Source: Oscillospiraceae bacterium
GTDB taxonomy: Bacteria > Bacillota > Clostridia > Oscillospirales > Oscillospiraceae
Assembly: GCA_017429325.1 (NCBI GenBank)
Contig: JAFRPC010000027.1
Coordinates: 1 to 54,570 of the forward strand
Length of the DNA: 54,570 bases
Direction of reading: 5' to 3'
Shown here: positions 1 through 54,570 of the stretch, piece after piece
How positions within the stretch are numbered: the first letter of the stretch is position 1
Layout of the letters: every line of letters begins with the position of its first letter
Program-made: the position numbers and the translations under genes
Notes under the pieces: generated by a model
Told to the model about the DNA's origin: nothing
What the model saw: the letters and a program-made list of their open reading frames with translations, nothing else
Databases searched by the model: none

Positions 1-263
1 GTCAGACGGGGAAGGGCTTTTACCGCCCAATGAAGGTTTTCACCAACCTTGTGGAACTCGCGAACGTTCAGAAACCCATCCCGAAGCTGCCCCAGAATTC
101 GGAAACCGAAGCCGCTGAAAACAGCGATTCGTGCTGCGGTATCATTTTTATAATACTGATTCATCAGCGTGACTGTGAAATGGCCTGCGGGATACTTTTT
201 TCCGGCGTAGTAAACCTGGCCGTCCCGGTAGTCTGCTGTGAAAAAACAGCTCGTCGTGTTCAT
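1..263 (-). CDS. Partial hypothetical protein (3' end outside window)
   Basis: Reading from an ATG at 263 on the minus strand, an open frame continues to the window edge (about 87 codons, no stop). It begins MNTTSCFFTADYRDGQVYYA and a GGAGGT Shine-Dalgarno lies about 7 nt upstream, so start and strand are well supported. I do not recognise the family. The visible part is soluble, moderately basic and rich in aromatics, with no signal peptide or membrane segment. It is divergent from the parM operon across an AT-rich gap and probably belongs to the same mobile element, as accessory genes of this size are common there. That role is inference. Confidence 0.6.
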   Translation of the reverse strand, partial: MNTTSCFFTADYRDGQVYYAGKKYPAGHFTVTLMNQYYKNDTAARIAVFSGFGFRILGQLRDGFLNVREFHKVGENLHWAVKALPRL

Positions 264-505
264 GCTCCGCACCTCCACTGAGGCCTGAACAAATTCTACA
301 GTATTTGCTGGCCTAAAATCAGTACAAATATAAATTTTTTGAAAAATCTCGCTTTTCATGTTGCGAATTCATTGTACAATAATTCAAAATCAATTACAAG
401 CCCTTATTTTTCAACGTTTTTTGAATGTTGCGATTATTAATTTTCATGTGTTGCTGAATATGTCGGGAAAAACGACTTTTCGACTATTATATTAGTGAGG
501 GCAGG

Positions 506-556
506 AAAAAGCCGTCAGAGACCGCGCCGTTTGGCGTTGATCCCTGACGGCTTTTT
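506..556. terminator. Bidirectional hairpin terminator-like structure
   Basis: A 13-bp perfect stem (AAAAAGCCGTCAG at 506-518 pairs with CTGACGGCTTTTT at 544-556) encloses a smaller CGCC/GGCG hairpin. The arm ends supply A5 on one side and T5 on the other, so it could terminate transcription in either direction. It lies between the divergent partial gene and parM, so it may insulate the parM operon or act as an attenuator in its leader. Confidence 0.6.
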
Positions 557-599
557 CTATTCCCCCAAATTATAATCGTCGAAAGGAGATGCACAAACC

Positions 600-632
600 A
601 TGCGGAAGCAGGCTTATCACGACAGCGGGTAG
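600..632 (+). other. Possible ten-codon leader ORF upstream of parM
   Basis: An AAAGGAG Shine-Dalgarno at about 582-588 precedes ATG 600, and the frame reads MRKQAYHDSG then TAG. The good ribosome site and position between the hairpin and parM fit a leader peptide, but such a short ORF can arise by chance. Confidence 0.25.
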
Positions 633-745
633 TAACCCTCACCCCGTCACAAACGCCGCGCAGCGGCGAAGGAAAACACAAAATCCGCCCTGAAACGCAA
701 CAGTTCAGAGGCGGCACAACCAATTCAACAAAGGAGTAAAACACT

Positions 746-1669
746 ATGAAAGATTGCAACGGATTCAAAATCATCGGTGTGGATCACGGCTTTGGCAACA
801 TGAAGACTGCCAGCCACTGTTTTCCCACCGGCCTCCTGCATTATGACAGCGAGCCCTTGTTTACCAAGGACCTGCTGATCTATGACGGAGGGTACTATCT
901 CATCGGAGAGGGCCACAAGGAGTTCCTGCCGGACAAGAGCCTCGACGAGGACTACTATGTGCTGACGCTGGCGGCTATCGCTATGGAGCTGGCCGACGAG
1001 GGCTTGCAGGAAGCAAGTGTCTATCTGGCGGTAGGCCTGCCCCTGACCTGGACCGCTGGGCAGAAGGAGGCCTTTGCCGCCTATCTCAGCAGGTATTCCG
1101 AACTGTCCTTTACCTTCCGAAAGGCGGATTATCGTGTACGGATCGTGGGCGTCAGCGTCTATCCGCAGGGCTACGCCGCCATCGCGCAGATCAAGGGGCA
1201 GATGACCGGCGTCAACATGATTGCCGACGTCGGTAACGGCACCATGAATATCCTCTACCTGATCAACGGCAAGCCCCAGTCGGGAAAGATGTTCACGGAG
1301 AAGATCGGCGTCTACCAGTGTACGCTGGCGGTGCGGGAGGCCTTCCTGCGGCAAACGCGGCGAGAGCTCAACGACGCCATCATTGATGAGGTGCTTTGCA
1401 CCGGAACTGCAGGGATTGACGAAGACGATCTATCCATCATCCGCACCACCGCCGCAGCTTACGTGGAAGAGCTCTTCCGCAGGCTGCGGGAGCACGGCTA
1501 CGACGAGCGCACCATGACCCTCTGGATCACGGGCGGAGGCGGCTGCCTGGTGAAGCACTTCGGCAAGGCTGATCCCCAGCGCGTCCGCTTTGTGGAGGAC
1601 ATCTGCGCGGCGGCCAAGGGCTATGAATACCTGGCCGGCATCCAGATCAAGGCGGGGCGGACGGGATGA
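746..1669 (+). CDS. parM: ParM/StbA-type actin-like partition ATPase
   Basis: Actin-fold ATPase (307 aa) that would polymerise to push apart copies of a plasmid or excised element. The phosphate-1 loop is GVDHGFGNMKTA near residue 11, phosphate-2 is IADVGNGTMN near residue 159, and the adenosine motif ITGGGGCLV lies near residue 258; these are the actin/Hsp70-type signatures in the expected order and spacing. An AAAGGAG site precedes the ATG. Its stop overlaps the next gene's start (ATGA), which implies translational coupling to a ParR-like adaptor. Plasmid-type segregation genes on a chromosomal element suggest that it replicates as a circle or derives from a plasmid. Assignment to the ParM/StbA family is firm; the filament function is family knowledge. 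Confidence 0.85.
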   Translation: MKDCNGFKIIGVDHGFGNMKTASHCFPTGLLHYDSEPLFTKDLLIYDGGYYLIGEGHKEFLPDKSLDEDYYVLTLAAIAMELADEGLQEASVYLAVGLPLTWTAGQKEAFAAYLSRYSELSFTFRKADYRVRIVGVSVYPQGYAAIAQIKGQMTGVNMIADVGNGTMNILYLINGKPQSGKMFTEKIGVYQCTLAVREAFLRQTRRELNDAIIDEVLCTGTAGIDEDDLSIIRTTAAAYVEELFRRLREHGYDERTMTLWITGGGGCLVKHFGKADPQRVRFVEDICAAAKGYEYLAGIQIKAGRTG

Positions 1670-1968
1670 GCGTCTATCGGATCACGGTACGATTCAATCT
1701 GGAAGACGCCGGGGAACGCGGCGCGGCGGAGTATTTGCAGAGCTTGAAGCACGGGGACTGCAACCGCTTTGTGGTAAACGCCGTGCTGACTCGCGTCCGG
1801 GCTGAAAACACAAACGTGGTAGATCCCACCCTGCTGGACAGCATCCGCCGGATCTTCCGGGAGGAAATGCAAGCGATGCCGTCCATTACGGACGCAGCCG
1901 ATTCTGCTTCACCGGCCGAAGAAGAGAACGATCAAAGCGTGTTGGACGATCTGGAGCTGTTTGGATGA
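1666..1968 (+). CDS. ParR-like centromere-binding adaptor candidate
   Basis: A 100-aa protein starting MSVYRITVRFNLEDAGERG, overlapping the parM stop by 4 nt. The N-terminal half looks like a ribbon-helix-helix DNA-binding region (beta-strand YRITVRFNL, then helices with GAAEYLQSL and FVVNAVLTRVR). The C-terminal tail is acidic and disordered (EEENDQSVLDDLELFG), as in ParR proteins, whose tail contacts ParM. Position directly after parM and immediately before repeated TGACGTCA sites supports the adaptor role. Sequence identity with characterised ParR proteins cannot be judged here. Confidence 0.65.
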   Translation: MSVYRITVRFNLEDAGERGAAEYLQSLKHGDCNRFVVNAVLTRVRAENTNVVDPTLLDSIRRIFREEMQAMPSITDAADSASPAEEENDQSVLDDLELFG

Positions 1969-2027
1969 CGTCGTTATGACGTCATTTTTCTTTTCTCCAG
2001 AGTCCCGTGACGTCAATTTGACGTCAC
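1965..2027. repeat. Four TGACGTC(A/G) sites in two inverted pairs: parC-like centromere candidate
   Basis: TGACGTCG at 1966 and TGACGTCA at 1977, 2008 and 2019. Within each pair the sites are 11 bp apart and the pairs are 31 bp apart, so all lie on about the same face of the helix. Each pair also forms an 8-bp inverted repeat with a 5-nt loop; the first is followed by TTTTTC and could end the parMR transcript. The array starts at the parR stop codon. A ParR-binding centromere is the natural reading; an operator or attenuator is the alternative. Confidence 0.55.
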
Positions 2028-2081
2028 CGCTCTTCCGGCAGAAAAGACGCTCTGCAAGAAGCCAAAGCGAGCCAATAGCGG

Positions 2082-2235
2082 CATGAGGCACAGCCAGACC
2101 GGAGGGAGTAATCCCTGCGGGGGCTGTGTCTCATACCGTAACAAGCAGGGAAAAACCATAGTTTTTCCGAACAGGCCGGGCAAGCCGCCTGTGCTTTTGG
2201 GGAGATCCCCAAGCCCCCTTGCCAGGCCGGCCATT
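2082..2235 (+). other. oriT-like cluster of inverted repeats upstream of mobC
   Basis: Successive hairpins occupy this gap: 13-nt arms with one mismatch (2083-2095 with 2122-2134), a perfect GGAAAAAC/GTTTTTCC pair with a 4-nt loop (2149-2168), and TTGGGGA/TCCCCAA (2197-2212) inside an outer GGCAAG/CTTGCC stem (2179-2184 with 2218-2223). A palindrome cluster directly before a MobC-like gene and a relaxase is where transfer origins of mobilizable elements normally lie. The nic site cannot be named from sequence alone. Confidence 0.5.
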
Positions 2236-2271
2236 TCGAACACAAATCATAATCAGAAGGGAGAAATCATC

Positions 2272-2583
2272 TTGAAACAAAACCAAGTCAATTTCACCGT
2301 CACGGCGGCGGAGAAGAAGCAAATCGAAAAGCTGGCGGAGGCCTGCGGCCTTTCCCAGGGAGAATACCTGCGGCAACGGGCTTTGGGCTATTCCCCCAGA
2401 GCCTTCCCGCCTGGGGACGGATACTGGCGGCTGCACAGCGATCTGCTCTGGCTTATGAATCACGCGCTTTCGCCGGAATACAAGGCCCGCTATGACGCCG
2501 CCTTTCAGAAGCTCCGTGAAACCTACTTCCTTCAGGAGAAGCAGACGCCGGAAGAAATCCGAGCGGAGCTTGCGGGAGGATAG
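2272..2583 (+). CDS. MobC-like relaxosome accessory protein
   Basis: I choose the TTG start at 2272 because a GAAGGGAG ribosome site sits about 8 nt before it. An upstream ATG in the same frame (2083) would translate the oriT-like hairpins. The 103-aa product (begins MKQNQVNFTVTAAEKKQIEK, then ACGLSQGEYLRQRALG) has the beta-strand plus helix-turn-helix pattern of MobC/ribbon-helix-helix mobilization proteins, which bind oriT and help the relaxase nick. It ends 2 nt before the relaxase start codon. Confidence 0.7.
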   Translation: MKQNQVNFTVTAAEKKQIEKLAEACGLSQGEYLRQRALGYSPRAFPPGDGYWRLHSDLLWLMNHALSPEYKARYDAAFQKLRETYFLQEKQTPEEIRAELAGG

Positions 2584-2585
2584 TC

Positions 2586-4817
2586 ATGGCGACGACTGGC
2601 TTCTGGCCCATCAAGGGTCGCTTGAAGGACGTGATCGACTACGCCGAGAACCCGGACAAAACCATCGACCGGAAGTATCTGGACGAAGATCTGTTCCACA
2701 CCCTGGAATACGCCGCCAACGCCGAGAAGACCGATCAGCGGATGTACGTCACAGCCCTGAACTGCCCGCTGGAAACTGCCTGTCAGTCCATGATGGAGAC
2801 CAAGCGGCGCTTCGGTAAGCTGAAGGGAAACGTGGCCTACCACGGTTATCAGAGCTTTCGGCCCGGCGAGCTGACGCCGGAGACCTGCCACGAGATCGGA
2901 ATTGAGACCGCCCGCCGCATGTGGCCGGATTATGAGGTGGTCGTCACGACCCATCTGAACACCGATTCGCTGCACAACCACTTTATCGTGAACTCCGTCA
3001 GCTTCAAAACCGGCGAGAAGTTCCAGAACAAGATCCGGGACCATGTGCGGCTGCGGGAGGTCTCGGACGCCCTGTGTCTGAATTACGAGCTGTCCGTGCT
3101 TGGCAAATCCAGACTGTACAAAACCGACAAGGATGCCTACTGGGTCCGCAAGGCCGGAAAGCTGACCCACCGGGACGTTCTGAAGCAGGACGTGGAGGAA
3201 TGCCTCGCCTACGTTTTCCGCATGGAGGATTTTCTGCAGCGCCTGCGGCAAAAAGGCTACGCAAAGAAAAACGGATATCTGCATCCCGTGTTCTTCTATG
3301 ACGACGGCGTAAGCGGCACCACCTTTGAGCGTCCTGGCTTCAAGGAAATGGAGGCGCTGATCGAGGCCGGGAAGGTCAGCACGATTATTGTGAAGGACCT
3401 TTCCCGCTTCGGCAGGAACTACCTGGAGGTAGGCCGTTTTCTTGAGATCGTATATCCCACGCTGGGCGTGAAGTTTATTGCGATTCAAGAGAACGTGGAC
3501 ACGCTGGCTGGCACCGGCACGAAGATGATGCCCTTCCACAACATTTTCAACGAATGGTACGCCGCGCAGACCAGCAAGAAGATCCGGGCTGTCTGGGCGA
3601 TGAAGGCTGCCAACGGCAAGCGCATTAGCCCCACGGTTCCTTACGGTTACGTAAAGGATAAGGAAAACCGGGAGATCTGGCATATCGACGAGCCTGCCGC
3701 CGAGGTGGTCCGTTATATCTTCGCACTATGCCTTGCGGGTATGGGACCGCTGCAAATCGCAAAGCAGCTGGAAAAGGAGCAGGTGCTGACGCCGACCGCA
3801 TATTACGTCTCCGTAGGTCGGGATGCCAGAAACCCTATGCCCGCCAATCCCTATCTTTGGGCGGAATCAACCGTTGAAAACATCTTGGCAAACCGTCAGT
3901 ACACCGGCTGTGCGGTCAACTTCAAGACCACAACCGTCAGCTACAAGGTCCATAAGACTATTTACAAGCCTGAGGAGGAATGGCAGATCATCCCCAACAT
4001 GCAGGAGCCAATCATTGATGAGAACACCTGGCTGCGGGTACAGGAGCTTCGTCAGAATAAGCGGAGAAACACAAAAACCGGCAGAACAAGCCTCTTTTCC
4101 GGCCTTCTGTTTTGCCCTGACTGCGGTGCAAAGCTGCACTTCTGCGCATCCAAGAGCCTCAAACCGAATCAGGAGTTTTATCGTTGCGCCAACTACAAGT
4201 GTGGTCGCGGAAGCTGCACAATTCATTATATTCGGAATGTGGTGCTGGAGCAAATCGTTCAGACAGCAGTAAGTGACTTGGCAGACTTTGTACGATGCTA
4301 TGAGCCGATATTTCTGTATCTGCTTTCCCGGAAAACAGAGGCAGAGAAGAAAACAGAGCTCCAGGCAATGCGCCAGCGCTTGACTGCAGCCCAGAGCCGA
4401 ATCTCCGAGATCGACCGTGTTATTTCCAGGCTGTATGAAGACAACATCCTGGGAAAAATCTCAGACGAGCGCTTTTCCAAGATGTCGGCAGGCTACGAGT
4501 CGGAGCAGAAAGCGCTGGAAGCGGAGGTCGCTGAAATCGAGCAGAAGCTCCGGGACGCGGACAAGGCCGGCGTTGATCTGCGGATGCTGCTGAAAGGCCT
4601 GCGGGAGTATACCGAGGTAAAGGAACTGACTCCCGAGCTGGTCAACACACTGATTCGGCGCATCGAGGTGCACAACAGCGACCGTTCCAGCGGAAAGATC
4701 CGTGTGAAGGTCGATATCTACTTCACCGCCGCAGGCATGATCGACCTACCCACGAAAAAAGAACTGGAGAAGCTGATCGTCGAATTCCAGAAAGAGCATC
4801 CAAAAGCTACAGCATAG
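2586..4817 (+). CDS. Chimeric MOBP relaxase / large serine recombinase fusion
   Basis: One 743-aa frame joins two unrelated enzymes. Residues 1-223 are a MOBP relaxase: a likely nicking tyrosine in LKDVIDYAENPDKT (Y19) and the metal-binding histidine motif THLNTDSLHNHF near 121-132. From about residue 225 it reads as a large serine recombinase: DDGVSGTTFERPGF, IVKDLSRFGRNYLEVGRF, the NEWYAAQTSKKIRAV helix, a recombinase domain, a zinc ribbon (CPDCG ... CANYKCGRGSC) and a C-terminal coiled coil. The usual first 35-40 residues of the recombinase, with the catalytic serine (Y-R-x-S-x-D-D type motif), are absent, and the relaxase lacks its C-terminal part. A GGGAGGA site precedes the start. The recombinase is predicted inactive; nicking is uncertain. 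The fusion probably arose by deletion between two adjacent mobile genes. Confidence 0.85.
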   Translation: MATTGFWPIKGRLKDVIDYAENPDKTIDRKYLDEDLFHTLEYAANAEKTDQRMYVTALNCPLETACQSMMETKRRFGKLKGNVAYHGYQSFRPGELTPETCHEIGIETARRMWPDYEVVVTTHLNTDSLHNHFIVNSVSFKTGEKFQNKIRDHVRLREVSDALCLNYELSVLGKSRLYKTDKDAYWVRKAGKLTHRDVLKQDVEECLAYVFRMEDFLQRLRQKGYAKKNGYLHPVFFYDDGVSGTTFERPGFKEMEALIEAGKVSTIIVKDLSRFGRNYLEVGRFLEIVYPTLGVKFIAIQENVDTLAGTGTKMMPFHNIFNEWYAAQTSKKIRAVWAMKAANGKRISPTVPYGYVKDKENREIWHIDEPAAEVVRYIFALCLAGMGPLQIAKQLEKEQVLTPTAYYVSVGRDARNPMPANPYLWAESTVENILANRQYTGCAVNFKTTTVSYKVHKTIYKPEEEWQIIPNMQEPIIDENTWLRVQELRQNKRRNTKTGRTSLFSGLLFCPDCGAKLHFCASKSLKPNQEFYRCANYKCGRGSCTIHYIRNVVLEQIVQTAVSDLADFVRCYEPIFLYLLSRKTEAEKKTELQAMRQRLTAAQSRISEIDRVISRLYEDNILGKISDERFSKMSAGYESEQKALEAEVAEIEQKLRDADKAGVDLRMLLKGLREYTEVKELTPELVNTLIRRIEVHNSDRSSGKIRVKVDIYFTAAGMIDLPTKKELEKLIVEFQKEHPKATA

Positions 4818-4839
4818 CAAAACACCACAAAAAGAAACA

Positions 4840-4865
4840 GTGCAGCCCCCCAAAAGGGGCTGCAC
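4840..4865 (+). terminator. Stem-loop after the relaxase-recombinase gene
   Basis: GTGCAGCCCC (4840-4849) pairs with GGGGCTGCAC (4856-4865) across a 6-nt loop, 22 nt after the stop codon. There is no T-run downstream, so it is a weak or factor-assisted terminator, or an element-end hairpin. Confidence 0.45.
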
Positions 4866-4931
4866 CATTCCCACAAGGAAATACTTCCTTATGCGCCTCT
4901 GCCGAAGCAGCCAGGTTTTTTTGGTTCCTCT

Positions 4932-4957
4932 GCCCGGAGCGGTTGCCCGCTCCGGGC
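4932..4957. terminator. GC-rich stem-loop downstream of the protease gene
   Basis: GCCCGGAGCGG (4932-4942) pairs perfectly with CCGCTCCGGGC (4947-4957) over a TTGC loop. It lies between the convergent ends of the fusion gene and the S8 protease gene. On the minus strand it is followed by A rather than T residues, so it is not a canonical terminator for the protease. Confidence 0.4.
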
Positions 4958-4992
4958 TTTGGATTTGTTTCAGAGTTTTCGCTGTGCAGCGA

Positions 4993-7900
4993 TTACTCCA
5001 TCAGGCCCTCGCCGGTGTAGTACCGGTACAGGTAGGTCACGATCTCAGCACGCGTGCAGTCAACACCCGGGTTGAACAGACCGTCTTCGCCCTTGAAGAT
5101 ACCGGCCTCGTAGGCCCAGATGGCGGCGGTGGTGTAGAATCTGCTGCTGCCGTCAGGCTTGGTGATGTCGGTGTAGGGGTTCTCGATGGTGGGTTCAGGC
5201 TGGCCGAGCGCATTCCACAGGAAGGTAATGATGTGGCCGCGAGAGCAGGTGACGTTGATGCCGAACTCGGTGTCGCTCATACCGTTGGTGATGCGAGGAT
5301 CGTTGTGGTAGCCCCACAGCACAGGATCCGTGTACCACTTGCCTTCCTTCACGTCGGTGAAGGGGTTCTCAGTGGAGGCGGGAGCGGGCTGCTTGGCAGC
5401 GTTCCACAGGAAGCGCATCGCCTGGGCACGGGTGACGATCACTTCAGGTCCGAAGTGGGTCGCGTCCATACCCTCGGTGATCTTGGGCTCCTGGGTGAAG
5501 GCCCAGTCAATGGCGTCATGCTCGATGGTGCCGTAGGCGGGCATATCCTCGAACATCTCGCACGGGCAGGGCAGAGCCTCGATCTCGACGGTCTTCTCGT
5601 CGGTGTACTCCTCGCCCTCGAACTCGACGGTGGCGATGAGCTTCTTCTCGCCGGCAATGTGCGGCAGAGCCTCGGTGATGATCTCCTCGGTGATCTCAGC
5701 ATCCAGGACCTGCTCGTCGCCGCAATCGCAGGTGAAGGTAGCGGTGGCGGCAGTCAGGTCTTCGTTCCAAGTCCACACGGGCTCGCCGTAGACGTGCTCG
5801 TGGACGGGCAGCTCGTAGTCGCCGTTCTTGTTGACGTACATCTGCATGGTGAACAGGGTCAAATCGCTGTTGTCAGCCAGATAGTACGCGGAGAACTCGT
5901 TGTACTCGCTGTACCACTCGATGGCTCTGTGGTCGCCGCTGGAGCCGACGGAAGTCGTGGAGACGATGTAGACGTTCTTGTCCGCCTCAGCCGGCACGAT
6001 CTCCCAAACGGTGTCGTCCGCATCCAGAGGCAGGTTGTTCTTGCCGGCCTGGATGGAGAGCTTGTGGCCCTCGGCGTCGGTGAACTCGAAGCCGCCCTCG
6101 ACCTCGGTGACGTTCCACACGATGTCAGCAGCGGGATTCCAGACGATGTCGTCCTCAGGCGTGATGTCCTTACCGGCGCGGTAGCTGGTAGAGACAGCCT
6201 CGTTGGACAGGGCCTTGCCGAAGAACGGAGCGTAGATGACGACCTGTGCGCCGTCAACCAGCGTGTCGCTCAGATAGAAGGCGTTGGGATCCTTGGGCGT
6301 TTCGACGTGGATGGGGATGACCAGGGACTCGTCCTCGACCGCCTCGTCGTTGCGCTCGTAAGGAACAACGACCACGGTGGTGTCGATCTCGTCCTCGGTG
6401 TAGGAGAACTTCAGGGAGGCCAGGATGGTCTCAGCGGGGATCTCCTCAGCGTCAGCAAAGGCAAAGGTGATGGTGCCGGTTCTGAGCGCGGGCTCATCCT
6501 CGGCGGGCTCGTAGATCTCGTGGCTGTAAGCGTTGAACACCAGGTCGGTGGTCAGCTCCTCGAAGGTCAGCACGTCGGCATTGTAGGTGATGGCGTACAG
6601 GCCGTTGGTGACAGCCACGTCCTCAGTCAGGTCAATGGTGACGACGCCGTCCTCAGCGACAGTCTCGTCCACGGGCATCCGGAGATCGCCTCTGACAGCG
6701 CCGCGGATGGCGTTGGTGCCGCCGAAGGCAGCAGTCTCTTCGCCCATCTTCACAGCGGTCAGAGCCTCGGTCTGCTCAGCGACATTGAGCATCGCTCTGC
6801 CGAGGTTCAGCGGGTTGTTGGAGACCAGAGCCATGGGCACGGCCTCGTAGGTCTTGGCGGGCACGTCCTTGGCAGCCTCGCCGCCCTCGGTCAGGTCGTC
6901 CAGGACCTCGATCTTGTCCACATCCAGCCAGTACTGGTCGGTGACGTTGTAGTGACGGACCGCGATGTAGACCTCATCCTCACCGATGAAATCGGCCAGG
7001 GAGCCGGTGTACTGCGTCCAGTCGCCGGTGGCGGTGAAGTTGCCGCCGATCTTGGTCATGGAATCGGTGTTGGTGGAGGTGCCGGCATAGATGGCGAAGA
7101 CCTCAGCCGCCCAGCTGGGATCCTGGCCCTTGGCGTACAGGGAGACGATGGCGTCGTCCTCGGCGTCGGACAGGTCGATGGCGGAGGAGACCAGCCAGTT
7201 GTCGGGCATCTGGGCGCCAACGTTGTTGATGTAGGACTGGGAGTAGACCATGCCCACACCGTCGTAAGCGCCGGGCTCGTCGAAGGTGGTGCCGTCGTCC
7301 CAGTACCAGCCGTTGTCGGAGCCGTCGGCGTCCACGTTGGTCCAGCCGTTCTCGAAGGGATCGCCCTCGAAGGAATCAGCGGCAATGACGTTGCCGGTGA
7401 TGATGGGAGCGGGCTCGGGCTCGGGACCGGGCTCGACCAGCTCGACATTCTCGAGGATCTCGACAGCGTCAAGGTCGAGCATGTACATATCGGTGGTGTC
7501 GAAGTGACGGATGCCGATGCTGATCTGCTTGCCGATGTAGTCGGCCAGAGGAGCAGTGTACTGCACCCAGTCGCCGGTGACAGTGGTCTCGGGGATCAGC
7601 ACGTTCATGCCTTCCTCGCCGGACACCTCGACATAGACGGCGAAGTTCTCATCCGCCCAGTCAGAATCCTGCGCCTTGGCCCAGAAGGCCAGGGTCACGT
7701 CTTCGGCAGCGCCGGTCAGGTCGATCACGGGGCTGAAGGCCCAGTTGTCGGGATACAGAGCGCCGGTGTCGTTCTCATAGGAGTGAGACATCAGCATACC
7801 GGAGCCCTCGTAGGCGTCGATGGAGGCGTAGCCGCTGTCGCCCAGGTTCCAGAACCAGTTGAAGCCGTCCTCGTCGTCGTCGTAGAATACCCAGCCCTCT

Positions 7901-10900
7901 TCCTCGGGGTCTTCCTCGAAGTAGAAGCCTGCGATCAGGTCGCCGGTGAGATAGGTTTCAGGTTCGGGTTCGGGTTCGGGCTCCACGTCCACGATGGTAG
8001 CCAGGTCGTCGAAGGTGCCGATCAGGCCGGAGACGTTCTCCGCATCCATCACGCCGACCAGGTTGACCAGGTCTTCCTCAGTCTCAGCCATGAAGTCGAT
8101 GAAGTAGATCTTCTTGGAGCCGTTGTCAGCCACAACGATGCCCTGCTCGCCCACATCGACCTCCCAGTCGCCGTGGAGGTCAGCAGTGGTCAGCCAGGCC
8201 AGGGAGCAGTCGCTCTGGTCCTCGAAGAGGATGCCGGTGTCGAACAGCTCACTGTAGTTCAGGCTGCCGGCGGTGGGATCGACGTCGATCTCATACAGAA
8301 CGCCGGCGGTGGTCATCACGTAGTAGACATAGATCGTGGAGCTGTCGCTGGTGCTGGTGCCGCCGAAGCAGATACCGGCCATGTCGGGCAGGATGCTGGA
8401 CAGGTTCCAGCCGTAGTAGTCAGGATATACCAGCCAGCCGAGGGAGGTGGTGAACAGGGCTCTGTGGTCGTCCAGGTTGCCGCTGCTGTCCAGATGGTTC
8501 GGGTAGTTGGCAATATCCATCGGAGGATAGGTGGAGAAGTAGGAGTCGATGCCGTTCCAGGTGTTGTCGGTCTCGTAGGTCTCAGCGTCCAGGACGTAAG
8601 GCGTGGTGCCGACACCGGCGATGTAGATGTCGCCGCAGCGTCCGCCGGAGGTCACGTCGCCGGGGGCCGCAGTGCCCTTCTTGGAGGCGACAGCGCCGTC
8701 CAGGCTGATCTTGGTGAAGCGGGCGCCGAGGTCGTCTGTGACCTGTGCGCCGACAAAGGCTTCGATGCTCTTGAAGCCCTTGACCTTGACGTTGACGGTC
8801 TCAGACAGGTGCTCGCCGGCCTCGTTGGTGTCCACGGTGGTCACGGTGATGGTGGTGGTGCCTTCCTTCAGGCCGGTCACGATGCCGTCCTCGAAGGAGC
8901 AGATGGTGGGATCAGCCACCTCAACGGTGTACTCGTTGGTCTCGCCCAGCTTGACCTTGATGGACAGCTCCGCGGTGTCGCCCTCGAAGAGAACGATGTT
9001 CAGAGGCTTGACCTTCAGGGACAGGTCGGTGGCGGGCTCATACTGGTACAGACCGGTGACGGGCCACACCTTCTCGTTGAAGTCGCCCACGTCGCCGTTG
9101 ACGGTGGGATCGTTGGCGTCGATGGCGTAGAGGTGTGCGTAGTCGTCAGCGCCGTTGAGGGACAGGTAGATGAACTCGTTCTCGGGAACGTAGACCATGG
9201 AGGCCCAGACTTCGTTGGTGGAGTCAGAAACGCCGCTCAGGTCAATGCCGGTGCTGCCGACCAGCTCCCACATCACGGAACCGCTGTGGTTCATGGTGAA
9301 GGTGTACAGGTCGCCGCTCTCGGTCATGACGTAGTAGACGGCAGCGTTATCGTCGTAGTCCTCGCCGTCGTCATAGACGCCGCGGCCCATGTAGCTGATG
9401 GTAGCCATCGGGTCGGAGCCGAAGACGTAGCTGGACAGGTCGAAGTAGAGGATGCTGCCTTCCTCAGGATCGATCATGGACAGGTAGGTGCCGTTGTTGT
9501 TGGGAGCCAGGACGCGGCCGACGGTGTAGCCCATCTCGGCGAAGGCTTCCACGATGTCAGGCTGCAGCTCGACAGCGTCGGAGGGGATCCACATGGAGAC
9601 GATGCCGCCGTAGGTCTCGACCTCGTAGGTGTCGGCGTCGAAGGCCATCATGGTGTCGGCGGTGGAGCCGTAGACCATGTCGTCGATCAGAGCGCCCCAG
9701 CGGAACTGGCCGACCACGGACAGGGCTTCCCAATCATTGGTCGCGTTGGTCTCGAAGACGGAGGCCTGGCCCTTGCCGTTCTCGTCCCAGATGACGCCGC
9801 GGAGCTCCGCAACGGGAGGCTCGGTGACGACCACGAGGACCTTGGCAGTCAGGTTGGGCTCCGCCACGGTGGTGACGGTGATCTCAGTCTCGCCCGCGTT
9901 GACCGCGGAGACAGTGCCTCTGTCGTTGACGGAAGCGATGCTGGGATCGGCGGACTCGAAGGTCACGTCCTTGTCGATCAGCGTCCAGGGGAAGACCGCG
10001 ACGGTCAGGTCCTCGGACTGGCCCTTCATCATGTAAAGGACCTCGGGCTCGACGACAATATCGGTGGCTTCCTCGGTGGGCTGGATCAGGCTGGTGTGGC
10101 CGGGAACGATGATCAGGCCGTTGACGCAGCCGTACAGACGGGCGGACTGGTTGGAGCTGGTGTTGCCGGTGCCGGCGACTTCGTTGGCTCTGGTCGCCTT
10201 ACCGTTGCTGGTGTTGATGACCCACAGATAGTGGTCGTAGTCCTGGGTGGCGTTGTAGTTGGAGGCCAGGTAGAGGATGCCCTCGTTGTGGTCCCAAGCC
10301 AGGGCGCCGCCGCCGTTGTAGTTGTAGACGCCCATCAGGCCCACGGGAGCCGCAGTGATCTCAAGGGCCTCGACAGGCTCCTCGGGCTCGGGCTCAGTCT
10401 CATTGACCTTGCCGAAGACCTCGATCTGGTCCACATAGACGCGGAACTGGTCGTAGCTGTTGTAGTGACGGACAGCCACATAGACCTCTTCCTCACCGAC
10501 AAAGTCGGCCAGGTCGCCGGTGTACTGGGTCCAAACGGTGTCGGGCATGAAGTCCTCGGAAACCTTGACCATTTCGGCGGGATCGTCGGAGAGACCGGCG
10601 TACAGAGCAAGGGTCTCGGGGTAGCTGCTCATGTAGTTCTTGCCCTGGATGGAGAAGGTCGCCTCGTCATAGTCAGCCAGGTTGATGGCGGGGGAGATGG
10701 CCCAGTTGTCGGGATTCAGCGCAGTGCCGCCCGCGTAGGAGGCGGAGAGGATGCACTTGGTGCCTTCCGCCGGAGCGCTGGTGTCCACGCTCCAGTTGCG
10801 GCCGTCGCCGTCAGCGTCGATGAACTGCCAGCCTTCCTCGGCATAGTCGGTCTCGAAGCCGAAGGCATAGACCTTTTCGCCGAGCTCAGAGACTTCTTCC

Positions 10901-13900
10901 TCTTCCTCTTCCTCGACCTCAGGCAGCTCGAACTTGTACAGGGTGGCGTAGCTGGTGGAGCCGTAACCGGCAACATAGAACACGCCATTGTCGTTGATGG
11001 CCATGGTGTTCGCCACGGCATAGCTGCCGGAGGCGCCGTCCAGGGTGATGTGCACGACAGGCGTCAGAGCGCCGGTGATCAGGTCCACAGAGTAGACGGT
11101 GTTGTCGTCGCCGAGCGCGTACAGGGTCTCATCCTTGTAGTTAAAGGCCATGTCGTAGATCTCGTTGACGGTATCGGAGAACTTGCCGACGCGGGAAGCC
11201 TCGTCCAGAGCGGTCAGCTCGGCGGCATAGAGCCAGCCGTCGGTGGCGGCCATGAAGACGTAGCCGTCCACGTACTCAGCGGCGCGGACGCTCACGTCGA
11301 TGTTGGCGTAGACGCCCAGGCCCTCATAGGTACCGGCGGAGTAGTTGTAGCTCAGCTGGTCCTTGTCGATCTCCCAGACGCGGTTGCCTTCGCCGGGCGC
11401 CGCGGTGGTGGTATCCTTGACGAAGCCGATCATCAGGCCGCCGTTGTCCTCCTGCTCGCCGCTGCCGCCCAGGTTGACCTTGAAGGCAGCCTCGTTGCCG
11501 GCGTAGTCGGCAACCAGCAGAACGACCTCGTTGGGCAGGGAGACGCCCTCGAGCTCCAGAGGAACCTCGATCTCTTCGCCGGGCTCGGTCTGCTCGGGAA
11601 CGGTCTCGAAGAAGACCTTGTTGCCGGACTTGTTGGTGATGGCAACGTAAGCGATGTAGTTCTCGTCCTGTGCCTTCACGTAGATGTCGCCGGTGATCAG
11701 GTCCTGCAGAGCGCCCTTGACCACGGGAGCGGTGTTGTCGATGGTGACGGTGTAGGCGATCTTGCCGCCCTCGCCGATCACGCCGGACTCCACGACAGCC
11801 GCGAAGTCTTCGTTGGTCAGAGAACCGGAGGTGGCGACCTCGCCCTTCATGTTGGCAGCCACCATGGCGTAGTACTCAGGCAGTGCGTAGAAGCTGACGG
11901 TGACAACGTCGCCCTCGGCCACACCGGCAGCGCTGAGCTTCTTGCCCACGTTGTAGGTAGCGGGGCTGGTGTTCTGCCAGGAGCCGCCGTTCACGTAGTA
12001 GTACGCGCCGTACTTGCTGGTGGGCGTGACCTGGGAGAAGAGGACCTTGCCCTCCTCGTCCTGCACCGCAAAGCCCAGGTTGGTGAGGTTGCGGATGTTC
12101 AGGTAGGTGTAGGAGGTGATGGTGGCCTCGCTGTTCATGGCCAGCTTCTCGGCGGGGAACTTGTCCTCGACCATGTAGGGGTTGCCCATGTAGACGACGG
12201 ACTCGCCGTTGGGGGTCTTCATGGTCAGGTAGTTGATGTTGGTGACGCCGATGTAGGGCAGCTTGCCGGTGCCGTAGGCCTCGTCAATGGCGGAGGTGCG
12301 GTCCAGCATGGCGGCGTCGGTCCAGGAGCCGTAGTAGGCCAGGATGGGGATGGAGTGGACAACGTCCATCTCACCCTCTCTGGTGGCTACGGGATCCACG
12401 AAGGTGTAGCCCTGGATGTAGGTGCTGTCGTACAGGTAGTCCAGAACTTCCTTGGCCGTGTCGGTCAGCTTGATGTTGACAATGACCTCGGTGGGCTCCT
12501 CCGCCGTGATGGTGGGAGTCGCAGCGGCCTCGAGGATCAGGTGGGCGTCGTAGGTGGTGATCTTGCCGTCGCCGTCCACGTCCGCAGCGGCCTCGTCGAA
12601 GTCCGCATCCTCGGGCAGCTTGTCGGTCAGGTAGTTCAGGATGGCCTGGGCGTCGGCGGCGTTGGTCACGCCGTCCATGTTGACGTCGGCCTCGAGCATG
12701 TAGGTGTTCTCGTAGGTCTCGCCGTTGACTTCGTATGTGACCTCGTAGCCGGGATCGCTCATGCCGAAGTAGCCGATGACGTTGGAGATGCTGGTGGTGC
12801 CGGTATACTGCAGCATACCGTAGCCGCCGTTGCCCGCGTAATCCTGGAGGAAGAGGTCGGTGCGGAGCGTGAACTCCTTGGCGCCCTCAATGGGATTCAC
12901 GGTGAACTTGAAGCTGTACTCGCCGGTGCGGTCGGGATCGTCGCCCAGCTCCGCCTTGACCTTGCCGTCCTTGGCAGTGTCGGGGAAGAGGGTGGAATCC
13001 TCACCCATCAGGATGAAGGACTTGGCGCTGACCGCGTCGTCCACGTGGGCAAGGCCCGCGCCGACCCGGATGACGGAGTAGTACTCGCCGTACTGGTCGA
13101 AGACGGGATGCGCGGTGGACATCAGCAGGGAGTTGATCAGCTGACGCTGACTCAGGCCGGTCTTCTCGCACAGGTCGTTCTCACGGATGTACTGGGCCAG
13201 AACGCCCGCCATACCGTTGACCTGGGGAGCGGCCATGGAGGTGCCGGACATGACCTCATACTGGTCGTGGCCGCCGCCGCCGTTGTTCAGGCCGTTGACG
13301 GAGTAGATGGAGCCGCCGGGGGCCAGGATCTCGGGCTTCAGGACCAGGGTGCCGGGAACACCGTAGGAGGAGAAGCTGGAAACAGTCACATCGTCGGAGG
13401 GGCCGGGAGTGTAGACTTCCAGCTCTTCGGCAATGCGCATGGTGCCGACGTAGTAGGTGGTGCCGTCCTCCGCGGTGACAGGCTCGGACATGGCCTTGAT
13501 GGCCAGACCGTCAGCCTGCAGGATGGAGACAGCGGGGATGTTGGTGGTGACGCCGGTCAGGTTCATGTTGATGGCGCCGGTGGTGTTGTTGTAGATGATG
13601 CAGGCGACCGCACCGGCTTCAGCGGCAGCGTTGACCTTCTGATAGAAGGAGGAGGTGCCGCGGGAGCACAGAACGACCTTGCCCTCGATGACGTCGGCGT
13701 AGGGGGCCAGCTGGGAGTTGCCGTCGCCGTCCGCGCCGTAGTTGTCGAAGTAGACATAGCCATACTCCTTGCCCGCCAGGGTGGAGATGGGGTCGTTGCC
13801 GTAGCCGGAGGTCTCGTTGTAGAAGACGTGCTTGTCACCGAACAGGAGGGGCATACCGGTCTGGCCGGAGTTGTCCACGGAAGCCACGGTGAAGGCGTTG

Positions 13901-15234
13901 GTGAAGGAGCCGGGGCTGCCGCCGGTGGCGTAGTTGTTGTCGTCCATGTACAGATAGGAATACATGGAGCTGTTCTTCGGGGTGTCGTACCACATACCGC
14001 TGTTGCCGGCGGAGATGGAGCAGACCATGCCGTTCTCCACGAGCTCATTCATGACATCCTCATAGCCGCTGGAGAAGCCGAAGCCGGCGGCGCCGGAGCC
14101 CAGGGACAGGTTCGCGGAATCGCAGCCGAGGATGATGGCGTCCTCAATGGCGACCATGTAGTCGGAGTCGTAGGCGCCGCCGCCCTTGCCGAAGACCTTC
14201 ATGGTGACGATCTGGGCGTCGGGGGCAACACCCTGGGTGCCGACAGCTTCCAGCGCGGGCTTGAACTCGCCGTCAACCTTGATGAAGCGGTTGGCCGCGG
14301 AGATGCCCTCGACGTGGGAGCCGTGCTCGCCCTGGGAGTCGTTGATGTGCTCAATGTAGCTGACGTCCTTGTCAACGTAGTTGTAGCCGTAGCCGATCTT
14401 GGTGCTGCGGTAAGCCGCGGCGCCGGAACCGATGTTGGCGTTCAACTGATCCTTGACGGCGTCAATGCTCTCGGGGGTCAGCAGGTTGAGGGAGGCGATG
14501 TAGTCCTCGTAGGACATGCCCTTCTCCTCGGCGTTCAGAGCCAGAGCGTACTCCAGGCCCTCGCCGGAGAAGGACTGGTGCTCGCTGTCGATACCGGTGT
14601 CGATGACAGCGACCTTGCTGCCGGCGCCGGTGTAACCGGCGGCCCAGACGATGTTGGAGCCGATCATGTAGGAGGCGGCGCCGTTGTTGGGTTCGTCGCC
14701 CTTCTCAGCTACCTGAGGCTCGTAGCGGTTCTCCAGGAAAACGTCCTTGACGCCCTCGATGCCCTTGATGGTCTCGATCTGGCCGTAAAGCACGTTCGCG
14801 GAGATGAAGTTGGCCGCCAGGGTCAGATTCCACTGAACATCCAGCTTGCCGCCGATCGCGTTTTCGATCTTGGCGGTGATGGCTGCCTGGTCGGCGCGGA
14901 GGTTTTCGCGGTAGGCCTTGGCTTCTGCGTTGTTCGCAATTCCCTCGGCGCTGAAGCCGGCTTCCAGAGTGGAGGCCTTGTCCAGGGCGATGGAAACACG
15001 AACCACGTCAGTCAGCGCATGGTCTTCCTGTGCGATGGAGGTCTCTTCGTCGGTTTTGCCCAACTTCTGAGACTCCAGTTCACCGGGGTCAATGGGGGTC
15101 AAGGTGAGTTCCTCGACCGTTTTCCCTGCCGCCTTGTCCGGTTCCGCACTGGCCACGGGGACCAGGAAGGAGCCGATCATGGCAAGGGCAAGGACCACCG
15201 ACAGGATCCGGCGGAACAGCGACGTGTTCTTCAT
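4993..15234 (-). CDS. Giant secreted S8 (subtilisin-like) protease with dockerin, adhesin and SLH domains
   Basis: About 3,413 aa. Numbering below counts from the upstream ATG at 15240. I prefer ATG 15234 because AAGGAG lies 8 nt before it and only 2 nt before the upstream ATG. A signal peptide (LSVVLALAMIGSFLVPVASA) is followed by a propeptide and an S8 domain with catalytic Asp214 (AVIDTGID), His306 (GEHGSHVEG), oxyanion Asn413 (SAGNSG) and Ser668 (SGTSMAAPQ), with a PA insert before the Ser. Then come a type I dockerin-like pair of calcium loops (about 850-907), three choice-of-anchor-J/cleaved-adhesin repeats (about 1457-1613, 2437-2600, 2619-2782), two Big2-like Ig domains (about 1730-1813 and 2070-2165), a cohesin-like beta domain (about 2854-2984), and three SLH repeats (about 3227-3415). 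It should be exported and held on the secondary cell-wall polymer. The protein is strongly acidic. Substrate unknown. Confidence 0.93.
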   Translation of the reverse strand: MKNTSLFRRILSVVLALAMIGSFLVPVASAEPDKAAGKTVEELTLTPIDPGELESQKLGKTDEETSIAQEDHALTDVVRVSIALDKASTLEAGFSAEGIANNAEAKAYRENLRADQAAITAKIENAIGGKLDVQWNLTLAANFISANVLYGQIETIKGIEGVKDVFLENRYEPQVAEKGDEPNNGAASYMIGSNIVWAAGYTGAGSKVAVIDTGIDSEHQSFSGEGLEYALALNAEEKGMSYEDYIASLNLLTPESIDAVKDQLNANIGSGAAAYRSTKIGYGYNYVDKDVSYIEHINDSQGEHGSHVEGISAANRFIKVDGEFKPALEAVGTQGVAPDAQIVTMKVFGKGGGAYDSDYMVAIEDAIILGCDSANLSLGSGAAGFGFSSGYEDVMNELVENGMVCSISAGNSGMWYDTPKNSSMYSYLYMDDNNYATGGSPGSFTNAFTVASVDNSGQTGMPLLFGDKHVFYNETSGYGNDPISTLAGKEYGYVYFDNYGADGDGNSQLAPYADVIEGKVVLCSRGTSSFYQKVNAAAEAGAVACIIYNNTTGAINMNLTGVTTNIPAVSILQADGLAIKAMSEPVTAEDGTTYYVGTMRIAEELEVYTPGPSDDVTVSSFSSYGVPGTLVLKPEILAPGGSIYSVNGLNNGGGGHDQYEVMSGTSMAAPQVNGMAGVLAQYIRENDLCEKTGLSQRQLINSLLMSTAHPVFDQYGEYYSVIRVGAGLAHVDDAVSAKSFILMGEDSTLFPDTAKDGKVKAELGDDPDRTGEYSFKFTVNPIEGAKEFTLRTDLFLQDYAGNGGYGMLQYTGTTSISNVIGYFGMSDPGYEVTYEVNGETYENTYMLEADVNMDGVTNAADAQAILNYLTDKLPEDADFDEAAADVDGDGKITTYDAHLILEAAATPTITAEEPTEVIVNIKLTDTAKEVLDYLYDSTYIQGYTFVDPVATREGEMDVVHSIPILAYYGSWTDAAMLDRTSAIDEAYGTGKLPYIGVTNINYLTMKTPNGESVVYMGNPYMVEDKFPAEKLAMNSEATITSYTYLNIRNLTNLGFAVQDEEGKVLFSQVTPTSKYGAYYYVNGGSWQNTSPATYNVGKKLSAAGVAEGDVVTVSFYALPEYYAMVAANMKGEVATSGSLTNEDFAAVVESGVIGEGGKIAYTVTIDNTAPVVKGALQDLITGDIYVKAQDENYIAYVAITNKSGNKVFFETVPEQTEPGEEIEVPLELEGVSLPNEVVLLVADYAGNEAAFKVNLGGSGEQEDNGGLMIGFVKDTTTAAPGEGNRVWEIDKDQLSYNYSAGTYEGLGVYANIDVSVRAAEYVDGYVFMAATDGWLYAAELTALDEASRVGKFSDTVNEIYDMAFNYKDETLYALGDDNTVYSVDLITGALTPVVHITLDGASGSYAVANTMAINDNGVFYVAGYGSTSYATLYKFELPEVEEEEEEEVSELGEKVYAFGFETDYAEEGWQFIDADGDGRNWSVDTSAPAEGTKCILSASYAGGTALNPDNWAISPAINLADYDEATFSIQGKNYMSSYPETLALYAGLSDDPAEMVKVSEDFMPDTVWTQYTGDLADFVGEEEVYVAVRHYNSYDQFRVYVDQIEVFGKVNETEPEPEEPVEALEITAAPVGLMGVYNYNGGGALAWDHNEGILYLASNYNATQDYDHYLWVINTSNGKATRANEVAGTGNTSSNQSARLYGCVNGLIIVPGHTSLIQPTEEATDIVVEPEVLYMMKGQSEDLTVAVFPWTLIDKDVTFESADPSIASVNDRGTVSAVNAGETEITVTTVAEPNLTAKVLVVVTEPPVAELRGVIWDENGKGQASVFETNATNDWEALSVVGQFRWGALIDDMVYGSTADTMMAFDADTYEVETYGGIVSMWIPSDAVELQPDIVEAFAEMGYTVGRVLAPNNNGTYLSMIDPEEGSILYFDLSSYVFGSDPMATISYMGRGVYDDGEDYDDNAAVYYVMTESGDLYTFTMNHSGSVMWELVGSTGIDLSGVSDSTNEVWASMVYVPENEFIYLSLNGADDYAHLYAIDANDPTVNGDVGDFNEKVWPVTGLYQYEPATDLSLKVKPLNIVLFEGDTAELSIKVKLGETNEYTVEVADPTICSFEDGIVTGLKEGTTTITVTTVDTNEAGEHLSETVNVKVKGFKSIEAFVGAQVTDDLGARFTKISLDGAVASKKGTAAPGDVTSGGRCGDIYIAGVGTTPYVLDAETYETDNTWNGIDSYFSTYPPMDIANYPNHLDSSGNLDDHRALFTTSLGWLVYPDYYGWNLSSILPDMAGICFGGTSTSDSSTIYVYYVMTTAGVLYEIDVDPTAGSLNYSELFDTGILFEDQSDCSLAWLTTADLHGDWEVDVGEQGIVVADNGSKKIYFIDFMAETEEDLVNLVGVMDAENVSGLIGTFDDLATIVDVEPEPEPEPETYLTGDLIAGFYFEEDPEEEGWVFYDDDEDGFNWFWNLGDSGYASIDAYEGSGMLMSHSYENDTGALYPDNWAFSPVIDLTGAAEDVTLAFWAKAQDSDWADENFAVYVEVSGEEGMNVLIPETTVTGDWVQYTAPLADYIGKQISIGIRHFDTTDMYMLDLDAVEILENVELVEPGPEPEPAPIITGNVIAADSFEGDPFENGWTNVDADGSDNGWYWDDGTTFDEPGAYDGVGMVYSQSYINNVGAQMPDNWLVSSAIDLSDAEDDAIVSLYAKGQDPSWAAEVFAIYAGTSTNTDSMTKIGGNFTATGDWTQYTGSLADFIGEDEVYIAVRHYNVTDQYWLDVDKIEVLDDLTEGGEAAKDVPAKTYEAVPMALVSNNPLNLGRAMLNVAEQTEALTAVKMGEETAAFGGTNAIRGAVRGDLRMPVDETVAEDGVVTIDLTEDVAVTNGLYAITYNADVLTFEELTTDLVFNAYSHEIYEPAEDEPALRTGTITFAFADAEEIPAETILASLKFSYTEDEIDTTVVVVPYERNDEAVEDESLVIPIHVETPKDPNAFYLSDTLVDGAQVVIYAPFFGKALSNEAVSTSYRAGKDITPEDDIVWNPAADIVWNVTEVEGGFEFTDAEGHKLSIQAGKNNLPLDADDTVWEIVPAEADKNVYIVSTTSVGSSGDHRAIEWYSEYNEFSAYYLADNSDLTLFTMQMYVNKNGDYELPVHEHVYGEPVWTWNEDLTAATATFTCDCGDEQVLDAEITEEIITEALPHIAGEKKLIATVEFEGEEYTDEKTVEIEALPCPCEMFEDMPAYGTIEHDAIDWAFTQEPKITEGMDATHFGPEVIVTRAQAMRFLWNAAKQPAPASTENPFTDVKEGKWYTDPVLWGYHNDPRITNGMSDTEFGINVTCSRGHIITFLWNALGQPEPTIENPYTDITKPDGSSRFYTTAAIWAYEAGIFKGEDGLFNPGVDCTRAEIVTYLYRYYTGEGLME

Positions 15235-15445
15235 TGTCATGTCTCCTTATAAAAATATTTATATCGTCCGCTCAATTCCCGGGAGCGGAAAATATACGTT
15301 TTTTCCGACCGTCATGCTGATTTTTTGGATTTTTCCGAAGCCGTTTCCAAGTTTATCCAAATTCCGGCAAAATCCGCCAAATATGCACTTGATACAAGAA
15401 TCCTATTCAAATCTGCATTGCAAGTCAGCACTTTGGGTACTCTAT

Positions 15446-15474
15446 ATTCTATCAGAAAATCCCTCCGCGGTCAA
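15446..15474 (-). promoter_or_regulatory. Sigma-A-type promoter of the giant protease gene
   Basis: On the minus strand TTGACC (15474-15469), a 17-bp spacer and TAGAAT (15451-15446) form a near-consensus promoter. The implied leader to the start codon is about 200 nt of AT-rich sequence with no gene in it. Confidence 0.75.
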
Positions 15475-15790
15475 GTGCTGCGTCGCAGAAATTGTAAAAA
15501 CCTTTTCACAAAAAATTCACAAAAAATTTTCCCCGCCGTAGGGGACGGGTCCCCCGTCCCGCCGTCCCCGCCGTCCGTTCCCCGCCGTAGGGGACGGCCC
15601 CCGGACGACCCGAAAACCTCCCCTGCTTGCAGGGGAGGGGGACCGGCCTCAAGGCCGGTGGAGGGGTCGCCTCGACGACAACTTCCCCACCCATAGCGGC
15701 CAAGCTCCGGACGACCCGCATTCCCGAAACGATACGCTGGCACGGGGCGTCGAGGGCGCCGCCCCCTACGATTCCCCGCCGTCCCCCGCC

Positions 15791-16055
15791 GCCCCCGCCG
15801 TCCGTTCCAGCCGTAGGGGCGCTCATTGAGCGCCCGGCGCTCGGAACGAGCGCATTTGCCGCAGGCAAATCCGGGACGGTCCCCCAAACAGGAGACCGTC
15901 CCGGAAAAGGTTTCGCGCTTGGATCGGGTTTCGCGCTTGAATCGTTTGCTGACGCAAACAATGGATGCTCCGCATCCGCGGGCGCTTGATAAGCGCCCCT
16001 ACGGCGCAAACCGGGCGCTTCCTCCGCCTGCGGCGGATAAGAGCCGCACCCTACA
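15791..16055 (+). repeat. Multi-hairpin module, copy A (duplicated 346 bp downstream)
   Basis: This block is repeated at 16137-16401 with only about three differences. It is a chain of small hairpins bounded by heads facing outward: stem with CATTG loop, GCGCTC/GAGCGC with GGAAC loop (15837-15853), ATTTGCC/GGCAAAT (15854-15870), a larger GGGACGGT stem, GTTTGC/GCAAAC, GGATGC/GCATCC with TCC loop (15963-15977), then an inverted head unit. Related modules occur at about 27145-27375 and 31634-31790 with other arm sequences. Confidence 0.85.
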
Positions 16056-16136
16056 GCGCAAACCCAACGTTCCCCGCCGTAGGGGACGGGTCCCCCGTCC
16101 CGCCGTCCGTTCCCCGCCGTAGGGGACGGGTCCCCC

Positions 16137-16401
16137 GCCCCCGCCGTCCGTTCCAGCCGTAGGGGCGCTCATTGAGCGCCCGGCGCTCGGAACGAGCGCA
16201 TTTGCCGCAGGCAAATCCGGGACGGTCCCCCAAACAGGAGACCGTCCCGGAAAAGGCTTCGCGCTTGGATCGGGTTTCGCGCTTGAATCGTTTGCTGACG
16301 CAAACAATGGATGCTCCGCATCCGCGGGCGCTTGATAAGCGCCCCTACGGCGCAAACCGGGCGTTTCCTCCGCCTGCGGCGGATAAGAGCCGCACCCTAC
16401 G
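16137..16401 (+). repeat. Multi-hairpin module, copy B
   Basis: Near-identical direct repeat of 15791-16055. The differences seen are single transitions (for example ACAGCGC versus ACGGCGC near the right end). The recent duplication shows that these modules expand in tandem. Its right end abuts the stop codon of the NACHT gene on the opposite strand. Confidence 0.85.
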
Positions 16402-16450
16402 GCGCAGCCGCGGGCGTTTGGTCAGCGTGCCTGCGGCGTCGGTCCGGCAC

Positions 16451-18607
16451 TTACAGCTTCAACCCTGGGATTTTCATTGACCGCAATAGCTCCCGCTGTT
16501 CGTCATTCTCCATGCTTTGAATGCCAGCCTTTAGATACGCTATGCGCAGATTCGCTTCGCGCAGATCCGCTTCGCACAGATTCGCTCCGAACAGATTCGC
16601 TCCGCGCAGGTTCGCTCCGCGCAGGTCCGCTTCTCGCAGATTCGCTCTGCTCAGATCTGCTTCGCGCAGATCCGCTCCGCTCAGGTCCGCTTCGCGCAGG
16701 TCCGCTTCTCGCAGATTCGCTCTGCTCAAATCTGCTCCGCCCAGGTCCGCTTTGTACAGTCTCGCTTCGCCCAGAATCGCTTTGTGCAGTTCCGCTCCGT
16801 TTAGATCCGCTCCGCGCAGATCCGCTCTGCGCAGATACGCTCCGTACAGATACGCTCTGCTCAGATTTGCTCCGCGCAGACTAACCCCATATAGATTCGT
16901 AAATCCAAGCCAAACACTTCTAAAGTCGCCGAAGGCTCCGGGTTCATATCCCTCTCCTGCGCTCCAAAAGCCACGGAATATATCCCCAAACACCGTGGGC
17001 AGCAGCCCCGCGTCGTTGAGCTCCTTCACGTCCCGCCACCAGCGGTGCCGTTCTCCCTCCCGGCACAGGGGCTCCCGCAGAGCCCAATCGCAGCGGACCA
17101 CATTGGCAAGAATCGCGGTAATGGTCGGCAGCAGGCGCTTCTCCTTCAAGCCGTCGTAGACCCTGCCGTCGCCCAGCAGAAGCTGGAGCAGGTCGGGACA
17201 GAGCTCCTGCTCCCGCTCCCGGGTGGGCAGCCCCCTTCCGCTCCCTTCGGCTTTTGCCCGAAGATACAGAAATTCAATGACCCGAGGCTCCAGCCTCGTC
17301 CGCAGCTCGTCCCGGAAGAACATGGTCAGCTTCCGTATCTTTTCCTCCCGCGGTGCGGGGTCCTCGTAGACGCGCAGCAGCTCCCGCCAGAGCTTCTCCG
17401 CCAGGAAGAAGTCCCGGATGTTGTTGTGATAGAACTCCACGGCCCCCCGGTCCTCGCTGGACTTCAGATAGCAGCAGAGCCCCGCGTTCCGCTCCGCCAG
17501 GCTCCGGGCGGTATCTTCATCCCGGAGGCCCCTGCGGAAACTCGGGTCCTCCTCCCACAGGCGGTCGGCAATGGAAGCAAGCTCCTCGTATTGGAGATAG
17601 AGCCGCTCGTTGCCCCCGCGGTACATCCGCCAGGCCATCTCCTCCGCCAGCCTGTAGGGGGCGGCCCCATATTCGACGCCGGGGTGGGCCTCCTCGTCGT
17701 GCAGCCGCTTGGTGAGCCGCTCGGAGAACAGGCGGTGATACAGCTTCCACAGGTTCTCCCGCTCCTCCGGCCCCACCGCTCCGGCGGCCAGGAGGTAGAG
17801 GGTCAGGGGGGTGTCGCAGACGCCCTCTTCCTCACCCTTGCGGATGTAGGCCGCCAGATCCTCCGGAAGCCCACAGGCGCAGCCCTTGGGGTCCGTGTAG
17901 CGCTCAATCCACTCTGCCCGCTTTTCCTCGTCGAAATGCCGCAGTTCCAAAATGTCCGTGGAGATGTCGATGTCATGCCGGATATAGCCGGGGCGGGAGG
18001 TGACGATGAAGCGCCAGCCCGCCAGCCGCTCCGCGGTCAGTCGGTAGAGCAGATTCTCATAGTCTCCGATCCCCTCGATGATGCAGAGCTCGTCGAAGCC
18101 GTCCAGCACCAACACAGCCTTGGGGAAGCGCTCCAGCAGCCACTGCTTCCGGCGCCACTTCTCCCCCGCCGGAGCGCCTAAGGCGTCCAGCAGGGCCGGG
18201 AGCAGACCCTCCTTCGCCGTGATGCGCTCCTTGTCCAGCTCCCGGAGCCGGACCGTCACCAGGGGACGGTCCCCCAGGACCCGGCTGCCGATCTCGTCTC
18301 TTGCCCGCTTGTGCCAGCACAGGGCCTGGACCAGGCTGGTCTTGCCGCAGCCCGCGTCCCCCTCCAGGATCAGCAGCTCCTTGCTTTCGTCCTCCACGAA
18401 GGCCCCCAGCCGCGTCCAAAGCTCCGTCTCCGGCTCGTTTTCGTTCTTGAGGTTCCGATATTTCTGGAGCACGAAGAGGTTCCGCAGACAGACGGCAGGC
18501 TGTCCCTTGTGGAGAAACAGGGGCTCCTCAAAGGCGTCCGCGTAGTCCCCGTTCCAGATATGATAGTCTTTTTGATCGTATTTTTGATATGTCGCATCCC
18601 GCATCAT
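16451..18607 (-). CDS. STAND NTPase with NACHT module and pentapeptide repeats
   Basis: 718 aa. Walker A LEGDAGCGKTSL lies near residues 80-92, Walker B AVLVLDGFDEL near 163-173 with the extra acidic residues typical of NACHT, and sensor FIVTSRPGYI near 200. A winged-helix-like region ending EFYHNNIRDFFLAEKL (about 400) follows, as in bacterial NLR-like proteins. The C-terminus (about 570-692) is a pentapeptide-repeat beta-helix of A(D/N)LxxA units. Only about 75 residues precede the ATPase, so no separate effector domain is visible. Bacterial NACHT proteins include anti-phage sensors; here the pentapeptide helix would be the sensor. Single-gene unit with a GGGAGCG site before ATG 18607. Its stop TAA lies in a CTGTAAG sequence resembling the repeat head. 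Defence role is inference. Confidence 0.85.
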   Translation of the reverse strand: MMRDATYQKYDQKDYHIWNGDYADAFEEPLFLHKGQPAVCLRNLFVLQKYRNLKNENEPETELWTRLGAFVEDESKELLILEGDAGCGKTSLVQALCWHKRARDEIGSRVLGDRPLVTVRLRELDKERITAKEGLLPALLDALGAPAGEKWRRKQWLLERFPKAVLVLDGFDELCIIEGIGDYENLLYRLTAERLAGWRFIVTSRPGYIRHDIDISTDILELRHFDEEKRAEWIERYTDPKGCACGLPEDLAAYIRKGEEEGVCDTPLTLYLLAAGAVGPEERENLWKLYHRLFSERLTKRLHDEEAHPGVEYGAAPYRLAEEMAWRMYRGGNERLYLQYEELASIADRLWEEDPSFRRGLRDEDTARSLAERNAGLCCYLKSSEDRGAVEFYHNNIRDFFLAEKLWRELLRVYEDPAPREEKIRKLTMFFRDELRTRLEPRVIEFLYLRAKAEGSGRGLPTREREQELCPDLLQLLLGDGRVYDGLKEKRLLPTITAILANVVRCDWALREPLCREGERHRWWRDVKELNDAGLLPTVFGDIFRGFWSAGEGYEPGAFGDFRSVWLGFTNLYGVSLRGANLSRAYLYGAYLRRADLRGADLNGAELHKAILGEARLYKADLGGADLSRANLREADLREADLSGADLREADLSRANLREADLRGANLRGANLFGANLCEADLREANLRIAYLKAGIQSMENDEQRELLRSMKIPGLKL

Positions 18608-18660
18608 TTGGATCGCTCCCTTCCGGGTCTGTCTTTTTTTCTATCCGACGCCCCTGTTTC

Positions 18661-18735
18661 GTAGGGGCGGATGCACACATCCGCCCTCGTTCGCGGACGG
18701 AAGGCAGGGCCGATGAGGGCATCGGCCCCTACGGA
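18661..18735. repeat. Pair of head-hairpin units with heads facing outward
   Basis: Between the NACHT gene and topB: GTAGGGG followed by GGCGGATG/CATCCGCC (18661-18686), and the reverse arrangement GGCCGATG/CATCGGCC followed by CCCTACG (18708-18735). The stem words differ between the two units but each stem is perfect. Confidence 0.85.
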
Positions 18736-18741
18736 CACTGT

Positions 18742-20922
18742 TTATTTCTTCTGCGCCAGCCATTTTGCCAGGGCGTCGGCCATGGCGGGGTTGGCCTCGG
18801 ACTTCTGCTCCTGCTGGGCCATGTAGCGCCGCACGTCGGACTTGCCCGCGCCGTCCCGCTTCCGCCGGGCCTCGAAGTCCGAAAGCTTCTCCCGGTAGCC
18901 GCAGGCGCAGGCGAAGGTCTGCTTGTCGCCCTCGCCCCAGAGCTCTAACTTCTTGTGGCAGTTGGGGCAGCGGGCGTTCGTCACCTGGGTGGTGCGCTTG
19001 CGGAAGCCGCATTCCCGGTCCGGGCAGACCAGCAGCTCGCCCCGCTTGTCCTTCACTAAAAGCAGCAGCTTTCCGCACTCCGGGCAGGGCTTCCGGGTCT
19101 GGTTGTCGTGGGAGTAGGCAGCCTCGCTGGCCTGCACGTCCTTCACTAACTTCGCGGCGTACTGCCGCATCTGGGCCACGAAGTCCGTGTCCCGCTCCTG
19201 CCCCTTGGCGATGCGGGCCAGCCGGTCCTCCCAGCGGGCCGTCAGCTCCGCGCTGCGGAGCTCCGCCGGGGCCAGGCCCACCAGCTGGATGCCCTTGGAG
19301 GTGGGGACCAGGGTCTTGCCCTGGCGCTCGATGTAGAAGGAGGAAAAGAGCTTTTCGATGATGTCCGCCCGGGTGGCGGGGGTACCCAGGCCCGAGGTCT
19401 CCTGCAGGATCTTCTGCAGATTCTTGTCGGCCACCTGGCCCTGGGGGTGCTCCATCGCGGTCAGGAGGGTGGCCTCGGTGTAGCGGGCCGGGGGCGAGGT
19501 CTTGCCTGTGGTGAGGCGGAGCTTCCGCACCCGCAGGCGCTGGCCCTTTTGCAGGTCGGGCAGGCGCTGGTCCTCCTCGGCCTCCGCGTCCTCGTCCTCC
19601 AGGGCGGAGAAGTTCTTGTCATAGGCGGCCTTCCAGCCGGGGTCCAGGACCCGCTTTCCGGAGGCCGTGAAGCTCCGCTCCCCGAGCTTCAGGGTCAGGG
19701 AGATCTGCTCGTATTCATAGGGCGGCATCAGCACCGCCAGGAAGCGGCGCACCACCAGATCGTAGACGTTCTTCTCGGGGCCGGTCAGCTCCCAAAGGGA
19801 GGCGGCCTCCTCGGTGGGGATGATGGCGTGGTGGTCCGTGACCTTGGCGTTGTTCACCAGGTACTTGGTCTGGAGGGGCTTCTTCCGCTGGACGGCCCAG
19901 GCCAACTCCTTGTACTCCCCCTGGGCCACGGCCCGCAGGCGGTCCGGCAAGGTGGGGACCACGTCGTCGGAGATGTAGCGGCTGTCGGTACGGGGGTAGG
20001 TCAGGGCCTTGTGCCGCTCGTAGAGGCTCTGCATCAGGTTCAGGGTCTCCTTGGCGGAGTAGGCGTATTTCCGGTTGGCGTCCCGCTGGAGCTCCGTCAA
20101 ATCGTAGGCCGCCGGGGGCGGGGTCATCTTCCGCATCTTGCTGATCTGGGTGATGACGGCCTCCTTGCCCTCGCACTGCTTCAAAAGCTGCTCCATTTTC
20201 TCCCGGTCAAAGGAGCGGGCGTTGCCGTTCTCGTCCTTGTAGGTGGCCCGGAAGCCCTCCAGCTCGGCGCAGAGGCCGTAGAATTCCTTCGGCACGAAGC
20301 GGCGGATCTCCTCTTCCCGGGCCACCACTAAGGCCAGGGTGGGGGTCTGGACCCGGCCCGCCGAGAGCTGGGCGTTGTGCTTGCAGGTCAGGGCCCGGGT
20401 GACGTTGAGGCCCACCAGCCAGTCCGCCTCGGAACGGGCCTGGGCGCTCTTGAACAGGTTGTCGTAGTCCTTGGCGGGCTTGAGGTTGGCGAAGCCCTCC
20501 CGGATGGCCCGGTCCGTCTGGGAGGAGATCCACAGCCGCTTGGCGGGCTTGTTCCACCCGGCCTTGACCATGATCCACCGGGCCACAAGCTCGCCCTCGC
20601 GGCCCGCGTCGGTGGCGATGACCAGATCGGACACGTCGCCCCGCTTCATAAGGCCCGTGACCACCTTGTACTGGCGGGAGGTCTCGGGGATCACCACCAA
20701 CTTCATCTTCTCCGGCAGCATGGGCAGGTCCTCCATGCTCCATTTTTCCAGCTTTTTGTCGTACACGTCCGGGTCCGCCAGGGTCACTAAATGGCCCAGG
20801 GCCCAGGTGACGATCCAGCGGTCTCCCTCCATATAGCCGTCGGCGCCCCGGCGGCAGCCCAGGACCCGGGCCAGCTCCTTGCCCACCGAGGGCTTCTCAG
20901 CCAAAACCAGCGTCTTTGCCAT
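18742..20922 (-). CDS. topB: DNA topoisomerase III (type IA)
   Basis: 726 aa, the usual TopB length. It relaxes negative supercoils and decatenates by cutting one strand through a tyrosine. The TOPRIM domain starts MAKTLVLAEKPSVGKELARV, with acidic triad sequence IATDAGREGELVARW (about 103-117). The active-site Tyr lies in ALTYPRTDSRYIS (about 310). The C-terminus carries two zinc ribbons (CPECGKLL ... CPDREC and CPNCHKKL ... CACGYREK), then a basic tail. Plasmid- and ICE-borne paralogues are common in Clostridia, so this may be an accessory topoisomerase; nothing here proves that. Family-1 repeats follow about 10 nt after the stop. Confidence 0.95.
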   Translation of the reverse strand: MAKTLVLAEKPSVGKELARVLGCRRGADGYMEGDRWIVTWALGHLVTLADPDVYDKKLEKWSMEDLPMLPEKMKLVVIPETSRQYKVVTGLMKRGDVSDLVIATDAGREGELVARWIMVKAGWNKPAKRLWISSQTDRAIREGFANLKPAKDYDNLFKSAQARSEADWLVGLNVTRALTCKHNAQLSAGRVQTPTLALVVAREEEIRRFVPKEFYGLCAELEGFRATYKDENGNARSFDREKMEQLLKQCEGKEAVITQISKMRKMTPPPAAYDLTELQRDANRKYAYSAKETLNLMQSLYERHKALTYPRTDSRYISDDVVPTLPDRLRAVAQGEYKELAWAVQRKKPLQTKYLVNNAKVTDHHAIIPTEEAASLWELTGPEKNVYDLVVRRFLAVLMPPYEYEQISLTLKLGERSFTASGKRVLDPGWKAAYDKNFSALEDEDAEAEEDQRLPDLQKGQRLRVRKLRLTTGKTSPPARYTEATLLTAMEHPQGQVADKNLQKILQETSGLGTPATRADIIEKLFSSFYIERQGKTLVPTSKGIQLVGLAPAELRSAELTARWEDRLARIAKGQERDTDFVAQMRQYAAKLVKDVQASEAAYSHDNQTRKPCPECGKLLLLVKDKRGELLVCPDRECGFRKRTTQVTNARCPNCHKKLELWGEGDKQTFACACGYREKLSDFEARRKRDGAGKSDVRRYMAQQEQKSEANPAMADALAKWLAQKK

Positions 20923-20991
20923 AACTGTCTCCTATACATTTTTATAATATGGAAGGCGCCTGCCGACCGGCGGGCGCGAGCCTTCCCTCTG

Positions 20992-21291
20992 TCATTTTTT
21001 CCGCTTCCAGAGGCGGACGCAGAGCCAGATGGCCAGGGCCAGGCAGGCCACTAAGGTCACGGTCCCCATCAGGGGTCCCGCGTAGCTGCCCACCCAGCCG
21101 CCGGTCAGGAAGGCCAGGGCCAGGAAGGCGATGATGTGGGACATGGTCTTGGCGTAGGCCTTGGGATTTTTGATCTCGGCGGCGTAGTTCCTGGGGATCA
21201 GCCGCACGTCCAGGGTCAGCCGCAGCAGCGCCGCGTAGAGCAGCAGCATCCCGCCGAAGCCAAAGGTAATAAACAAAAACGCGTATTCCAT
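20992..21291 (-). CDS. Small membrane protein of unknown function
   Basis: ATG 21291 (after AGGAGGAGAAAGCA) gives 99 aa, MEYAFLFITFGFGGMLLLYA..., preferred over an upstream in-frame start with no ribosome site. Three hydrophobic segments (about 3-25, 46-66, 70-90) and a basic tail (RLWKRKK) suggest a three-pass inner membrane protein. Family not recognised. It is 20 nt downstream of the DUF3307 gene, so it may be the third gene of the SatD operon. Confidence 0.65.
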   Translation of the reverse strand: MEYAFLFITFGFGGMLLLYAALLRLTLDVRLIPRNYAAEIKNPKAYAKTMSHIIAFLALAFLTGGWVGSYAGPLMGTVTLVACLALAIWLCVRLWKRKK

Positions 21292-21310
21292 TGCTTTCTC
21301 CTCCTGTCTG

Positions 21311-22063
21311 TCAGAGCAGCGCCTTCGCCGCCAGACCTGCCAGCAGGGCGATAACTGCACTTACCAGCGTACCGACGAGATAGCGCTCCGCAAAATCCCG
21401 GTCTGTTTCGATCTGCTTGAAGCGGGCCACGCTCTTGGCCGTCAGCACGAAGCCGATGGCGCCAAACTGCCCGCAAAGTACCAAAACTGAAATGATGAGC
21501 CGTTCCAGCTTTCCGATTTGCTCGCCGCTGCGAACTGCGGGTGTCCTTCCGGCTTTTTTCGTTTCCTGCGCTGTGTTGCTCGCAGGCTGAAACAAATCAA
21601 AAACCTTCCGAATCAGGACCGCCGCAGGATCCCATATCACACAGGTCAGGGCTGAGCAGACCAGCACCGGCCAAAAGCCAGACATATTTTTATGATTTGT
21701 CAGCAGTGCCGTCTCGTTTCTCTGCAGCAGAAAATACCAGACGCCGACAATGGCGACAACGTGCAGGAGCTGGTCCATGCAGAAGATGTTCAAACGACCC
21801 ATCGGCTTCTTCCATATCTTTTCCGCAACATAAGCCCGTAGGAAGTCTATGATAAAATGGGAGAAAGCCAGAATCAGCCATCCCCAAAGTGCCTGCCCGC
21901 CTTTCGCGCAGAAAAAAACTGCCCCAAGCATGATCAGACCGTAAATTCCCGCGTGCAGAAGCAGCCATTTGTATTTCTCCGTTTTCTTTTTTGCCAGACA
22001 TTCGGGCTGGCAAAGGTAATCCCCCAGCACGTGGGCGATCCCTAACATCAACAGGATCGTCAT
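21311..22063 (-). CDS. DUF3307-family integral membrane protein
   Basis: 250 aa. The N-terminus MLGIAHVLGDYLCQPECLAK matches the DUF3307 signature (H-x-x-x-D-x-x-x-Q type). It continues with SHFIIDFLRAY and CMDQLLHVVAIVGVWY, giving paired His/Asp residues inside membrane helices. A C-terminal hydrophobic region is separated by a polar stretch. The start overlaps the satD-like stop (ATGA), so translation is probably coupled. Function of the family is unknown; pairing with SatD is recurrent to my knowledge. Conserved polar residues within helices could form a catalytic or ion site. Confidence 0.8.
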   Translation of the reverse strand: MTILLMLGIAHVLGDYLCQPECLAKKKTEKYKWLLLHAGIYGLIMLGAVFFCAKGGQALWGWLILAFSHFIIDFLRAYVAEKIWKKPMGRLNIFCMDQLLHVVAIVGVWYFLLQRNETALLTNHKNMSGFWPVLVCSALTCVIWDPAAVLIRKVFDLFQPASNTAQETKKAGRTPAVRSGEQIGKLERLIISVLVLCGQFGAIGFVLTAKSVARFKQIETDRDFAERYLVGTLVSAVIALLAGLAAKALL

Positions 22064-23112
22064 CTGTTTGTCCTCTCTTTCTCTCTGTCCCGGCAGTATT
22101 CCTCCCAGGCCTGTTTCAATTCCTGCGTCAGCGCCAGGGCCAAAGCCCGCTCCGCGTAGGCGTTGGAGCTCCGGAGGGCGATGTCCACCGTCTGCCGGTT
22201 CAGCCCGGCGGCTAACGCCACAGCGGTCGCCGCGCCGCGCGGGTGCGCTTCTTCATATATGCTCAACCGCGATTTCGACAAAGATGTTTCTATGTTTCCT
22301 GCAAAATAATGATCCTTTCTATTTTTTGTTCCAGCTTCATTCATGGCTGCCCTCAATGTAAGCCCTCGCAATCGCGATCCCCATTGCGAATAGAATATCT
22401 GCGGTTCCTCTGCCACCGATCGTCTATTCCACAGTTCCGACTTTACTTCCGCAAAGGGCCTGCGGCGCTTTTCCTGCTTCTCCATCCCGAACACAGCCTC
22501 CGCCTCCGGCGACTGCATTAGTAAAACCACCTTGCCCCACGCTTCGAAGCACTCCTCACCCCACTCGACAAAATCCTCCTCGTTCCCAAAAAACGGGTAC
22601 ATACATTCCAGCAGCAGACTCAACTCGTTCTGATAGGCAGTATTGCGCTCTGTCAGGCAAAAGCCCGCGTTCATCATGGCGTTCCAGGCACGGTTGGACG
22701 GAAAAACCTCGTCACCTGACTCGCCAAACATCAGCAGCGCCGTGTTGTCGTTGTCCCGCTTCGCCAGCTCGATGGCCTCTCTGGCTCTGTGATAGGCGGT
22801 GCCGTCCTGATAAAAGGTGTTTTTGTCTTCGATCTGTGTGGTCCATTCCCCGGCGCCGATGCCCGCGTGGAGCTCCAAAGGAAAGAGCAGACGACGCAGC
22901 AGCCGCAGACAAAGATAGGCCCAGACCGGGCTGACAAACAGCGCCTGGACCTCGTCTCCGCCATTGAAGCACAACTCCCGCAGCATTACGTGACGAAACA
23001 GCTTGTTTGCCGTCTCCGCCGCCCGAATCATATACTGTTGGATCTGCTGTCGTGCCTCCGGCGCATAGCGTCGGGAATGCTTCAAGTCAATCATCAGTGC
23101 AGCCGCCAGCAT
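22060..23112 (-). CDS. SatD-family protein with cyclase-like palm motifs and HTH
   Basis: 350 aa. The N-terminal part begins MLAAALMIDLKHSRRY (SatD opening), then CFNGGDEVQALF near residue 49 and LELHAGIGAGEW near 79, followed by GTAYHRAREAI. A GDE loop plus G-I-G-x-G strand resembles the palm fold of nucleotide cyclases/GGDEF enzymes, but I cannot show catalysis. The C-terminus has a helix-turn-helix pattern (GAATAVALAAGLNRQTVDIA). It is the first gene of an operon with DUF3307, behind a promoter overlapped by a large dyad, which suggests autoregulation. Possible roles are stress signalling or defence; unknown. ATG 23112 follows a GGGGTGG sequence. Confidence 0.8.
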   Translation of the reverse strand: MLAAALMIDLKHSRRYAPEARQQIQQYMIRAAETANKLFRHVMLRELCFNGGDEVQALFVSPVWAYLCLRLLRRLLFPLELHAGIGAGEWTTQIEDKNTFYQDGTAYHRAREAIELAKRDNDNTALLMFGESGDEVFPSNRAWNAMMNAGFCLTERNTAYQNELSLLLECMYPFFGNEEDFVEWGEECFEAWGKVVLLMQSPEAEAVFGMEKQEKRRRPFAEVKSELWNRRSVAEEPQIFYSQWGSRLRGLTLRAAMNEAGTKNRKDHYFAGNIETSLSKSRLSIYEEAHPRGAATAVALAAGLNRQTVDIALRSSNAYAERALALALTQELKQAWEEYCRDREKERTNR

Positions 23113-23145
23113 ACAGTTTCCACCCCTGTTTTGTGTGTTTAGATC

Positions 23146-23174
23146 ATCATAGCATAAACAGGCTCAAAAAGCAA
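23146..23174 (-). promoter_or_regulatory. Promoter of the satD-DUF3307 operon
   Basis: On the minus strand TTGCTT (23174-23169), 17 bp and TATGAT (23151-23146), 34 nt before the ATG. The -35 hexamer lies inside one arm of the dyad at 23166-23222, so a protein bound there would block the polymerase. Confidence 0.65.
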
Positions 23175-23246
23175 TCATTTTTTACTGCACTTTTTATTTG
23201 CAGTTAATTATTATTGCTTTTTCAAATAGCAGTTAAATTTTACTGC
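23166..23246. promoter_or_regulatory. Nested dyad operator upstream of satD-like gene
   Basis: A perfect 10-bp inverted repeat (AAAAAGCAAT at 23166-23175, ATTGCTTTTT at 23213-23222) and an inner pair ACTGCA/TGCAGT (23184-23189, 23199-23204) share exactly the same centre, 23194. A third pair GCAGT/ACTGC (23229-23246) is centred about 43 bp away, four helical turns. This symmetry and overlap with the -35 box indicate a repressor operator, perhaps for the HTH of the SatD-like protein itself. Confidence 0.65.
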
Positions 23247-23289
23247 ACTTCTGTCCCTTCCATAGAATTGCAAGAGCCTGCACAGGCCC

Positions 23290-24693
23290 TTATTCCAGAC
23301 CCGAATTTGCAGACTTCCGAAAAGCCCGGCGCAGCAGCCAGAGGGCGAAGATCGCCGCCAGGCCCTCCCCGACGGGCAGGGCGGAGGCCAGGCCCATCTC
23401 CCCGAAGAGCTTGTCCAGCAGGAACATCAGGGGGATGTAGATGCCCAGCTCCCGGACGCAGGCGTGGAGCATGGTGTCCCGCCCGTTGCCGATGGCCTGG
23501 AGGCTGAAGGAGGTATGGTAGTTGAGCATCTGCACCGGGGCCGCCAGGCAGCGGACCCGCAGGAAGGCCGCCGCGAAGCTCACGGTGGTCAGGGCCCCCG
23601 CCGCGTCCTCCGCCGAGGTGCTGAGGAAGAGGTTGGAGACGGGCCGGGCCAGCAGCTCCAGCAGGGCGATGCTGACGCCCGAGACGATGAGGCCGTAGAG
23701 CCGGGCCTTGCGCACCGCCGCGTGCATCCGCGCCCGGTTCCCGGCGGCGTAGTTGTAGGCCACAATGGGCATCATGCCCTGGCAGAGGCCGACGTTGACG
23801 GCGTTGGGAATGCGCTCCACCTTCATGACGATGCCGAAGGCCGCCAGGACCAGGTCGTCATGGGCCGCCGCCAGCCGGTTGACGCAGACGCTGGCCACGT
23901 CGAAGAGCCCCGTCAGCACCGCCGAGGGCACGCCCACCACGTAGAGGCTGCGCTTGTGCTCCCGGGCCAGTCCCCGGGCCTGGCCCAGCCGCAGGGTCAG
24001 GGGCGCCCGGGCCGAGGCCTTCCGGTAGGCAAGGAGCAGGTAGCTGACCCCGAAGATGTTGGAGATCAGGGTCGCCAGGGCCGCGCCTAAGACCTCCTGG
24101 CCCTTGGGCAAAATCACAAACATGAACAGGGGGTCCAGGGCCATGTTGAGGATGCCGCCCATGGACAAGCCGAGGCTGGCCTGGGAGGAGTGGCCGGTAT
24201 TCCGCAGCAGGTGGGCCAGGGTCAGGGCCAGGATCGTGGGGGTGGTGCCCACCACGATGACGAAGGTGGCGTACTGCTCGGCAAAGCCCAGAGTGTTCTC
24301 GGAGGCTCCTAAGAAGCGGAGGATGGGGCTCATAAACAGGCCGACGACGGCGGCGTAGCTCAGGCCCAGCAAAATGGCCCCCCGCACCGCGTAGGCGCTG
24401 ACCTTCCGGCCCTCCTCGTCCCGCTTCTGCCCCATGAGCCGGGCAATGAGGCTGCCGCCGCCCACGCCGTAGAGGTTGGCGAAGGCGACGTTGAGCATGG
24501 TGAGGGTCAGGGTGATGGTGGTGGCCGCCATCATGTAGGAGTTGCCGGTGCGCCCGATGAAGAAGGCGTCCACCATATTATAAATGAGATTGATGAGCTG
24601 GCTGATGATGGTGGGGATGCCCATAGCCGCCAGGGCCCGGGGGATCGACACCCGCTCAAAGAGCTCGGTCTTGGAGAGCTTGGAGGTCTGCAT
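23290..24693 (-). CDS. MATE-family multidrug/sodium efflux transporter
   Basis: 467 aa with twelve predicted helices in two homologous halves. It begins MQTSKLSKTELFERVSIPRA, followed by LAAMGIPTIISQLINLIYNMVD and FIGRTGNSYMMAA, the conserved helix-1/2 region of MATE exporters. The half-repeat restarts at HKRSLYVVGVPSAVLTGLFD. It exports cationic compounds in exchange for Na+ or H+. ATG 24693 is chosen because AAAGGA lies 8-9 nt upstream; an in-frame TTG at 24699 is weaker. Substrate not predictable. Confidence 0.92.
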   Translation of the reverse strand: MQTSKLSKTELFERVSIPRALAAMGIPTIISQLINLIYNMVDAFFIGRTGNSYMMAATTITLTLTMLNVAFANLYGVGGGSLIARLMGQKRDEEGRKVSAYAVRGAILLGLSYAAVVGLFMSPILRFLGASENTLGFAEQYATFVIVVGTTPTILALTLAHLLRNTGHSSQASLGLSMGGILNMALDPLFMFVILPKGQEVLGAALATLISNIFGVSYLLLAYRKASARAPLTLRLGQARGLAREHKRSLYVVGVPSAVLTGLFDVASVCVNRLAAAHDDLVLAAFGIVMKVERIPNAVNVGLCQGMMPIVAYNYAAGNRARMHAAVRKARLYGLIVSGVSIALLELLARPVSNLFLSTSAEDAAGALTTVSFAAAFLRVRCLAAPVQMLNYHTSFSLQAIGNGRDTMLHACVRELGIYIPLMFLLDKLFGEMGLASALPVGEGLAAIFALWLLRRAFRKSANSGLE

Positions 24694-24740
24694 AGCCAAA
24701 TTCCTTTATCCCTTTTTTTGTTGTTCTTTTTTGATTATAC

Positions 24741-24777
24741 CATTCAATTCTCAATTTTCAATTCTCAATTGCTCTCC
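24741..24777. repeat. Heptamer repeat (CAATTCT/CAATTTT) overlapping a stop codon
   Basis: Four tandem 7-bp units read CAATTCT, CAATTTT, CAATTCT, CAATTGC on the plus strand. The FNT gene's stop codon (TGA on the minus strand, 24767-24765) falls inside the heptamer, so this family-2 repeat begins exactly at the gene end. Confidence 0.7.
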
Positions 24778-25340
24778 CGCGTGACCCACCAGGCCGCCAG
24801 GGAGCCCGCGAAGTTGCCCGCCACAGCCAGGGGCAGGGACCAGTCCCAGCTCCGGGCGGCGCCTAAGGTGATGACGTTGGCGATGCAGTGCTGGAAGCCG
24901 CAGAAGATAAAGAGGGGGATTCCCACCAAAATCCCCAGGGGCGTCCCCTTCCGGTAGAGCAGCACGGCGACATACATCACCACGCCGCAGAGGCAGGCCT
25001 TGAGGAAAAAGGACAGGGAGAGCTCCCAGGAAGCGAGCTTTTCCGCCGCCGGGGCCGCCAGGGAAGGGTCCGCCGCGGAGAGCAGCCAACCGAAGACCCA
25101 GCCCGCCGCCAGATTCCCCAGCAGGATCAGCAGCAGCTCTGTCAGGGGGATCTTGTCCGCGAAGAGGAAGCCGCACTTGCCGGTGAAGAGGTTCAGGCCC
25201 ATATAGCAGACGGCCAGCAGGCCCAGGGTGAAGAGGAAGGGCCCCAGGGGCGTCCCCAGCTTCAGCAGGGCCGCGTCCCCCAGGGCGATCGCCAGCGCCG
25301 CCCCGGCGCTTTTGCGAAGCAAATCAAGGTGTTTCATCAT
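24765..25340 (-). CDS. Formate/nitrite transporter (FNT) family protein
   Basis: 191 aa, MMKHLDLLRKSAGAALAIAL..., six helices. FNT signatures: TGKCGFLF in the first half, the helix ELLLILLGNLAAGWVFGWLL, and KACLCGVVMYVAVLLYRKGT then FCGFQHCIANVITLG (the half-channel with its central histidine). It is shorter than FocA/NirC (about 270-280 aa) and divergent, so the substrate (formate, nitrite, hydrosulfide or another monovalent acid) is open. An AAGGAG site lies just upstream; a second ATG at 25337 is equally plausible. Longer in-frame starts run through hairpin repeats and were rejected. Confidence 0.8.
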   Translation of the reverse strand: MMKHLDLLRKSAGAALAIALGDAALLKLGTPLGPFLFTLGLLAVCYMGLNLFTGKCGFLFADKIPLTELLLILLGNLAAGWVFGWLLSAADPSLAAPAAEKLASWELSLSFFLKACLCGVVMYVAVLLYRKGTPLGILVGIPLFIFCGFQHCIANVITLGAARSWDWSLPLAVAGNFAGSLAAWWVTRESN

Positions 25341-25354
25341 GATACTCCTTTTTT

Positions 25355-25425
25355 GTAGGGGCCGATGCCCACATCGGCCCTCCGATTCAACGCGGGGAAG
25401 GGCCGATGTGGGCATCGGCCCCTAC
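25355..25425. repeat. Head-hairpin pair forming a perfect 26-bp inverted repeat
   Basis: GTAGGGG plus the stem GGCCGATG/CATCGGCC with CCCA loop (25355-25380) is exactly mirrored at 25400-25425, with a 19-bp spacer. Heads face outward. The right unit's head starts 7 nt after the stop codon of the permease gene. Confidence 0.9.
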
Positions 25426-25429
25426 AGGA

Positions 25430-26569
25430 TCAGAAGAAGCTCCACCGGGACAGCAGCAGGCCCGGAATCACCACGATCAGGAAGAAGGCCCAGCTCACCA
25501 GGGTAAAGGTCTTGATGAACTTCCCGCCCCGGCCTGGGTACTCCCGGACGTAGATGCGGTAGTTGATGACCGAGGCCAGGGAGCCGATCAGGGAGCAGAG
25601 GCCCGCCGTGTCGGCGCCGTAGATCAGCCCGGCGAAATTCTCCGTGAAGGGATACAGGACGATGGAGGCCGGGACGTTGGAGATGATCTGGCTCAGGCCG
25701 ATGGCCCACCAGTATTCCTTCCCCGCCACTGCCTGCTTCAGGGCTCCGGCGATCTTCTCGTTGGCCGCCACGGAGGAGGAGAAGATGAAGAAGCACAGGA
25801 AGGTAACAAGCAGCACATAGTCCACCTTGGCGAAGAGCCTCCGGTCCACCGCCAGGATGACCCCCAGCACCACCGCCGCCGCGGCGTACCAGTAGGGCGT
25901 CCGGGTGACGATGACCAGCAAAATCAGCACAAAGAGCAGGGCGTAGGCCACGCGCTGCCGCTTCCGCTCGGGCCGCCAGGGGGTCTCGGCCCCGGCGGCG
26001 GAGATCTCCTCCCGCAGGTCCTTCCGGTAGAGGAAGAAGACGAAGCCCACCAGCAGCACCGCCGACATAGCGCACAGGGGCAGCATGTGGAGCATGAAGT
26101 GCCAGACGCTGACCTTGGCCTGCCCGTAGAGGAAGAGGTTCTGGGGACTGCCGAAGGGGGTCAGCAGGCTGCCCCGGATGGCCGCGATGTTCTGCATGGA
26201 GATCACGGGCAGGATGTACTTCTCCTTGCCGCCGCTGCGGAAGAGCAGGATGGTCAGCGGCACGAAGATGATCAGCGACACGTCGTTGGTGACGAACATG
26301 GAGCTGAAGAACACCCCGAAGATCAGAAAGAGGGTCAGGCTCGTCATCCGCCGCAGGCCCCCCGCCAGCCGCACCAGGGGCCGCAGCACGTTCTCCTGCT
26401 TGAAGCCCTCCAGCACGCAGAGCATCATCAGCAGGGTTCCTAAGGTCCGCCAGTCGATGTCCTCCAGCAGCCGCGCCGAGGGCGGCGTGATCAGCAGGGC
26501 GATCCCCGCCGCCAGCAGCGAGAGGGTCAACATCATCTCTTTTTTCAAAAATTGAAGGACCTGTTTCAT
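25430..26569 (-). CDS. SLC13/ArsB-NhaD-type ion permease
   Basis: 379 aa, about ten helices. MFVTNDVSLIIFVPLTIL carries the N-D motif of the first half and SQIISNVPASIVLYPF the S-N-x-P motif of the second half, diagnostic of the ion transporter superfamily (ArsB, CitM, NhaD, DASS). A further SPQNLFLYG motif follows the first half. It should move an anion or Na+ across the inner membrane; the substrate is unknown. ATG 26569 overlaps the TIGR04076 stop (ATGA), indicating coupling. Confidence 0.85.
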   Translation of the reverse strand: MKQVLQFLKKEMMLTLSLLAAGIALLITPPSARLLEDIDWRTLGTLLMMLCVLEGFKQENVLRPLVRLAGGLRRMTSLTLFLIFGVFFSSMFVTNDVSLIIFVPLTILLFRSGGKEKYILPVISMQNIAAIRGSLLTPFGSPQNLFLYGQAKVSVWHFMLHMLPLCAMSAVLLVGFVFFLYRKDLREEISAAGAETPWRPERKRQRVAYALLFVLILLVIVTRTPYWYAAAAVVLGVILAVDRRLFAKVDYVLLVTFLCFFIFSSSVAANEKIAGALKQAVAGKEYWWAIGLSQIISNVPASIVLYPFTENFAGLIYGADTAGLCSLIGSLASVINYRIYVREYPGRGGKFIKTFTLVSWAFFLIVVIPGLLLSRWSFF

Positions 26570-26925
26570 TTCGTCTCTCCCTCATCCGCTTCGCCTTTTT
26601 CGTTTTTCGCTTCGCTTTTCCCGTTTTCCGTTTCGTTTTTCCCGTTCTCCGCATCTTGTGTCCCGTCCTCCGCTTCGCGCTCCTCCACGGCTTCCCCGTG
26701 GACCTTCACCCGGCCCCCGTCGGGGCAGGCGGCGTCAAAGCACCGGGCCCGGCTCTCCCCGTAATCCAGCTCCGCCCCGTTCAGCAGGGCGAAGACCTGG
26801 GGATAGATCCCGCTCCAGAGCTCGTGGCAGAGGGGCGGGCAGAGCCCGTCCACATAAAACACGTCCCCGGCCCGGCAGTACCCCTCCCGGCACCGGCTCT
26901 CCGTGATCGTCAGCTTGACTTTCAT
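26566..26925 (-). CDS. TIGR04076-like small cysteine-containing protein
   Basis: 119 aa from ATG 26925, which follows CAGGAGGAAAACAGG. It begins MKVKLTITESRCREGYCRAG, then FYVDGLCPPLCHELWSGIYP, then NGAELDYG; these features (Cys near the start, G-D, P-x-x-C, Y-P, G-G/G-A) fit the TIGR04076 family of unknown function. Residues beyond about 90 form a low-complexity tail of E, N, G and K encoded by short degenerate repeats. Translationally coupled to the permease. Upstream lies a family-1 repeat array. Confidence 0.65.
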   Translation of the reverse strand: MKVKLTITESRCREGYCRAGDVFYVDGLCPPLCHELWSGIYPQVFALLNGAELDYGESRARCFDAACPDGGRVKVHGEAVEEREAEDGTQDAENGKNETENGKSEAKNEKGEADEGETK

Positions 26926-26951
26926 CCTGTTTTCCTCCTGTCCTGTTTCCG

Positions 26952-27417
26952 CCTGTAGGGACAAGCATCGCTTGTCCGCCGCGCCGCCTGTAGCGTCGGC
27001 TATCAGCCGACCAATGTCCCCCGCCGCAGGGGCGGTCAATGGCCGCGCCGTCTCCTGTAGCGCGGGCAATCTGCCCGCCGTCTCCTGTAGCGCGGGCAAT
27101 CTGCCCGCCGTCTCCCGTAGCGCGGGCAATCTGCCCGCCACTCCCCGCCGTAGGGGGCGCTCTTACCCCGCAGGGGTGAGCGTCCCGGCGCTCGGAACGA
27201 GCGCATTTGCCGCAGGCAAATCCAACCCGGTCCCGAAAACGCAGCCCGGCTGGATTGTTTGCTGACGCAAACGATTGTTTGCTCCGCAAACCGGGCGGCT
27301 CATCCGCCTGCGGTGGATAAGAGCCGCACCCTACAGCGCATCCGCGGGCGCTCAATGAGCGCCCCTACGGCGCAAACCTGCCGTTCCAGGCCCGTAGCGC
27401 GGGCAATCTGCCCGCCG
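26952..27417. repeat. Head-hairpin array with three tandem 30-bp units
   Basis: Heads at 26955, 26990, 27026 (variant GCAG), 27057, 27087, 27117 and 27150, then a multi-hairpin module (about 27145-27375) ending in an inverted head, and a final unit at 27391-27417. Stem words change: GGACAAGC, GTCGGCT, GCGGTC, then three copies of GCGGGCA/TGCCCGC repeated every 30 bp (27051-27140). No gene is present. In the module the hairpin GTTTGC/GCAAAC with TCC loop (27276-27290) replaces GGATGC/GCATCC of the 15.9-kb copy. Confidence 0.85.
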
Positions 27418-27441
27418 TTTTCCATCCCGCTTTTTGGTCGC

Positions 27442-28104
27442 TTACGCATCCTCTCCCGGCCAAAGGAACAGTCCCGCGGCGGCGGCCAGGTTCCGGAAGA
27501 GCTCCGGCAGGGTCCCGGCCCGGCAGTAGACCGTCATCCAGCTGTCCCCCGGCTCCACGTCGATCATCAGCGCCCAGGCCGGGAAGACCGCCCGCAGGAA
27601 GTCGTTGCCCGCCAGTGCCTCCAGCCGCCGGACGAAGGCCTCCGGCTCCGGGTTCCGCGCCCAGGTCTCGCAGCCGTCGAAGGACACGTCCATATCCGCG
27701 TAGCAGTTCAGCCGCAGCAGCAGCTCCGCCTGCCGCCGGTGGAGCTCCGCCTGCCGGGCAGGCTGGCGGAAGTACCGCTCCACCGCGAAATACCGGTCCG
27801 CCGCCTCCGGCGGCACCCGCCGGGGCAGCAGGTCCGCCACCCAGAAGGGTCCCTCCAGCAGTTCGCCCATCAGGGCGTCCCGGTCCTCCGGCGCTTCGGC
27901 GGGCCGTGTGCCCGCCGAGAGGTCCTCGAGAGCGGCGATCTGGGACAAAAAATAGACGGTGTCGTCGATTTGCAGTCCTTCCTCCGCGCGTCCGAAGGTG
28001 TCGAGATTTTCCCCGGCGGAGCAGAACTCCGCCGCTCCCGTGAGTACCTCGCCCCACTCCGTCGTCAGCCGCACCGGCTTCCCATCATATCCTGAAAGGC
28101 TCAT
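27442..28104 (-). CDS. Hypothetical protein with small SH3/LSm-like N-terminus
   Basis: 220 aa from ATG 28104, overlapping the ogt stop by 4 nt, with AAGGAG about 10 nt upstream. The first 70 residues (LSGYDGKPVRLTTEWGEVLT, then IDDTVYFLSQI) resemble the short beta-barrel 'YDGKxVRLTxxxGxVxxG' proteins common in Clostridia. The remainder, with paired W/E/R-rich helices, is not recognised. Earlier in-frame starts run through ogt. Function unknown; coupling to Ogt may be only positional. Confidence 0.6.
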   Translation of the reverse strand: MSLSGYDGKPVRLTTEWGEVLTGAAEFCSAGENLDTFGRAEEGLQIDDTVYFLSQIAALEDLSAGTRPAEAPEDRDALMGELLEGPFWVADLLPRRVPPEAADRYFAVERYFRQPARQAELHRRQAELLLRLNCYADMDVSFDGCETWARNPEPEAFVRRLEALAGNDFLRAVFPAWALMIDVEPGDSWMTVYCRAGTLPELFRNLAAAAGLFLWPGEDA

Positions 28105-28682
28105 TTTCTCAATTCTCCTTCCAACTTTTTTCCATTCCTCTCCAGCTCCAGCAGCGCCGCCTTTCGCTCCAGGCCCCAGGCGTAGCCGGTGAGCGCTCCC
28201 TTCGCGCCCACCACCCGGTGGCAGGGGAGGATGACCGCGATGGGGTTCCGCCCCACCGCGCCGCCCACGGCCCGGGCGGAGACCCGGGAGAAGCCCTCCC
28301 GCGCCGCCAGCTGCCGGGCCAGCTCGCCATAGCTCGTCGTGCTGCCATAGGGGATCCTCAGCAGCAGCGCCCACACGGCCCGCTGAAAGGGCGTCCCCCG
28401 CAGCCGCAGCGGCGGCGCGGCCCCCGGCTCCCTGCCGTCAAAATAACGGTCCAGCCACTGCGCCGTCTCGACAAAGACCGGCAGCGGCCTCTTTTCCGCC
28501 GTCGGCACCCCGGAAGGCGGCCTCTCTTCCGCCGTCGCCCCCCCGGAAGGCGGCCTCTTTTCCGCCGTCGGCGCCCCGGCGGGCGGCTCAAGGAACCGCA
28601 GCCCCGTCAGGGCCTCCCCGTCGCCGGTCAGCCGCATAGGGCCCAGCGGAGACGCATATTCCCAAACAAATTCCTGTTCCAT
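28101..28682 (-). CDS. ogt: Methylated-DNA-protein-cysteine methyltransferase with repeat insert
   Basis: 193 aa from ATG 28682. It transfers alkyl groups from O6-alkylguanine to its own cysteine in VILPCHRVVGAKGALTGYAWG (split here at the PCHRV core), after the DNA-binding helix FSRVSARAVGGAVGRNP. The N-terminal domain carries an unusual insert of three near-identical 11-residue repeats (TAEKRPPSG type) encoded by 33-bp tandem repeats at about 28495-28595. It probably forms a disordered linker. Repair function should be retained because the catalytic domain is intact. Confidence 0.92.
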   Translation of the reverse strand: MEQEFVWEYASPLGPMRLTGDGEALTGLRFLEPPAGAPTAEKRPPSGGATAEERPPSGVPTAEKRPLPVFVETAQWLDRYFDGREPGAAPPLRLRGTPFQRAVWALLLRIPYGSTTSYGELARQLAAREGFSRVSARAVGGAVGRNPIAVILPCHRVVGAKGALTGYAWGLERKAALLELERNGKKLEGELRK

Positions 28683-28747
28683 CTCCCGCTCCCGGCGGCC
28701 TCCGTTCCGGCGCTCCCGGTCCTTTCTCCCGCTTTGGTCCTTCCCGC

Positions 28748-29062
28748 TCAACTGAACCAGCTCCCGTTGTATCGCTTCTGGGCCCGGTGCATCACGGTCA
28801 GGCCCGCGGCAAAGCCCAGGAGCATCGCAAGCCACCACAGGGGAGACTCCAGGAGGTTGAGGACCCCCGTGACGCAGAGCCCGACGCCGATCACGATCAG
28901 GCCGATCCCGATCCTTCGGGCATAGGCGGGCAGCTCCTCTTCCTTTACATTTTTATAATGGTAGTCGTGGAGCAGCGAGACCTTCTGCTTTTTCCAGATC
29001 AGCAGTCCCTGTACGATGCACAGCAGGCCCACCGCCAGCTCAATCAAAAACCCGATCAGCAT
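28748..29062 (-). CDS. DUF3784-family small membrane protein
   Basis: 104 aa with three hydrophobic segments: LIGFLIELAVGLLCIVQGLL (1-21), IGIGLIVIGVGLCVTGVLNL and WWLAMLLGFAAGLTVM. The first helix followed by WKKQKVSLLHDYHYKNV and the ARRIG entry to the second helix resemble DUF3784 proteins. GGAGGCGGAACA precedes the ATG. Function unknown. Confidence 0.7.
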   Translation of the reverse strand: MLIGFLIELAVGLLCIVQGLLIWKKQKVSLLHDYHYKNVKEEELPAYARRIGIGLIVIGVGLCVTGVLNLLESPLWWLAMLLGFAAGLTVMHRAQKRYNGSWFS

Positions 29063-29101
29063 TGTTCCGCCTCCTCATAGCTTCTCCGTCCTTCCGACGG
29101 C

Positions 29102-29431
29102 TTATTTCCGCTCTGTTCTCTTCCGTTTCTTCGGCTCCTGCAATTCTTCATACATCGCTTCCAACAGCTCCCGCAGGAAGGCTCCGTCGTCCACCTCGTC
29201 CACTAACAGCATCTCCCCGGCGCTCTCATAGGGGCGCTCTCGCGCCGCGCCGGGCAGCCTCGCCAGGGAGGCGGGTGTCTGCTTCACCAGAAGCCTGTCG
29301 TCATAGATCCCGCCGACGATCCTGCCGCGGTAATACAGGATATACTCTCCCATCATCGCCCGACAGCTCACGTCCTCCGGCAGGGAGAGCTGATCCAGAA
29401 TATATTCCAGATACTCTTTCCTCGAAGCCAT
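29102..29431 (-). CDS. TfoX N-terminal-domain protein
   Basis: 109 aa. ILDQLSLPEDVSCRAMMGEY followed by ILYYRGRIVGGIYDDRLLVK is the TfoX/Sxy N-terminal fold (R-x-M-G-E/G then F/Y-G-I/V). Firmicute stand-alone versions have no proven competence role. The C-terminus is lysine/arginine rich (KKRKRTERK). AGAGGGGGAAAGCAC precedes the start. Confidence 0.8.
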   Translation of the reverse strand: MASRKEYLEYILDQLSLPEDVSCRAMMGEYILYYRGRIVGGIYDDRLLVKQTPASLARLPGAARERPYESAGEMLLVDEVDDGAFLRELLEAMYEELQEPKKRKRTERK

Positions 29432-29460
29432 GTGCTTTCCCCCTCTTTTCCACAGCGATC

Positions 29461-30018
29461 CTATTCTCTGCGCTTATCCTGAACGGCCTTCTTTATAAAC
29501 TCTATCATTCCTTTGCTTCTGTACGTTTTTCGGGATCTGCCGTTTATCTTCTCTTCATGCTCGATCGACAGCGTCTTTCCCGTGAAATGGATCTTTTTGA
29601 TCGCTCCGATCCGAAAATTTGATAATTCCTTTTCGTTCTTCAGCGTTTCCCCGTAGGACGCCACATCCAGCACAGCCAACATGCTGATCAAAACATGCCA
29701 TTTTTGGTTCAATACTTTTTTATCATCCAGATACGGATATAATGCGTCCACCTCCGCGGTCAGGCCCTCCGCCTGTAAATAACTGTACCGTCCGTTTTTT
29801 TCGTCGTTTTTTTCGTCGTTTTTTTCGACGTTTTTTCTGATTGCTATATACAGGCGCTCGTCCGCTGTTTGACATTCCTGTTCCGCGTCTTCAATCTTCT
29901 TGTCACGATACTTTTCAAACACGTCGGCCAGCGCTCTTGCTCCCTTATCCCGCCAATACGCGCCGTCTCCGAAATCCTCCATCTGATTGATCATCCTGAC
30001 AAAGCATTCTAAATTCAT
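29461..30018 (-). CDS. Hypothetical protein with DEKN repeats
   Basis: 185 aa from ATG 30018 (GGGAG 8 nt upstream). Longer in-frame starts at 30081 and near 30054 are possible but poorly spaced. Begins MNLECFVRMINQMEDFGDGA. Family not recognised; no membrane segment. Residues around 70-80 contain NVEKNDEKNDEKN, encoded by three to four 12-bp repeats each holding a run of seven thymines (minus-strand adenines). Such runs are slippage-prone, so expression could vary. The gene lies 56 nt after a GNAT gene. Confidence 0.55.
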   Translation of the reverse strand: MNLECFVRMINQMEDFGDGAYWRDKGARALADVFEKYRDKKIEDAEQECQTADERLYIAIRKNVEKNDEKNDEKNGRYSYLQAEGLTAEVDALYPYLDDKKVLNQKWHVLISMLAVLDVASYGETLKNEKELSNFRIGAIKKIHFTGKTLSIEHEEKINGRSRKTYRSKGMIEFIKKAVQDKRRE

Positions 30019-30077
30019 GGTATTCTCTCTCCCTTCTGTCCTTGCCTTCGTATCCATGAACTCCTTCCTTACGTCGG

Positions 30078-30521
30078 TCAAAGCTTTTTGAACAGTCTCG
30101 CGTTCCAGAACTGCATGTCCAGCTCGTCCAGGTAAAAGTGGAAAATGGCTTTCCAGTTCTTCGTCGCGGTGCTCAGCAGAATAATTTCCGCTTCTCCCCG
30201 GACCGCGTCCTCCGCAAAGCGGAACAGGGCCGCGCCGATCCCCCGGGAGCGCTTCTCCGGGACCACGTAGAGCTCCTCCACCTCAAAATACGGCGTGCCC
30301 TCGGCCATAACGGAGCACGTCTGCTTTGCCTGAGACAGCTTTCCAAACAAGTATCCGACGATCTCCCCGTTCTCTTCCGCTAAAAAGATCCGGTTCCCCT
30401 CGACGTCGGCCCTTTCGTTTGCCCTGTAGCCGAAGCAGCTTTTCTCCGCGGCCCAGGCCTCCGAGAGGGCGATCAGCTTTTCCAGCACCGCCTCGTTCAA
30501 TTCCGTTTCATACAGCTTCAT
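30078..30521 (-). CDS. GNAT-family N-acetyltransferase
   Basis: 147 aa. Start ATG 30521 overlaps the preceding nucleosidase-like stop (ATGA). Acetyl-CoA binding motif A reads VEELYVVPEKRSRGIGAALF (R-x-x-G-I-G-x-A/x), preceded by EIVGYLFGKL and followed by TATKNWKAIFHFYLDELDMQ. It should acetylate an amine of a small molecule or protein; the substrate is unknown. Confidence 0.85.
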   Translation of the reverse strand: MKLYETELNEAVLEKLIALSEAWAAEKSCFGYRANERADVEGNRIFLAEENGEIVGYLFGKLSQAKQTCSVMAEGTPYFEVEELYVVPEKRSRGIGAALFRFAEDAVRGEAEIILLSTATKNWKAIFHFYLDELDMQFWNARLFKKL

Positions 30522-31336
30522 CTGTTCTTCTCCTTCTCCAAGCCCTTTGCGATCTGCAATATCAGCTGCGGGATAATCTGCTTGCGGCACCGGTTGTAGG
30601 CCAGCTCCTGGGCCTCGCTCTTTTCCAGCAAGGTCTCTCCGGTGGCCGAATTGTCCGAAACCACCAGCAGGGCGACCGCTGGTTTCTCCATCAAGTCCGC
30701 CATCCTGTAAAAGGAGCTTGTCTCCATTTCAATGAGGCTGACGCCGAAGCTCCGGATGAAGTCCAGGTGGGAGTACTCGCAGAAAATGGAGTCCGTACAG
30801 AATACCGGCTCCTGCTTCAGCTCATATCCGAGCTCGGCGGCAAGCGCCGCCACCCGCTCCACAAAGGCGGGCTCGTTGGGCCGCACGGTTTCAAAGGGCT
30901 GATACGCCCGCAGGTCCTCCAGCAGATAGCCGTTTGCCAGATTCCCCGCGACGCAGCGGGACGGCGTGCACAGGGCCCCCACCGGGAGCTCCGGGATCAG
31001 TGCGCCCACCGCGCCGACAAAGATGAGCTTCTCAAAATCCAGCGCGGCGCAGAGGGACACGTGATCGATCAGCGAGCTCGCGCCCGAGCTGATCTGGATC
31101 CACCCGATCAGAAAGCCGTCCCCTTTGACCTCATATCCCGAAACGTAGGAATGCTCCGCGGTACAGGCGATCTCCACCTCGTACCCCGTCATGATCTTCG
31201 TCGGCTTCCATCCCGGCGCGACCACCAAGGCGTCATAGTGCTTGTCCGCGTTCAGTCCAAACACCTCTAAGACGGCCCCGGCATAGTCCTTCACAGACCG
31301 ATCCGCCCGGATCAGCTCCAGCATCCGTTTTTTCAT
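30518..31336 (-). CDS. Nucleoside phosphorylase/nucleosidase-family protein
   Basis: 272 aa from ATG 31336 (GAGGAGAACAGG upstream). Features of the PNP/UDP phosphorylase fold: LIFVGAVGALIPELPVGALC for the G-x-x-G phosphate/ribose region, then SLIEMETSSFYRMADLMEKP with the glutamates that hold the ribose, and the late LLVVSDNSATGE. It would split the glycosidic bond of a nucleoside. The specificity cannot be read. Translationally coupled to the GNAT gene, hinting at a small salvage or modification operon. Extending the frame upstream only translates repeats. Confidence 0.85.
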   Translation of the reverse strand: MKKRMLELIRADRSVKDYAGAVLEVFGLNADKHYDALVVAPGWKPTKIMTGYEVEIACTAEHSYVSGYEVKGDGFLIGWIQISSGASSLIDHVSLCAALDFEKLIFVGAVGALIPELPVGALCTPSRCVAGNLANGYLLEDLRAYQPFETVRPNEPAFVERVAALAAELGYELKQEPVFCTDSIFCEYSHLDFIRSFGVSLIEMETSSFYRMADLMEKPAVALLVVSDNSATGETLLEKSEAQELAYNRCRKQIIPQLILQIAKGLEKEKNR

Positions 31337-31380
31337 CCTGTTCTCCTCATTCCTTCCGATCCCGCGGGTCATCTGTCCCC

Positions 31381-31861
31381 GCCTGTAGGGACAAGCATTG
31401 CTTGTCCGCCGTTCCCCGTCGTAGGGACGGCTCTCAGCCGTCCGCCGTCCCCGCCGTAGGGCGGCCAGACCCTGGCCGCCGTTTTCCCCCCGTAGGGGAC
31501 GGGTCTCCCGTCCCGCCGCCCCCGCAGTAGGGACGGCTCTCAGCCGTCCGCCGTCCCCGCCGTAGGGCGGCCAGACCCTGGCCGCCGTTTTCCCCCCGTA
31601 GGGGACGGGTCTCCCTTCCCGCCGTTCCCTGCCGTAGGGGCGGTCATTGACCGCCCGGCATTTGGAACGAATGCAATTTGCCGCAGGCAAATCCTGGACG
31701 TTTCCGAAAACGAACTGCGGCTGGATCGTTTGCTGACGCAAACGATTGTTTGCTCCGCAAACCGGGCGCTTGATAAGCGCCCCTACGGCGTTATACGGCC
31801 GTTTCCCGCCGCAGTGCGGCCAGACCCTGGCCGCCGTTCCCACCGCAGGCGGCCAGCGCCC
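31381..31861. repeat. Eight-unit head-hairpin array with 36-bp period
   Basis: GTAG heads at 31385, 31421, 31456, 31492, 31527, 31562, 31598 and 31634: steps of 36, 35, 36, 35, 35, 36, 36. Stem words in order: GGACAAGC, GGACGGCT, CGGCCAG, GGGACGGG, GGACGGCT, CGGCCAG, GGGACGGG (second arm with one mismatch), GGCGGTC. Units 2-4 are repeated as units 5-7 (106-bp tandem duplication). The last unit starts a multi-hairpin module ending in an inverted head near 31784, and a variant CGGCCAG unit follows at about 31819. No gene is present. Confidence 0.9.
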
Positions 31862-32102
31862 TTACAGCTTCAACACCGCAACGATCTCGTCTCCGTCCAT
31901 TTTATCCGATCATCAGGAAGCCGACCGGTCTTTTGTCGTTGTAAATGGCAAAGGGAAAGGCCGCCGTGGCCGAAACCCGGACCCCGTATGCCTGGACGAT
32001 GCTGACCCAGTTTTCCGCAACGAAGCTTTTCTGCGCCCGGAACACCTTCAGATCAACAATCTCACAGATGTTTGAGGAACCAGTTTTTTCCAAGTGTATC
32101 AT
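31862..32102 (-). pseudogene. GNAT acetyltransferase remnant with internal deletion
   Basis: ATG 32102 opens 66 codons that read as a GNAT N-terminus (MIHLEKTGSSNICEIVDLKV, then AFPFAIYNDKRPVGFLMIG) and stop at TAA 31902. Immediately beyond, in another frame, the DNA encodes MDGDEIVAVLKL then TAA, a normal C-terminal ending for this family. The acetyl-CoA core between the two is missing. The final TAA sits in CTGTAAGGG, a repeat-head-like sequence. The deletion may have been mediated by the adjacent array. Confidence 0.7.
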
Positions 32103-32179
32103 GGAATTATGCCTCCATACCTTCCCGGTTCGCGGTTTGTTTTTTCTTTCATCTATCCTGTCGTCTCAACCGCGCCCCG

Positions 32180-32250
32180 CGTGAGCAATGCCACCGTCTC
32201 CACGTGCCTTGGGACAATAGCGTGAATAAAACGGCGTCTATTCACGCTGA
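32180..32250 (-). repeat. rlmD 3'-end-like fragment plus hairpin (islet junction)
   Basis: On the minus strand the DNA encodes VPRHVETVALLTR, like the HVETVVLMSR end of rlmD at 38.2 kb. Beside it is a hairpin with perfect AGCGTGAATA/TATTCACGCT arms. A second copy of fragment plus hairpin occurs at 36230-36310. Possible scar of integration at the rlmD 3' end. Confidence 0.5.
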
Positions 32251-32369
32251 TCGCTCGTCCTCCCTCGTTGAGCAGTTCCCACTCCCTGAAACGGTCGAGT
32301 GGGCAGATTTGATAATAGATCGAGACGAAATCATCCCATAAAACTGGAATTTGTCTGCGTTTCTGTTTT

Positions 32370-33263
32370 CTAATCAGAAGTTGTTTTCCAACTAAATAGC
32401 AGGATAGAAAGCAAGACCAGAACAATCCCGACTATTTTTATGATCGTCATACTCTCCGAAAAGGCAAATACACCGATAATCGTTGCGACAACCAACTCAA
32501 TTGACGCAACCACCGGGACTTTGCCTGTTTCCGTGATTTTTGAAAGCCCACTAAAATAGATGCTGTATGCAAGAGCCGTGGCAATCAGTCCGAACAGAAG
32601 TCCATACAGAAGAAGTCTCGCATTAAAAGGGGCGTCTACTGTCGTCCACGGGTGCCGCACGAGCGCGATGAAAAGGCACCCGAAGAACAGATTATAGGTA
32701 GCCACGGCGAAAGGGGATGTTTCCTCCTGCATGGCAATCCTTCCAATCACAGCGGTCATAGCATAAGTGAAGCCAGCACCGACACCGATTAAAAGCCCCA
32801 AGGGGGCAAGTGATGCTGCGCTGAAGTCACCCCCGGTTGCAGTGAGTGCGCATCCGACAACATTGACCAGCAAAGCAACCCATTTCAAAAAGTTCATTTT
32901 CTCTTTGAAGAGCAACATCGATGTAATGCAAGTAAAAATCGGCGCAGTATATAAAAGGACAGAACCGACGGACATCCCATTCATGCTAATGGACGTGCTG
33001 TACAGAATATTGAATATACCCTGGCATATGATCCCAAGCAGGACACAGGAGAGCAGCGTCCTTCTCCCAATGCAGAACGCTTTCGGCCCATCAATAATCA
33101 GAGTCATAAGTGCCAGCAGAATGAAGCCAAATAATAATCTGAGAAAGCTTGTATACGGTGATGAGGAGCCTTGCGCCTCCATCAATTTTACAAATAGCCC
33201 GATCGTTCCCCAGAGACATCCGGTGATGAATATTTTGCCAAAACTCTTATATTCTGAATCCAT
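32370..33263 (-). CDS. EamA/DMT-superfamily transporter
   Basis: 297 aa from ATG 33263 (AGGAGA upstream). Ten helices in two EamA repeats: FGKIFITGCLWGTIGLFVKL opens the first and FTYAMTAVIGRIAMQEETSP the second. The end SIELVVATIIGVFAFSESMT is the characteristic EamA C-terminal motif. Drug/metabolite exporters of this kind move amino acids or small metabolites; the substrate is unknown. Codon and base use look lower in GC than most of the window. Confidence 0.88.
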   Translation of the reverse strand: MDSEYKSFGKIFITGCLWGTIGLFVKLMEAQGSSSPYTSFLRLLFGFILLALMTLIIDGPKAFCIGRRTLLSCVLLGIICQGIFNILYSTSISMNGMSVGSVLLYTAPIFTCITSMLLFKEKMNFLKWVALLVNVVGCALTATGGDFSAASLAPLGLLIGVGAGFTYAMTAVIGRIAMQEETSPFAVATYNLFFGCLFIALVRHPWTTVDAPFNARLLLYGLLFGLIATALAYSIYFSGLSKITETGKVPVVASIELVVATIIGVFAFSESMTIIKIVGIVLVLLSILLFSWKTTSD

Positions 33264-33295
33264 GCTTACTTGTCTTCTCCTATGACAAACCAAAT

Positions 33296-33961
33296 TCATG
33301 CAATCCAAGTATCTATGTCATATGCTCCGGCGAACTGTACGAATGCCTTTTCTGCTTCACAGAGCAGTGTCTCAAGATCGATGTCATTCTCGAAACAGTA
33401 AACCACTGCAAGAATGTCAGATGCAGAGTCTGTGACCATCGCCCGAGTAGAATCAGACATGGATGAGCCGAAGATCCCAACATCATCAGCTAATACAAGC
33501 ATGTTCTCCATATCAAGAAAATCCTTGCCGATCCCTGTATAACCTTCGCCATGTTCCGCTTTGCGCAGCTTGATTGCACCATGAATCTGGCCGAGATCAT
33601 ATGACCCGACAGACAGGCCGCTTTTCACAGAGATCAGGTTATTCATATCGACGACAGAATTGATGTGGTACAGTTCATCCCCACGGCGAACTCTGCGAAT
33701 CAAAGCTTCAGATGAAACTCTATAGCGGCCCGGGTTTCTTCCAAAAGCCTTATAAGCAGCACGGCTGCCTTTAATACCGGGTATCTCGTTCCATTCTTTT
33801 CCTTCAATACAGCTTCTCACCTGCGGCAGAACTTCCGTATTCATATAATCCCAGAAACGTTCATCCGGCGCTTTCACATCTGCATGGAATCGTAAGAGCC
33901 CAAGTCTGATCTCCGGATAGACGCTGAACAATTCCTTATCGATAGTCACATCATATTTCAT
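33296..33961 (-). CDS. B3/B4-domain protein (tRNA-editing-like)
   Basis: 221 aa. IKGSRAAYKAFGRNPGRYRV and NSVVDMNNLISVKSGLSVGS are the hallmark sequences of the B3/B4 domain, the editing module of phenylalanyl-tRNA synthetase beta that hydrolyses mischarged tRNA. Stand-alone forms probably act in trans or on free amino acids. AAGGAGAGATTACAT precedes the start. It lies between the EamA transporter and SfsA-like gene in the low-GC patch. Confidence 0.85.
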   Translation of the reverse strand: MKYDVTIDKELFSVYPEIRLGLLRFHADVKAPDERFWDYMNTEVLPQVRSCIEGKEWNEIPGIKGSRAAYKAFGRNPGRYRVSSEALIRRVRRGDELYHINSVVDMNNLISVKSGLSVGSYDLGQIHGAIKLRKAEHGEGYTGIGKDFLDMENMLVLADDVGIFGSSMSDSTRAMVTDSASDILAVVYCFENDIDLETLLCEAEKAFVQFAGAYDIDTWIA

Positions 33962-33989
33962 ATGTAATCTCTCCTTGCCAAATCCCGAG

Positions 33990-34709
33990 TTACAAGTCTT
34001 TACTTCTCGTCACGCTGCAAAGAGTTACTCCTTCCGGTCTGAAATCCATCTGGATTTCCCAGAACTCGACGCCTGCCTCTGCCGCATCCTTGAAGGTTTG
34101 TGACACCTCTTCATAGTGAGTTGATCGGAGCCGTTCCTTCCTCTCTGTTATGCGGTACTGATACACCTGCAGGAAAACCGCCTTCTCATGATCCTTAAGC
34201 GATCCGGCAAGCTCCTTAAGGTGCTTAACCATCCTGTCAGTTGATGAAAACGGCTTGGGTGGAAGCGTCTTTATGTCCTTCCCGTATTTTACATTGATCG
34301 TAGTCAGAGGAGTCTTTACTTCCAGATAGGTATCTCCGACTTTGAAATCCAGTTTGGATATTCCCAGATTCACTTCTCGCTGAACACTGTCAAAATCAGA
34401 GACGATCTCGTCCAGCTCGTGTTCGTTGAAGAAGTACTCCACCAGTCTGTTGGAAAGGATCTGATTGATCCCGACCCAGTTCTCATCATCGGACAGCAGT
34501 ACCGCCTCGATATCATATTTCAGTTTGCGTTTCGGATCGTCATGATAGGATAGAAGACATGGCAGATTTTTATTCTCCACATCGCCGATACGGTTCGTCG
34601 TCGGGATATGAGCGATCAATTCTTCTCCGTCTATGTCTATCAAAGCTGTGAATTGGCTTTTTCTTTTCAACAGTGTTCCTCTGATAAGAGGCTTCTCAAA
34701 TAGATACAT
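33990..34709 (-). CDS. SfsA-family DNA/RNA nuclease-like protein
   Basis: 239 aa. ATG 34709 has GAGGTG at good spacing; an in-frame ATG at 34724 is possible. It contains the SfsA N-terminal OB-like part (RGTLLKRKSQFTALIDIDGE, AHIPTTNRIGD) and the nuclease-like core DFKVGDTYLEVKTPLTTINV with the D-x(n)-E-x-K pattern. The family was named for sugar fermentation stimulation; its role remains unclear. Confidence 0.82.
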   Translation of the reverse strand: MYLFEKPLIRGTLLKRKSQFTALIDIDGEELIAHIPTTNRIGDVENKNLPCLLSYHDDPKRKLKYDIEAVLLSDDENWVGINQILSNRLVEYFFNEHELDEIVSDFDSVQREVNLGISKLDFKVGDTYLEVKTPLTTINVKYGKDIKTLPPKPFSSTDRMVKHLKELAGSLKDHEKAVFLQVYQYRITERKERLRSTHYEEVSQTFKDAAEAGVEFWEIQMDFRPEGVTLCSVTRSKDL

Positions 34710-34736
34710 ACATTCACCTCGCAAAATCCCGATTTG

Positions 34737-34925
34737 TCAGTCTGTTTCTTTCTTCACATACGTAATCTGGATATCGTAGCCCAGCTTTTCAAGCATCTCC
34801 ACGAATACCTTGTTAACGATGCCGTCCTTCTTATTTATGAGCCTGCTGATGTACGGAGCGGAAGTCCCTACCATCTCGGCAAGCTGCGCCTGGGTGACGC
34901 GCTCGTCCAGGCATCTGACACTTAT
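34737..34925 (-). pseudogene. Truncated XRE-family HTH protein
   Basis: Reading VTQAQLAEMVGTSAPYISRL then VNKVFVEMLEKLGYDIQITY, this is the C-terminal two thirds of a Cro/C1 HTH protein. The frame stays open to an ATG at 35012, but that extension reads through an rlmD-3'-end-like fragment in the wrong frame and has no ribosome site. I therefore treat it as a truncated gene. A similar segment recurs at 36031-36216, bracketing the double-GNAT gene. Confidence 0.6.
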
Positions 34926-34933
34926 CCGGTTCT

Positions 34934-34965
34934 CTTCATCAATACGACCGTCTCCACATGCCTCG
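34934..34965 (-). repeat. rlmD 3'-end-like fragment
   Basis: On the minus strand it encodes HVETVVLMKRTG followed by a stop, closely matching the rlmD C-terminus. It lies directly upstream of the HTH fragment, as does the copy near 36236, and may mark an old attachment-site junction. Confidence 0.5.
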
Positions 34966-35117
34966 GAGCAGCAGGTCAAATAAAACGGCTTGTATTCGAC
35001 CCACCGGCTCATCCCAATGAAGGAATGGGCAATCCCCCGGGACTGGTCAGGGCCGAGACAGTAAGTTGAATATCAGCAGACCAGTAAACTGGAATTCGCC
35101 GCACTGCACCTGCCTGC

Positions 35118-35990
35118 TCAAAGCTGTTTTTGCATTTTGTACTTGCTGTACCCGTTCGGGTAATCTTCGAGTGTGCAGTATACCGTATAGCCGAGTTTCT
35201 TAAAGAAGTCCACATTCCAGTCGCGAGCATCTATCATCACAATACAAGCGCCGTTTTTCTTCGCTTCCCGCTCGAGATCCGAGAGGAGACAGGAACCCAT
35301 GCCCTGATTGCGGTGTGGCTCATCCACCCACAGCATTTCAATAAACGCGATGTTCCAGAAGTTCACGCCCGCAAAGCCAGCGGCTACTGGTTCGTCGTGA
35401 TCGCCCTGAATCTTCCTTCCGATCCATTCAAAGTCATGCACAGCGGGCACCTGTGACCAGTTGTATTCCACGAGCTTGTCGTCAATGTACTCGGCATCGT
35501 CCTCGTCACCTGGCTGAATCTCATATGTGCAGGAAGCGGCGGTAACGCTCTCATTAGAAGAATCGTCAAGCCGTTTTATCATATCATAGTGCGAATGACC
35601 CTTTGTCGGGCAATCCTCAATCGTACCGCATACCGCAAACCCGAACTTTTCATACAGCGGCCTTGCCTGAAAATCAAAGGTACCGAGTGTCATAAAATGA
35701 CAGCCTTTTTTTCTCGCGGCACGCTCCACCTCGCGAATCAGCGCGGAGCCGATTCCTTGTTTGCGGTATTTTTCTTCCACCCACAGGATGTCCAGATCCG
35801 CAGCCTTCCAGCAGTTAATAATAAGATTGCACCCTGCAATGATGTTTCCATCGCTGTCGGTAACTTTGAATACGACCAATTCATCCTCGATAGCATCTTC
35901 AAAATCTATCTTTGAATCGGTGATCGCATTGAGCTTATCCGCAATAAATTCATCGTCACCTTCAACGCATGGTATTGTTTTGTATCCCAT
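35118..35990 (-). CDS. Tandem double GNAT acetyltransferase
   Basis: 290 aa with two GNAT domains. The first has DILWVEEKYRKQGIGSALIR (about 71-90) and GTFDFQARPLYEKFGF; the second has IEMLWVDEPHRNQGMGSCLL (about 215-235) and the D-A-R-D-W-N-V-D-F-F-K-K-L-G-Y ending. Both keep the acetyl-CoA loop Q-G-(I/M)-G-S. Domain doubling is known in aminoglycoside- and mycothiol-type acetyltransferases; the substrate is unknown. A TAAAGGAGAAAACACAA site precedes ATG 35990. Confidence 0.85.
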   Translation of the reverse strand: MGYKTIPCVEGDDEFIADKLNAITDSKIDFEDAIEDELVVFKVTDSDGNIIAGCNLIINCWKAADLDILWVEEKYRKQGIGSALIREVERAARKKGCHFMTLGTFDFQARPLYEKFGFAVCGTIEDCPTKGHSHYDMIKRLDDSSNESVTAASCTYEIQPGDEDDAEYIDDKLVEYNWSQVPAVHDFEWIGRKIQGDHDEPVAAGFAGVNFWNIAFIEMLWVDEPHRNQGMGSCLLSDLEREAKKNGACIVMIDARDWNVDFFKKLGYTVYCTLEDYPNGYSKYKMQKQL

Positions 35991-36030
35991 TTGTGTTTTC
36001 TCCTTTACGTTTTTGACAAACGGGGATTTG

Positions 36031-36216
36031 TCAGTTTGTTTCCTTCTTCACATACGTGATCTGGATAACATAGCCCGGCTTTTCGAGCATATCCACAAAC
36101 ACCTTGTTCACGATACTGTTCTGTTTGTTAATGAGCCTGCTGATGTACGAAAGCGACGTACCTACCATCTCCGCAAGCTGTGCATGGGTGACGCGCTCTT
36201 CCGGGCAGTTGCCTTT
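36031..36216 (-). pseudogene. Second truncated XRE-family HTH remnant
   Basis: No start codon. The frame reads VTHAQLAEMVGTSLSYISRL then VNKVFVDMLEKPGYVIQITY and ends KKETN-stop, clearly homologous to 34737-34925. Its 5' end is cut off at an in-frame stop beside an rlmD-3'-end-like fragment. Two related remnants flanking the double-GNAT gene suggest duplication of an islet end. Confidence 0.65.
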
Positions 36217-36229
36217 TTATTCACATCTC

Positions 36230-36310
36230 GTCATCAATGTCACGCACTCCACATGCCTTGGGACAATAGCATGAATAAAAAGGCACATATTCACGCTGTT
36301 GTCACGCCCC
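36230..36310 (-). repeat. rlmD 3'-end-like fragment plus hairpin
   Basis: The minus strand encodes FIHAIVPRHVECVTLMTR, similar to the fragment at 32.2 kb. The adjoining hairpin pairs GACAATAGCATGAATA with TATTCACGCTGTTGTC (two G-T/G-U-compatible changes). Matching architecture at two places argues for a common origin. Confidence 0.5.
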
Positions 36311-36347
36311 TCGACGTAAAGAATATGCCTTTGACCAATCTTCCTAA

Positions 36348-36770
36348 TCAGCAATTATACCTCGCTTGTCTGCTTTCAAATTCTTTCAACCACACAAGCC
36401 ACATTTCGTCCAGATTCTTTTCTGCTCTGGACTTACTGTATTTCAGCGTTTCCTCGGTCAGAGCCTTTGGCATTTTAGCAAGCCGGTCGAGAATAATCTC
36501 AGACCCAGGCCAATTCAAATCCTGCAGCCACTCAAAAAGTGAATAAAGATATGGCGTCAATTCCTCGTCGGATCTGTCCGCAATGACTTTTGCACATGGC
36601 TCCCACACAGACTTGCTTTTCCCGTTTGGAAGAATCGGCTGCAAGAACGGAAATAAGTATTTCACTCCTTTTGCAAGCTCAAGTCCTTGCTGTTCACGAC
36701 GGTTATACTCTTCAGGAGTATAGCTACTGTCCCATGTAAATAAATCGTATATTTCATCAATGTTCGTCAC
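36348..36770 (-). CDS. DUF5071-like protein
   Basis: 140 aa. The segment PYLYSLFEWLQDLNWPGSEI followed by LDRLAKMPKA is the signature of DUF5071, a small helical domain. Members sometimes lie near toxin-immunity clusters, but I see no toxin here. A weak AGAGGTGAGAGATTAG sequence precedes ATG 36770. Low-GC patch gene with no clear operon partner. Confidence 0.7.
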   Translation of the reverse strand: MTNIDEIYDLFTWDSSYTPEEYNRREQQGLELAKGVKYLFPFLQPILPNGKSKSVWEPCAKVIADRSDEELTPYLYSLFEWLQDLNWPGSEIILDRLAKMPKALTEETLKYSKSRAEKNLDEMWLVWLKEFESRQARYNC

Positions 36771-36821
36771 TAATCTCTCACCTCTTTCTTTTACCTCTAA
36801 CCTGTAGTCACGACCCGGGTC

Positions 36822-36853
36822 GAGACATCAATACGACTGATTCGACGTGGCTC
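36822..36853 (-). repeat. Degenerate rlmD 3'-end-like fragment
   Basis: Plus-strand GACATCAATACGACTG and ACGTGGC match the rlmD end at 38253-38281 (GACATCAATACTACTG, ACGTGGC) with a few substitutions. It separates the DUF5071 gene from the acyltransferase gene. Confidence 0.45.
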
Positions 36854-36950
36854 GACACGTTCATTTTGATGCCCACAATCTCCCTGTTCCAGGAAAGCTC
36901 TGGCAGAAACGGGCAACGGGAAGAGTCTCCGTGCGCTGCAATTAGATCGC

Positions 36951-37964
36951 TCAGAAAATCTTTTTGAAAAGCCTGCCGACATATTTATTTCCGAAGAATG
37001 CAAGGATGGCGCAGGAGATCACTGCGGCCAGCAGAAGGTTTTTGAACTGCGAATAATGGAATATGCCGTGTTTTGAGATTGCTCTTTGGAGAAAACCATG
37101 TGGCAAGTAGATTGCCAAGGTGTTCTGCCCGATCGTGGTCAGAAAAGGAAAGCGCCTGTTTGGGACCACGAGAAACAGAAAAAGGATCCAGCCAACTGCG
37201 CACGACCCAATCAGTATTCTGACCGCCGCGGTGCTGTTTGCCGCGGCATAGCTGTATGAGCCGTACAAAGCCGCCGGCGGTACATTTAGCTTAATTACGA
37301 AGCAGCCGCAAACCGTGAGTACCGCCGCGGAAAGTATGGTCAGGACGACCCTGTGCTTTTTTTCACAGTCCTGTATTTTTTGCCGGTTGAAAACATTTGA
37401 AAGATAATAGCCGGTCACAAAAAAAGGGAAAAACACGATAGTCCGGGACAGCGACATATAGTATCCGAGGGTTTTGTCGAACCCCGCTAAAATGGAGAGT
37501 AGAATGGATACGGCAATGACGGCAATCGCTGTTTTTTTATGCCCGGTGGTGATCACAGGCAGCAGGAGATAATAGAAAATGACGGAGAGAAGATACCAGA
37601 GCAGCCAATACGGGGTCGTAAACTGTATTACCAAAACCTGTTCCGGATCGGCCAACACATAATGATTAAAAAGAAGGTAGAGCGTCTGGAATACCAGATA
37701 TGGCACGACCAGATGCCGCAATAGTTTGGAAGGGTCAAATTTTGCATAATAGCCGGTCAGAAACAGGAAGCAGGGCATATGGAATGTATAAATGATCTTA
37801 TAAAGACCCCCCCTGTATGTACCGGAGAACAACTCCAGGAAATGACCGAAGACAACCAGGAAAATTAAGATAAAGCGGATATTATCCGCCTTGTAGTTGC
37901 GTTCTTTGCTTTCCGTCCGATGCGGTTTTTCAGATACTGTCCTGTACTTCATACTATTTTCCAT
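36951..37964 (-). CDS. Acyltransferase-3 family membrane protein
   Basis: 337 aa from ATG 37964 (GAGGGAG about 9 nt upstream). NIRFILIFLVVFGHFLELFS contains the catalytic-type histidine of the OafA/acyltransferase-3 family, and YTFHMPCFLFLTGYYAKF the F-H/M-P motif. About ten helices follow; the end has NTLAIYLPHGFLQRAI. It should O-acetylate a cell-surface sugar or glycopolymer. It is a cargo gene of the low-GC patch, between an rlmD-end fragment and rlmD itself. The 275 bp upstream to rlmD hold no convincing gene. Confidence 0.85.
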   Translation of the reverse strand: MENSMKYRTVSEKPHRTESKERNYKADNIRFILIFLVVFGHFLELFSGTYRGGLYKIIYTFHMPCFLFLTGYYAKFDPSKLLRHLVVPYLVFQTLYLLFNHYVLADPEQVLVIQFTTPYWLLWYLLSVIFYYLLLPVITTGHKKTAIAVIAVSILLSILAGFDKTLGYYMSLSRTIVFFPFFVTGYYLSNVFNRQKIQDCEKKHRVVLTILSAAVLTVCGCFVIKLNVPPAALYGSYSYAAANSTAAVRILIGSCAVGWILFLFLVVPNRRFPFLTTIGQNTLAIYLPHGFLQRAISKHGIFHYSQFKNLLLAAVISCAILAFFGNKYVGRLFKKIF

Positions 37965-38240
37965 TTCAAAAGCTCCCTCTTTTCTCCGCTTTTGTGCCAC
38001 AGTCCTGTTTTACAAAGGGGCAGGATCCGTGCAGCCAATGTCAACGTAATAATAATGGATTGACATTGTTTTCCCTCAACAATGGGAGTATGTTTATTTG
38101 TTCAAAACGCAGTTATAACGGACAGCTGATTGACTCTTATGAAAAATGTAATGAAAAGTTGCCCGATTATCTACCAATCAAAGGTATAAAAAATTATCAA
38201 CCTCTGTTATGTTTAGTTGCGTAGTTCCCCGCAAAAGTCC

Positions 38241-39878
38241 TTATTTCTGCCTTGACATCAATACTACTGTCTCCACGTGGCAGGTCCGGGGGAAGAGGTC
38301 GAAGGCCTCGGCGGTCTGGAGGGCGTAGCCGCGCCCGGTCAGGAGCTTCACGTCCCGGGCCAGGGTGGCGGGGTCGCAGGAGACGTAGACGATGCGCACC
38401 GGGGCCATTCGCACCATGGCGTCGATGACCTCCGGGGCCAGGCCCTTCCGGGGCGGGTCTACGAGAATGACATCCGGTATTGGAAATTGGAAGGGGTTTT
38501 CGTCGTAGGGGCCGGCCCCTGGACGGCCCGGGTCCCGTTCCGATCCGTCGGCACGGGGCGTCGAGGCGCCGCCCCCTACGGCCTGAACAGCGTCCGCGCA
38601 GAAGAATTCCACGTTGGCGACGCCGTTTCTCGCGGCGTTCTGTTTGGCGTCCTCGATGGCCTCGGGGACTACCTCGACGCCCACGGCCCGCCCGGCGTAC
38701 CGGGACAGGGCCAGGGTGATGGTGCCGGTGCCGCAGTAGAGGTCCAGCACGGTCTCGGTGCCGTGGAGGCCTGCCAGCTCCACGGCCTTCTCATAGAGCC
38801 GCTGGGCCTGGTCGTGGTTCACCTGATAGAAGGAGCGGGGCGAGAGCCGGAAGCGGAAGCCGCAGAGCTCGTCCTCGATCCAGTCCCGGCCCCAGAGGGT
38901 CCGCAGCTCGTCTCCCAGGACCACGTTGGTGTTTTTCCGGTTCACCGAGAGGACCACCGAGGCCAGGCCGGGGATCTCCCGCTCCAGGGCGTGCAGCAGG
39001 CGGTTTTCCCGGGGCAGGCTGTCCCCGTTGACCACGAGGCAGACCATGAGCTCCCCGGAGACGGCCCCCCGCCGCAGGTAGATGTGGCGCAGCAGGCCCT
39101 GGCCCGTGGCCTCGTCATAGACCGAAACGCGGTCCTCCTCCGCCCAGCGCATCACCACGTCCCGGACCCGGTCGAAAACCTCCGGGAGGATCGCGCAGCG
39201 CCGCACCGGAACCAGCTCGTGGGTCCGGTTTTTGTAGAAGCCCGCCGCGGGCCTGCCGTTTTTCATCGCCACGGGGTACTGGGCCTTGTTGCGGTAGCCG
39301 CCGATCTCCGCCGCGCCGGTGATGGGGAGGGCAAACCCTTTGGGCTCTGCCTCAGCGTGAACATTTTGGATCGTGTCGTAGGGGCCGGCCCCTGGATGGC
39401 CCGTTTCCCCTGCCGGTTCGGCGGTACGGGGCGTCGAGGCGCCGCCCCCTGCGGGACAAGTGCCCGCCGCGCCGGTGATGGAGAGAGCGCGATCGTCGGA
39501 CGTCCCCTCATCCGCCCCCTGCGGGGGCACCTTCCCCCCAAGGGGAAGGCTTTGTCCGCCCAGGCGGGTCAGGGCGTCGTACACCTTTTGCGCCTTGAAG
39601 CGCAGCTCCTCCTCGTAGTCCATGTGGTGGAGCTGGCAGCCGCCGCAGAGCTTCGCCTGGGGACAGGCCCGGGAGATCCGGTGGGGGGAGCGCTGCACGA
39701 TTTCTTCGATTTTCCCGTGGGCACTGTTCCGGCTGACGTGGGTGACGCGGACCACGCAGAGCTCGCCCCGGATGGCGTTTGGCACGAACACCGCGCAGCC
39801 GTCCATCCGGCAGACGCCCATTCCCTCCGAGGAATAGCCTGTGATCTCGACCTTCTCCGTCTGTCCAACCTTCAGCAT
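38241..39878 (-). CDS. rlmD: 23S rRNA (uracil-C5)-methyltransferase RlmD/RumA-like with in-frame repeat inserts
   Basis: 545 aa from ATG 39878 (GGAGGAAGGAACC upstream); relatives are about 450 aa. A TRAM domain (QTEKVEITGYSSEGMGVCRM) is followed by the Fe-S cysteines ACPQAKLCGGCQLHHMDY, the SAM fold VLDLYCGTGTITLALS, and the catalytic cysteine in VYVSCDPATLARDVKLL after LVDPPRKGL. The extra length is explained by repeat DNA read in frame: a proline/glycine-rich block between ALTRLGG and EIGGYRNKAQYPV, and a second block between FFCADAVQAV and ENPFQFPIPDV. Both contain GGGASTPR and PGAGPYD. All catalytic motifs survive, so the enzyme may still work. The gene end, HVETVVLMSR, is echoed at four places to the left. 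Confidence 0.88.
   Translation of the reverse strand: MLKVGQTEKVEITGYSSEGMGVCRMDGCAVFVPNAIRGELCVVRVTHVSRNSAHGKIEEIVQRSPHRISRACPQAKLCGGCQLHHMDYEEELRFKAQKVYDALTRLGGQSLPLGGKVPPQGADEGTSDDRALSITGAAGTCPAGGGASTPRTAEPAGETGHPGAGPYDTIQNVHAEAEPKGFALPITGAAEIGGYRNKAQYPVAMKNGRPAAGFYKNRTHELVPVRRCAILPEVFDRVRDVVMRWAEEDRVSVYDEATGQGLLRHIYLRRGAVSGELMVCLVVNGDSLPRENRLLHALEREIPGLASVVLSVNRKNTNVVLGDELRTLWGRDWIEDELCGFRFRLSPRSFYQVNHDQAQRLYEKAVELAGLHGTETVLDLYCGTGTITLALSRYAGRAVGVEVVPEAIEDAKQNAARNGVANVEFFCADAVQAVGGGASTPRADGSERDPGRPGAGPYDENPFQFPIPDVILVDPPRKGLAPEVIDAMVRMAPVRIVYVSCDPATLARDVKLLTGRGYALQTAEAFDLFPRTCHVETVVLMSRQK
38504..38580. repeat. Palindromic element inserted in frame in rlmD (copy B)
   Basis: Starts with CGTAGGGGCCGG and ends with CGCCCCCTACG type sequence in inverse orientation, i.e. 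two family-1 heads facing outward. On the rlmD strand it is read as GGGASTPR, a variable middle, and PGAGPYD (about 25 aa) between the SAM motif region and the catalytic LVDPPRKG. Confidence 0.85.
39308..39488. repeat. Palindromic element A in rlmD with flanking 25-bp direct repeats
   Basis: The element (39377-39454) matches copy B closely (outer ends GTAGGGGCCGGCCCCTGGA and GGGGCGTCGAGGCGCC) but with an unrelated middle. It is flanked by direct repeats 39308-39332 and 39464-39488 (23 of 25 identical, offset 156 bp = 52 codons), encoding LPITGAA and LSITGAA. A further hairpin class (CCCCCTGCGGGGG and CCTTCCCC/GGGGAAGG, about 39515-39555) is also read through in frame. Confidence 0.8.
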
Positions 39879-39938
39879 GGTTCCTTCCTCCCATCGCAGA
39901 GCGGCATCCCGCCGCCCGATCCTCCCGTCTTCCTCCAT

Positions 39939-39969
39939 CGTAGGGGCCGACGCCCTCGACGGCCCGCCG
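39939..39969 (+). repeat. Head-hairpin unit upstream of rlmD
   Basis: CGTAGGGGCCGACGCC with a GGCCG/CGGCC stem, between the rlmD start and the parS site. The rlmD frame remains open through it, but the ribosome site at 39878 places it outside the gene. Confidence 0.7.
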
Positions 39970-39999
39970 TTTTCCGCCGGAGAGGCATCCGTTCCCGAT

Positions 40000-40015
40000 T
40001 GTTTCACGTGAAACA
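40000..40015. promoter_or_regulatory. parS: parS site (ParB binding)
   Basis: TGTTTCACGTGAAACA is the perfect 16-bp palindromic chromosomal parS sequence. It starts 10 bp from the GDPD gene's last base and lies about 11 kb left of oriC. ParB loaded here would spread and recruit condensin to the origin region. Confidence 0.95.
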
Positions 40016-40024
40016 TCTATCCGA

Positions 40025-41149
40025 TTATTTCCGATACAGCGCCTCCAGGGCGAAGGCTCTGGCGGTATAGTCCGTAAAGTAGCAGTCCGCGCCCATTTCA
40101 ATGGCCTGCCGGATGATCTCCGGGGCGTTGCAAACGTAGGCGCAGAATTGCTTCCCTGCCGCGTGGACCGCGTCGCAGCTCTCCTGATCAAAATGGCTCC
40201 AGCCGCGGTCGAGCACGTCCACGGCAAGGATGTCCACATAGTCCGCCGCCAGCGCGGCCTCCCAGTCGTCCCGGCTGAACAGCAGGAAGAGCTTCGGCAT
40301 CTCGGGAAAGGCCTCCTCCATCTTTTGCAGATACCAGAGGCTGGAGGACTGGACAATCACGTGGTCCTCCATGCCGTACTTTCGGACAAGCTCAATAAAT
40401 GGCTCGACGGCGGGGCCGCCGGCCTTGAGCTCCGCCACGTAGGTCACGGAAGTCCCGTAGCGCCGGAACACATCCTCCATCCGGAGCAGCCGCTGGGTCC
40501 CGTCGGTGGTCCGCAGCGCGTCCACCTCGGCGGAGCTCAACTCCGCAAAGGGCCGGGTCTCTCCGGTCAGCGCCTCGGGGCTCAGGTCGTGGCAGCAGTA
40601 GAGAACGCCGTCGGCGGAGACCACCAGATCCTGCTCTAAAAAGCGGGAGCCGTAGGCCACGGCCAGGTCATAGGCCGCAAAGGTCTCCGGCCAGGCCTCC
40701 GCGTCGGTGCCCCGGTGGGAAAAGACGTGCCGGGCATAGGGCGAAACGGGCTGCTCCAGCAGCTGCTTCACGTCCGCCAGATAGTAGACCGCATCCGGGT
40801 CCTGCTCTCCCGGCTCTGCCGACGGCTCGGAGCCCTCCTCGGGCCGGGTCCCGGCCTCCGTGCTCGGGGCGGGCTCCGTTTCGGCCTCGGTGCTGACGGG
40901 GGGCTCCGTCTCCGGCGCAGCCGTTGCGGCGGGGCGCGTCTCCGTCGTTCCAGTCGGCGCTTCGGTCTCGCTGCTCTCGGCGGGCAGGCTCCCGTCCGTC
41001 GGCGGCGGAAGGCTCTCCGCCGCGCCGGTGGAGAGGACCGGCAAGGTCCCGCCGCTGGGCTCCGTCGTCTTGCTGTCCCGCGCACAGCCGCTCAGAAACA
41101 GCACCGCCAGGCAGAACACAAGGAAGAATCGGAAGAGAACGTGTTTCAT
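40025..41149 (-). CDS. Glycerophosphodiester phosphodiesterase-family lipoprotein
   Basis: 374 aa from ATG 41149. The lipobox LAVLFLSGC marks it as a membrane-anchored lipoprotein, followed by a Thr/Glu/Pro-rich linker (about 25-120). The GDPD domain begins VFSHRGTDAEAWPETFAAYD with catalytic HRG and E, then FLEQDLVVSADGVLYCCHD with E-x-D and H-D. It ends with MGADCYFTDYT, typical of the family. It should hydrolyse glycerophosphodiesters or teichoic-acid-like substrates outside the cell. GTG 41164 is a weaker alternative start. Confidence 0.9.
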   Translation of the reverse strand: MKHVLFRFFLVFCLAVLFLSGCARDSKTTEPSGGTLPVLSTGAAESLPPPTDGSLPAESSETEAPTGTTETRPAATAAPETEPPVSTEAETEPAPSTEAGTRPEEGSEPSAEPGEQDPDAVYYLADVKQLLEQPVSPYARHVFSHRGTDAEAWPETFAAYDLAVAYGSRFLEQDLVVSADGVLYCCHDLSPEALTGETRPFAELSSAEVDALRTTDGTQRLLRMEDVFRRYGTSVTYVAELKAGGPAVEPFIELVRKYGMEDHVIVQSSSLWYLQKMEEAFPEMPKLFLLFSRDDWEAALAADYVDILAVDVLDRGWSHFDQESCDAVHAAGKQFCAYVCNAPEIIRQAIEMGADCYFTDYTARAFALEALYRK

Positions 41150-41259
41150 AGAGACCGCCTGCACTTTCCCATGATGTTTTTCTTTGATTATACCAGCTTT
41201 TCAAATATTTTTCAAGCCTTCCGATTGCTCACAGGGGGATTCTGCTTCTGCTCAAGGGC

Positions 41260-41288
41260 TTGTCTTTTTCAAAGAATTCTGCTATGAT
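41260..41288 (+). promoter_or_regulatory. Promoter of the PflX-like gene
   Basis: TTGTCT (41260-41265), 17-bp spacer, TATGAT (41283-41288), about 50 nt before ATG 41339. Confidence 0.6.
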
Positions 41289-41338
41289 AAGGAAAAACCC
41301 GCGGGGTCCTCCCGCGGCTCGTCTTTCGGAGGCCCTCC

Positions 41339-42286
41339 ATGGTTCCTGACGCTCGTTCCAACGAAAGCTTTGCCCTGTCTAATGAAAGCTTTGCCCTGTC
41401 CTATCAAAACTGCCAGCTCTGTCCCCGGCGCTGCGGCGTGGACCGGACCGCCGGGGCGCTTGGCTTCTGCGGGATGCCCGCCCATCCCGTGGCCGCCCGG
41501 GCGGCGGCCCACTACTGGGAGGAGCCGGTGATCTCGGGGGAGTACGGCTCGGGGGCGGTCTTCTTCTCCGGCTGCACCCTGCGCTGCCGCTTCTGCCAGA
41601 ACTACGAGATCTCCACGGAAAAGCACGGTTATCCCCTCAGCAGCGCCCGACTCCGGGAGATCTTCGAGGGGCTGATCGCCGCGGGCTGCCACAACCTCAA
41701 CCTGGTGACGGCCACCCACTTCCTGCCGGATATTCTTCCGGTCTTAGAGCCGAAGCTGCCGGTCCCCGTGGTCTTCAACTGCGGCGGCTATGAGCGGGTG
41801 GAGACCCTGCGGGCTCTGGAGGGCAAGGTGGACGTATGGCTGCCGGACCTGAAGTATTCCGACGACCGCCTGGCCCGGCAGCTCTCCGCCGCCCCGGACT
41901 ACATGGAGACCGCCAAGGCCGCCATTTTGGAGATGTACCGGCAGACCGGCCCCTGCGTGGTGGAAAAGGGCCTGCTGAAGCGGGGTGTGCTGATCCGCCA
42001 CCTCATCCTTCCGGGGCAGATCGACAATTCCGTGGGGGTGCTGGAGTGGATCGCCGACGCCTTCCCGAAGGGGGCGGTGCTGGTGTCCCTCATGAGCCAG
42101 TACGTGCCCATGGGCCCCGCCGCCCAGGTCCCGCCCTTCGACCGGCGCATCACCCGGGAGGAATACGACACCGTGCTCTCCTGGCTGTATTTCTTCGGCC
42201 TGGAGGCGGGCTTCCTCCAGGGCCCCGAGGCCGCCAGCCTCGAATACGTCCCGGAATTCAACGGCACGGGCATCCTCCCGCCGTAG
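41339..42286 (+). CDS. PflX-like radical SAM protein (truncated/altered C-terminus)
   Basis: 315 aa; GGAGG lies 6 nt before the ATG. The N-terminal NCQLCPRRCGVDR and GFCGMPAHP plus the cluster motif FSGCTLRCRFCQNYEIS (about 75-91) match the PflX/pyruvate-formate-lyase-activase-like group (COG1313 type), which reduces SAM to a 5'-deoxyadenosyl radical; the target is unknown. The gene ends GTGILPP with its TAG in a repeat head, whereas a second copy of the gene end at 42450-42513 reads GTGILPDL-TAA. An inserted array has replaced the last codons. The N-terminus has a small 21-bp duplication (NESFALS twice). Confidence 0.88.
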   Translation: MVPDARSNESFALSNESFALSYQNCQLCPRRCGVDRTAGALGFCGMPAHPVAARAAAHYWEEPVISGEYGSGAVFFSGCTLRCRFCQNYEISTEKHGYPLSSARLREIFEGLIAAGCHNLNLVTATHFLPDILPVLEPKLPVPVVFNCGGYERVETLRALEGKVDVWLPDLKYSDDRLARQLSAAPDYMETAKAAILEMYRQTGPCVVEKGLLKRGVLIRHLILPGQIDNSVGVLEWIADAFPKGAVLVSLMSQYVPMGPAAQVPPFDRRITREEYDTVLSWLYFFGLEAGFLQGPEAASLEYVPEFNGTGILPP

Positions 42287-42495
42287 GGGCGCTCATTGAG
42301 CGCCCGCCGTTCCCTGCCGTAGGGGCGGTCATTGGCCGCCCGCCGTTCCCCGCCCGGATGAGGCAACAGGCAACGGGCAACAGGCAACAGGCCCGCCCGT
42401 AGGGACGGCTCTCAGCCGTCCGCTGTTCCCCGCCGTAGGGGCGGTCATTGGCCGCCAGCCTCGAATACGTCCCGGAATTCAACGGCACGGGCATC
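42229..42495 (+). repeat. Repeat array flanked by 46-bp direct repeats of the host gene end
   Basis: 42229-42274 and 42450-42495 are identical over 46 bp (offset 221). Between them lie head-hairpin units at 42283, 42319, 42399 and 42435 and a heptamer block GGCAACA/GGCAACG (about 42361-42390). Without the insert the radical-SAM stop TAA would directly abut the GGAGG ribosome site of the next gene, as in an operon. The structure looks like insertion with target duplication, or tandem duplication followed by expansion. Confidence 0.85.
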
Positions 42496-42520
42496 TTACC
42501 CGACCTATAAGGAGGCTTCT

Positions 42521-43390
42521 ATGCTTTATAATACCATCCTCTCCCGGACGCCCATCTCCGGCGGGTGGTCCGCGGACCGGAAATACCGGGCTGAGGCCAC
42601 CGACGGCTCGGTCTGGTTCCTGCGCATCGGCGCGCCGTCCCGGGAGGCCCGGCTGCGGGAGGTCTTCGGCTTCCAGCAACAGGCTGCGGACCTGGGCCTG
42701 CCCATCGCCCGCCCCCTGGAATGCGGCACCTGCGCCGAGGGCTTCTACACCTTAGAGACCTGGATCGACGGGATCGACGCCCGGGACGCCCTCCCCGCCC
42801 GGACCGAGGCCCAGCACTATACGGACGGCCTCCTGGCGGGGCGGGTCCTGCGCCGCCTTCATACCATCCCCGCCCCGGCGGAGCTGCCGGACTGGGAGAC
42901 CCGCTTCAATCAGAATATCGAGCGCCGGGTGGCGGAATACCTGGCCTGCCCGCTGAAATACGAGCGCGACGATCCCCTTCTGTCCGGGATCTCCGGGAAC
43001 CGGGAGCTGCTGAAGGACCGGCCCCAGAGCTTCCAGCACCACGATTACCACGTGGGAAACTTCATGTACGAGCACGGAGCCCTGCGCATCATCGACTTTG
43101 ACCGCTTCGCCTTCGGGGACCCCTGGCAGGAATTTCAGAAGCTTCCCTGGTGCGTCCAGGCCTCTCCCGCCCTGGCCCGGGGCATGGTGGACGGCTATTT
43201 CGACGGCCCGCCCCCGGAGGAATTCTGGCGGCTGCTGGCCCTCTATCTCTGCTGCCTGCTTCTGGGCAACCTGCCCTGGGCCATCCCCTACGGCGAAGAG
43301 GAGGTCCAGGTCATGCGCCGCCAGGCCGAACAGGTCCTGTCCTGGTACGGCGACGGCATCGTGCCAGCGTGGTATCGTCCCCGCCCGTAG
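42521..43390 (+). CDS. Aminoglycoside phosphotransferase (APH)-family kinase
   Basis: 289 aa, perfect AAGGAGG 7 nt before the ATG. A kinase fold with an N-lobe (KYRAEATDGSVWFLRIG), catalytic loop FQHHDYHVGNFMYEHG (H-x-D-x-x-x-x-N, about 167-182) and metal motif LRIIDFDRFAFGDP. Clostridial members more often phosphorylate small metabolites or sugars than antibiotics, so resistance should not be assumed. The stop codon TAG lies inside the head of a repeat unit (CCCGTAGGGA). Probably once an operon with the PflX-like gene. Confidence 0.85.
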   Translation: MLYNTILSRTPISGGWSADRKYRAEATDGSVWFLRIGAPSREARLREVFGFQQQAADLGLPIARPLECGTCAEGFYTLETWIDGIDARDALPARTEAQHYTDGLLAGRVLRRLHTIPAPAELPDWETRFNQNIERRVAEYLACPLKYERDDPLLSGISGNRELLKDRPQSFQHHDYHVGNFMYEHGALRIIDFDRFAFGDPWQEFQKLPWCVQASPALARGMVDGYFDGPPPEEFWRLLALYLCCLLLGNLPWAIPYGEEEVQVMRRQAEQVLSWYGDGIVPAWYRPRP

Positions 43391-43835
43391 GGACGCTCAT
43401 TGAGCGCCTGTCGTACCACGCCCGAATGAGGCAACAGGCAACAGGCAACAGGCAACAGGCCCGCCCGTAGGGACGGCTCTCAGCCGTCCGCGGTTCCCCG
43501 CCCGGTCGAGTGACCAGTGACCAGTCACCAGTCACCAGGGGACGGGGGAGGCGGATTCTTCGCTCTAAGGCAACAGGCAACGGGCAACAGGCCCGCCCGT
43601 AGGGACGGCTCTCAGCCGTCCGCGGTTCCCCGCCGTAGGGGCCGGTCCCTGGACGGCCCGCCGTACCCGCCGTAGGGGCGCTCATTGAGCGCCCGCCGTA
43701 CCCCGCCCGGAAACAGTTGAAAGTTGAAAGTTGAAAATTAAAAGTTTCGGAGTTTTTCAATTTGCAAATTGAAAAACACATTCATTCTCAATTCTTACTT
43801 CTCAATTCTCAATTCCACCGGGGGACGGGGGACGC
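43387..43835. repeat. Mixed array of head-hairpins and heptamer repeats
   Basis: Starts at the APH stop codon. Contains head units (about 43387, 43469, 43600, 43636, 43672), heptamer blocks GGCAACA (about 43431-43460 and 43568-43592), GTGACCA/GTCACCA (about 43511-43538) and GTTGAAA (about 43714-43742). It also holds a perfect 26-bp AT palindrome at 43752-43777 (halves GTTTTTCAATTTG and CAAATTGAAAAAC) followed by inverted heptamers CTCAATT. No gene except the possible remnant listed next. Confidence 0.85.
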
Positions 43836-43985
43836 GGATTGCCGCGCCTGTGGATGAAATCGCTTTTCCCGCATAGCGCAAATCTCCGCAGCCGTATATG
43901 GTTCAGTCCTGGCGAAATCTCTATCAAGATCAATCATTTTTCTTTCCTGATCGCTCAATGATTGTTCCTTCCCTTCGCCTTCCCG
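43809..43985 (-). pseudogene. Possible small gene remnant
   Basis: An open minus-strand frame reads SLSDQERKMIDLDRDFART then EPYTAAEICAMREKRFHP, which has protein-like composition, and stops in a heptamer repeat at 43809. No good start or ribosome site; the last dozen codons derive from repeat DNA. It may be the tail of a degraded antitoxin-like gene; that is speculation. Confidence 0.3.
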
Positions 43986-44084
43986 TCTTATTGTTTCAAT
44001 TACCGCATTTGATGTAAATCAAACAACCATTCCCCGAATCTCAACTCCCAATCCCTGGCACCTAATACCTAACACCCAGCACCT

Positions 44085-44129
44085 GCAAGAAAAATCGAAC
44101 CTGTCACCGACAGGTTCGATTTTTCTTGC
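44085..44129. terminator. Strong bidirectional terminator after mscL
   Basis: Perfect 21-bp arms (44085-44105 and 44109-44129) around a 3-nt loop, with A5/T5 tracts within the stem. It begins within a few bases of the mscL stop codon. The heptamer series ACCTAAT, ACCTAAC, ACCCAGC precedes it on the other side. Confidence 0.8.
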
Positions 44130-44130
44130 G

Positions 44131-44619
44131 CTATTTCTTCTCGGCCAGCAGGTCGCGGATCTCAATGAGAAGCTTTTCCTCTGCTGTGGGCTCGGGGGGT
44201 GCTTCTTCCTTCTTCTCTTCTTCCCCCTTGGCCTTTCTGGCCTCGGCGGCCTTGCGGAGCTTGTTGACGCCCTTGACCATCAGGAAGACCACCAGCATCA
44301 AAATCAGGAAGCTGATGATCGCGGAGATAAAGGAGCCGTAGTTCAGGAAGTTCTTGGCCTGCTCCGTCACGACCGTTCCGTCTTCCTGGGTGACTTCGAT
44401 GGTCTTGTTGAAGATGGAGGGAAGCTCGACCTTCCACTCTTCAAAGTTGACGCCGCCGGTGAAGATGGAGATGATGGGCATGACGATGTTGTTGGTGAAG
44501 GAGGCGACCAGGTCCTTGAACACGCCGCCGATGATGATGCCGACGGCCATATCGAACATATTGCCGGAAATCGCAAACTCCTTAAACTCCTTGATGAAGC
44601 CCTTCTTTTCTTCTGCCAT
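44131..44619 (-). CDS. mscL: Large-conductance mechanosensitive channel
   Basis: 162 aa pentameric safety valve against hypo-osmotic shock. FIKEFKEFAISGNMFDMAVG is the N-terminal helix and TM1 start, IIIGGVFKDLVASFTNNIVM the pore-lining TM1, and NYGSFISAIISFLILMLVVF TM2. The periplasmic loop is longer than in E. coli (NKTIEVTQEDGT) and the tail is a charged cytoplasmic helix (EEKLLIEIRDLLAEKK). GAGGAAAAAGAA precedes the start. Confidence 0.97.
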   Translation of the reverse strand: MAEEKKGFIKEFKEFAISGNMFDMAVGIIIGGVFKDLVASFTNNIVMPIISIFTGGVNFEEWKVELPSIFNKTIEVTQEDGTVVTEQAKNFLNYGSFISAIISFLILMLVVFLMVKGVNKLRKAAEARKAKGEEEKKEEAPPEPTAEEKLLIEIRDLLAEKK

Positions 44620-44680
44620 TTCTTTTTCCTCCTTTCTCGTAAAATCAAATAGCGATCACCTCCCGACGGGAGGTGCACCG

Positions 44681-45970
44681 TTATTTCTTGGTAATGACCT
44701 CCAGCCCGCCCAGGTACTTCCTGAGCACCTCGGGGACGACGACGGAGCCGTCGGAGCGCTGGTTCTGCTCCACCATGGCGGGGAAGATGCGGGAGGTGGC
44801 CAGGCCGGAGCCGTTGAGGGTATGGACGAACTCGATCTTGCCCGTGGCCTCCCGGCGGAAGCGGATATTGCCCCGGCGGGCCTGATAATCCCGGGCGTTG
44901 GACACAGAGCTGACCTCCTTGTAGCCGTTCATGGAGGGGATCTGGATCTCGATGTCGTAGGTCCGGGCCATGGAGGCGGAGCAGTCTCCCGCCGCCAGCT
45001 TCACGGTGCGGAAGTGGAAGCCCAGGGCCTTGACCAGGTTCTCGGCCTTCTTCACCAGCTCCTCAAAGGCCTCGTCGGACTTCTCGGGCAGGGTGTACTG
45101 GAACATTTCGATCTTGTTGAACTGGTGGCCGCGCACCATGCCCCGCTCGTCGGCCCGGTGAGAGCCGGCCTCCCGGCGGAAGCAGGGAGTGTAGGCGAAC
45201 AGCTTATGGGGCAGATCAGCTTCGTTCAGGATCTCCCCCCGGTGGAAGGAGGCCAGGGCTGTCTCCGCCGTAGGGAGCATGAAATGCATCCGCTCGTCGG
45301 TGGGATTGGCGATCTTATAGACCTCGTCGGCGAACTTGGGGAACTGGCCCGCAGTCTCGCCGCACTGGTACTCTAACATGTGGGGCAGGATGACCATCTC
45401 ATAGCCGTCCGCCAGGTGGCAGTCCATAAAGTAGTTCAGCAGAGCCCATTCCAGCCTTGCGCCCAGGCCCGTGTAGATCCAGAAGCCGGTGCCCGCCAGT
45501 TTGGTGCCGCGCTCATAGTCGATGAGGCCCAGGTCCGTGCAGAGGTCCACGTGGTGCTTGGGCTCGAAGTCGAACTGGTGGGGCTCGCCGTAGTAGCGCA
45601 GGGGCTCGTTGTTCTCCTTGCCGCCGGGCTTCAGGTCCGGGTCCGGGAGGTTGGGAAGGCTCAGCATCCAGGTCCGGTACTCGGCCTCCACCTCGGTGAG
45701 GCGCTTGTCGTTGGCGGCGATGTCGTTCTTGAGCTCCGCCATCTGCTTGAAGATGGGGGCCACGTCCTGGCCCTGCTTTTTCAGCACGGGGATCTGCTTG
45801 GAGACCTTGTTCTGCTCAGCCTTTTTGGCCTCGGTGGAGGCGATGAGCTCCCGGCGCTCCTTGTCCAGCTCCAGAATGCGGTCCACGGCGGCGTCGCAGT
45901 CCACTTCCTTGGCCCGCAGCAGCCGCTTGACCTCCTCGGGATTTTCCTTGATTCTTCTGATATCAAGCAT
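44681..45970 (-). CDS. serS: Seryl-tRNA synthetase
   Basis: 429 aa class II synthetase charging tRNA-Ser. The N-terminal long coiled-coil arm (about 25-105; DKERRELIASTEAKKAEQNK) grips the tRNA. Motif 2 FRREAGSHRADERGMVRGHQ and motif 3 LNGSGLATSRIFPAMVEQNQ are intact. ATG 45970 is chosen over TTG 45976 because GAGG lies 8 nt before it. No T-box leader is visible; the upstream gap is short and holds one hairpin repeat. Confidence 0.97.
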   Translation of the reverse strand: MLDIRRIKENPEEVKRLLRAKEVDCDAAVDRILELDKERRELIASTEAKKAEQNKVSKQIPVLKKQGQDVAPIFKQMAELKNDIAANDKRLTEVEAEYRTWMLSLPNLPDPDLKPGGKENNEPLRYYGEPHQFDFEPKHHVDLCTDLGLIDYERGTKLAGTGFWIYTGLGARLEWALLNYFMDCHLADGYEMVILPHMLEYQCGETAGQFPKFADEVYKIANPTDERMHFMLPTAETALASFHRGEILNEADLPHKLFAYTPCFRREAGSHRADERGMVRGHQFNKIEMFQYTLPEKSDEAFEELVKKAENLVKALGFHFRTVKLAAGDCSASMARTYDIEIQIPSMNGYKEVSSVSNARDYQARRGNIRFRREATGKIEFVHTLNGSGLATSRIFPAMVEQNQRSDGSVVVPEVLRKYLGGLEVITKK

Positions 45971-45993
45971 AATCAATACCTCTTATTCCTTGT

Positions 45994-46019
45994 TGTAGCG
46001 GCGCACAGTGTGCGCCACG
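45994..46019 (+). repeat. Single head-hairpin unit between serS and its neighbour
   Basis: GTAGCG followed by GGCGCACA/TGTGCGCC with a 1-nt centre. It ends 2-3 bp from the stop codon of the coiled-coil gene. The same stem word recurs near 49.42 and 49.55 kb. Confidence 0.8.
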
Positions 46020-46021
46020 AA

Positions 46022-46639
46022 TTAAGCAATCTTCAATTCTTCGTAAATGTCCGCCTCGGTGGGCGACAGCAGCTCCTTCAGGGGCTCAATCTGGTCCAGC
46101 AGCTCCTGTAAGCGCTCCAGGTCCCCTTCCTCGTCGGCGGCCAGGGCCGATTGGAGCAGCTCGCTGACGGTGATCGCATCCTCGACACGCTTTTCCTGGT
46201 CCTGAAGCTGCTGCTGGATCTCCTGCTTTTCCTGTTCCAGCCGCTGCTGTTCTCCAGTGAGCCGTTCGATCTCGGCCTGCTGCTCCCCGGCCTGCTGTCC
46301 GGCCTCGGCGGCGGCTTGCTCCAGTTCCTGGATCTGGGCCGTCAGGGCTTCGTTGGCCTCCGCCAGCTTCTGGTTCTCCTCCTGGAGGGCGTTGATGCTG
46401 CCGGTCAGGGTCGCGGAGGTCTTCTGGCTGCTGTCCTTCAGCTCCTGGTTCATGGTCTTGAGCTTCTGGGTCTCCACCACCATCATCACCGCCACCAGCA
46501 GGAAGGCCACGGCAAAGAGGATGGCGAGATACATCACCAGGGCGGAGCGCCGCTTGGGCGACAGGACCTGCGAGGGGTCCGCGGGAGGGGGCGTATGGTC
46601 CGGCTCGGAGCGCATGACCTTCTTTTCGTCGTCAGTCAT
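46022..46639 (-). CDS. Membrane-anchored coiled-coil protein
   Basis: 205 aa. A short cytoplasmic N-terminus (MTDDEKKVMRSEPDHTPPPA) precedes one helix (ALVMYLAILFAVAFLLVAVM, about 33-52) and a long Q/E-rich coiled coil (about 60-165; QQAEIERLTGEQQRLEQEKQ). Start overlaps parB by 8 nt. Its position after parAB suggests a role at the division site or in envelope tethering, but this is context only. The family is not recognised. Confidence 0.75.
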   Translation of the reverse strand: MTDDEKKVMRSEPDHTPPPADPSQVLSPKRRSALVMYLAILFAVAFLLVAVMMVVETQKLKTMNQELKDSSQKTSATLTGSINALQEENQKLAEANEALTAQIQELEQAAAEAGQQAGEQQAEIERLTGEQQRLEQEKQEIQQQLQDQEKRVEDAITVSELLQSALAADEEGDLERLQELLDQIEPLKELLSPTEADIYEELKIA

Positions 46640-47516
46640 CTATCATATCCTCCTTTGCGGGCAGATGCTGCAAGGCCCAGAGCAGCCGGTTCAGGTCGTC
46701 GGACCCGTAGAATTCCAGCTCGAAGCGCCCTTTGCGCTTGCCGTTGACGATGCGGACCTTCCGACCCAGGCGGCGGCTCAGGGAGCGCTCGCATTCGGCC
46801 ACGTAGTCCACCTCCAAAGGCGCGGGCTTCGGCGTCTCGGTCTCCCGGTCCAGGGTCTTGCACAGGGTCTCCGCCTGCCGCACCGAGAGCTGAAGGGCGA
46901 GGATGCGCCGAGCGGCCTGCATCCGGAGCTTTTCGCTTTTCAGGCCCAGCAGGGCCCGGGCGTGGCCCGGAGAGAGGCTCCCGTTCCGCACCAGCTCCGC
47001 CAGCTCGTCGGAGAGGCTCAGCAGCCGCAGGGCGTTTGCCACGGCGGGCCGGGACTTTCCCACCCGCTGTGCGGTCTCGGCCTGGGTCAGGCCGTAGTCC
47101 TCCATGAGGGTCCGGAAGCCTGCCGCCTCCTCCATGGGGTTCAGATCCTCCCGCTGCAAGTTCTCCACCAGGGCCAGCTCCATGACCTTGCGGTCGTCGG
47201 CCTCCACCACCAGGACCGGGACCTCTGAGAGACCCGCCTTGCGGGCGGCCCGCCAGCGGCGCTCCCCCGCGATAATCTGGTAGTAGCCCGTGCCGGTCTC
47301 CCGGACCGTCAGCGGCTGGATCATGCCGTGCTCCGCAATGGAGTCCGCCAGACCCTGCAGGGCCTCCTCATCAAACTCCCGGCGGGGCTGCAGGGGATTC
47401 GGCTCCACCTTATGCAGCGGCACCGAGAGGACGCCGCCCCGCTGCTGGGTGAAGTCTAAATTCGGGTCGTCCAGCAGAGCCCCAAGGCCCCGCCCCAGCC
47501 CGGACTGACGTTTCAT
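46632..47516 (-). CDS. parB: Chromosome-partitioning ParB-family CTPase
   Basis: 294 aa. VPLHKVEPNPLQPRREFDEE opens the ParB domain; IIAGERRWRAARKAGLSEVP is the CTP-binding box (G-E-R-R-x-R-A); KSRPAVANALRLLSLSDEL is the HTH that reads parS. The C-terminal dimer domain includes RLGRKVRIVNGKRKGRFELE. It acts as a CTP-gated clamp loaded at the two parS sites found here. In an operon with parA, but the gap between them contains a 100-bp palindromic heptamer element. Confidence 0.96.
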   Translation of the reverse strand: MKRQSGLGRGLGALLDDPNLDFTQQRGGVLSVPLHKVEPNPLQPRREFDEEALQGLADSIAEHGMIQPLTVRETGTGYYQIIAGERRWRAARKAGLSEVPVLVVEADDRKVMELALVENLQREDLNPMEEAAGFRTLMEDYGLTQAETAQRVGKSRPAVANALRLLSLSDELAELVRNGSLSPGHARALLGLKSEKLRMQAARRILALQLSVRQAETLCKTLDRETETPKPAPLEVDYVAECERSLSRRLGRKVRIVNGKRKGRFELEFYGSDDLNRLLWALQHLPAKEDMIDD

Positions 47517-47543
47517 ACTATTCCTCCCTTATTGGATTCGTTG

Positions 47544-47645
47544 AGTTGAAAGTTAAAAGTTGAAAATTGAAAGTTTTCGGAGTTTTTCAAATTGCAATTT
47601 GAAAAACACATTCATTTTCAACTTTCAACTTTCAATTTTCAACTG
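47544..47645. repeat. Heptamer-armed palindrome inside the parAB operon (copy 2)
   Basis: GTTGAAA-type heptamers (about 47544-47575), a perfect 26-bp palindrome at 47582-47607 (halves GTTTTTCAAATTG and CAATTTGAAAAAC), then CAACTTT-type heptamers in the opposite sense. The parA stop codon TGA (47641-47639) is part of the last heptamer. Sister copies lie at about 43714-43815 and 52899-52981. Confidence 0.85.
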
Positions 47646-48391
47646 CGCGATATGATCTCTTCGGCAACCTGTATATAGGCCTTCGCGCCTTTGCCGTTTT
47701 TGTCGTAGGCGGTGATGGGCATCCCGTGGCTGGGGGCCTCGGCCAGGCGGACGTTCCGGGGGATGGCCGTGCCGTAGACCCGCCCGGGGAAGAAGCGGCG
47801 CACCTCCTGGGCTACCTGGCTGGAGAAGTTGGTCCGCCCGTCGAACATGGTCAGCAGGACCCCGAAGACCGTCAGCTCCGGGTTCAGCCGCCGCTTCACC
47901 GCCCGCATGGTGGACATGAGATCCGAAAGGCCCTCCAGGGCGTAGTACTCACACTGGACTGGGATCAGGATCTGCTGGGCCGCGCAGAGGCCGTTGAGGG
48001 TCAGCAGCTCCAGAGAGGGCGGGCAGTCGATGAAGACATAGTCATAGTACCCGGCGACGGGCTCCAGGGCCTGCCTCAGCACATACTCCCGCTGCCCCAT
48101 CCCGGCCAGTTCCACCCCAGCGCCCGCCAGAGCGGAGGAGGAGGGCAGCAGGTCTCCCCAGGCCGTGTGTACAATGGCCTGGTCCACCGCAACGCCGTTG
48201 ATGATCACGTCGTAGGAGGTGAATTTGCAGCGGCGGCTGACGCCGAGACCGGAGGTGGCGTTGGCCTGGGGGTCGAAGTCCACCAGGAGGACGCGAGCGC
48301 CCTTTTCCCGCAGCGCGGCGGTCAGATTGACGGCTGTAGTGGTCTTCCCCACGCCGCCCTTCTGATTTACAATGGCAACCAGCCTGCCCAT
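47639..48391 (-). CDS. parA: Chromosome-partitioning ParA/Soj ATPase
   Basis: 250 aa. MGRLVAIVNQKGGVGKTTTA carries the deviant Walker A (KGGVGKTT); VLLVDFDPQANATSGLG and YDYVFIDCPPSLELLTLNG are Walker A' and B regions. ATG 48391 has GGGAGGGGAAGTC upstream; an in-frame ATG at 48409 is less likely. Works with ParB in origin segregation and control of DnaA. Confidence 0.96.
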   Translation of the reverse strand: MGRLVAIVNQKGGVGKTTTAVNLTAALREKGARVLLVDFDPQANATSGLGVSRRCKFTSYDVIINGVAVDQAIVHTAWGDLLPSSSALAGAGVELAGMGQREYVLRQALEPVAGYYDYVFIDCPPSLELLTLNGLCAAQQILIPVQCEYYALEGLSDLMSTMRAVKRRLNPELTVFGVLLTMFDGRTNFSSQVAQEVRRFFPGRVYGTAIPRNVRLAEAPSHGMPITAYDKNGKGAKAYIQVAEEIISRS

Positions 48392-48420
48392 GACTTCCCC
48401 TCCCGTCATTCTTTCGTATT

Positions 48421-48448
48421 ATTATACCACGATTCAGGCAAAATGCAA
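48421..48448 (-). promoter_or_regulatory. parA promoter
   Basis: Minus-strand TTGCAT (48448-48443), 16 bp, TATAAT (48426-48421), 30 nt before the start. The parS site at 48470 lies just upstream of the -35 box, so ParB could influence it. Confidence 0.65.
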
Positions 48449-48469
48449 GAAAAAAAGCAGAGCTTTTGT

Positions 48470-48485
48470 TGTTTCACGTGAAACA
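48470..48485. promoter_or_regulatory. parS: Second parS site
   Basis: TGTTTCACGTGAAACA, perfect consensus, between parA and lexA about 2.9 kb left of oriC. Confidence 0.95.
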
Positions 48486-48618
48486 ACTGTAAAGTAAAAA
48501 GGAAAAAGTAAAAAGTAAGAAGTAGGTGGAAAAATCAGCTTTTTCCTCTTACTTCTTACTTCTTACTTCTTACTTTATCCTGGCGGGGTACGGCGGGCAG
48601 ATTGCCCGCGCTACAGGC
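48486..48618. repeat. Heptamer-armed palindrome and inverted head-hairpin
   Basis: GTAAAAA/GTAAGAA heptamers (about 48490-48525), a GGAAAAA/TTTTTCC core with 5-nt centre, then CTTACTT heptamers in reverse (about 48546-48574). This has the same architecture as the GTTGAAA elements with a different word. A GCGGGCA/TGCCCGC unit with its head on the minus strand follows at 48592-48618. Confidence 0.8.
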
Positions 48619-48635
48619 GGGGTCTTACCTCTTAC

Positions 48636-49286
48636 CTAATCGTATTCCCTTACGACGCCCCGGACGACGCCGAGGAGGACCGCCTCGCGGCCATCAATGG
48701 GAGAGAAGGCCTCGTTCTCAGGCAGGAGCCACACCTGGCCGCCCCGCCGGGAAAAGCGTTTGACAGTGGCCTCGTCGCCGAGCAGGGCCACCACGATCTC
48801 GCCGGGCTCCGCCGTGGGCTGGGGCCGAACCACCACCTTGTCGCCGGGGAGGATGCCTGCATTCTTCATGCTCTCGCCCTTAACCCGCAGGGCGAACCAG
48901 CCCTGGCCGCCCTCCCAGGGCAGCCAGCCGTCGATGTTCTCCACAGCCAAAATCGGCTGCCCGGCAGCCACGGTGCCCACAATGGGAACCAGCGGCCCCG
49001 TCAGCCCCTTGTGAATAGAGACCACTTCTTCAACAGTTCCAGACAGCTCTCTTGCCGTCTCCTGTTTTTTTGCTTCGCTGCCCGGCAGAGATATGGCGCG
49101 TTTCTTTCCCTTTTCCATGATAATCCGTCCCGCCGCCTCCAGGGCCCGCAGATGATAGTGGACCGTCGCTGTAGAGCTGAGCCCCAAGCCCTCGCAGATC
49201 TCCCGCACAGCCGGACCATAACCATGTAATGAAATATATTCTTCTATAAATGTAAATACGTTCTCTTTTTGCGTCCCTCTCTTCAT
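48636..49286 (-). CDS. lexA: LexA SOS repressor
   Basis: About 216 aa. The winged helix GPAVREICEGLGLSSTATVH binds operators; self-cleavage site Ala-Gly in GTVAAGQPILA; catalytic Ser in RVKGESMKNAG and Lys in GDEATVKRFSR. ATG 49286 (MKRGTQKENV) is chosen; an in-frame ATG at 49298 directly abuts AAAGG and is too close. Its own promoter is overlapped by a LexA box, so it is autoregulated. Location between the par locus and dnaA is notable but not unique. The TAG stop is followed at once by GTAAGAG/GTAAGAC heptamers. Confidence 0.95.
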   Translation of the reverse strand: MKRGTQKENVFTFIEEYISLHGYGPAVREICEGLGLSSTATVHYHLRALEAAGRIIMEKGKKRAISLPGSEAKKQETARELSGTVEEVVSIHKGLTGPLVPIVGTVAAGQPILAVENIDGWLPWEGGQGWFALRVKGESMKNAGILPGDKVVVRPQPTAEPGEIVVALLGDEATVKRFSRRGGQVWLLPENEAFSPIDGREAVLLGVVRGVVREYD

Positions 49287-49310
49287 TTTCAGCACCATCC
49301 TTTGCTTGTT

Positions 49311-49349
49311 ATTCTACCATATCGCGCTGAAAATTGCAAACATTTGTTC
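49311..49349 (-). promoter_or_regulatory. lexA promoter with overlapping LexA box
   Basis: Minus-strand TTGCAA (49339-49334), 17 bp, TAGAAT (49316-49311). GAACAAATGTTT at 49349-49338 fits the Gram-positive SOS box GAAC-N4-GTTY and overlaps the -35, giving simple autorepression. Confidence 0.8.
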
Positions 49350-49394
49350 ATATTCCTCACACTGTATTTCCGTTTTTACCTTCTCGAACGCCGG

Positions 49395-49848
49395 AGCGAG
49401 GGGGACGGCGGGACCCGTGGCGCACACTGTGCGCCGCTGCCGGGCGATTACTTCTTACTTCTTCCCTCTTACTTCTTACCTCGTCCGTGCGGGGAACCGC
49501 GGGCGGCCAATGACCGCCCCTACGGCGAGGGACGGCGGGACCCGTGGCGTACACTGTGCGCCGCTGCCGGGCGATTACTTCTTACTCCTTCCCTCTTACT
49601 TCTTACCTCGTCCGTGCGGGGAACTGCGGGCGGCCAATGACCGCCCCTACAGGCGGGTCTGTTGCCTGTTGCCCGTTGCCTGTTGCCTCGTCCGTGCGGG
49701 GAACGGCGGGCGCTCAATGAGCGCCCCTACGGCGGGGCAGGGACCGGCGGGCAGATTGCCCGCGCTACAGGCGGGGAACGGCGGACGGCTGAGAGCCGTC
49801 CCTACGGGCGGGTCTGTTGCCTGTTGCCCGTTGCCTGTTGCCTAGTAA
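49395..49848 (-). repeat. Head-hairpin/heptamer array between lexA and dnaA
   Basis: All head units face the minus strand (CTAC at about 49519, 49647, 49727, 49763, 49800). Stem words include GGCGGTC-type, GGCGCTC, GCGGGCA and GGACGGCT, plus GCGCACA units near 49420 and 49545. They alternate with CTTACTT heptamers (about 49450-49485, 49575-49610) and GTTGCCT heptamers (about 49660-49688, 49813-49842). A block of about 126 bp is directly duplicated. It ends about 30 bp before the dnaA promoter. No gene. Confidence 0.85.
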
Positions 49849-49878
49849 AATCAACCATACAATATAATAAAGAAATGC

Positions 49879-49907
49879 TTGTAAAACAGAGAAAAATGTG
49901 GTATAAT
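49879..49907 (+). promoter_or_regulatory. dnaA promoter
   Basis: TTGTAA (49879-49884), 17-bp spacer, TATAAT (49902-49907); start codon 47 nt downstream. Confidence 0.8.
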
Positions 49908-49953
49908 ATAGGGGTATGAAACTGTGCTTTTTTTCACACGTCGGAGGTGTGTT

Positions 49954-51270
49954 ATGAATTATTCCAACGCCTATGTATGGGCCAAGGTCATCTCCTATCT
50001 GGACGAGCGGATGTCCCCCGGCATCGTGTCCACCTACTTTGACCAGTCCTACATTTTAGAGATGACGGACCAGAAAATGACCGTCTATGCACCCTCGGAG
50101 TTCTGCAAGGAGGTCATTGAGCGGCGCTGCCTGGGCTACATCCGGGACGCCGTGCAGGAGCTCACCGGCCAGGACAAGAACATTGAGGTGGTCTGCGAGG
50201 AGGAATTAGAAGAATTCCGCAAGGCCAGGGGCCAGAACGGCAAGCCCCGCTTCAATCCCCAGTACACCTTTGAGTCCTTCGTCGTGGGTCCCTCCAACCG
50301 CTTCGCCTACAACGCGGCCCTGGCGGTGACAGACAAGCCCGCCGAGGCCTACAACCCCCTCTTTATCTACGGCCCCTCCGGTCTGGGCAAGACCCACCTG
50401 CTCTATGCCATCGCCAACCGGATCCAAAAGAACTACCTGGACTTCAACATCATCTACATCAACTCCGAGCAGTTCACTAACGAGCTCATCACCGCCCTGC
50501 GGGAGGCCCGGAACGTGGAATTCCGCAAGAAATACCGCAACGCGGACCTGCTTCTGATGGACGACGTGCAGTTCATCGGCGGCAAGGCCTCCACCGAGCA
50601 GGAGTTCTTCCACACCTTCAACGAGCTCTTTGAGGGCCGCAAGCAGATCGTCGTCACCTCGGACCGTCCGCCCAGTGAGATCGCCCTGCTGGCAGACCGG
50701 CTCCGCACCCGCTTTGAGGGCGGCCTGATCTGCGACATCATCCCGCCGGACTATGAGACCCGTATGGCCATCATCCAGAACAAGGCCAACTCCTTAGGCC
50801 TGGACCTGCCCGGCGAGATCTGCAACTACATTGCCGAGAACATCACCAACAACGTCCGCTCCTTAGAGGGCACGGTCAACATCATCAAGGCCTACCACGA
50901 GCTCAACGGGATGCCCCTGGACCTGCCCAACGTCTCCCGGGCCATCAAGGACATGTATATGGATTCCGGCCACAGCCTGCCCACCGCCGCCCTGATCATC
51001 GCGGAGGTCTCCCGCTTCTACAGCATCGAGGAGAATCTGCTCCGGGGCCGCCTGAAGTCCAACAACGTGGTCATGCCCCGCCAGATCGCCATGTATCTGA
51101 TCCGGGAGCTGACCCACCAGAGCTACAAGGTCATCGGTCGGGAATTCGGGCGGGACCACACCACCGTCATCTCCTCCCTGCAAAAGGTGGAGGCCCTGCT
51201 GGCGAAGAACGACAAAGAGACCATGGACAATATCCGGGATATCACCGCGAATATTAACTCCAAGCTGTGA
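49954..51270 (+). CDS. dnaA: Chromosomal replication initiator DnaA
   Basis: 438 aa from ATG 49954, preceded by CGGAGGTGTGTT; a start further upstream lacks this site. AAA+ module: Walker A IYGPSGLGKTHLLYA, Walker B DLLLMDDVQFIGG, the arginine-finger region ADRLRTRFEGGL. Domain IV ends with GREFGRDHTTVISSLQKVEA, the DnaA-box signature. Its gene order with oriC, dnaN, the S4 gene and recF is the classic Firmicute arrangement. Confidence 0.98.
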   Translation: MNYSNAYVWAKVISYLDERMSPGIVSTYFDQSYILEMTDQKMTVYAPSEFCKEVIERRCLGYIRDAVQELTGQDKNIEVVCEEELEEFRKARGQNGKPRFNPQYTFESFVVGPSNRFAYNAALAVTDKPAEAYNPLFIYGPSGLGKTHLLYAIANRIQKNYLDFNIIYINSEQFTNELITALREARNVEFRKKYRNADLLLMDDVQFIGGKASTEQEFFHTFNELFEGRKQIVVTSDRPPSEIALLADRLRTRFEGGLICDIIPPDYETRMAIIQNKANSLGLDLPGEICNYIAENITNNVRSLEGTVNIIKAYHELNGMPLDLPNVSRAIKDMYMDSGHSLPTAALIIAEVSRFYSIEENLLRGRLKSNNVVMPRQIAMYLIRELTHQSYKVIGREFGRDHTTVISSLQKVEALLAKNDKETMDNIRDITANINSKL

Positions 51271-51670
51271 TTTTCAAGGTGCTAGGGGCTAGTTGCCAGG
51301 GGCTAGGGTCATAATTTCCCTAGCAACTAGCAACTAACAACCAGCCCCTGAAATATCCACAAGGTGCTAGGGGCTAGTTGTCAGGGGCTGGGGTCATTAT
51401 TTCCCTAGCAACTAGCAACTAACAACCAGCCCCTGAAATATCCACAGGGCATGGGGAAAGTGGAAAACCATTCGTGGAAATCTCTCTTCTCCGATTTTTT
51501 TCTCCGGCCCAATGTGGAAAACCTTTTTACTTTCCCCATGCCCTGTGGATTCAAAAGCCCGCTGTTTCAACGAATTTTAAGGTTTTCCACCATCCACAGC
51601 CCCTACGGTAACGACTTCTAATATATTCTCTCTTTCTCTCTTACGAGAGAGAAGGGAAAGGAGATTTTTT
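51271..51670. other. oriC: Putative oriC (dnaA-dnaN intergenic region)
   Basis: DnaA-box-like nonamers: TTTTCCACA on the minus strand at 51521-51513 (fits TTWTNCACA), ATATCCACA at 51353-51361 and 51438-51446, TTTTCCACC at 51583-51591, and a TGTGGATT near 51544. A T-rich stretch near 51491-51502 and pyrimidine run TTCTCTCTTTCTCTCTT near 51625 could help unwinding. The left half is taken up by a duplicated heptamer palindrome. Additional boxes may exist upstream of dnaA; the promoter-proximal region showed none I trust. Confidence 0.7.
51279..51446 (+). repeat. Tandem heptamer palindromes in oriC, each ending in a DnaA-box-like site
   Basis: Two copies (about 51278-51360 and 51361-51446) with only a few differences. 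Each has GGGGCTAGTTG-type heptamers, a short AT centre, CTAGCAA, CTAGCAA, CTAACAA heptamers in reverse sense and then CCAGCCCC, so the whole copy can fold back. Each ends GAAATATCCACA. Confidence 0.85.
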
Positions 51671-52780
51671 ATGAGGATCATCTGTGAAAAAACCACCCTT
51701 TCCAACGCGATCTCCATCGTCTCCCGCACCGTCAGTCCCAAGAGCAGCTTAGCCTTTTTGGAGGGCATCTACCTGGCGGCGGATGAGGAGGGCCTTCGGC
51801 TGACGGGCTACAACCTGGAAACGGGCATCACCGTCCGGACGGAAGCCCGGGTCCGGCAGACCGGCGAGTGCGTCATGCCGGCCCGGATGTTCGCGGACAT
51901 CGTCCGCAAGCTGCCGGAGGACGTGGTGGAGCTGGAGGTGGACGAGAACTACCGCGTCACCATTCAGGGCGGCAACGCCAGATTCCAAATCATGGCTTCC
52001 ACCTCTGACGAATATCCCTCCCTGCCCTCTGTGGAGGAGGAAAACGCCGTGTCCCTGCCCCAGAACGCCCTGCGGGAGCTGATCTCCGGCACCATCTTCG
52101 CCGTCTCCGATGATACGGCGAATCCCATCTACACTGGCTGCCTGGTGGAGGCCTCCGGCGACACCATTACCATGGTGGCCATCGACGGCTACCGTATGGC
52201 GAAACGGGCCTATCACGCCGAAGGGATTGAGTTCCCGTCCATGAGCTTTGTGGCCCCCTCCGCCGCCCTGCGGGAGCTGGAGAAGATCCTGACCGACGAC
52301 GAGGGCGAGGTCCGCTTTACCTTGGGCAAAAAGCACATCTCCTTCTCCGTGAGCAGCGCGACCCTGATCTGCCGCCTGCTGGAGGGCAAATTTGCCGAGT
52401 GGCGCCGCTTCATCCCGGCCTCCACGCCGATCTCCCTGGTGGCAAACGTGGCGGAGCTGACGGCGGCGGTGGAGCGCGTGGGTCTGATCGTCTCCGAGAA
52501 GTACAAGAGCCCGGTGCGCTGCGTCTTCTCCAACAACAGCGCCCGTTTCCGCACCGTTACCACAATCGCCGCGGCCAACGACGGCTGCAGCCTGGCGGGC
52601 GACGGAAAGGAGACGGAGATCGGCTTCTCCTGCCGCTACATGCTGGACGCCCTGAAGGCCGTCCCCACGTCGGAGGTCACGCTGCTGCTCACCGGCGGCC
52701 TGTCTCCCATCCTCCTGGTCCCCTGCGAGGGCGAGGAGACGGACTTCACCTACCTGATCCAACCGGTTCGCCTCAATTGA
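51671..52780 (+). CDS. dnaN: DNA polymerase III beta sliding clamp
   Basis: 369 aa; AAAGGAGATTTTTT precedes the ATG. Three clamp domains; opening MRIICEKTTLSNAISIVSRT, with AIDGYRMAKRAYHAEGIEFP in domain 2 and the ending SPILLVPCEGEETDFTYLIQ then PVRLN. It forms the dimeric ring that tethers the replicase. The stop TGA (CAATTGA) is followed 5 nt later by a head-hairpin unit. Confidence 0.98.
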   Translation: MRIICEKTTLSNAISIVSRTVSPKSSLAFLEGIYLAADEEGLRLTGYNLETGITVRTEARVRQTGECVMPARMFADIVRKLPEDVVELEVDENYRVTIQGGNARFQIMASTSDEYPSLPSVEEENAVSLPQNALRELISGTIFAVSDDTANPIYTGCLVEASGDTITMVAIDGYRMAKRAYHAEGIEFPSMSFVAPSAALRELEKILTDDEGEVRFTLGKKHISFSVSSATLICRLLEGKFAEWRRFIPASTPISLVANVAELTAAVERVGLIVSEKYKSPVRCVFSNNSARFRTVTTIAAANDGCSLAGDGKETEIGFSCRYMLDALKAVPTSEVTLLLTGGLSPILLVPCEGEETDFTYLIQPVRLN

Positions 52781-52785
52781 AAAAT

Positions 52786-52981
52786 GTAGCGCGGGCAATC
52801 TGCCCGCCATCCCCCGCCTGTAGGGGCGCTCATTGAGCGCCCGCCATCCCCCGCCCGTAGGGGCGCTCATTGAGCGCCCGCCGTCCCCCGCCCGGGAACA
52901 GTTGAAAGTTGAAAGTGAAAAGTTGAAAGTTGTGGAGTTTTTCAAATCGCAATTTGAAAAACACATTCAATTATCAATTCC
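52786..52981 (+). repeat. Head-hairpins and heptamer palindrome after dnaN (copy 3)
   Basis: Head units at 52786 (GCGGGCA stem), 52820 and 52857 (both GGCGCTC stems), then GTTGAAA heptamers and the third AT core at 52937-52962 (one mismatch, halves GTTTTTCAAATCG and CAATTTGAAAAAC), then CAATTAT/CAATTCC. No coding potential. Confidence 0.85.
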
Positions 52982-53014
52982 GCCCGCGATTCCCTGTATC
53001 ATAGAGGTACTGCC

Positions 53015-53275
53015 ATGAAAGTCAGAGTCAGACGCATCGACCCCAACGAGCAGAAAATCCCCATTACCACGGAATACATCAAATTAGAGAGCTTCCTGAA
53101 GCTTGCCAACGTCGTGGAATCCGGCGGTATGGCGAAGAACTTCATTCTCAACGAGGAAGTCACCGTCAACGGCGAGGTCTGCACCATGCGGGGCAAAAAG
53201 CTCCGCCCCGGCGACCGGGTGGGCTTTGACGGAAACATGTACCTTGTTACGCAGGGAAATGAAAATCTAACATGA
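53015..53275 (+). CDS. yaaA: S4-domain RNA-binding protein of the YaaA type
   Basis: 86 aa. EYIKLESFLKLANVVESGGM then AKNFILNEEVTVNGEVCTMR and KKLRPGDRVGFDG form an S4 fold, as in the small protein between dnaN and recF of many Firmicutes, which binds structured RNA and may act in ribosome assembly. It overlaps recF by 4 nt (ATGA). Confidence 0.9.
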   Translation: MKVRVRRIDPNEQKIPITTEYIKLESFLKLANVVESGGMAKNFILNEEVTVNGEVCTMRGKKLRPGDRVGFDGNMYLVTQGNENLT

Positions 53276-54372
53276 TCATCAAAAACCTCTCCATCCAAGG
53301 CTTCCGCAATTATGAATCCTTCTACTGCGATTTCGACCCCGGCGTCAACCTGATCGTGGGGGAGAACGCCCAGGGAAAGACGAATCTGCTGGAGGCCATC
53401 TGCTACCTCAGCCGCGGCGCGGCCTTCCGCACCCGGAAGGAGGCCGAGCTGATCCGCTTCGGGGCGGAGTTCGCGGAGCTCAGCGCCGTGGTGGAGTCCT
53501 TCGGGCGGGAGCAGACCCTGCGGACCGTGATGTTCGCGGGCCGGAGGCCCCGGCAGCTCTGGCTTTCCGGCGTCAAAAAGGCCTCCCGGGAGGACCTGGA
53601 CGGGGTGCTGAACACAGTGCTCTTCTGCCCCGAGGACCTGCTGGTCCTCAAAAAGGGCGCCGCCGAGCGGCGGAAGCTCCTGGACGACGCCCTCTGCCAG
53701 CTCCGGCCCAGATATGCAAAGGCGTTGGAGGAGTACCGCCGCCTGCTGGCCCAGAAATCCGCCGCCCTGAGGGAGCGGGTGGATCGGCCCGAGATGCTGG
53801 AGCTGCTGCCCGAGTACAACGAGCGCATGGCCCAGACCGGCGCCATCATCATCACCACCCGGGCCAAGTACCTGCGGCAGCTGGCGGAGCGGGCAGCCTG
53901 CCATCACCTGGCCTTTTCGGGAGGCCGGGAGGAGCTCTGCCTGTGCTATCAGACCGTCTCCACTGTGACGGAACCCACCGCACCGGCCTTAGAGGTCTAT
54001 GAGCAGCTCAAGGAGCACCAGTCCTCCCACTGCCGGGCCGAGATAGAGTCCATGCAGTGCCTCTCCGGGCCCCACAAGGACGACTTTGAGGCGACGCTGA
54101 ACGGCATCTCTATGAAGGCCTTCGGTTCCCAGGGCCAGACCCGCACCGCGGCCATCAGCCTCAAGCTGGCGGAACGGGACCTCTTCGAGGCGGACACCGG
54201 CGAGCAGCCGGTGCTGCTGCTGGACGACGTGCTCTCCGAGCTGGACCCGGGCCGCCGGGACTTCGTGCTCAACGGCATCCGCACCGGCCAGGTCTTCGTG
54301 ACCTGCTGCGAGGCCGACGCCGTCACCCAGCTCGGCAAAACCTTCCACATCGCACAGGGAAAAATCGTGTAG
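53272..54372 (+). CDS. recF: DNA repair/replication ATPase RecF
   Basis: 366 aa SMC-like ATPase loading RecA at gaps. Walker A NLIVGENAQGKTNLLEAICY (about 27-46), signature region GSQGQTRTAAISLKLAE, Walker B VLLLDDVLSELDPGRRD. Coupled to the S4 gene. Its stop codon TAG is the TAG of a repeat head (GTGTAGGGACGG), so the repeat begins within the last codons (IVstop). Confidence 0.96.
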   Translation: MIIKNLSIQGFRNYESFYCDFDPGVNLIVGENAQGKTNLLEAICYLSRGAAFRTRKEAELIRFGAEFAELSAVVESFGREQTLRTVMFAGRRPRQLWLSGVKKASREDLDGVLNTVLFCPEDLLVLKKGAAERRKLLDDALCQLRPRYAKALEEYRRLLAQKSAALRERVDRPEMLELLPEYNERMAQTGAIIITTRAKYLRQLAERAACHHLAFSGGREELCLCYQTVSTVTEPTAPALEVYEQLKEHQSSHCRAEIESMQCLSGPHKDDFEATLNGISMKAFGSQGQTRTAAISLKLAERDLFEADTGEQPVLLLDDVLSELDPGRRDFVLNGIRTGQVFVTCCEADAVTQLGKTFHIAQGKIV

Positions 54373-54431
54373 GGACGGCTCTCAGCCGTCCGCCGCCCCA
54401 GCGTAGGGCGGCCAGACCCCTGGCCGCCGTT
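54369..54431 (+). repeat. Two head-hairpin units after recF
   Basis: Heads at 54369 and 54403 (34 bp apart), stems GGACGGCT/AGCCGTCC and CGGCCAG/CTGGCCG with a slightly longer loop (ACCC). The second stem is followed by TTTCCTG and then the group II intron-like sequence. Confidence 0.85.
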
Positions 54432-54436
54432 TCCTG

Positions 54437-54570
54437 GTGTGCCGGGCATGGCACGATTCTCGCGGGTGAAAGTCCCGCCACGGGTATTTACCGCCAAGTG
54501 TAGCGAACCGCAAGCCGGAGTCAGCAATGGCGACGGGGGAGGAAGCGGTGTAGCAAAGCCGAGGAGCCTA
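54437..54570 (+). ncRNA. 5' end of a group II intron (truncated by window)
   Basis: GTGTG at 54437-54441 is a typical bacterial group II 5' boundary. The domain I pattern GGGTGAAAGTCCC (about 54464-54476), then GTAGCGAACCGCAAGCC and GGAGTCAGCAATGGC, is characteristic of such introns. The reverse-transcriptase ORF and 3' end lie beyond the window. It begins 5-6 nt after a repeat hairpin. Class not determinable from 134 bp, though insertion after a stem-loop suggests IIC. Confidence 0.75.

Follow-up and report, generated by a model that had tools for sequence, protein, structure and literature searches.

Scattered hairpins of an Oscillospiraceae-like genome as probable GTAG-tagged REP elements of several RAYT-linked families

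RAYTs (REP-associated tyrosine transposases) are HuH/Y1 enzymes. Passages of Nunvar et al. (2013; PMC3686654) describe 22 and 13 REP classes, named by RAYT, that have different stems behind an initial GTAG or near variant of it, a design published there for Pseudomonas and Stenotrophomonas, while a section of Di Nocera et al. (2013; PMC3733652) sorts GTAG-tagged REPs into 24 families by stem and loop. The arrangement of one head and many stems, which an earlier note on the present DNA had taken for a novelty, is therefore already on record in those passages, and at the superfamily level the hairpins reported here fall within a catalogued REP class. The Stenotrophomonas REPs SM1-SM13 (excerpts of PMC3686654 and also PMC3733652) resemble them in carrying GTAG or a variant directly before 8-9 perfectly paired bases. 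According to parts of PMC3686654 they are also alike in that several classes occur per genome, each tied to its own RAYT, in that inverted doublets are formed, and in that abundance depends mostly on the cognate RAYT, with exceptions. The present host, however, belongs to Oscillospiraceae-like Clostridia, and the host and its relatives had up to seven RAYT-like matches per genome, compared to a maximum of four stated in the excerpted text of PMC3686654. The group 3 TnpAREP/REP REPtron of S. maltophilia (passages of PMC8266576) is similar in having a 23-nt REP made of GTAG, an 8-bp perfect stem and a 3-nt loop; its activity was shown in vitro, whereas for the present RAYTs activity is predicted from sequence.

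The window considered here is the whole analysed stretch of 54,570 nt. We read the hairpins scattered over it as, very probably, GTAG-tagged REP elements, each class being the substrate family of one RAYT lineage, with its stem word also standing on both sides of the RAYT gene. At a loose threshold the window had 53 GTAG-started hairpins, of which four (11995, 36727, 36804 and 48522) were set aside as chance hits. The remaining 49 comprised 40 perfect hairpins and nine in which a single position is mismatched or G·T (15769, 16119, 31598, 38505, 38579, 39940, 42319, 49523 and 49650). This agrees with the earlier count of about 45 head-plus-stem hairpins, while the description of their stems as perfect holds for the 40. 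All 11 stem words named in that note are present; its fixed head reduces to a constant GTAG, the G's that follow being the base of the stem, and its loop of 1-4 nt is corrected to 3 or 4 nt. The unpaired GTAG sits at one end, directly before a stem of 7-9 bp, and the most frequent format was GTAG, 8 bp of stem, a 3-nt loop and 8 bp again. A short flank 3' of the hairpin, about GCCGTTCCCCGCC, was also common to units within chains. Three traits of the GTAG REP superfamily were found: an end GTAG before the stem, a palindrome of 5-13 bp with a short loop and complementary changes, and a high copy number as singles, dimers and clusters.

The GC content of 2-kb windows (46-66%) could suggest chance palindromes in GC-rich DNA, but the controls refute this explanation and leave it a probability close to nil. 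A stricter threshold gave 41 hits in the window (the set-aside 36727 included), whereas 20 composition-matched Markov-1 controls averaged 0.2 and never exceeded 2, and reversed patterns had zero matches in every genome searched. When all 256 tetramers were ranked at the stricter threshold, GTAG came first by number of hairpins and second by rate, behind TAGG, which is its own shift. In a first, looser tetramer count GCGG had 45 hairpins at 1171 sites and GTAG 43 at 353; the lead of GCGG came at a far lower rate, and the tetramer control ruled out the GTAG signal as a mere by-product of GC-rich sequence. We also observed 26 occurrences of CCGTAGGGG in the window against 0.58 expected. The window is unusually dense in GTAG hairpins, with 47 hits in 54.6 kb compared to 53 in about 286 kb of the same genome's other stretches.

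Covariation was assessed on 14 distinct 23-nt units picked from the window, a set that leaves aside classes E, I and J, whose units have other lengths. Pairing cells made up 95.5% in this set, against 60.1% in the shuffled and 41-48% in the slid controls, the latter comparison favouring the structure because the structure was read off the same 14 units. Cells changed on both sides numbered 35 compared to 9.3 after shuffling, and the covariation score was 0.885 compared to 0.179 (sd 0.046). A count of pairs showing at least one two-sided change was unremarkable (6 versus 4.9, a value reached in 130 of 500 shuffles). The pairing exceeds that of shuffled units, and the two arms do change together; the earlier wording that they do so every time was slightly too strong, given the nine imperfect hairpins.

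Mobilisation by a Y1/REP-type transposase, proposed earlier together with a search for such a gene in the same genome, has the best candidate in RAYT-like genes flanked by the same hairpins. A protein search of the host, an Oscillospiraceae-like MAG of 2.03 Mb and 73% completeness, found three of them (C31, C56 and C33). The Pfam Y1_Tnp family undercounts these RAYTs, giving one match in the host just below the cut-off; the C31 protein scores just below it. For the NCBIfam family REP_Tyr_transpos (NF047646), E-values were 4e-19 for C31, 1.7e-17 for C56 and 5e-18 for C33, the best corresponding to 68.9 bits; all eight RAYT proteins scanned remained under the curated cut-off (52-72 versus 80 bits). 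The two proteins searched against the solved TnpAREP structure 4er8 matched with E 9e-7 (C31) and 3e-8 (C56). As in REPtrons, an HuH/Y1 gene related to TnpAREP is bracketed by REPs of one class: class A at C31 and class G at C56, while no GTAG hairpin was found near C33 and three other RAYT genes.

Among the 70 RAYT genes examined, 58 had GTAG hairpins on both sides, and for 50 of these 58 the left word equalled the right one (at least 7 of 8 letters; permuted mean 5.1, maximum 13 in 2000). L121, L125 and, in later counts, L142 were omitted as duplicates of L001, L157 and L181; L163 and L180 are missing from the flank-word, intragenic-pair and ORF-overlap counts, since the HuH pattern missed NHFH. 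The rows are not independent, as L132/L189 and L183/L184 are each pairs from one genome; L132 carries a stop. Stem words clustered on the RAYT tree, and words common to different species followed RAYT clades. The Mantel correlations between stem word and RAYT were modest (rho 0.243 for n=68 and 0.276 for the n=45 of the genus, with 0 of 2000 permutations in each case), and where hairpins lie within a gene, residues that they encode enter into the protein distance. For the tree and the Mantel test the stems of L163, L180, L001, L124 and L166 were set by hand.

A cognate RAYT was found for nine of the 11 window classes, two of them in the host assembly (A and G) and seven in congeners alone (B, C, D, F, I, J and K); classes E and H had no convincing cognate in the host or the congeners. 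With a MAG 73% complete, absence of a RAYT from the host is weak evidence, and cross-mobilisation or past RAYT loss is possible for the classes that have none there. A pattern scan of named genomes found no RAYT genes in its 79 loci. Since most stem words are tied to their own transposase lineage, the many stems amount to several coexisting REP families and not to a new kind of element. The hairpins of rumen and gut Clostridia would thereby be placed in a known class, with 'one head, many stems' read as a community of REP families. A literature search joining Oscillospir* or Firmicutes with REPs or RAYTs found no description of these hairpins.

Genome-wide counts were made for five of the 11 classes (leaving out B, E, G, H, J and K). 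The host genome had 53 exact copies of class A, 44 of C, 87 of D, 22 of F and 64 of I, with singles, inverted pairs and clusters or chains coexisting at high copy number. Across 23 congeneric genomes the copy number of the five classes was higher where the cognate RAYT was found (permutation p 1e-4; class-specific p 8e-4), the counts being inflated by the copies at the gene, since the flanking words served to assign each RAYT to its class. For example, class D reached 235 and 180 copies in genomes with its cognate RAYT, the top two of the 23. Several genomes had many copies of a class whose cognate RAYT was not detected there: G004 (32) and G016 (26) for class A, G004 (63) for class C, G019 (37, the highest of all) for class F, and G004 (67), G000 (64), G005 (56) and G016 (37) for class I. 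These last four counts exceed the 23-33 copies of the three genomes in which a class I RAYT was found. G001, which has a class C RAYT, had just 6 class C copies.

Such abundance without a cognate, as well as the presence of 11 classes in the window against three RAYT-like genes in the host assembly, would fit a single promiscuous RAYT that mobilises all stem classes while the words drift neutrally under a constraint on pairing only; the E. coli enzyme TnpAREP, according to passages of PMC8266576, accepts exchanged upper stems and can cut some foreign REPs in vitro. We consider this unlikely. The two words flanking a gene agree with each other (50 of 58 genes), the words common to several species follow RAYT clades, and copy number is class-specific; moreover, neutral drift would yield a cloud of singletons, whereas the genome sample had few stem words, each in many copies.

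On the preferred reading, that of one REP family per RAYT lineage, and by analogy with the REPtrons of E. coli and Stenotrophomonas, a RAYT would bind the folded single strand of the REP, use GTAG as recognition and guide motif, cut beside the hairpin and join it elsewhere in the genome, alone or as an inverted pair. RAYT genes would duplicate and diverge with the flanking stems diverging alongside, so that pairing would be conserved while the words change. The stem may act as a specificity signal or as a mere mark of the source copy; in the published mutagenesis (part of PMC8266576) the loop and GTAG were more critical than most stem bases, and hence the stem may not be the address. A single genus offers dozens of natural pairs of enzyme and substrate that vary in stem and loop, which makes it directly testable whether a RAYT reads the stem, the loop or just proximity to its own gene.

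Inverted pairs recurred at similar spans, by class most often about 71, 77, 133, 143 or 190 nt. Class I pairs spanned 70-77 nt in several genomes, and A/B pairs, largely from a single MAG, mostly measured 132-133 nt, two of them measuring 100. Dispersed pairs of inverted REPs that keep a similar spacing are the trait of REPINs (PMC3116915), and the present pairs share it; here, on the other hand, several classes coexist and some pairs carry different words on their two arms. The window has a REPIN-like class I pair of 72 nt at 18661..18732 (GGGCGGATG on the plus and GGGCCGATG on the minus strand), flanked by a pentapeptide/NACHT ORF that starts at 18607 and a topoisomerase ORF whose stop is at 18742, a second class I pair of 71 nt at 25355..25425 (GGGCCGATG on both sides), and a class J pair of 75 nt at 38505..38579 (GGGCCGGCC plus, GGGGCGGCG minus, one mismatch each).

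The window elements fall into about 11 stem classes (A-K). A cluster at 15538..16348 had F (GGGACGGG) at 15538, 16079 and 16119 and A (GGGCGCTC) at 15813 and 16159 on the plus strand, with A' (GGGCGCTT) at 16002 and 16348 and J at 15769 on the minus strand; its A and A' elements make two inverted pairs of 190 nt. Another, at 26955..27416, had C (GGACAAGC) at 26955, H (C-GTCGGCT) at 26990 and G (C-GCGGGCA) at 27057, 27087, 27117 and 27394, all plus, and A at 27368, minus. Plus-strand elements at 42283..42421 (A 42283, B 42319, D 42399) begin within the final bases of a radical-SAM ORF (41339-42286) and stop short of a phosphotransferase-family ORF (42521), and those at 43467..43694 are D 43467, D 43599 and A 43672. 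A lone J-like element lies at 39940..39965 (plus; GGGCCGACG..CGACGGCCC, one mismatch), and a lone K element (C-GGCGCAC agt GTGCGCC) at 45995..46017 (plus), immediately upstream of a seryl-tRNA synthetase ORF (44681-45976, minus). The minus-strand elements of 48592..49805, given by their GTAG ends, are G 48614, B 49523, B 49650, A 49730, G 49768 and D 49805. Members of the GTAG REP superfamily lie for the most part outside genes; here a crude ORF pick placed 30 of 53 hairpins within ORFs, but spurious long ORFs abound here; sites 18661-18732, 42319-42421 and 45995 are intergenic where Pfam domains fix the neighbouring genes.

Several hairpins adjoin genes, and some stems contain G·T pairs, as expected if some are transcribed; both observations would suit hairpins retained chiefly for signalling at the RNA or DNA level (transcript ends, stabilisation of mRNA, sites for gyrase or other proteins) and mobile only secondarily, roles argued for in passages of PMC3733652. 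This appears quite unlikely to us: scanning the window against Rfam at gathering scores gave 0 matches, and such roles do not account for each RAYT having its own word, for inverted pairs that recur or for a copy number that tracks the RAYT.

Mixed-family chains are a less ordinary feature of the window. A head-to-tail chain at 31385..31786 reads C-D-E-F-D-E-F-B, followed by A' at 31786 on the minus strand, with D being GGACGGCT, E GGCGGCCAG and B GGGCGGTC and with spacers of 11-13 nt between units; plus-strand chains also occur at 52786..52879 (G 52786, A 52820, A 52857) and 54369..54428 (D 54369, E 54403). Similar spacers with changing stems resemble a written cassette, that is, a templating or diversity-generating mechanism by which new stem words are inserted in a constant frame. 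We regard this as very improbable, as the chain words belong largely to the small set that also occurs at RAYT genes and in other parts of the genome, the D-E-F block is a plain duplication, and nothing was seen that requires templating.

Outside the window's genus, 18 of 23 RAYT genes had an inverted GTAG hairpin pair with one shared word within the reading frame; the two hairpins lie near codons 29-51 and 85-110, one on either side of the HuH motif. REP insertions in RAYT genes are partly known: passages of PMC6006769 describe subclass 2.4 tnpAREP genes that likewise have REP hairpins within the transposase reading frame, with the frame kept, those insertions being generally between HuH and Y, whereas here the same-word pair brackets HuH. 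A change of stem word would have to alter all four arms and the encoded peptide, so that enzyme and address would be locked in one sequence. If the pairs are functional, the transposase gene would at once be its own substrate. It is quite conceivable, though we would not call it probable, that the RAYT coding sequence doubles as its own substrate and source copy, new REP families arising by change of the intragenic pair and then dispersal. When stretches of four genomes with such pairs were sampled, dispersed copies were found in G023, and the RAYT's own word was absent from the samples of G112, G034 and G099; whole-genome pattern counts were 30 copies in G023 and 9 in G112. The interior of a dispersed pair in G023 was, by eye, unlike the gene interior, which makes an intact copying-out of the whole intragenic segment doubtful. 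RAYT genes of the window's genus have the pair outside the gene, apart from a few intermediates with one copy inside and one outside.

The GTAG-started hairpins of the window exceed chance. There are 49 of them (four extra loose-threshold matches were left out as chance); the perfect stems described in the earlier note hold for 40, and the other nine have one mispaired or G·T position. At a stricter threshold, 41 matches were found compared to a mean of 0.2 in 20 Markov-1 controls, which argues against the hairpins being unconstrained GC-rich DNA, a possibility raised in the same note. At this threshold GTAG had the most hairpins of all 256 tetramers; in a looser count, hairpins were present at 45 of 1171 GCGG sites and 43 of 353 GTAG sites. 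Patterns read backwards gave no match across the genomes searched. In a selection of 14 distinct window units, 95.5% of cells paired, and the covariation score was 0.885 compared to 0.179 for shuffled and 0.136-0.200 for slid sequences, in agreement with the earlier claim that both arms change together; the number of pairs that changed on both sides at all was unremarkable. Folded as single-stranded DNA, all eight representatives had a minimum-energy fold with a hairpin and a free GTAG.

By stem sequence (word), the window units are of class A (GGGCGCTC, 8 units) with its variant A' (GGGCGCTT, 3), B (GGGCGGTC, 4), C (GGACAAGC, 2), D (GGACGGCT, 7), E (GGCGGCCAG, 3), F (GGGACGGG, 5), G (C-GCGGGCA, 7), H (C-GTCGGCT, 1), I (GGGCCGATG/GGGCGGATG, 4), J (GGGGCGGCG, GGGCCGGCC, GGGCCGACG, 4) and K (C-GGCGCAC, 1). 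Classes G, H and K have an unpaired C directly 3' of GTAG. Within the window the loop also differs by class: ATT/ATC in A, B, C, G and H, CTC in D, ACC/ACCC in E, TCC/TCT in F, CCCA/CCCT/CACA in I, CCT/CCCT in J and AGT in K.

The RAYT/Y1 transposase that the earlier note proposed to look for is represented in the host assembly (2.03 Mb, 73% complete, with the window as contig C37) by three RAYT-like genes, named C31, C56 and C33 by contig. The 180-aa product of C31 matched NCBIfam REP_Tyr_transpos at 4e-19 (68.9 bits, below the cut-off of 80) and the solved TnpAREP 4er8 at 9e-7. Class A elements flank C31 on both sides, and class G elements flank C56 on both sides; around C33 there was no GTAG hairpin, and other palindromes are found there. 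A family of non-GTAG palindromes (GCATTTGCCGCAGGCAAATCC, GTTTGCTCCGCAAAC, GGATGCTCCGCATCC) occurs in the window at 15855-15875, 16201-16221 and 31668-31760; identical or similar words flank C33 (locus L152) and the RAYT gene at L172, and the family may be a further REP-like class that carries its own tag.

RAYT matches were present in 37 of the 118 genomes searched, host included, with up to 7 per genome; a subset of 72 genes from 68 loci was examined, and 70 of them entered a comparison of left and right words. In 58 of the 70, the HuH site lies between two GTAG hairpins (of the other 12, four had none and eight had one on a single side), and the nearest left and right words agreed in 50 of the 58 (at least 7 of 8 letters). 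When the right-hand words were permuted 2000 times, the number of agreeing genes averaged 5.1 and never exceeded 13. On a 71-gene RAYT tree the words group by clade, for example GGGACGGG, GGGGCGGC, GGGCCGAT, CGGCGCAC, GGACAAGC/GGACGAGC with GGACGGCT/GGACGGCA, CGCGGGC(A/T), and TGCCGGCA/TGCCGATT. Stem difference rose with protein distance, which for genes with intragenic hairpins includes the hairpin-encoded residues; the Mantel correlations were modest (rho 0.243, n=68; 0.276 for 45 genus members), and none of 2000 permutations reached either value.

Since classes A and G have a cognate RAYT in the host and seven more (B, C, D, F, I, J, K) have one in congeners, the word list of the window is largely accounted for by RAYT lineages. 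For classes E and H, no defensible cognate was found among the RAYT genes examined; an E-like word near L155 is on a single side.

Genomes with a cognate RAYT tended to have more copies of its class, as observed for five classes in 23 congeneric genomes (permutation p 1e-4; 8e-4 with class labels permuted among RAYT-bearing genomes), where the RAYT class was assigned from flanking words and copies at the RAYT locus raise the counts. Such genomes had 53 copies of class A (the host G000, top of 23), 235 and 180 of class D (G003, G006, the top two), 19 and 17 of class F (G005, G020, third and fourth), 33, 28 and 23 of class I (G019, G012, G006), and 89 (G018, top), 30 (G006) and, against the trend, 6 (G001) of class C. 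Many copies were also present without a RAYT assigned to the class: class A in G004 and G016, class C in G004, class F in G019 (37 copies, the maximum), and class I in G004, G000, G005 and G016 (67-37 copies). Sister-clade RAYTs without GTAG hairpins are present in G000, G005 and G016 (L152, L160, L172).

Outside the window's genus, 18 of 23 RAYT genes had both hairpins within the reading frame, one around codons 29-51 and one around codons 85-110, with the HuH motif between; the remaining five had the downstream hairpin inside the frame. These 18 genes are not independent of each other, since L132 and L189 come from one genome, as do L183 and L184; L132 has a stop. All 18 pairs are inverted, and in 17 the first GTAG is in codon frame. 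The words of the two copies matched in 17 of 18 genes when one letter in 8 was allowed to differ, and exactly in 16, compared to a permuted mean of 2.1 and maximum of 9, and their stems had 8.1 pairs compared to 4.2 with random synonymous codons. This pairing is not due to protein conservation, because the encoded peptides differ (VGADTIRP, VGAINDRP, VGKAALCLP, VGTPLPGCP). The intragenic words are also dispersed through their own genomes: GGAAGGCAG had 30 copies in G023 (6 in genes by position) and none in nine other genomes, while GGGCGGAT had 9 in G112 (4 in genes by position), 1 in G023 and none in eight others. For subclass 2.4, Quentin et al. 2018 (PMC6006769) describe REP insertions within tnpAREP that generally lie between HuH and Y; in the available part of the text on these insertions we did not meet a matched pair around HuH.

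Within the genus, none of 47 RAYT genes had both hairpins inside the frame and seven had one. Those of L156b and L165b (upstream) and of L159 and L179 (downstream) look real; the others were a chance hairpin (L124), an N-terminal extension (L130) and a frame read past a stop (L157). At L130, about 1474-2416 (-), some ten in-frame tandem REPs extend the RAYT frame upstream, with peptide repeats AVGAVIGRPPQP.

In several classes, inverted pairs with GTAG outermost recur at similar spans: 70-77 nt for class I, 190 nt for A/A' in the window, mostly 132-133 nt for A/B (largely one MAG; two of 100), 137-143 nt for class C, and 75-77 nt for class J (one of 136). Some inverted pairs and some RAYT flanks have a different word on each arm, as at L126 and L157 (CGGCGAGC left, CGGCGGCC right), and therefore the apparent diversity of words is increased. 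Of the 33 cases in the host where head-to-tail neighbours are no more than 45 nt apart, 21 had different words by exact comparison and 19 by a looser rule (fewer than 6 of 8 letters shared); by the latter, 14 of 135 differed at other loci, a set in which RAYT sites and class A are over-represented. At 31385-31656 the chain order is C-D-E-F-D-E-F-B with the D-E-F block duplicated, and so tandem duplication explains part of the mixed chains. The spacers of host chains are C-rich (e.g., GCCGTTCCCCGCC); preferential insertion into C-rich sequence is a possible source of similar spacers across families. Simple tandem stretches of AGGCAACAGGCAACAGG and AGTAAGAAGTAAGAAG adjoin REPs at 42368-42394, 43436-43594 and 49448-49846.

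The window elements belong to the known GTAG REP kind, as new members. In the available text of PMC3686654, GTAG REPs of Stenotrophomonas are alike in format, doublets, multiplicity and dependence on a cognate RAYT, and those of Pseudomonas are less close; compared to both, the number of families and the mixed chains differ in degree, and the intragenic pairs differ, though these are outside the window. By analogy with published REPtron work, the RAYT, an HuH enzyme, would act on the folded single-stranded REP, with GTAG as the putative recognition and guide motif. The match between stem and RAYT could come from stem recognition or from cis copying of REPs adjoining the RAYT gene, as suggested by Nunvar et al. 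in the same available text (PMC3686654). We do not claim the stem as the address, because mutagenesis of two group-3 systems, in the part of PMC8266576 available, gives the loop and GTAG more weight than most bases of the stem.

The class A 23-mer, as a pattern with two degenerate loop letters, was found in at least 79 stretches of named genomes. Among those listed, 72 came from MAGs whose titles give Oscillospiraceae, Ruminococcaceae or uncultured Clostridia, and five from MAGs with Coriobacteriaceae in the title; an Acidobacteria MAG and a Methyloversatilis MAG (L093, L117) also matched, and convergence, transfer and contamination are possible readings of these two.

Elsewhere in the window, two open frames, each longer than 3400 aa, overlap in antisense at 4840-15252 (+) and 4993-15240 (-), and probably just one of them is a gene. 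The 15-nt tandem repeats at 16473-16937 lie where a NACHT-domain protein (ORF 16451-18607, -) has its pentapeptide repeats, and at 42521-43390 (+) an ORF assigned to PF01636, a broad phosphotransferase family, lies between two REP clusters.
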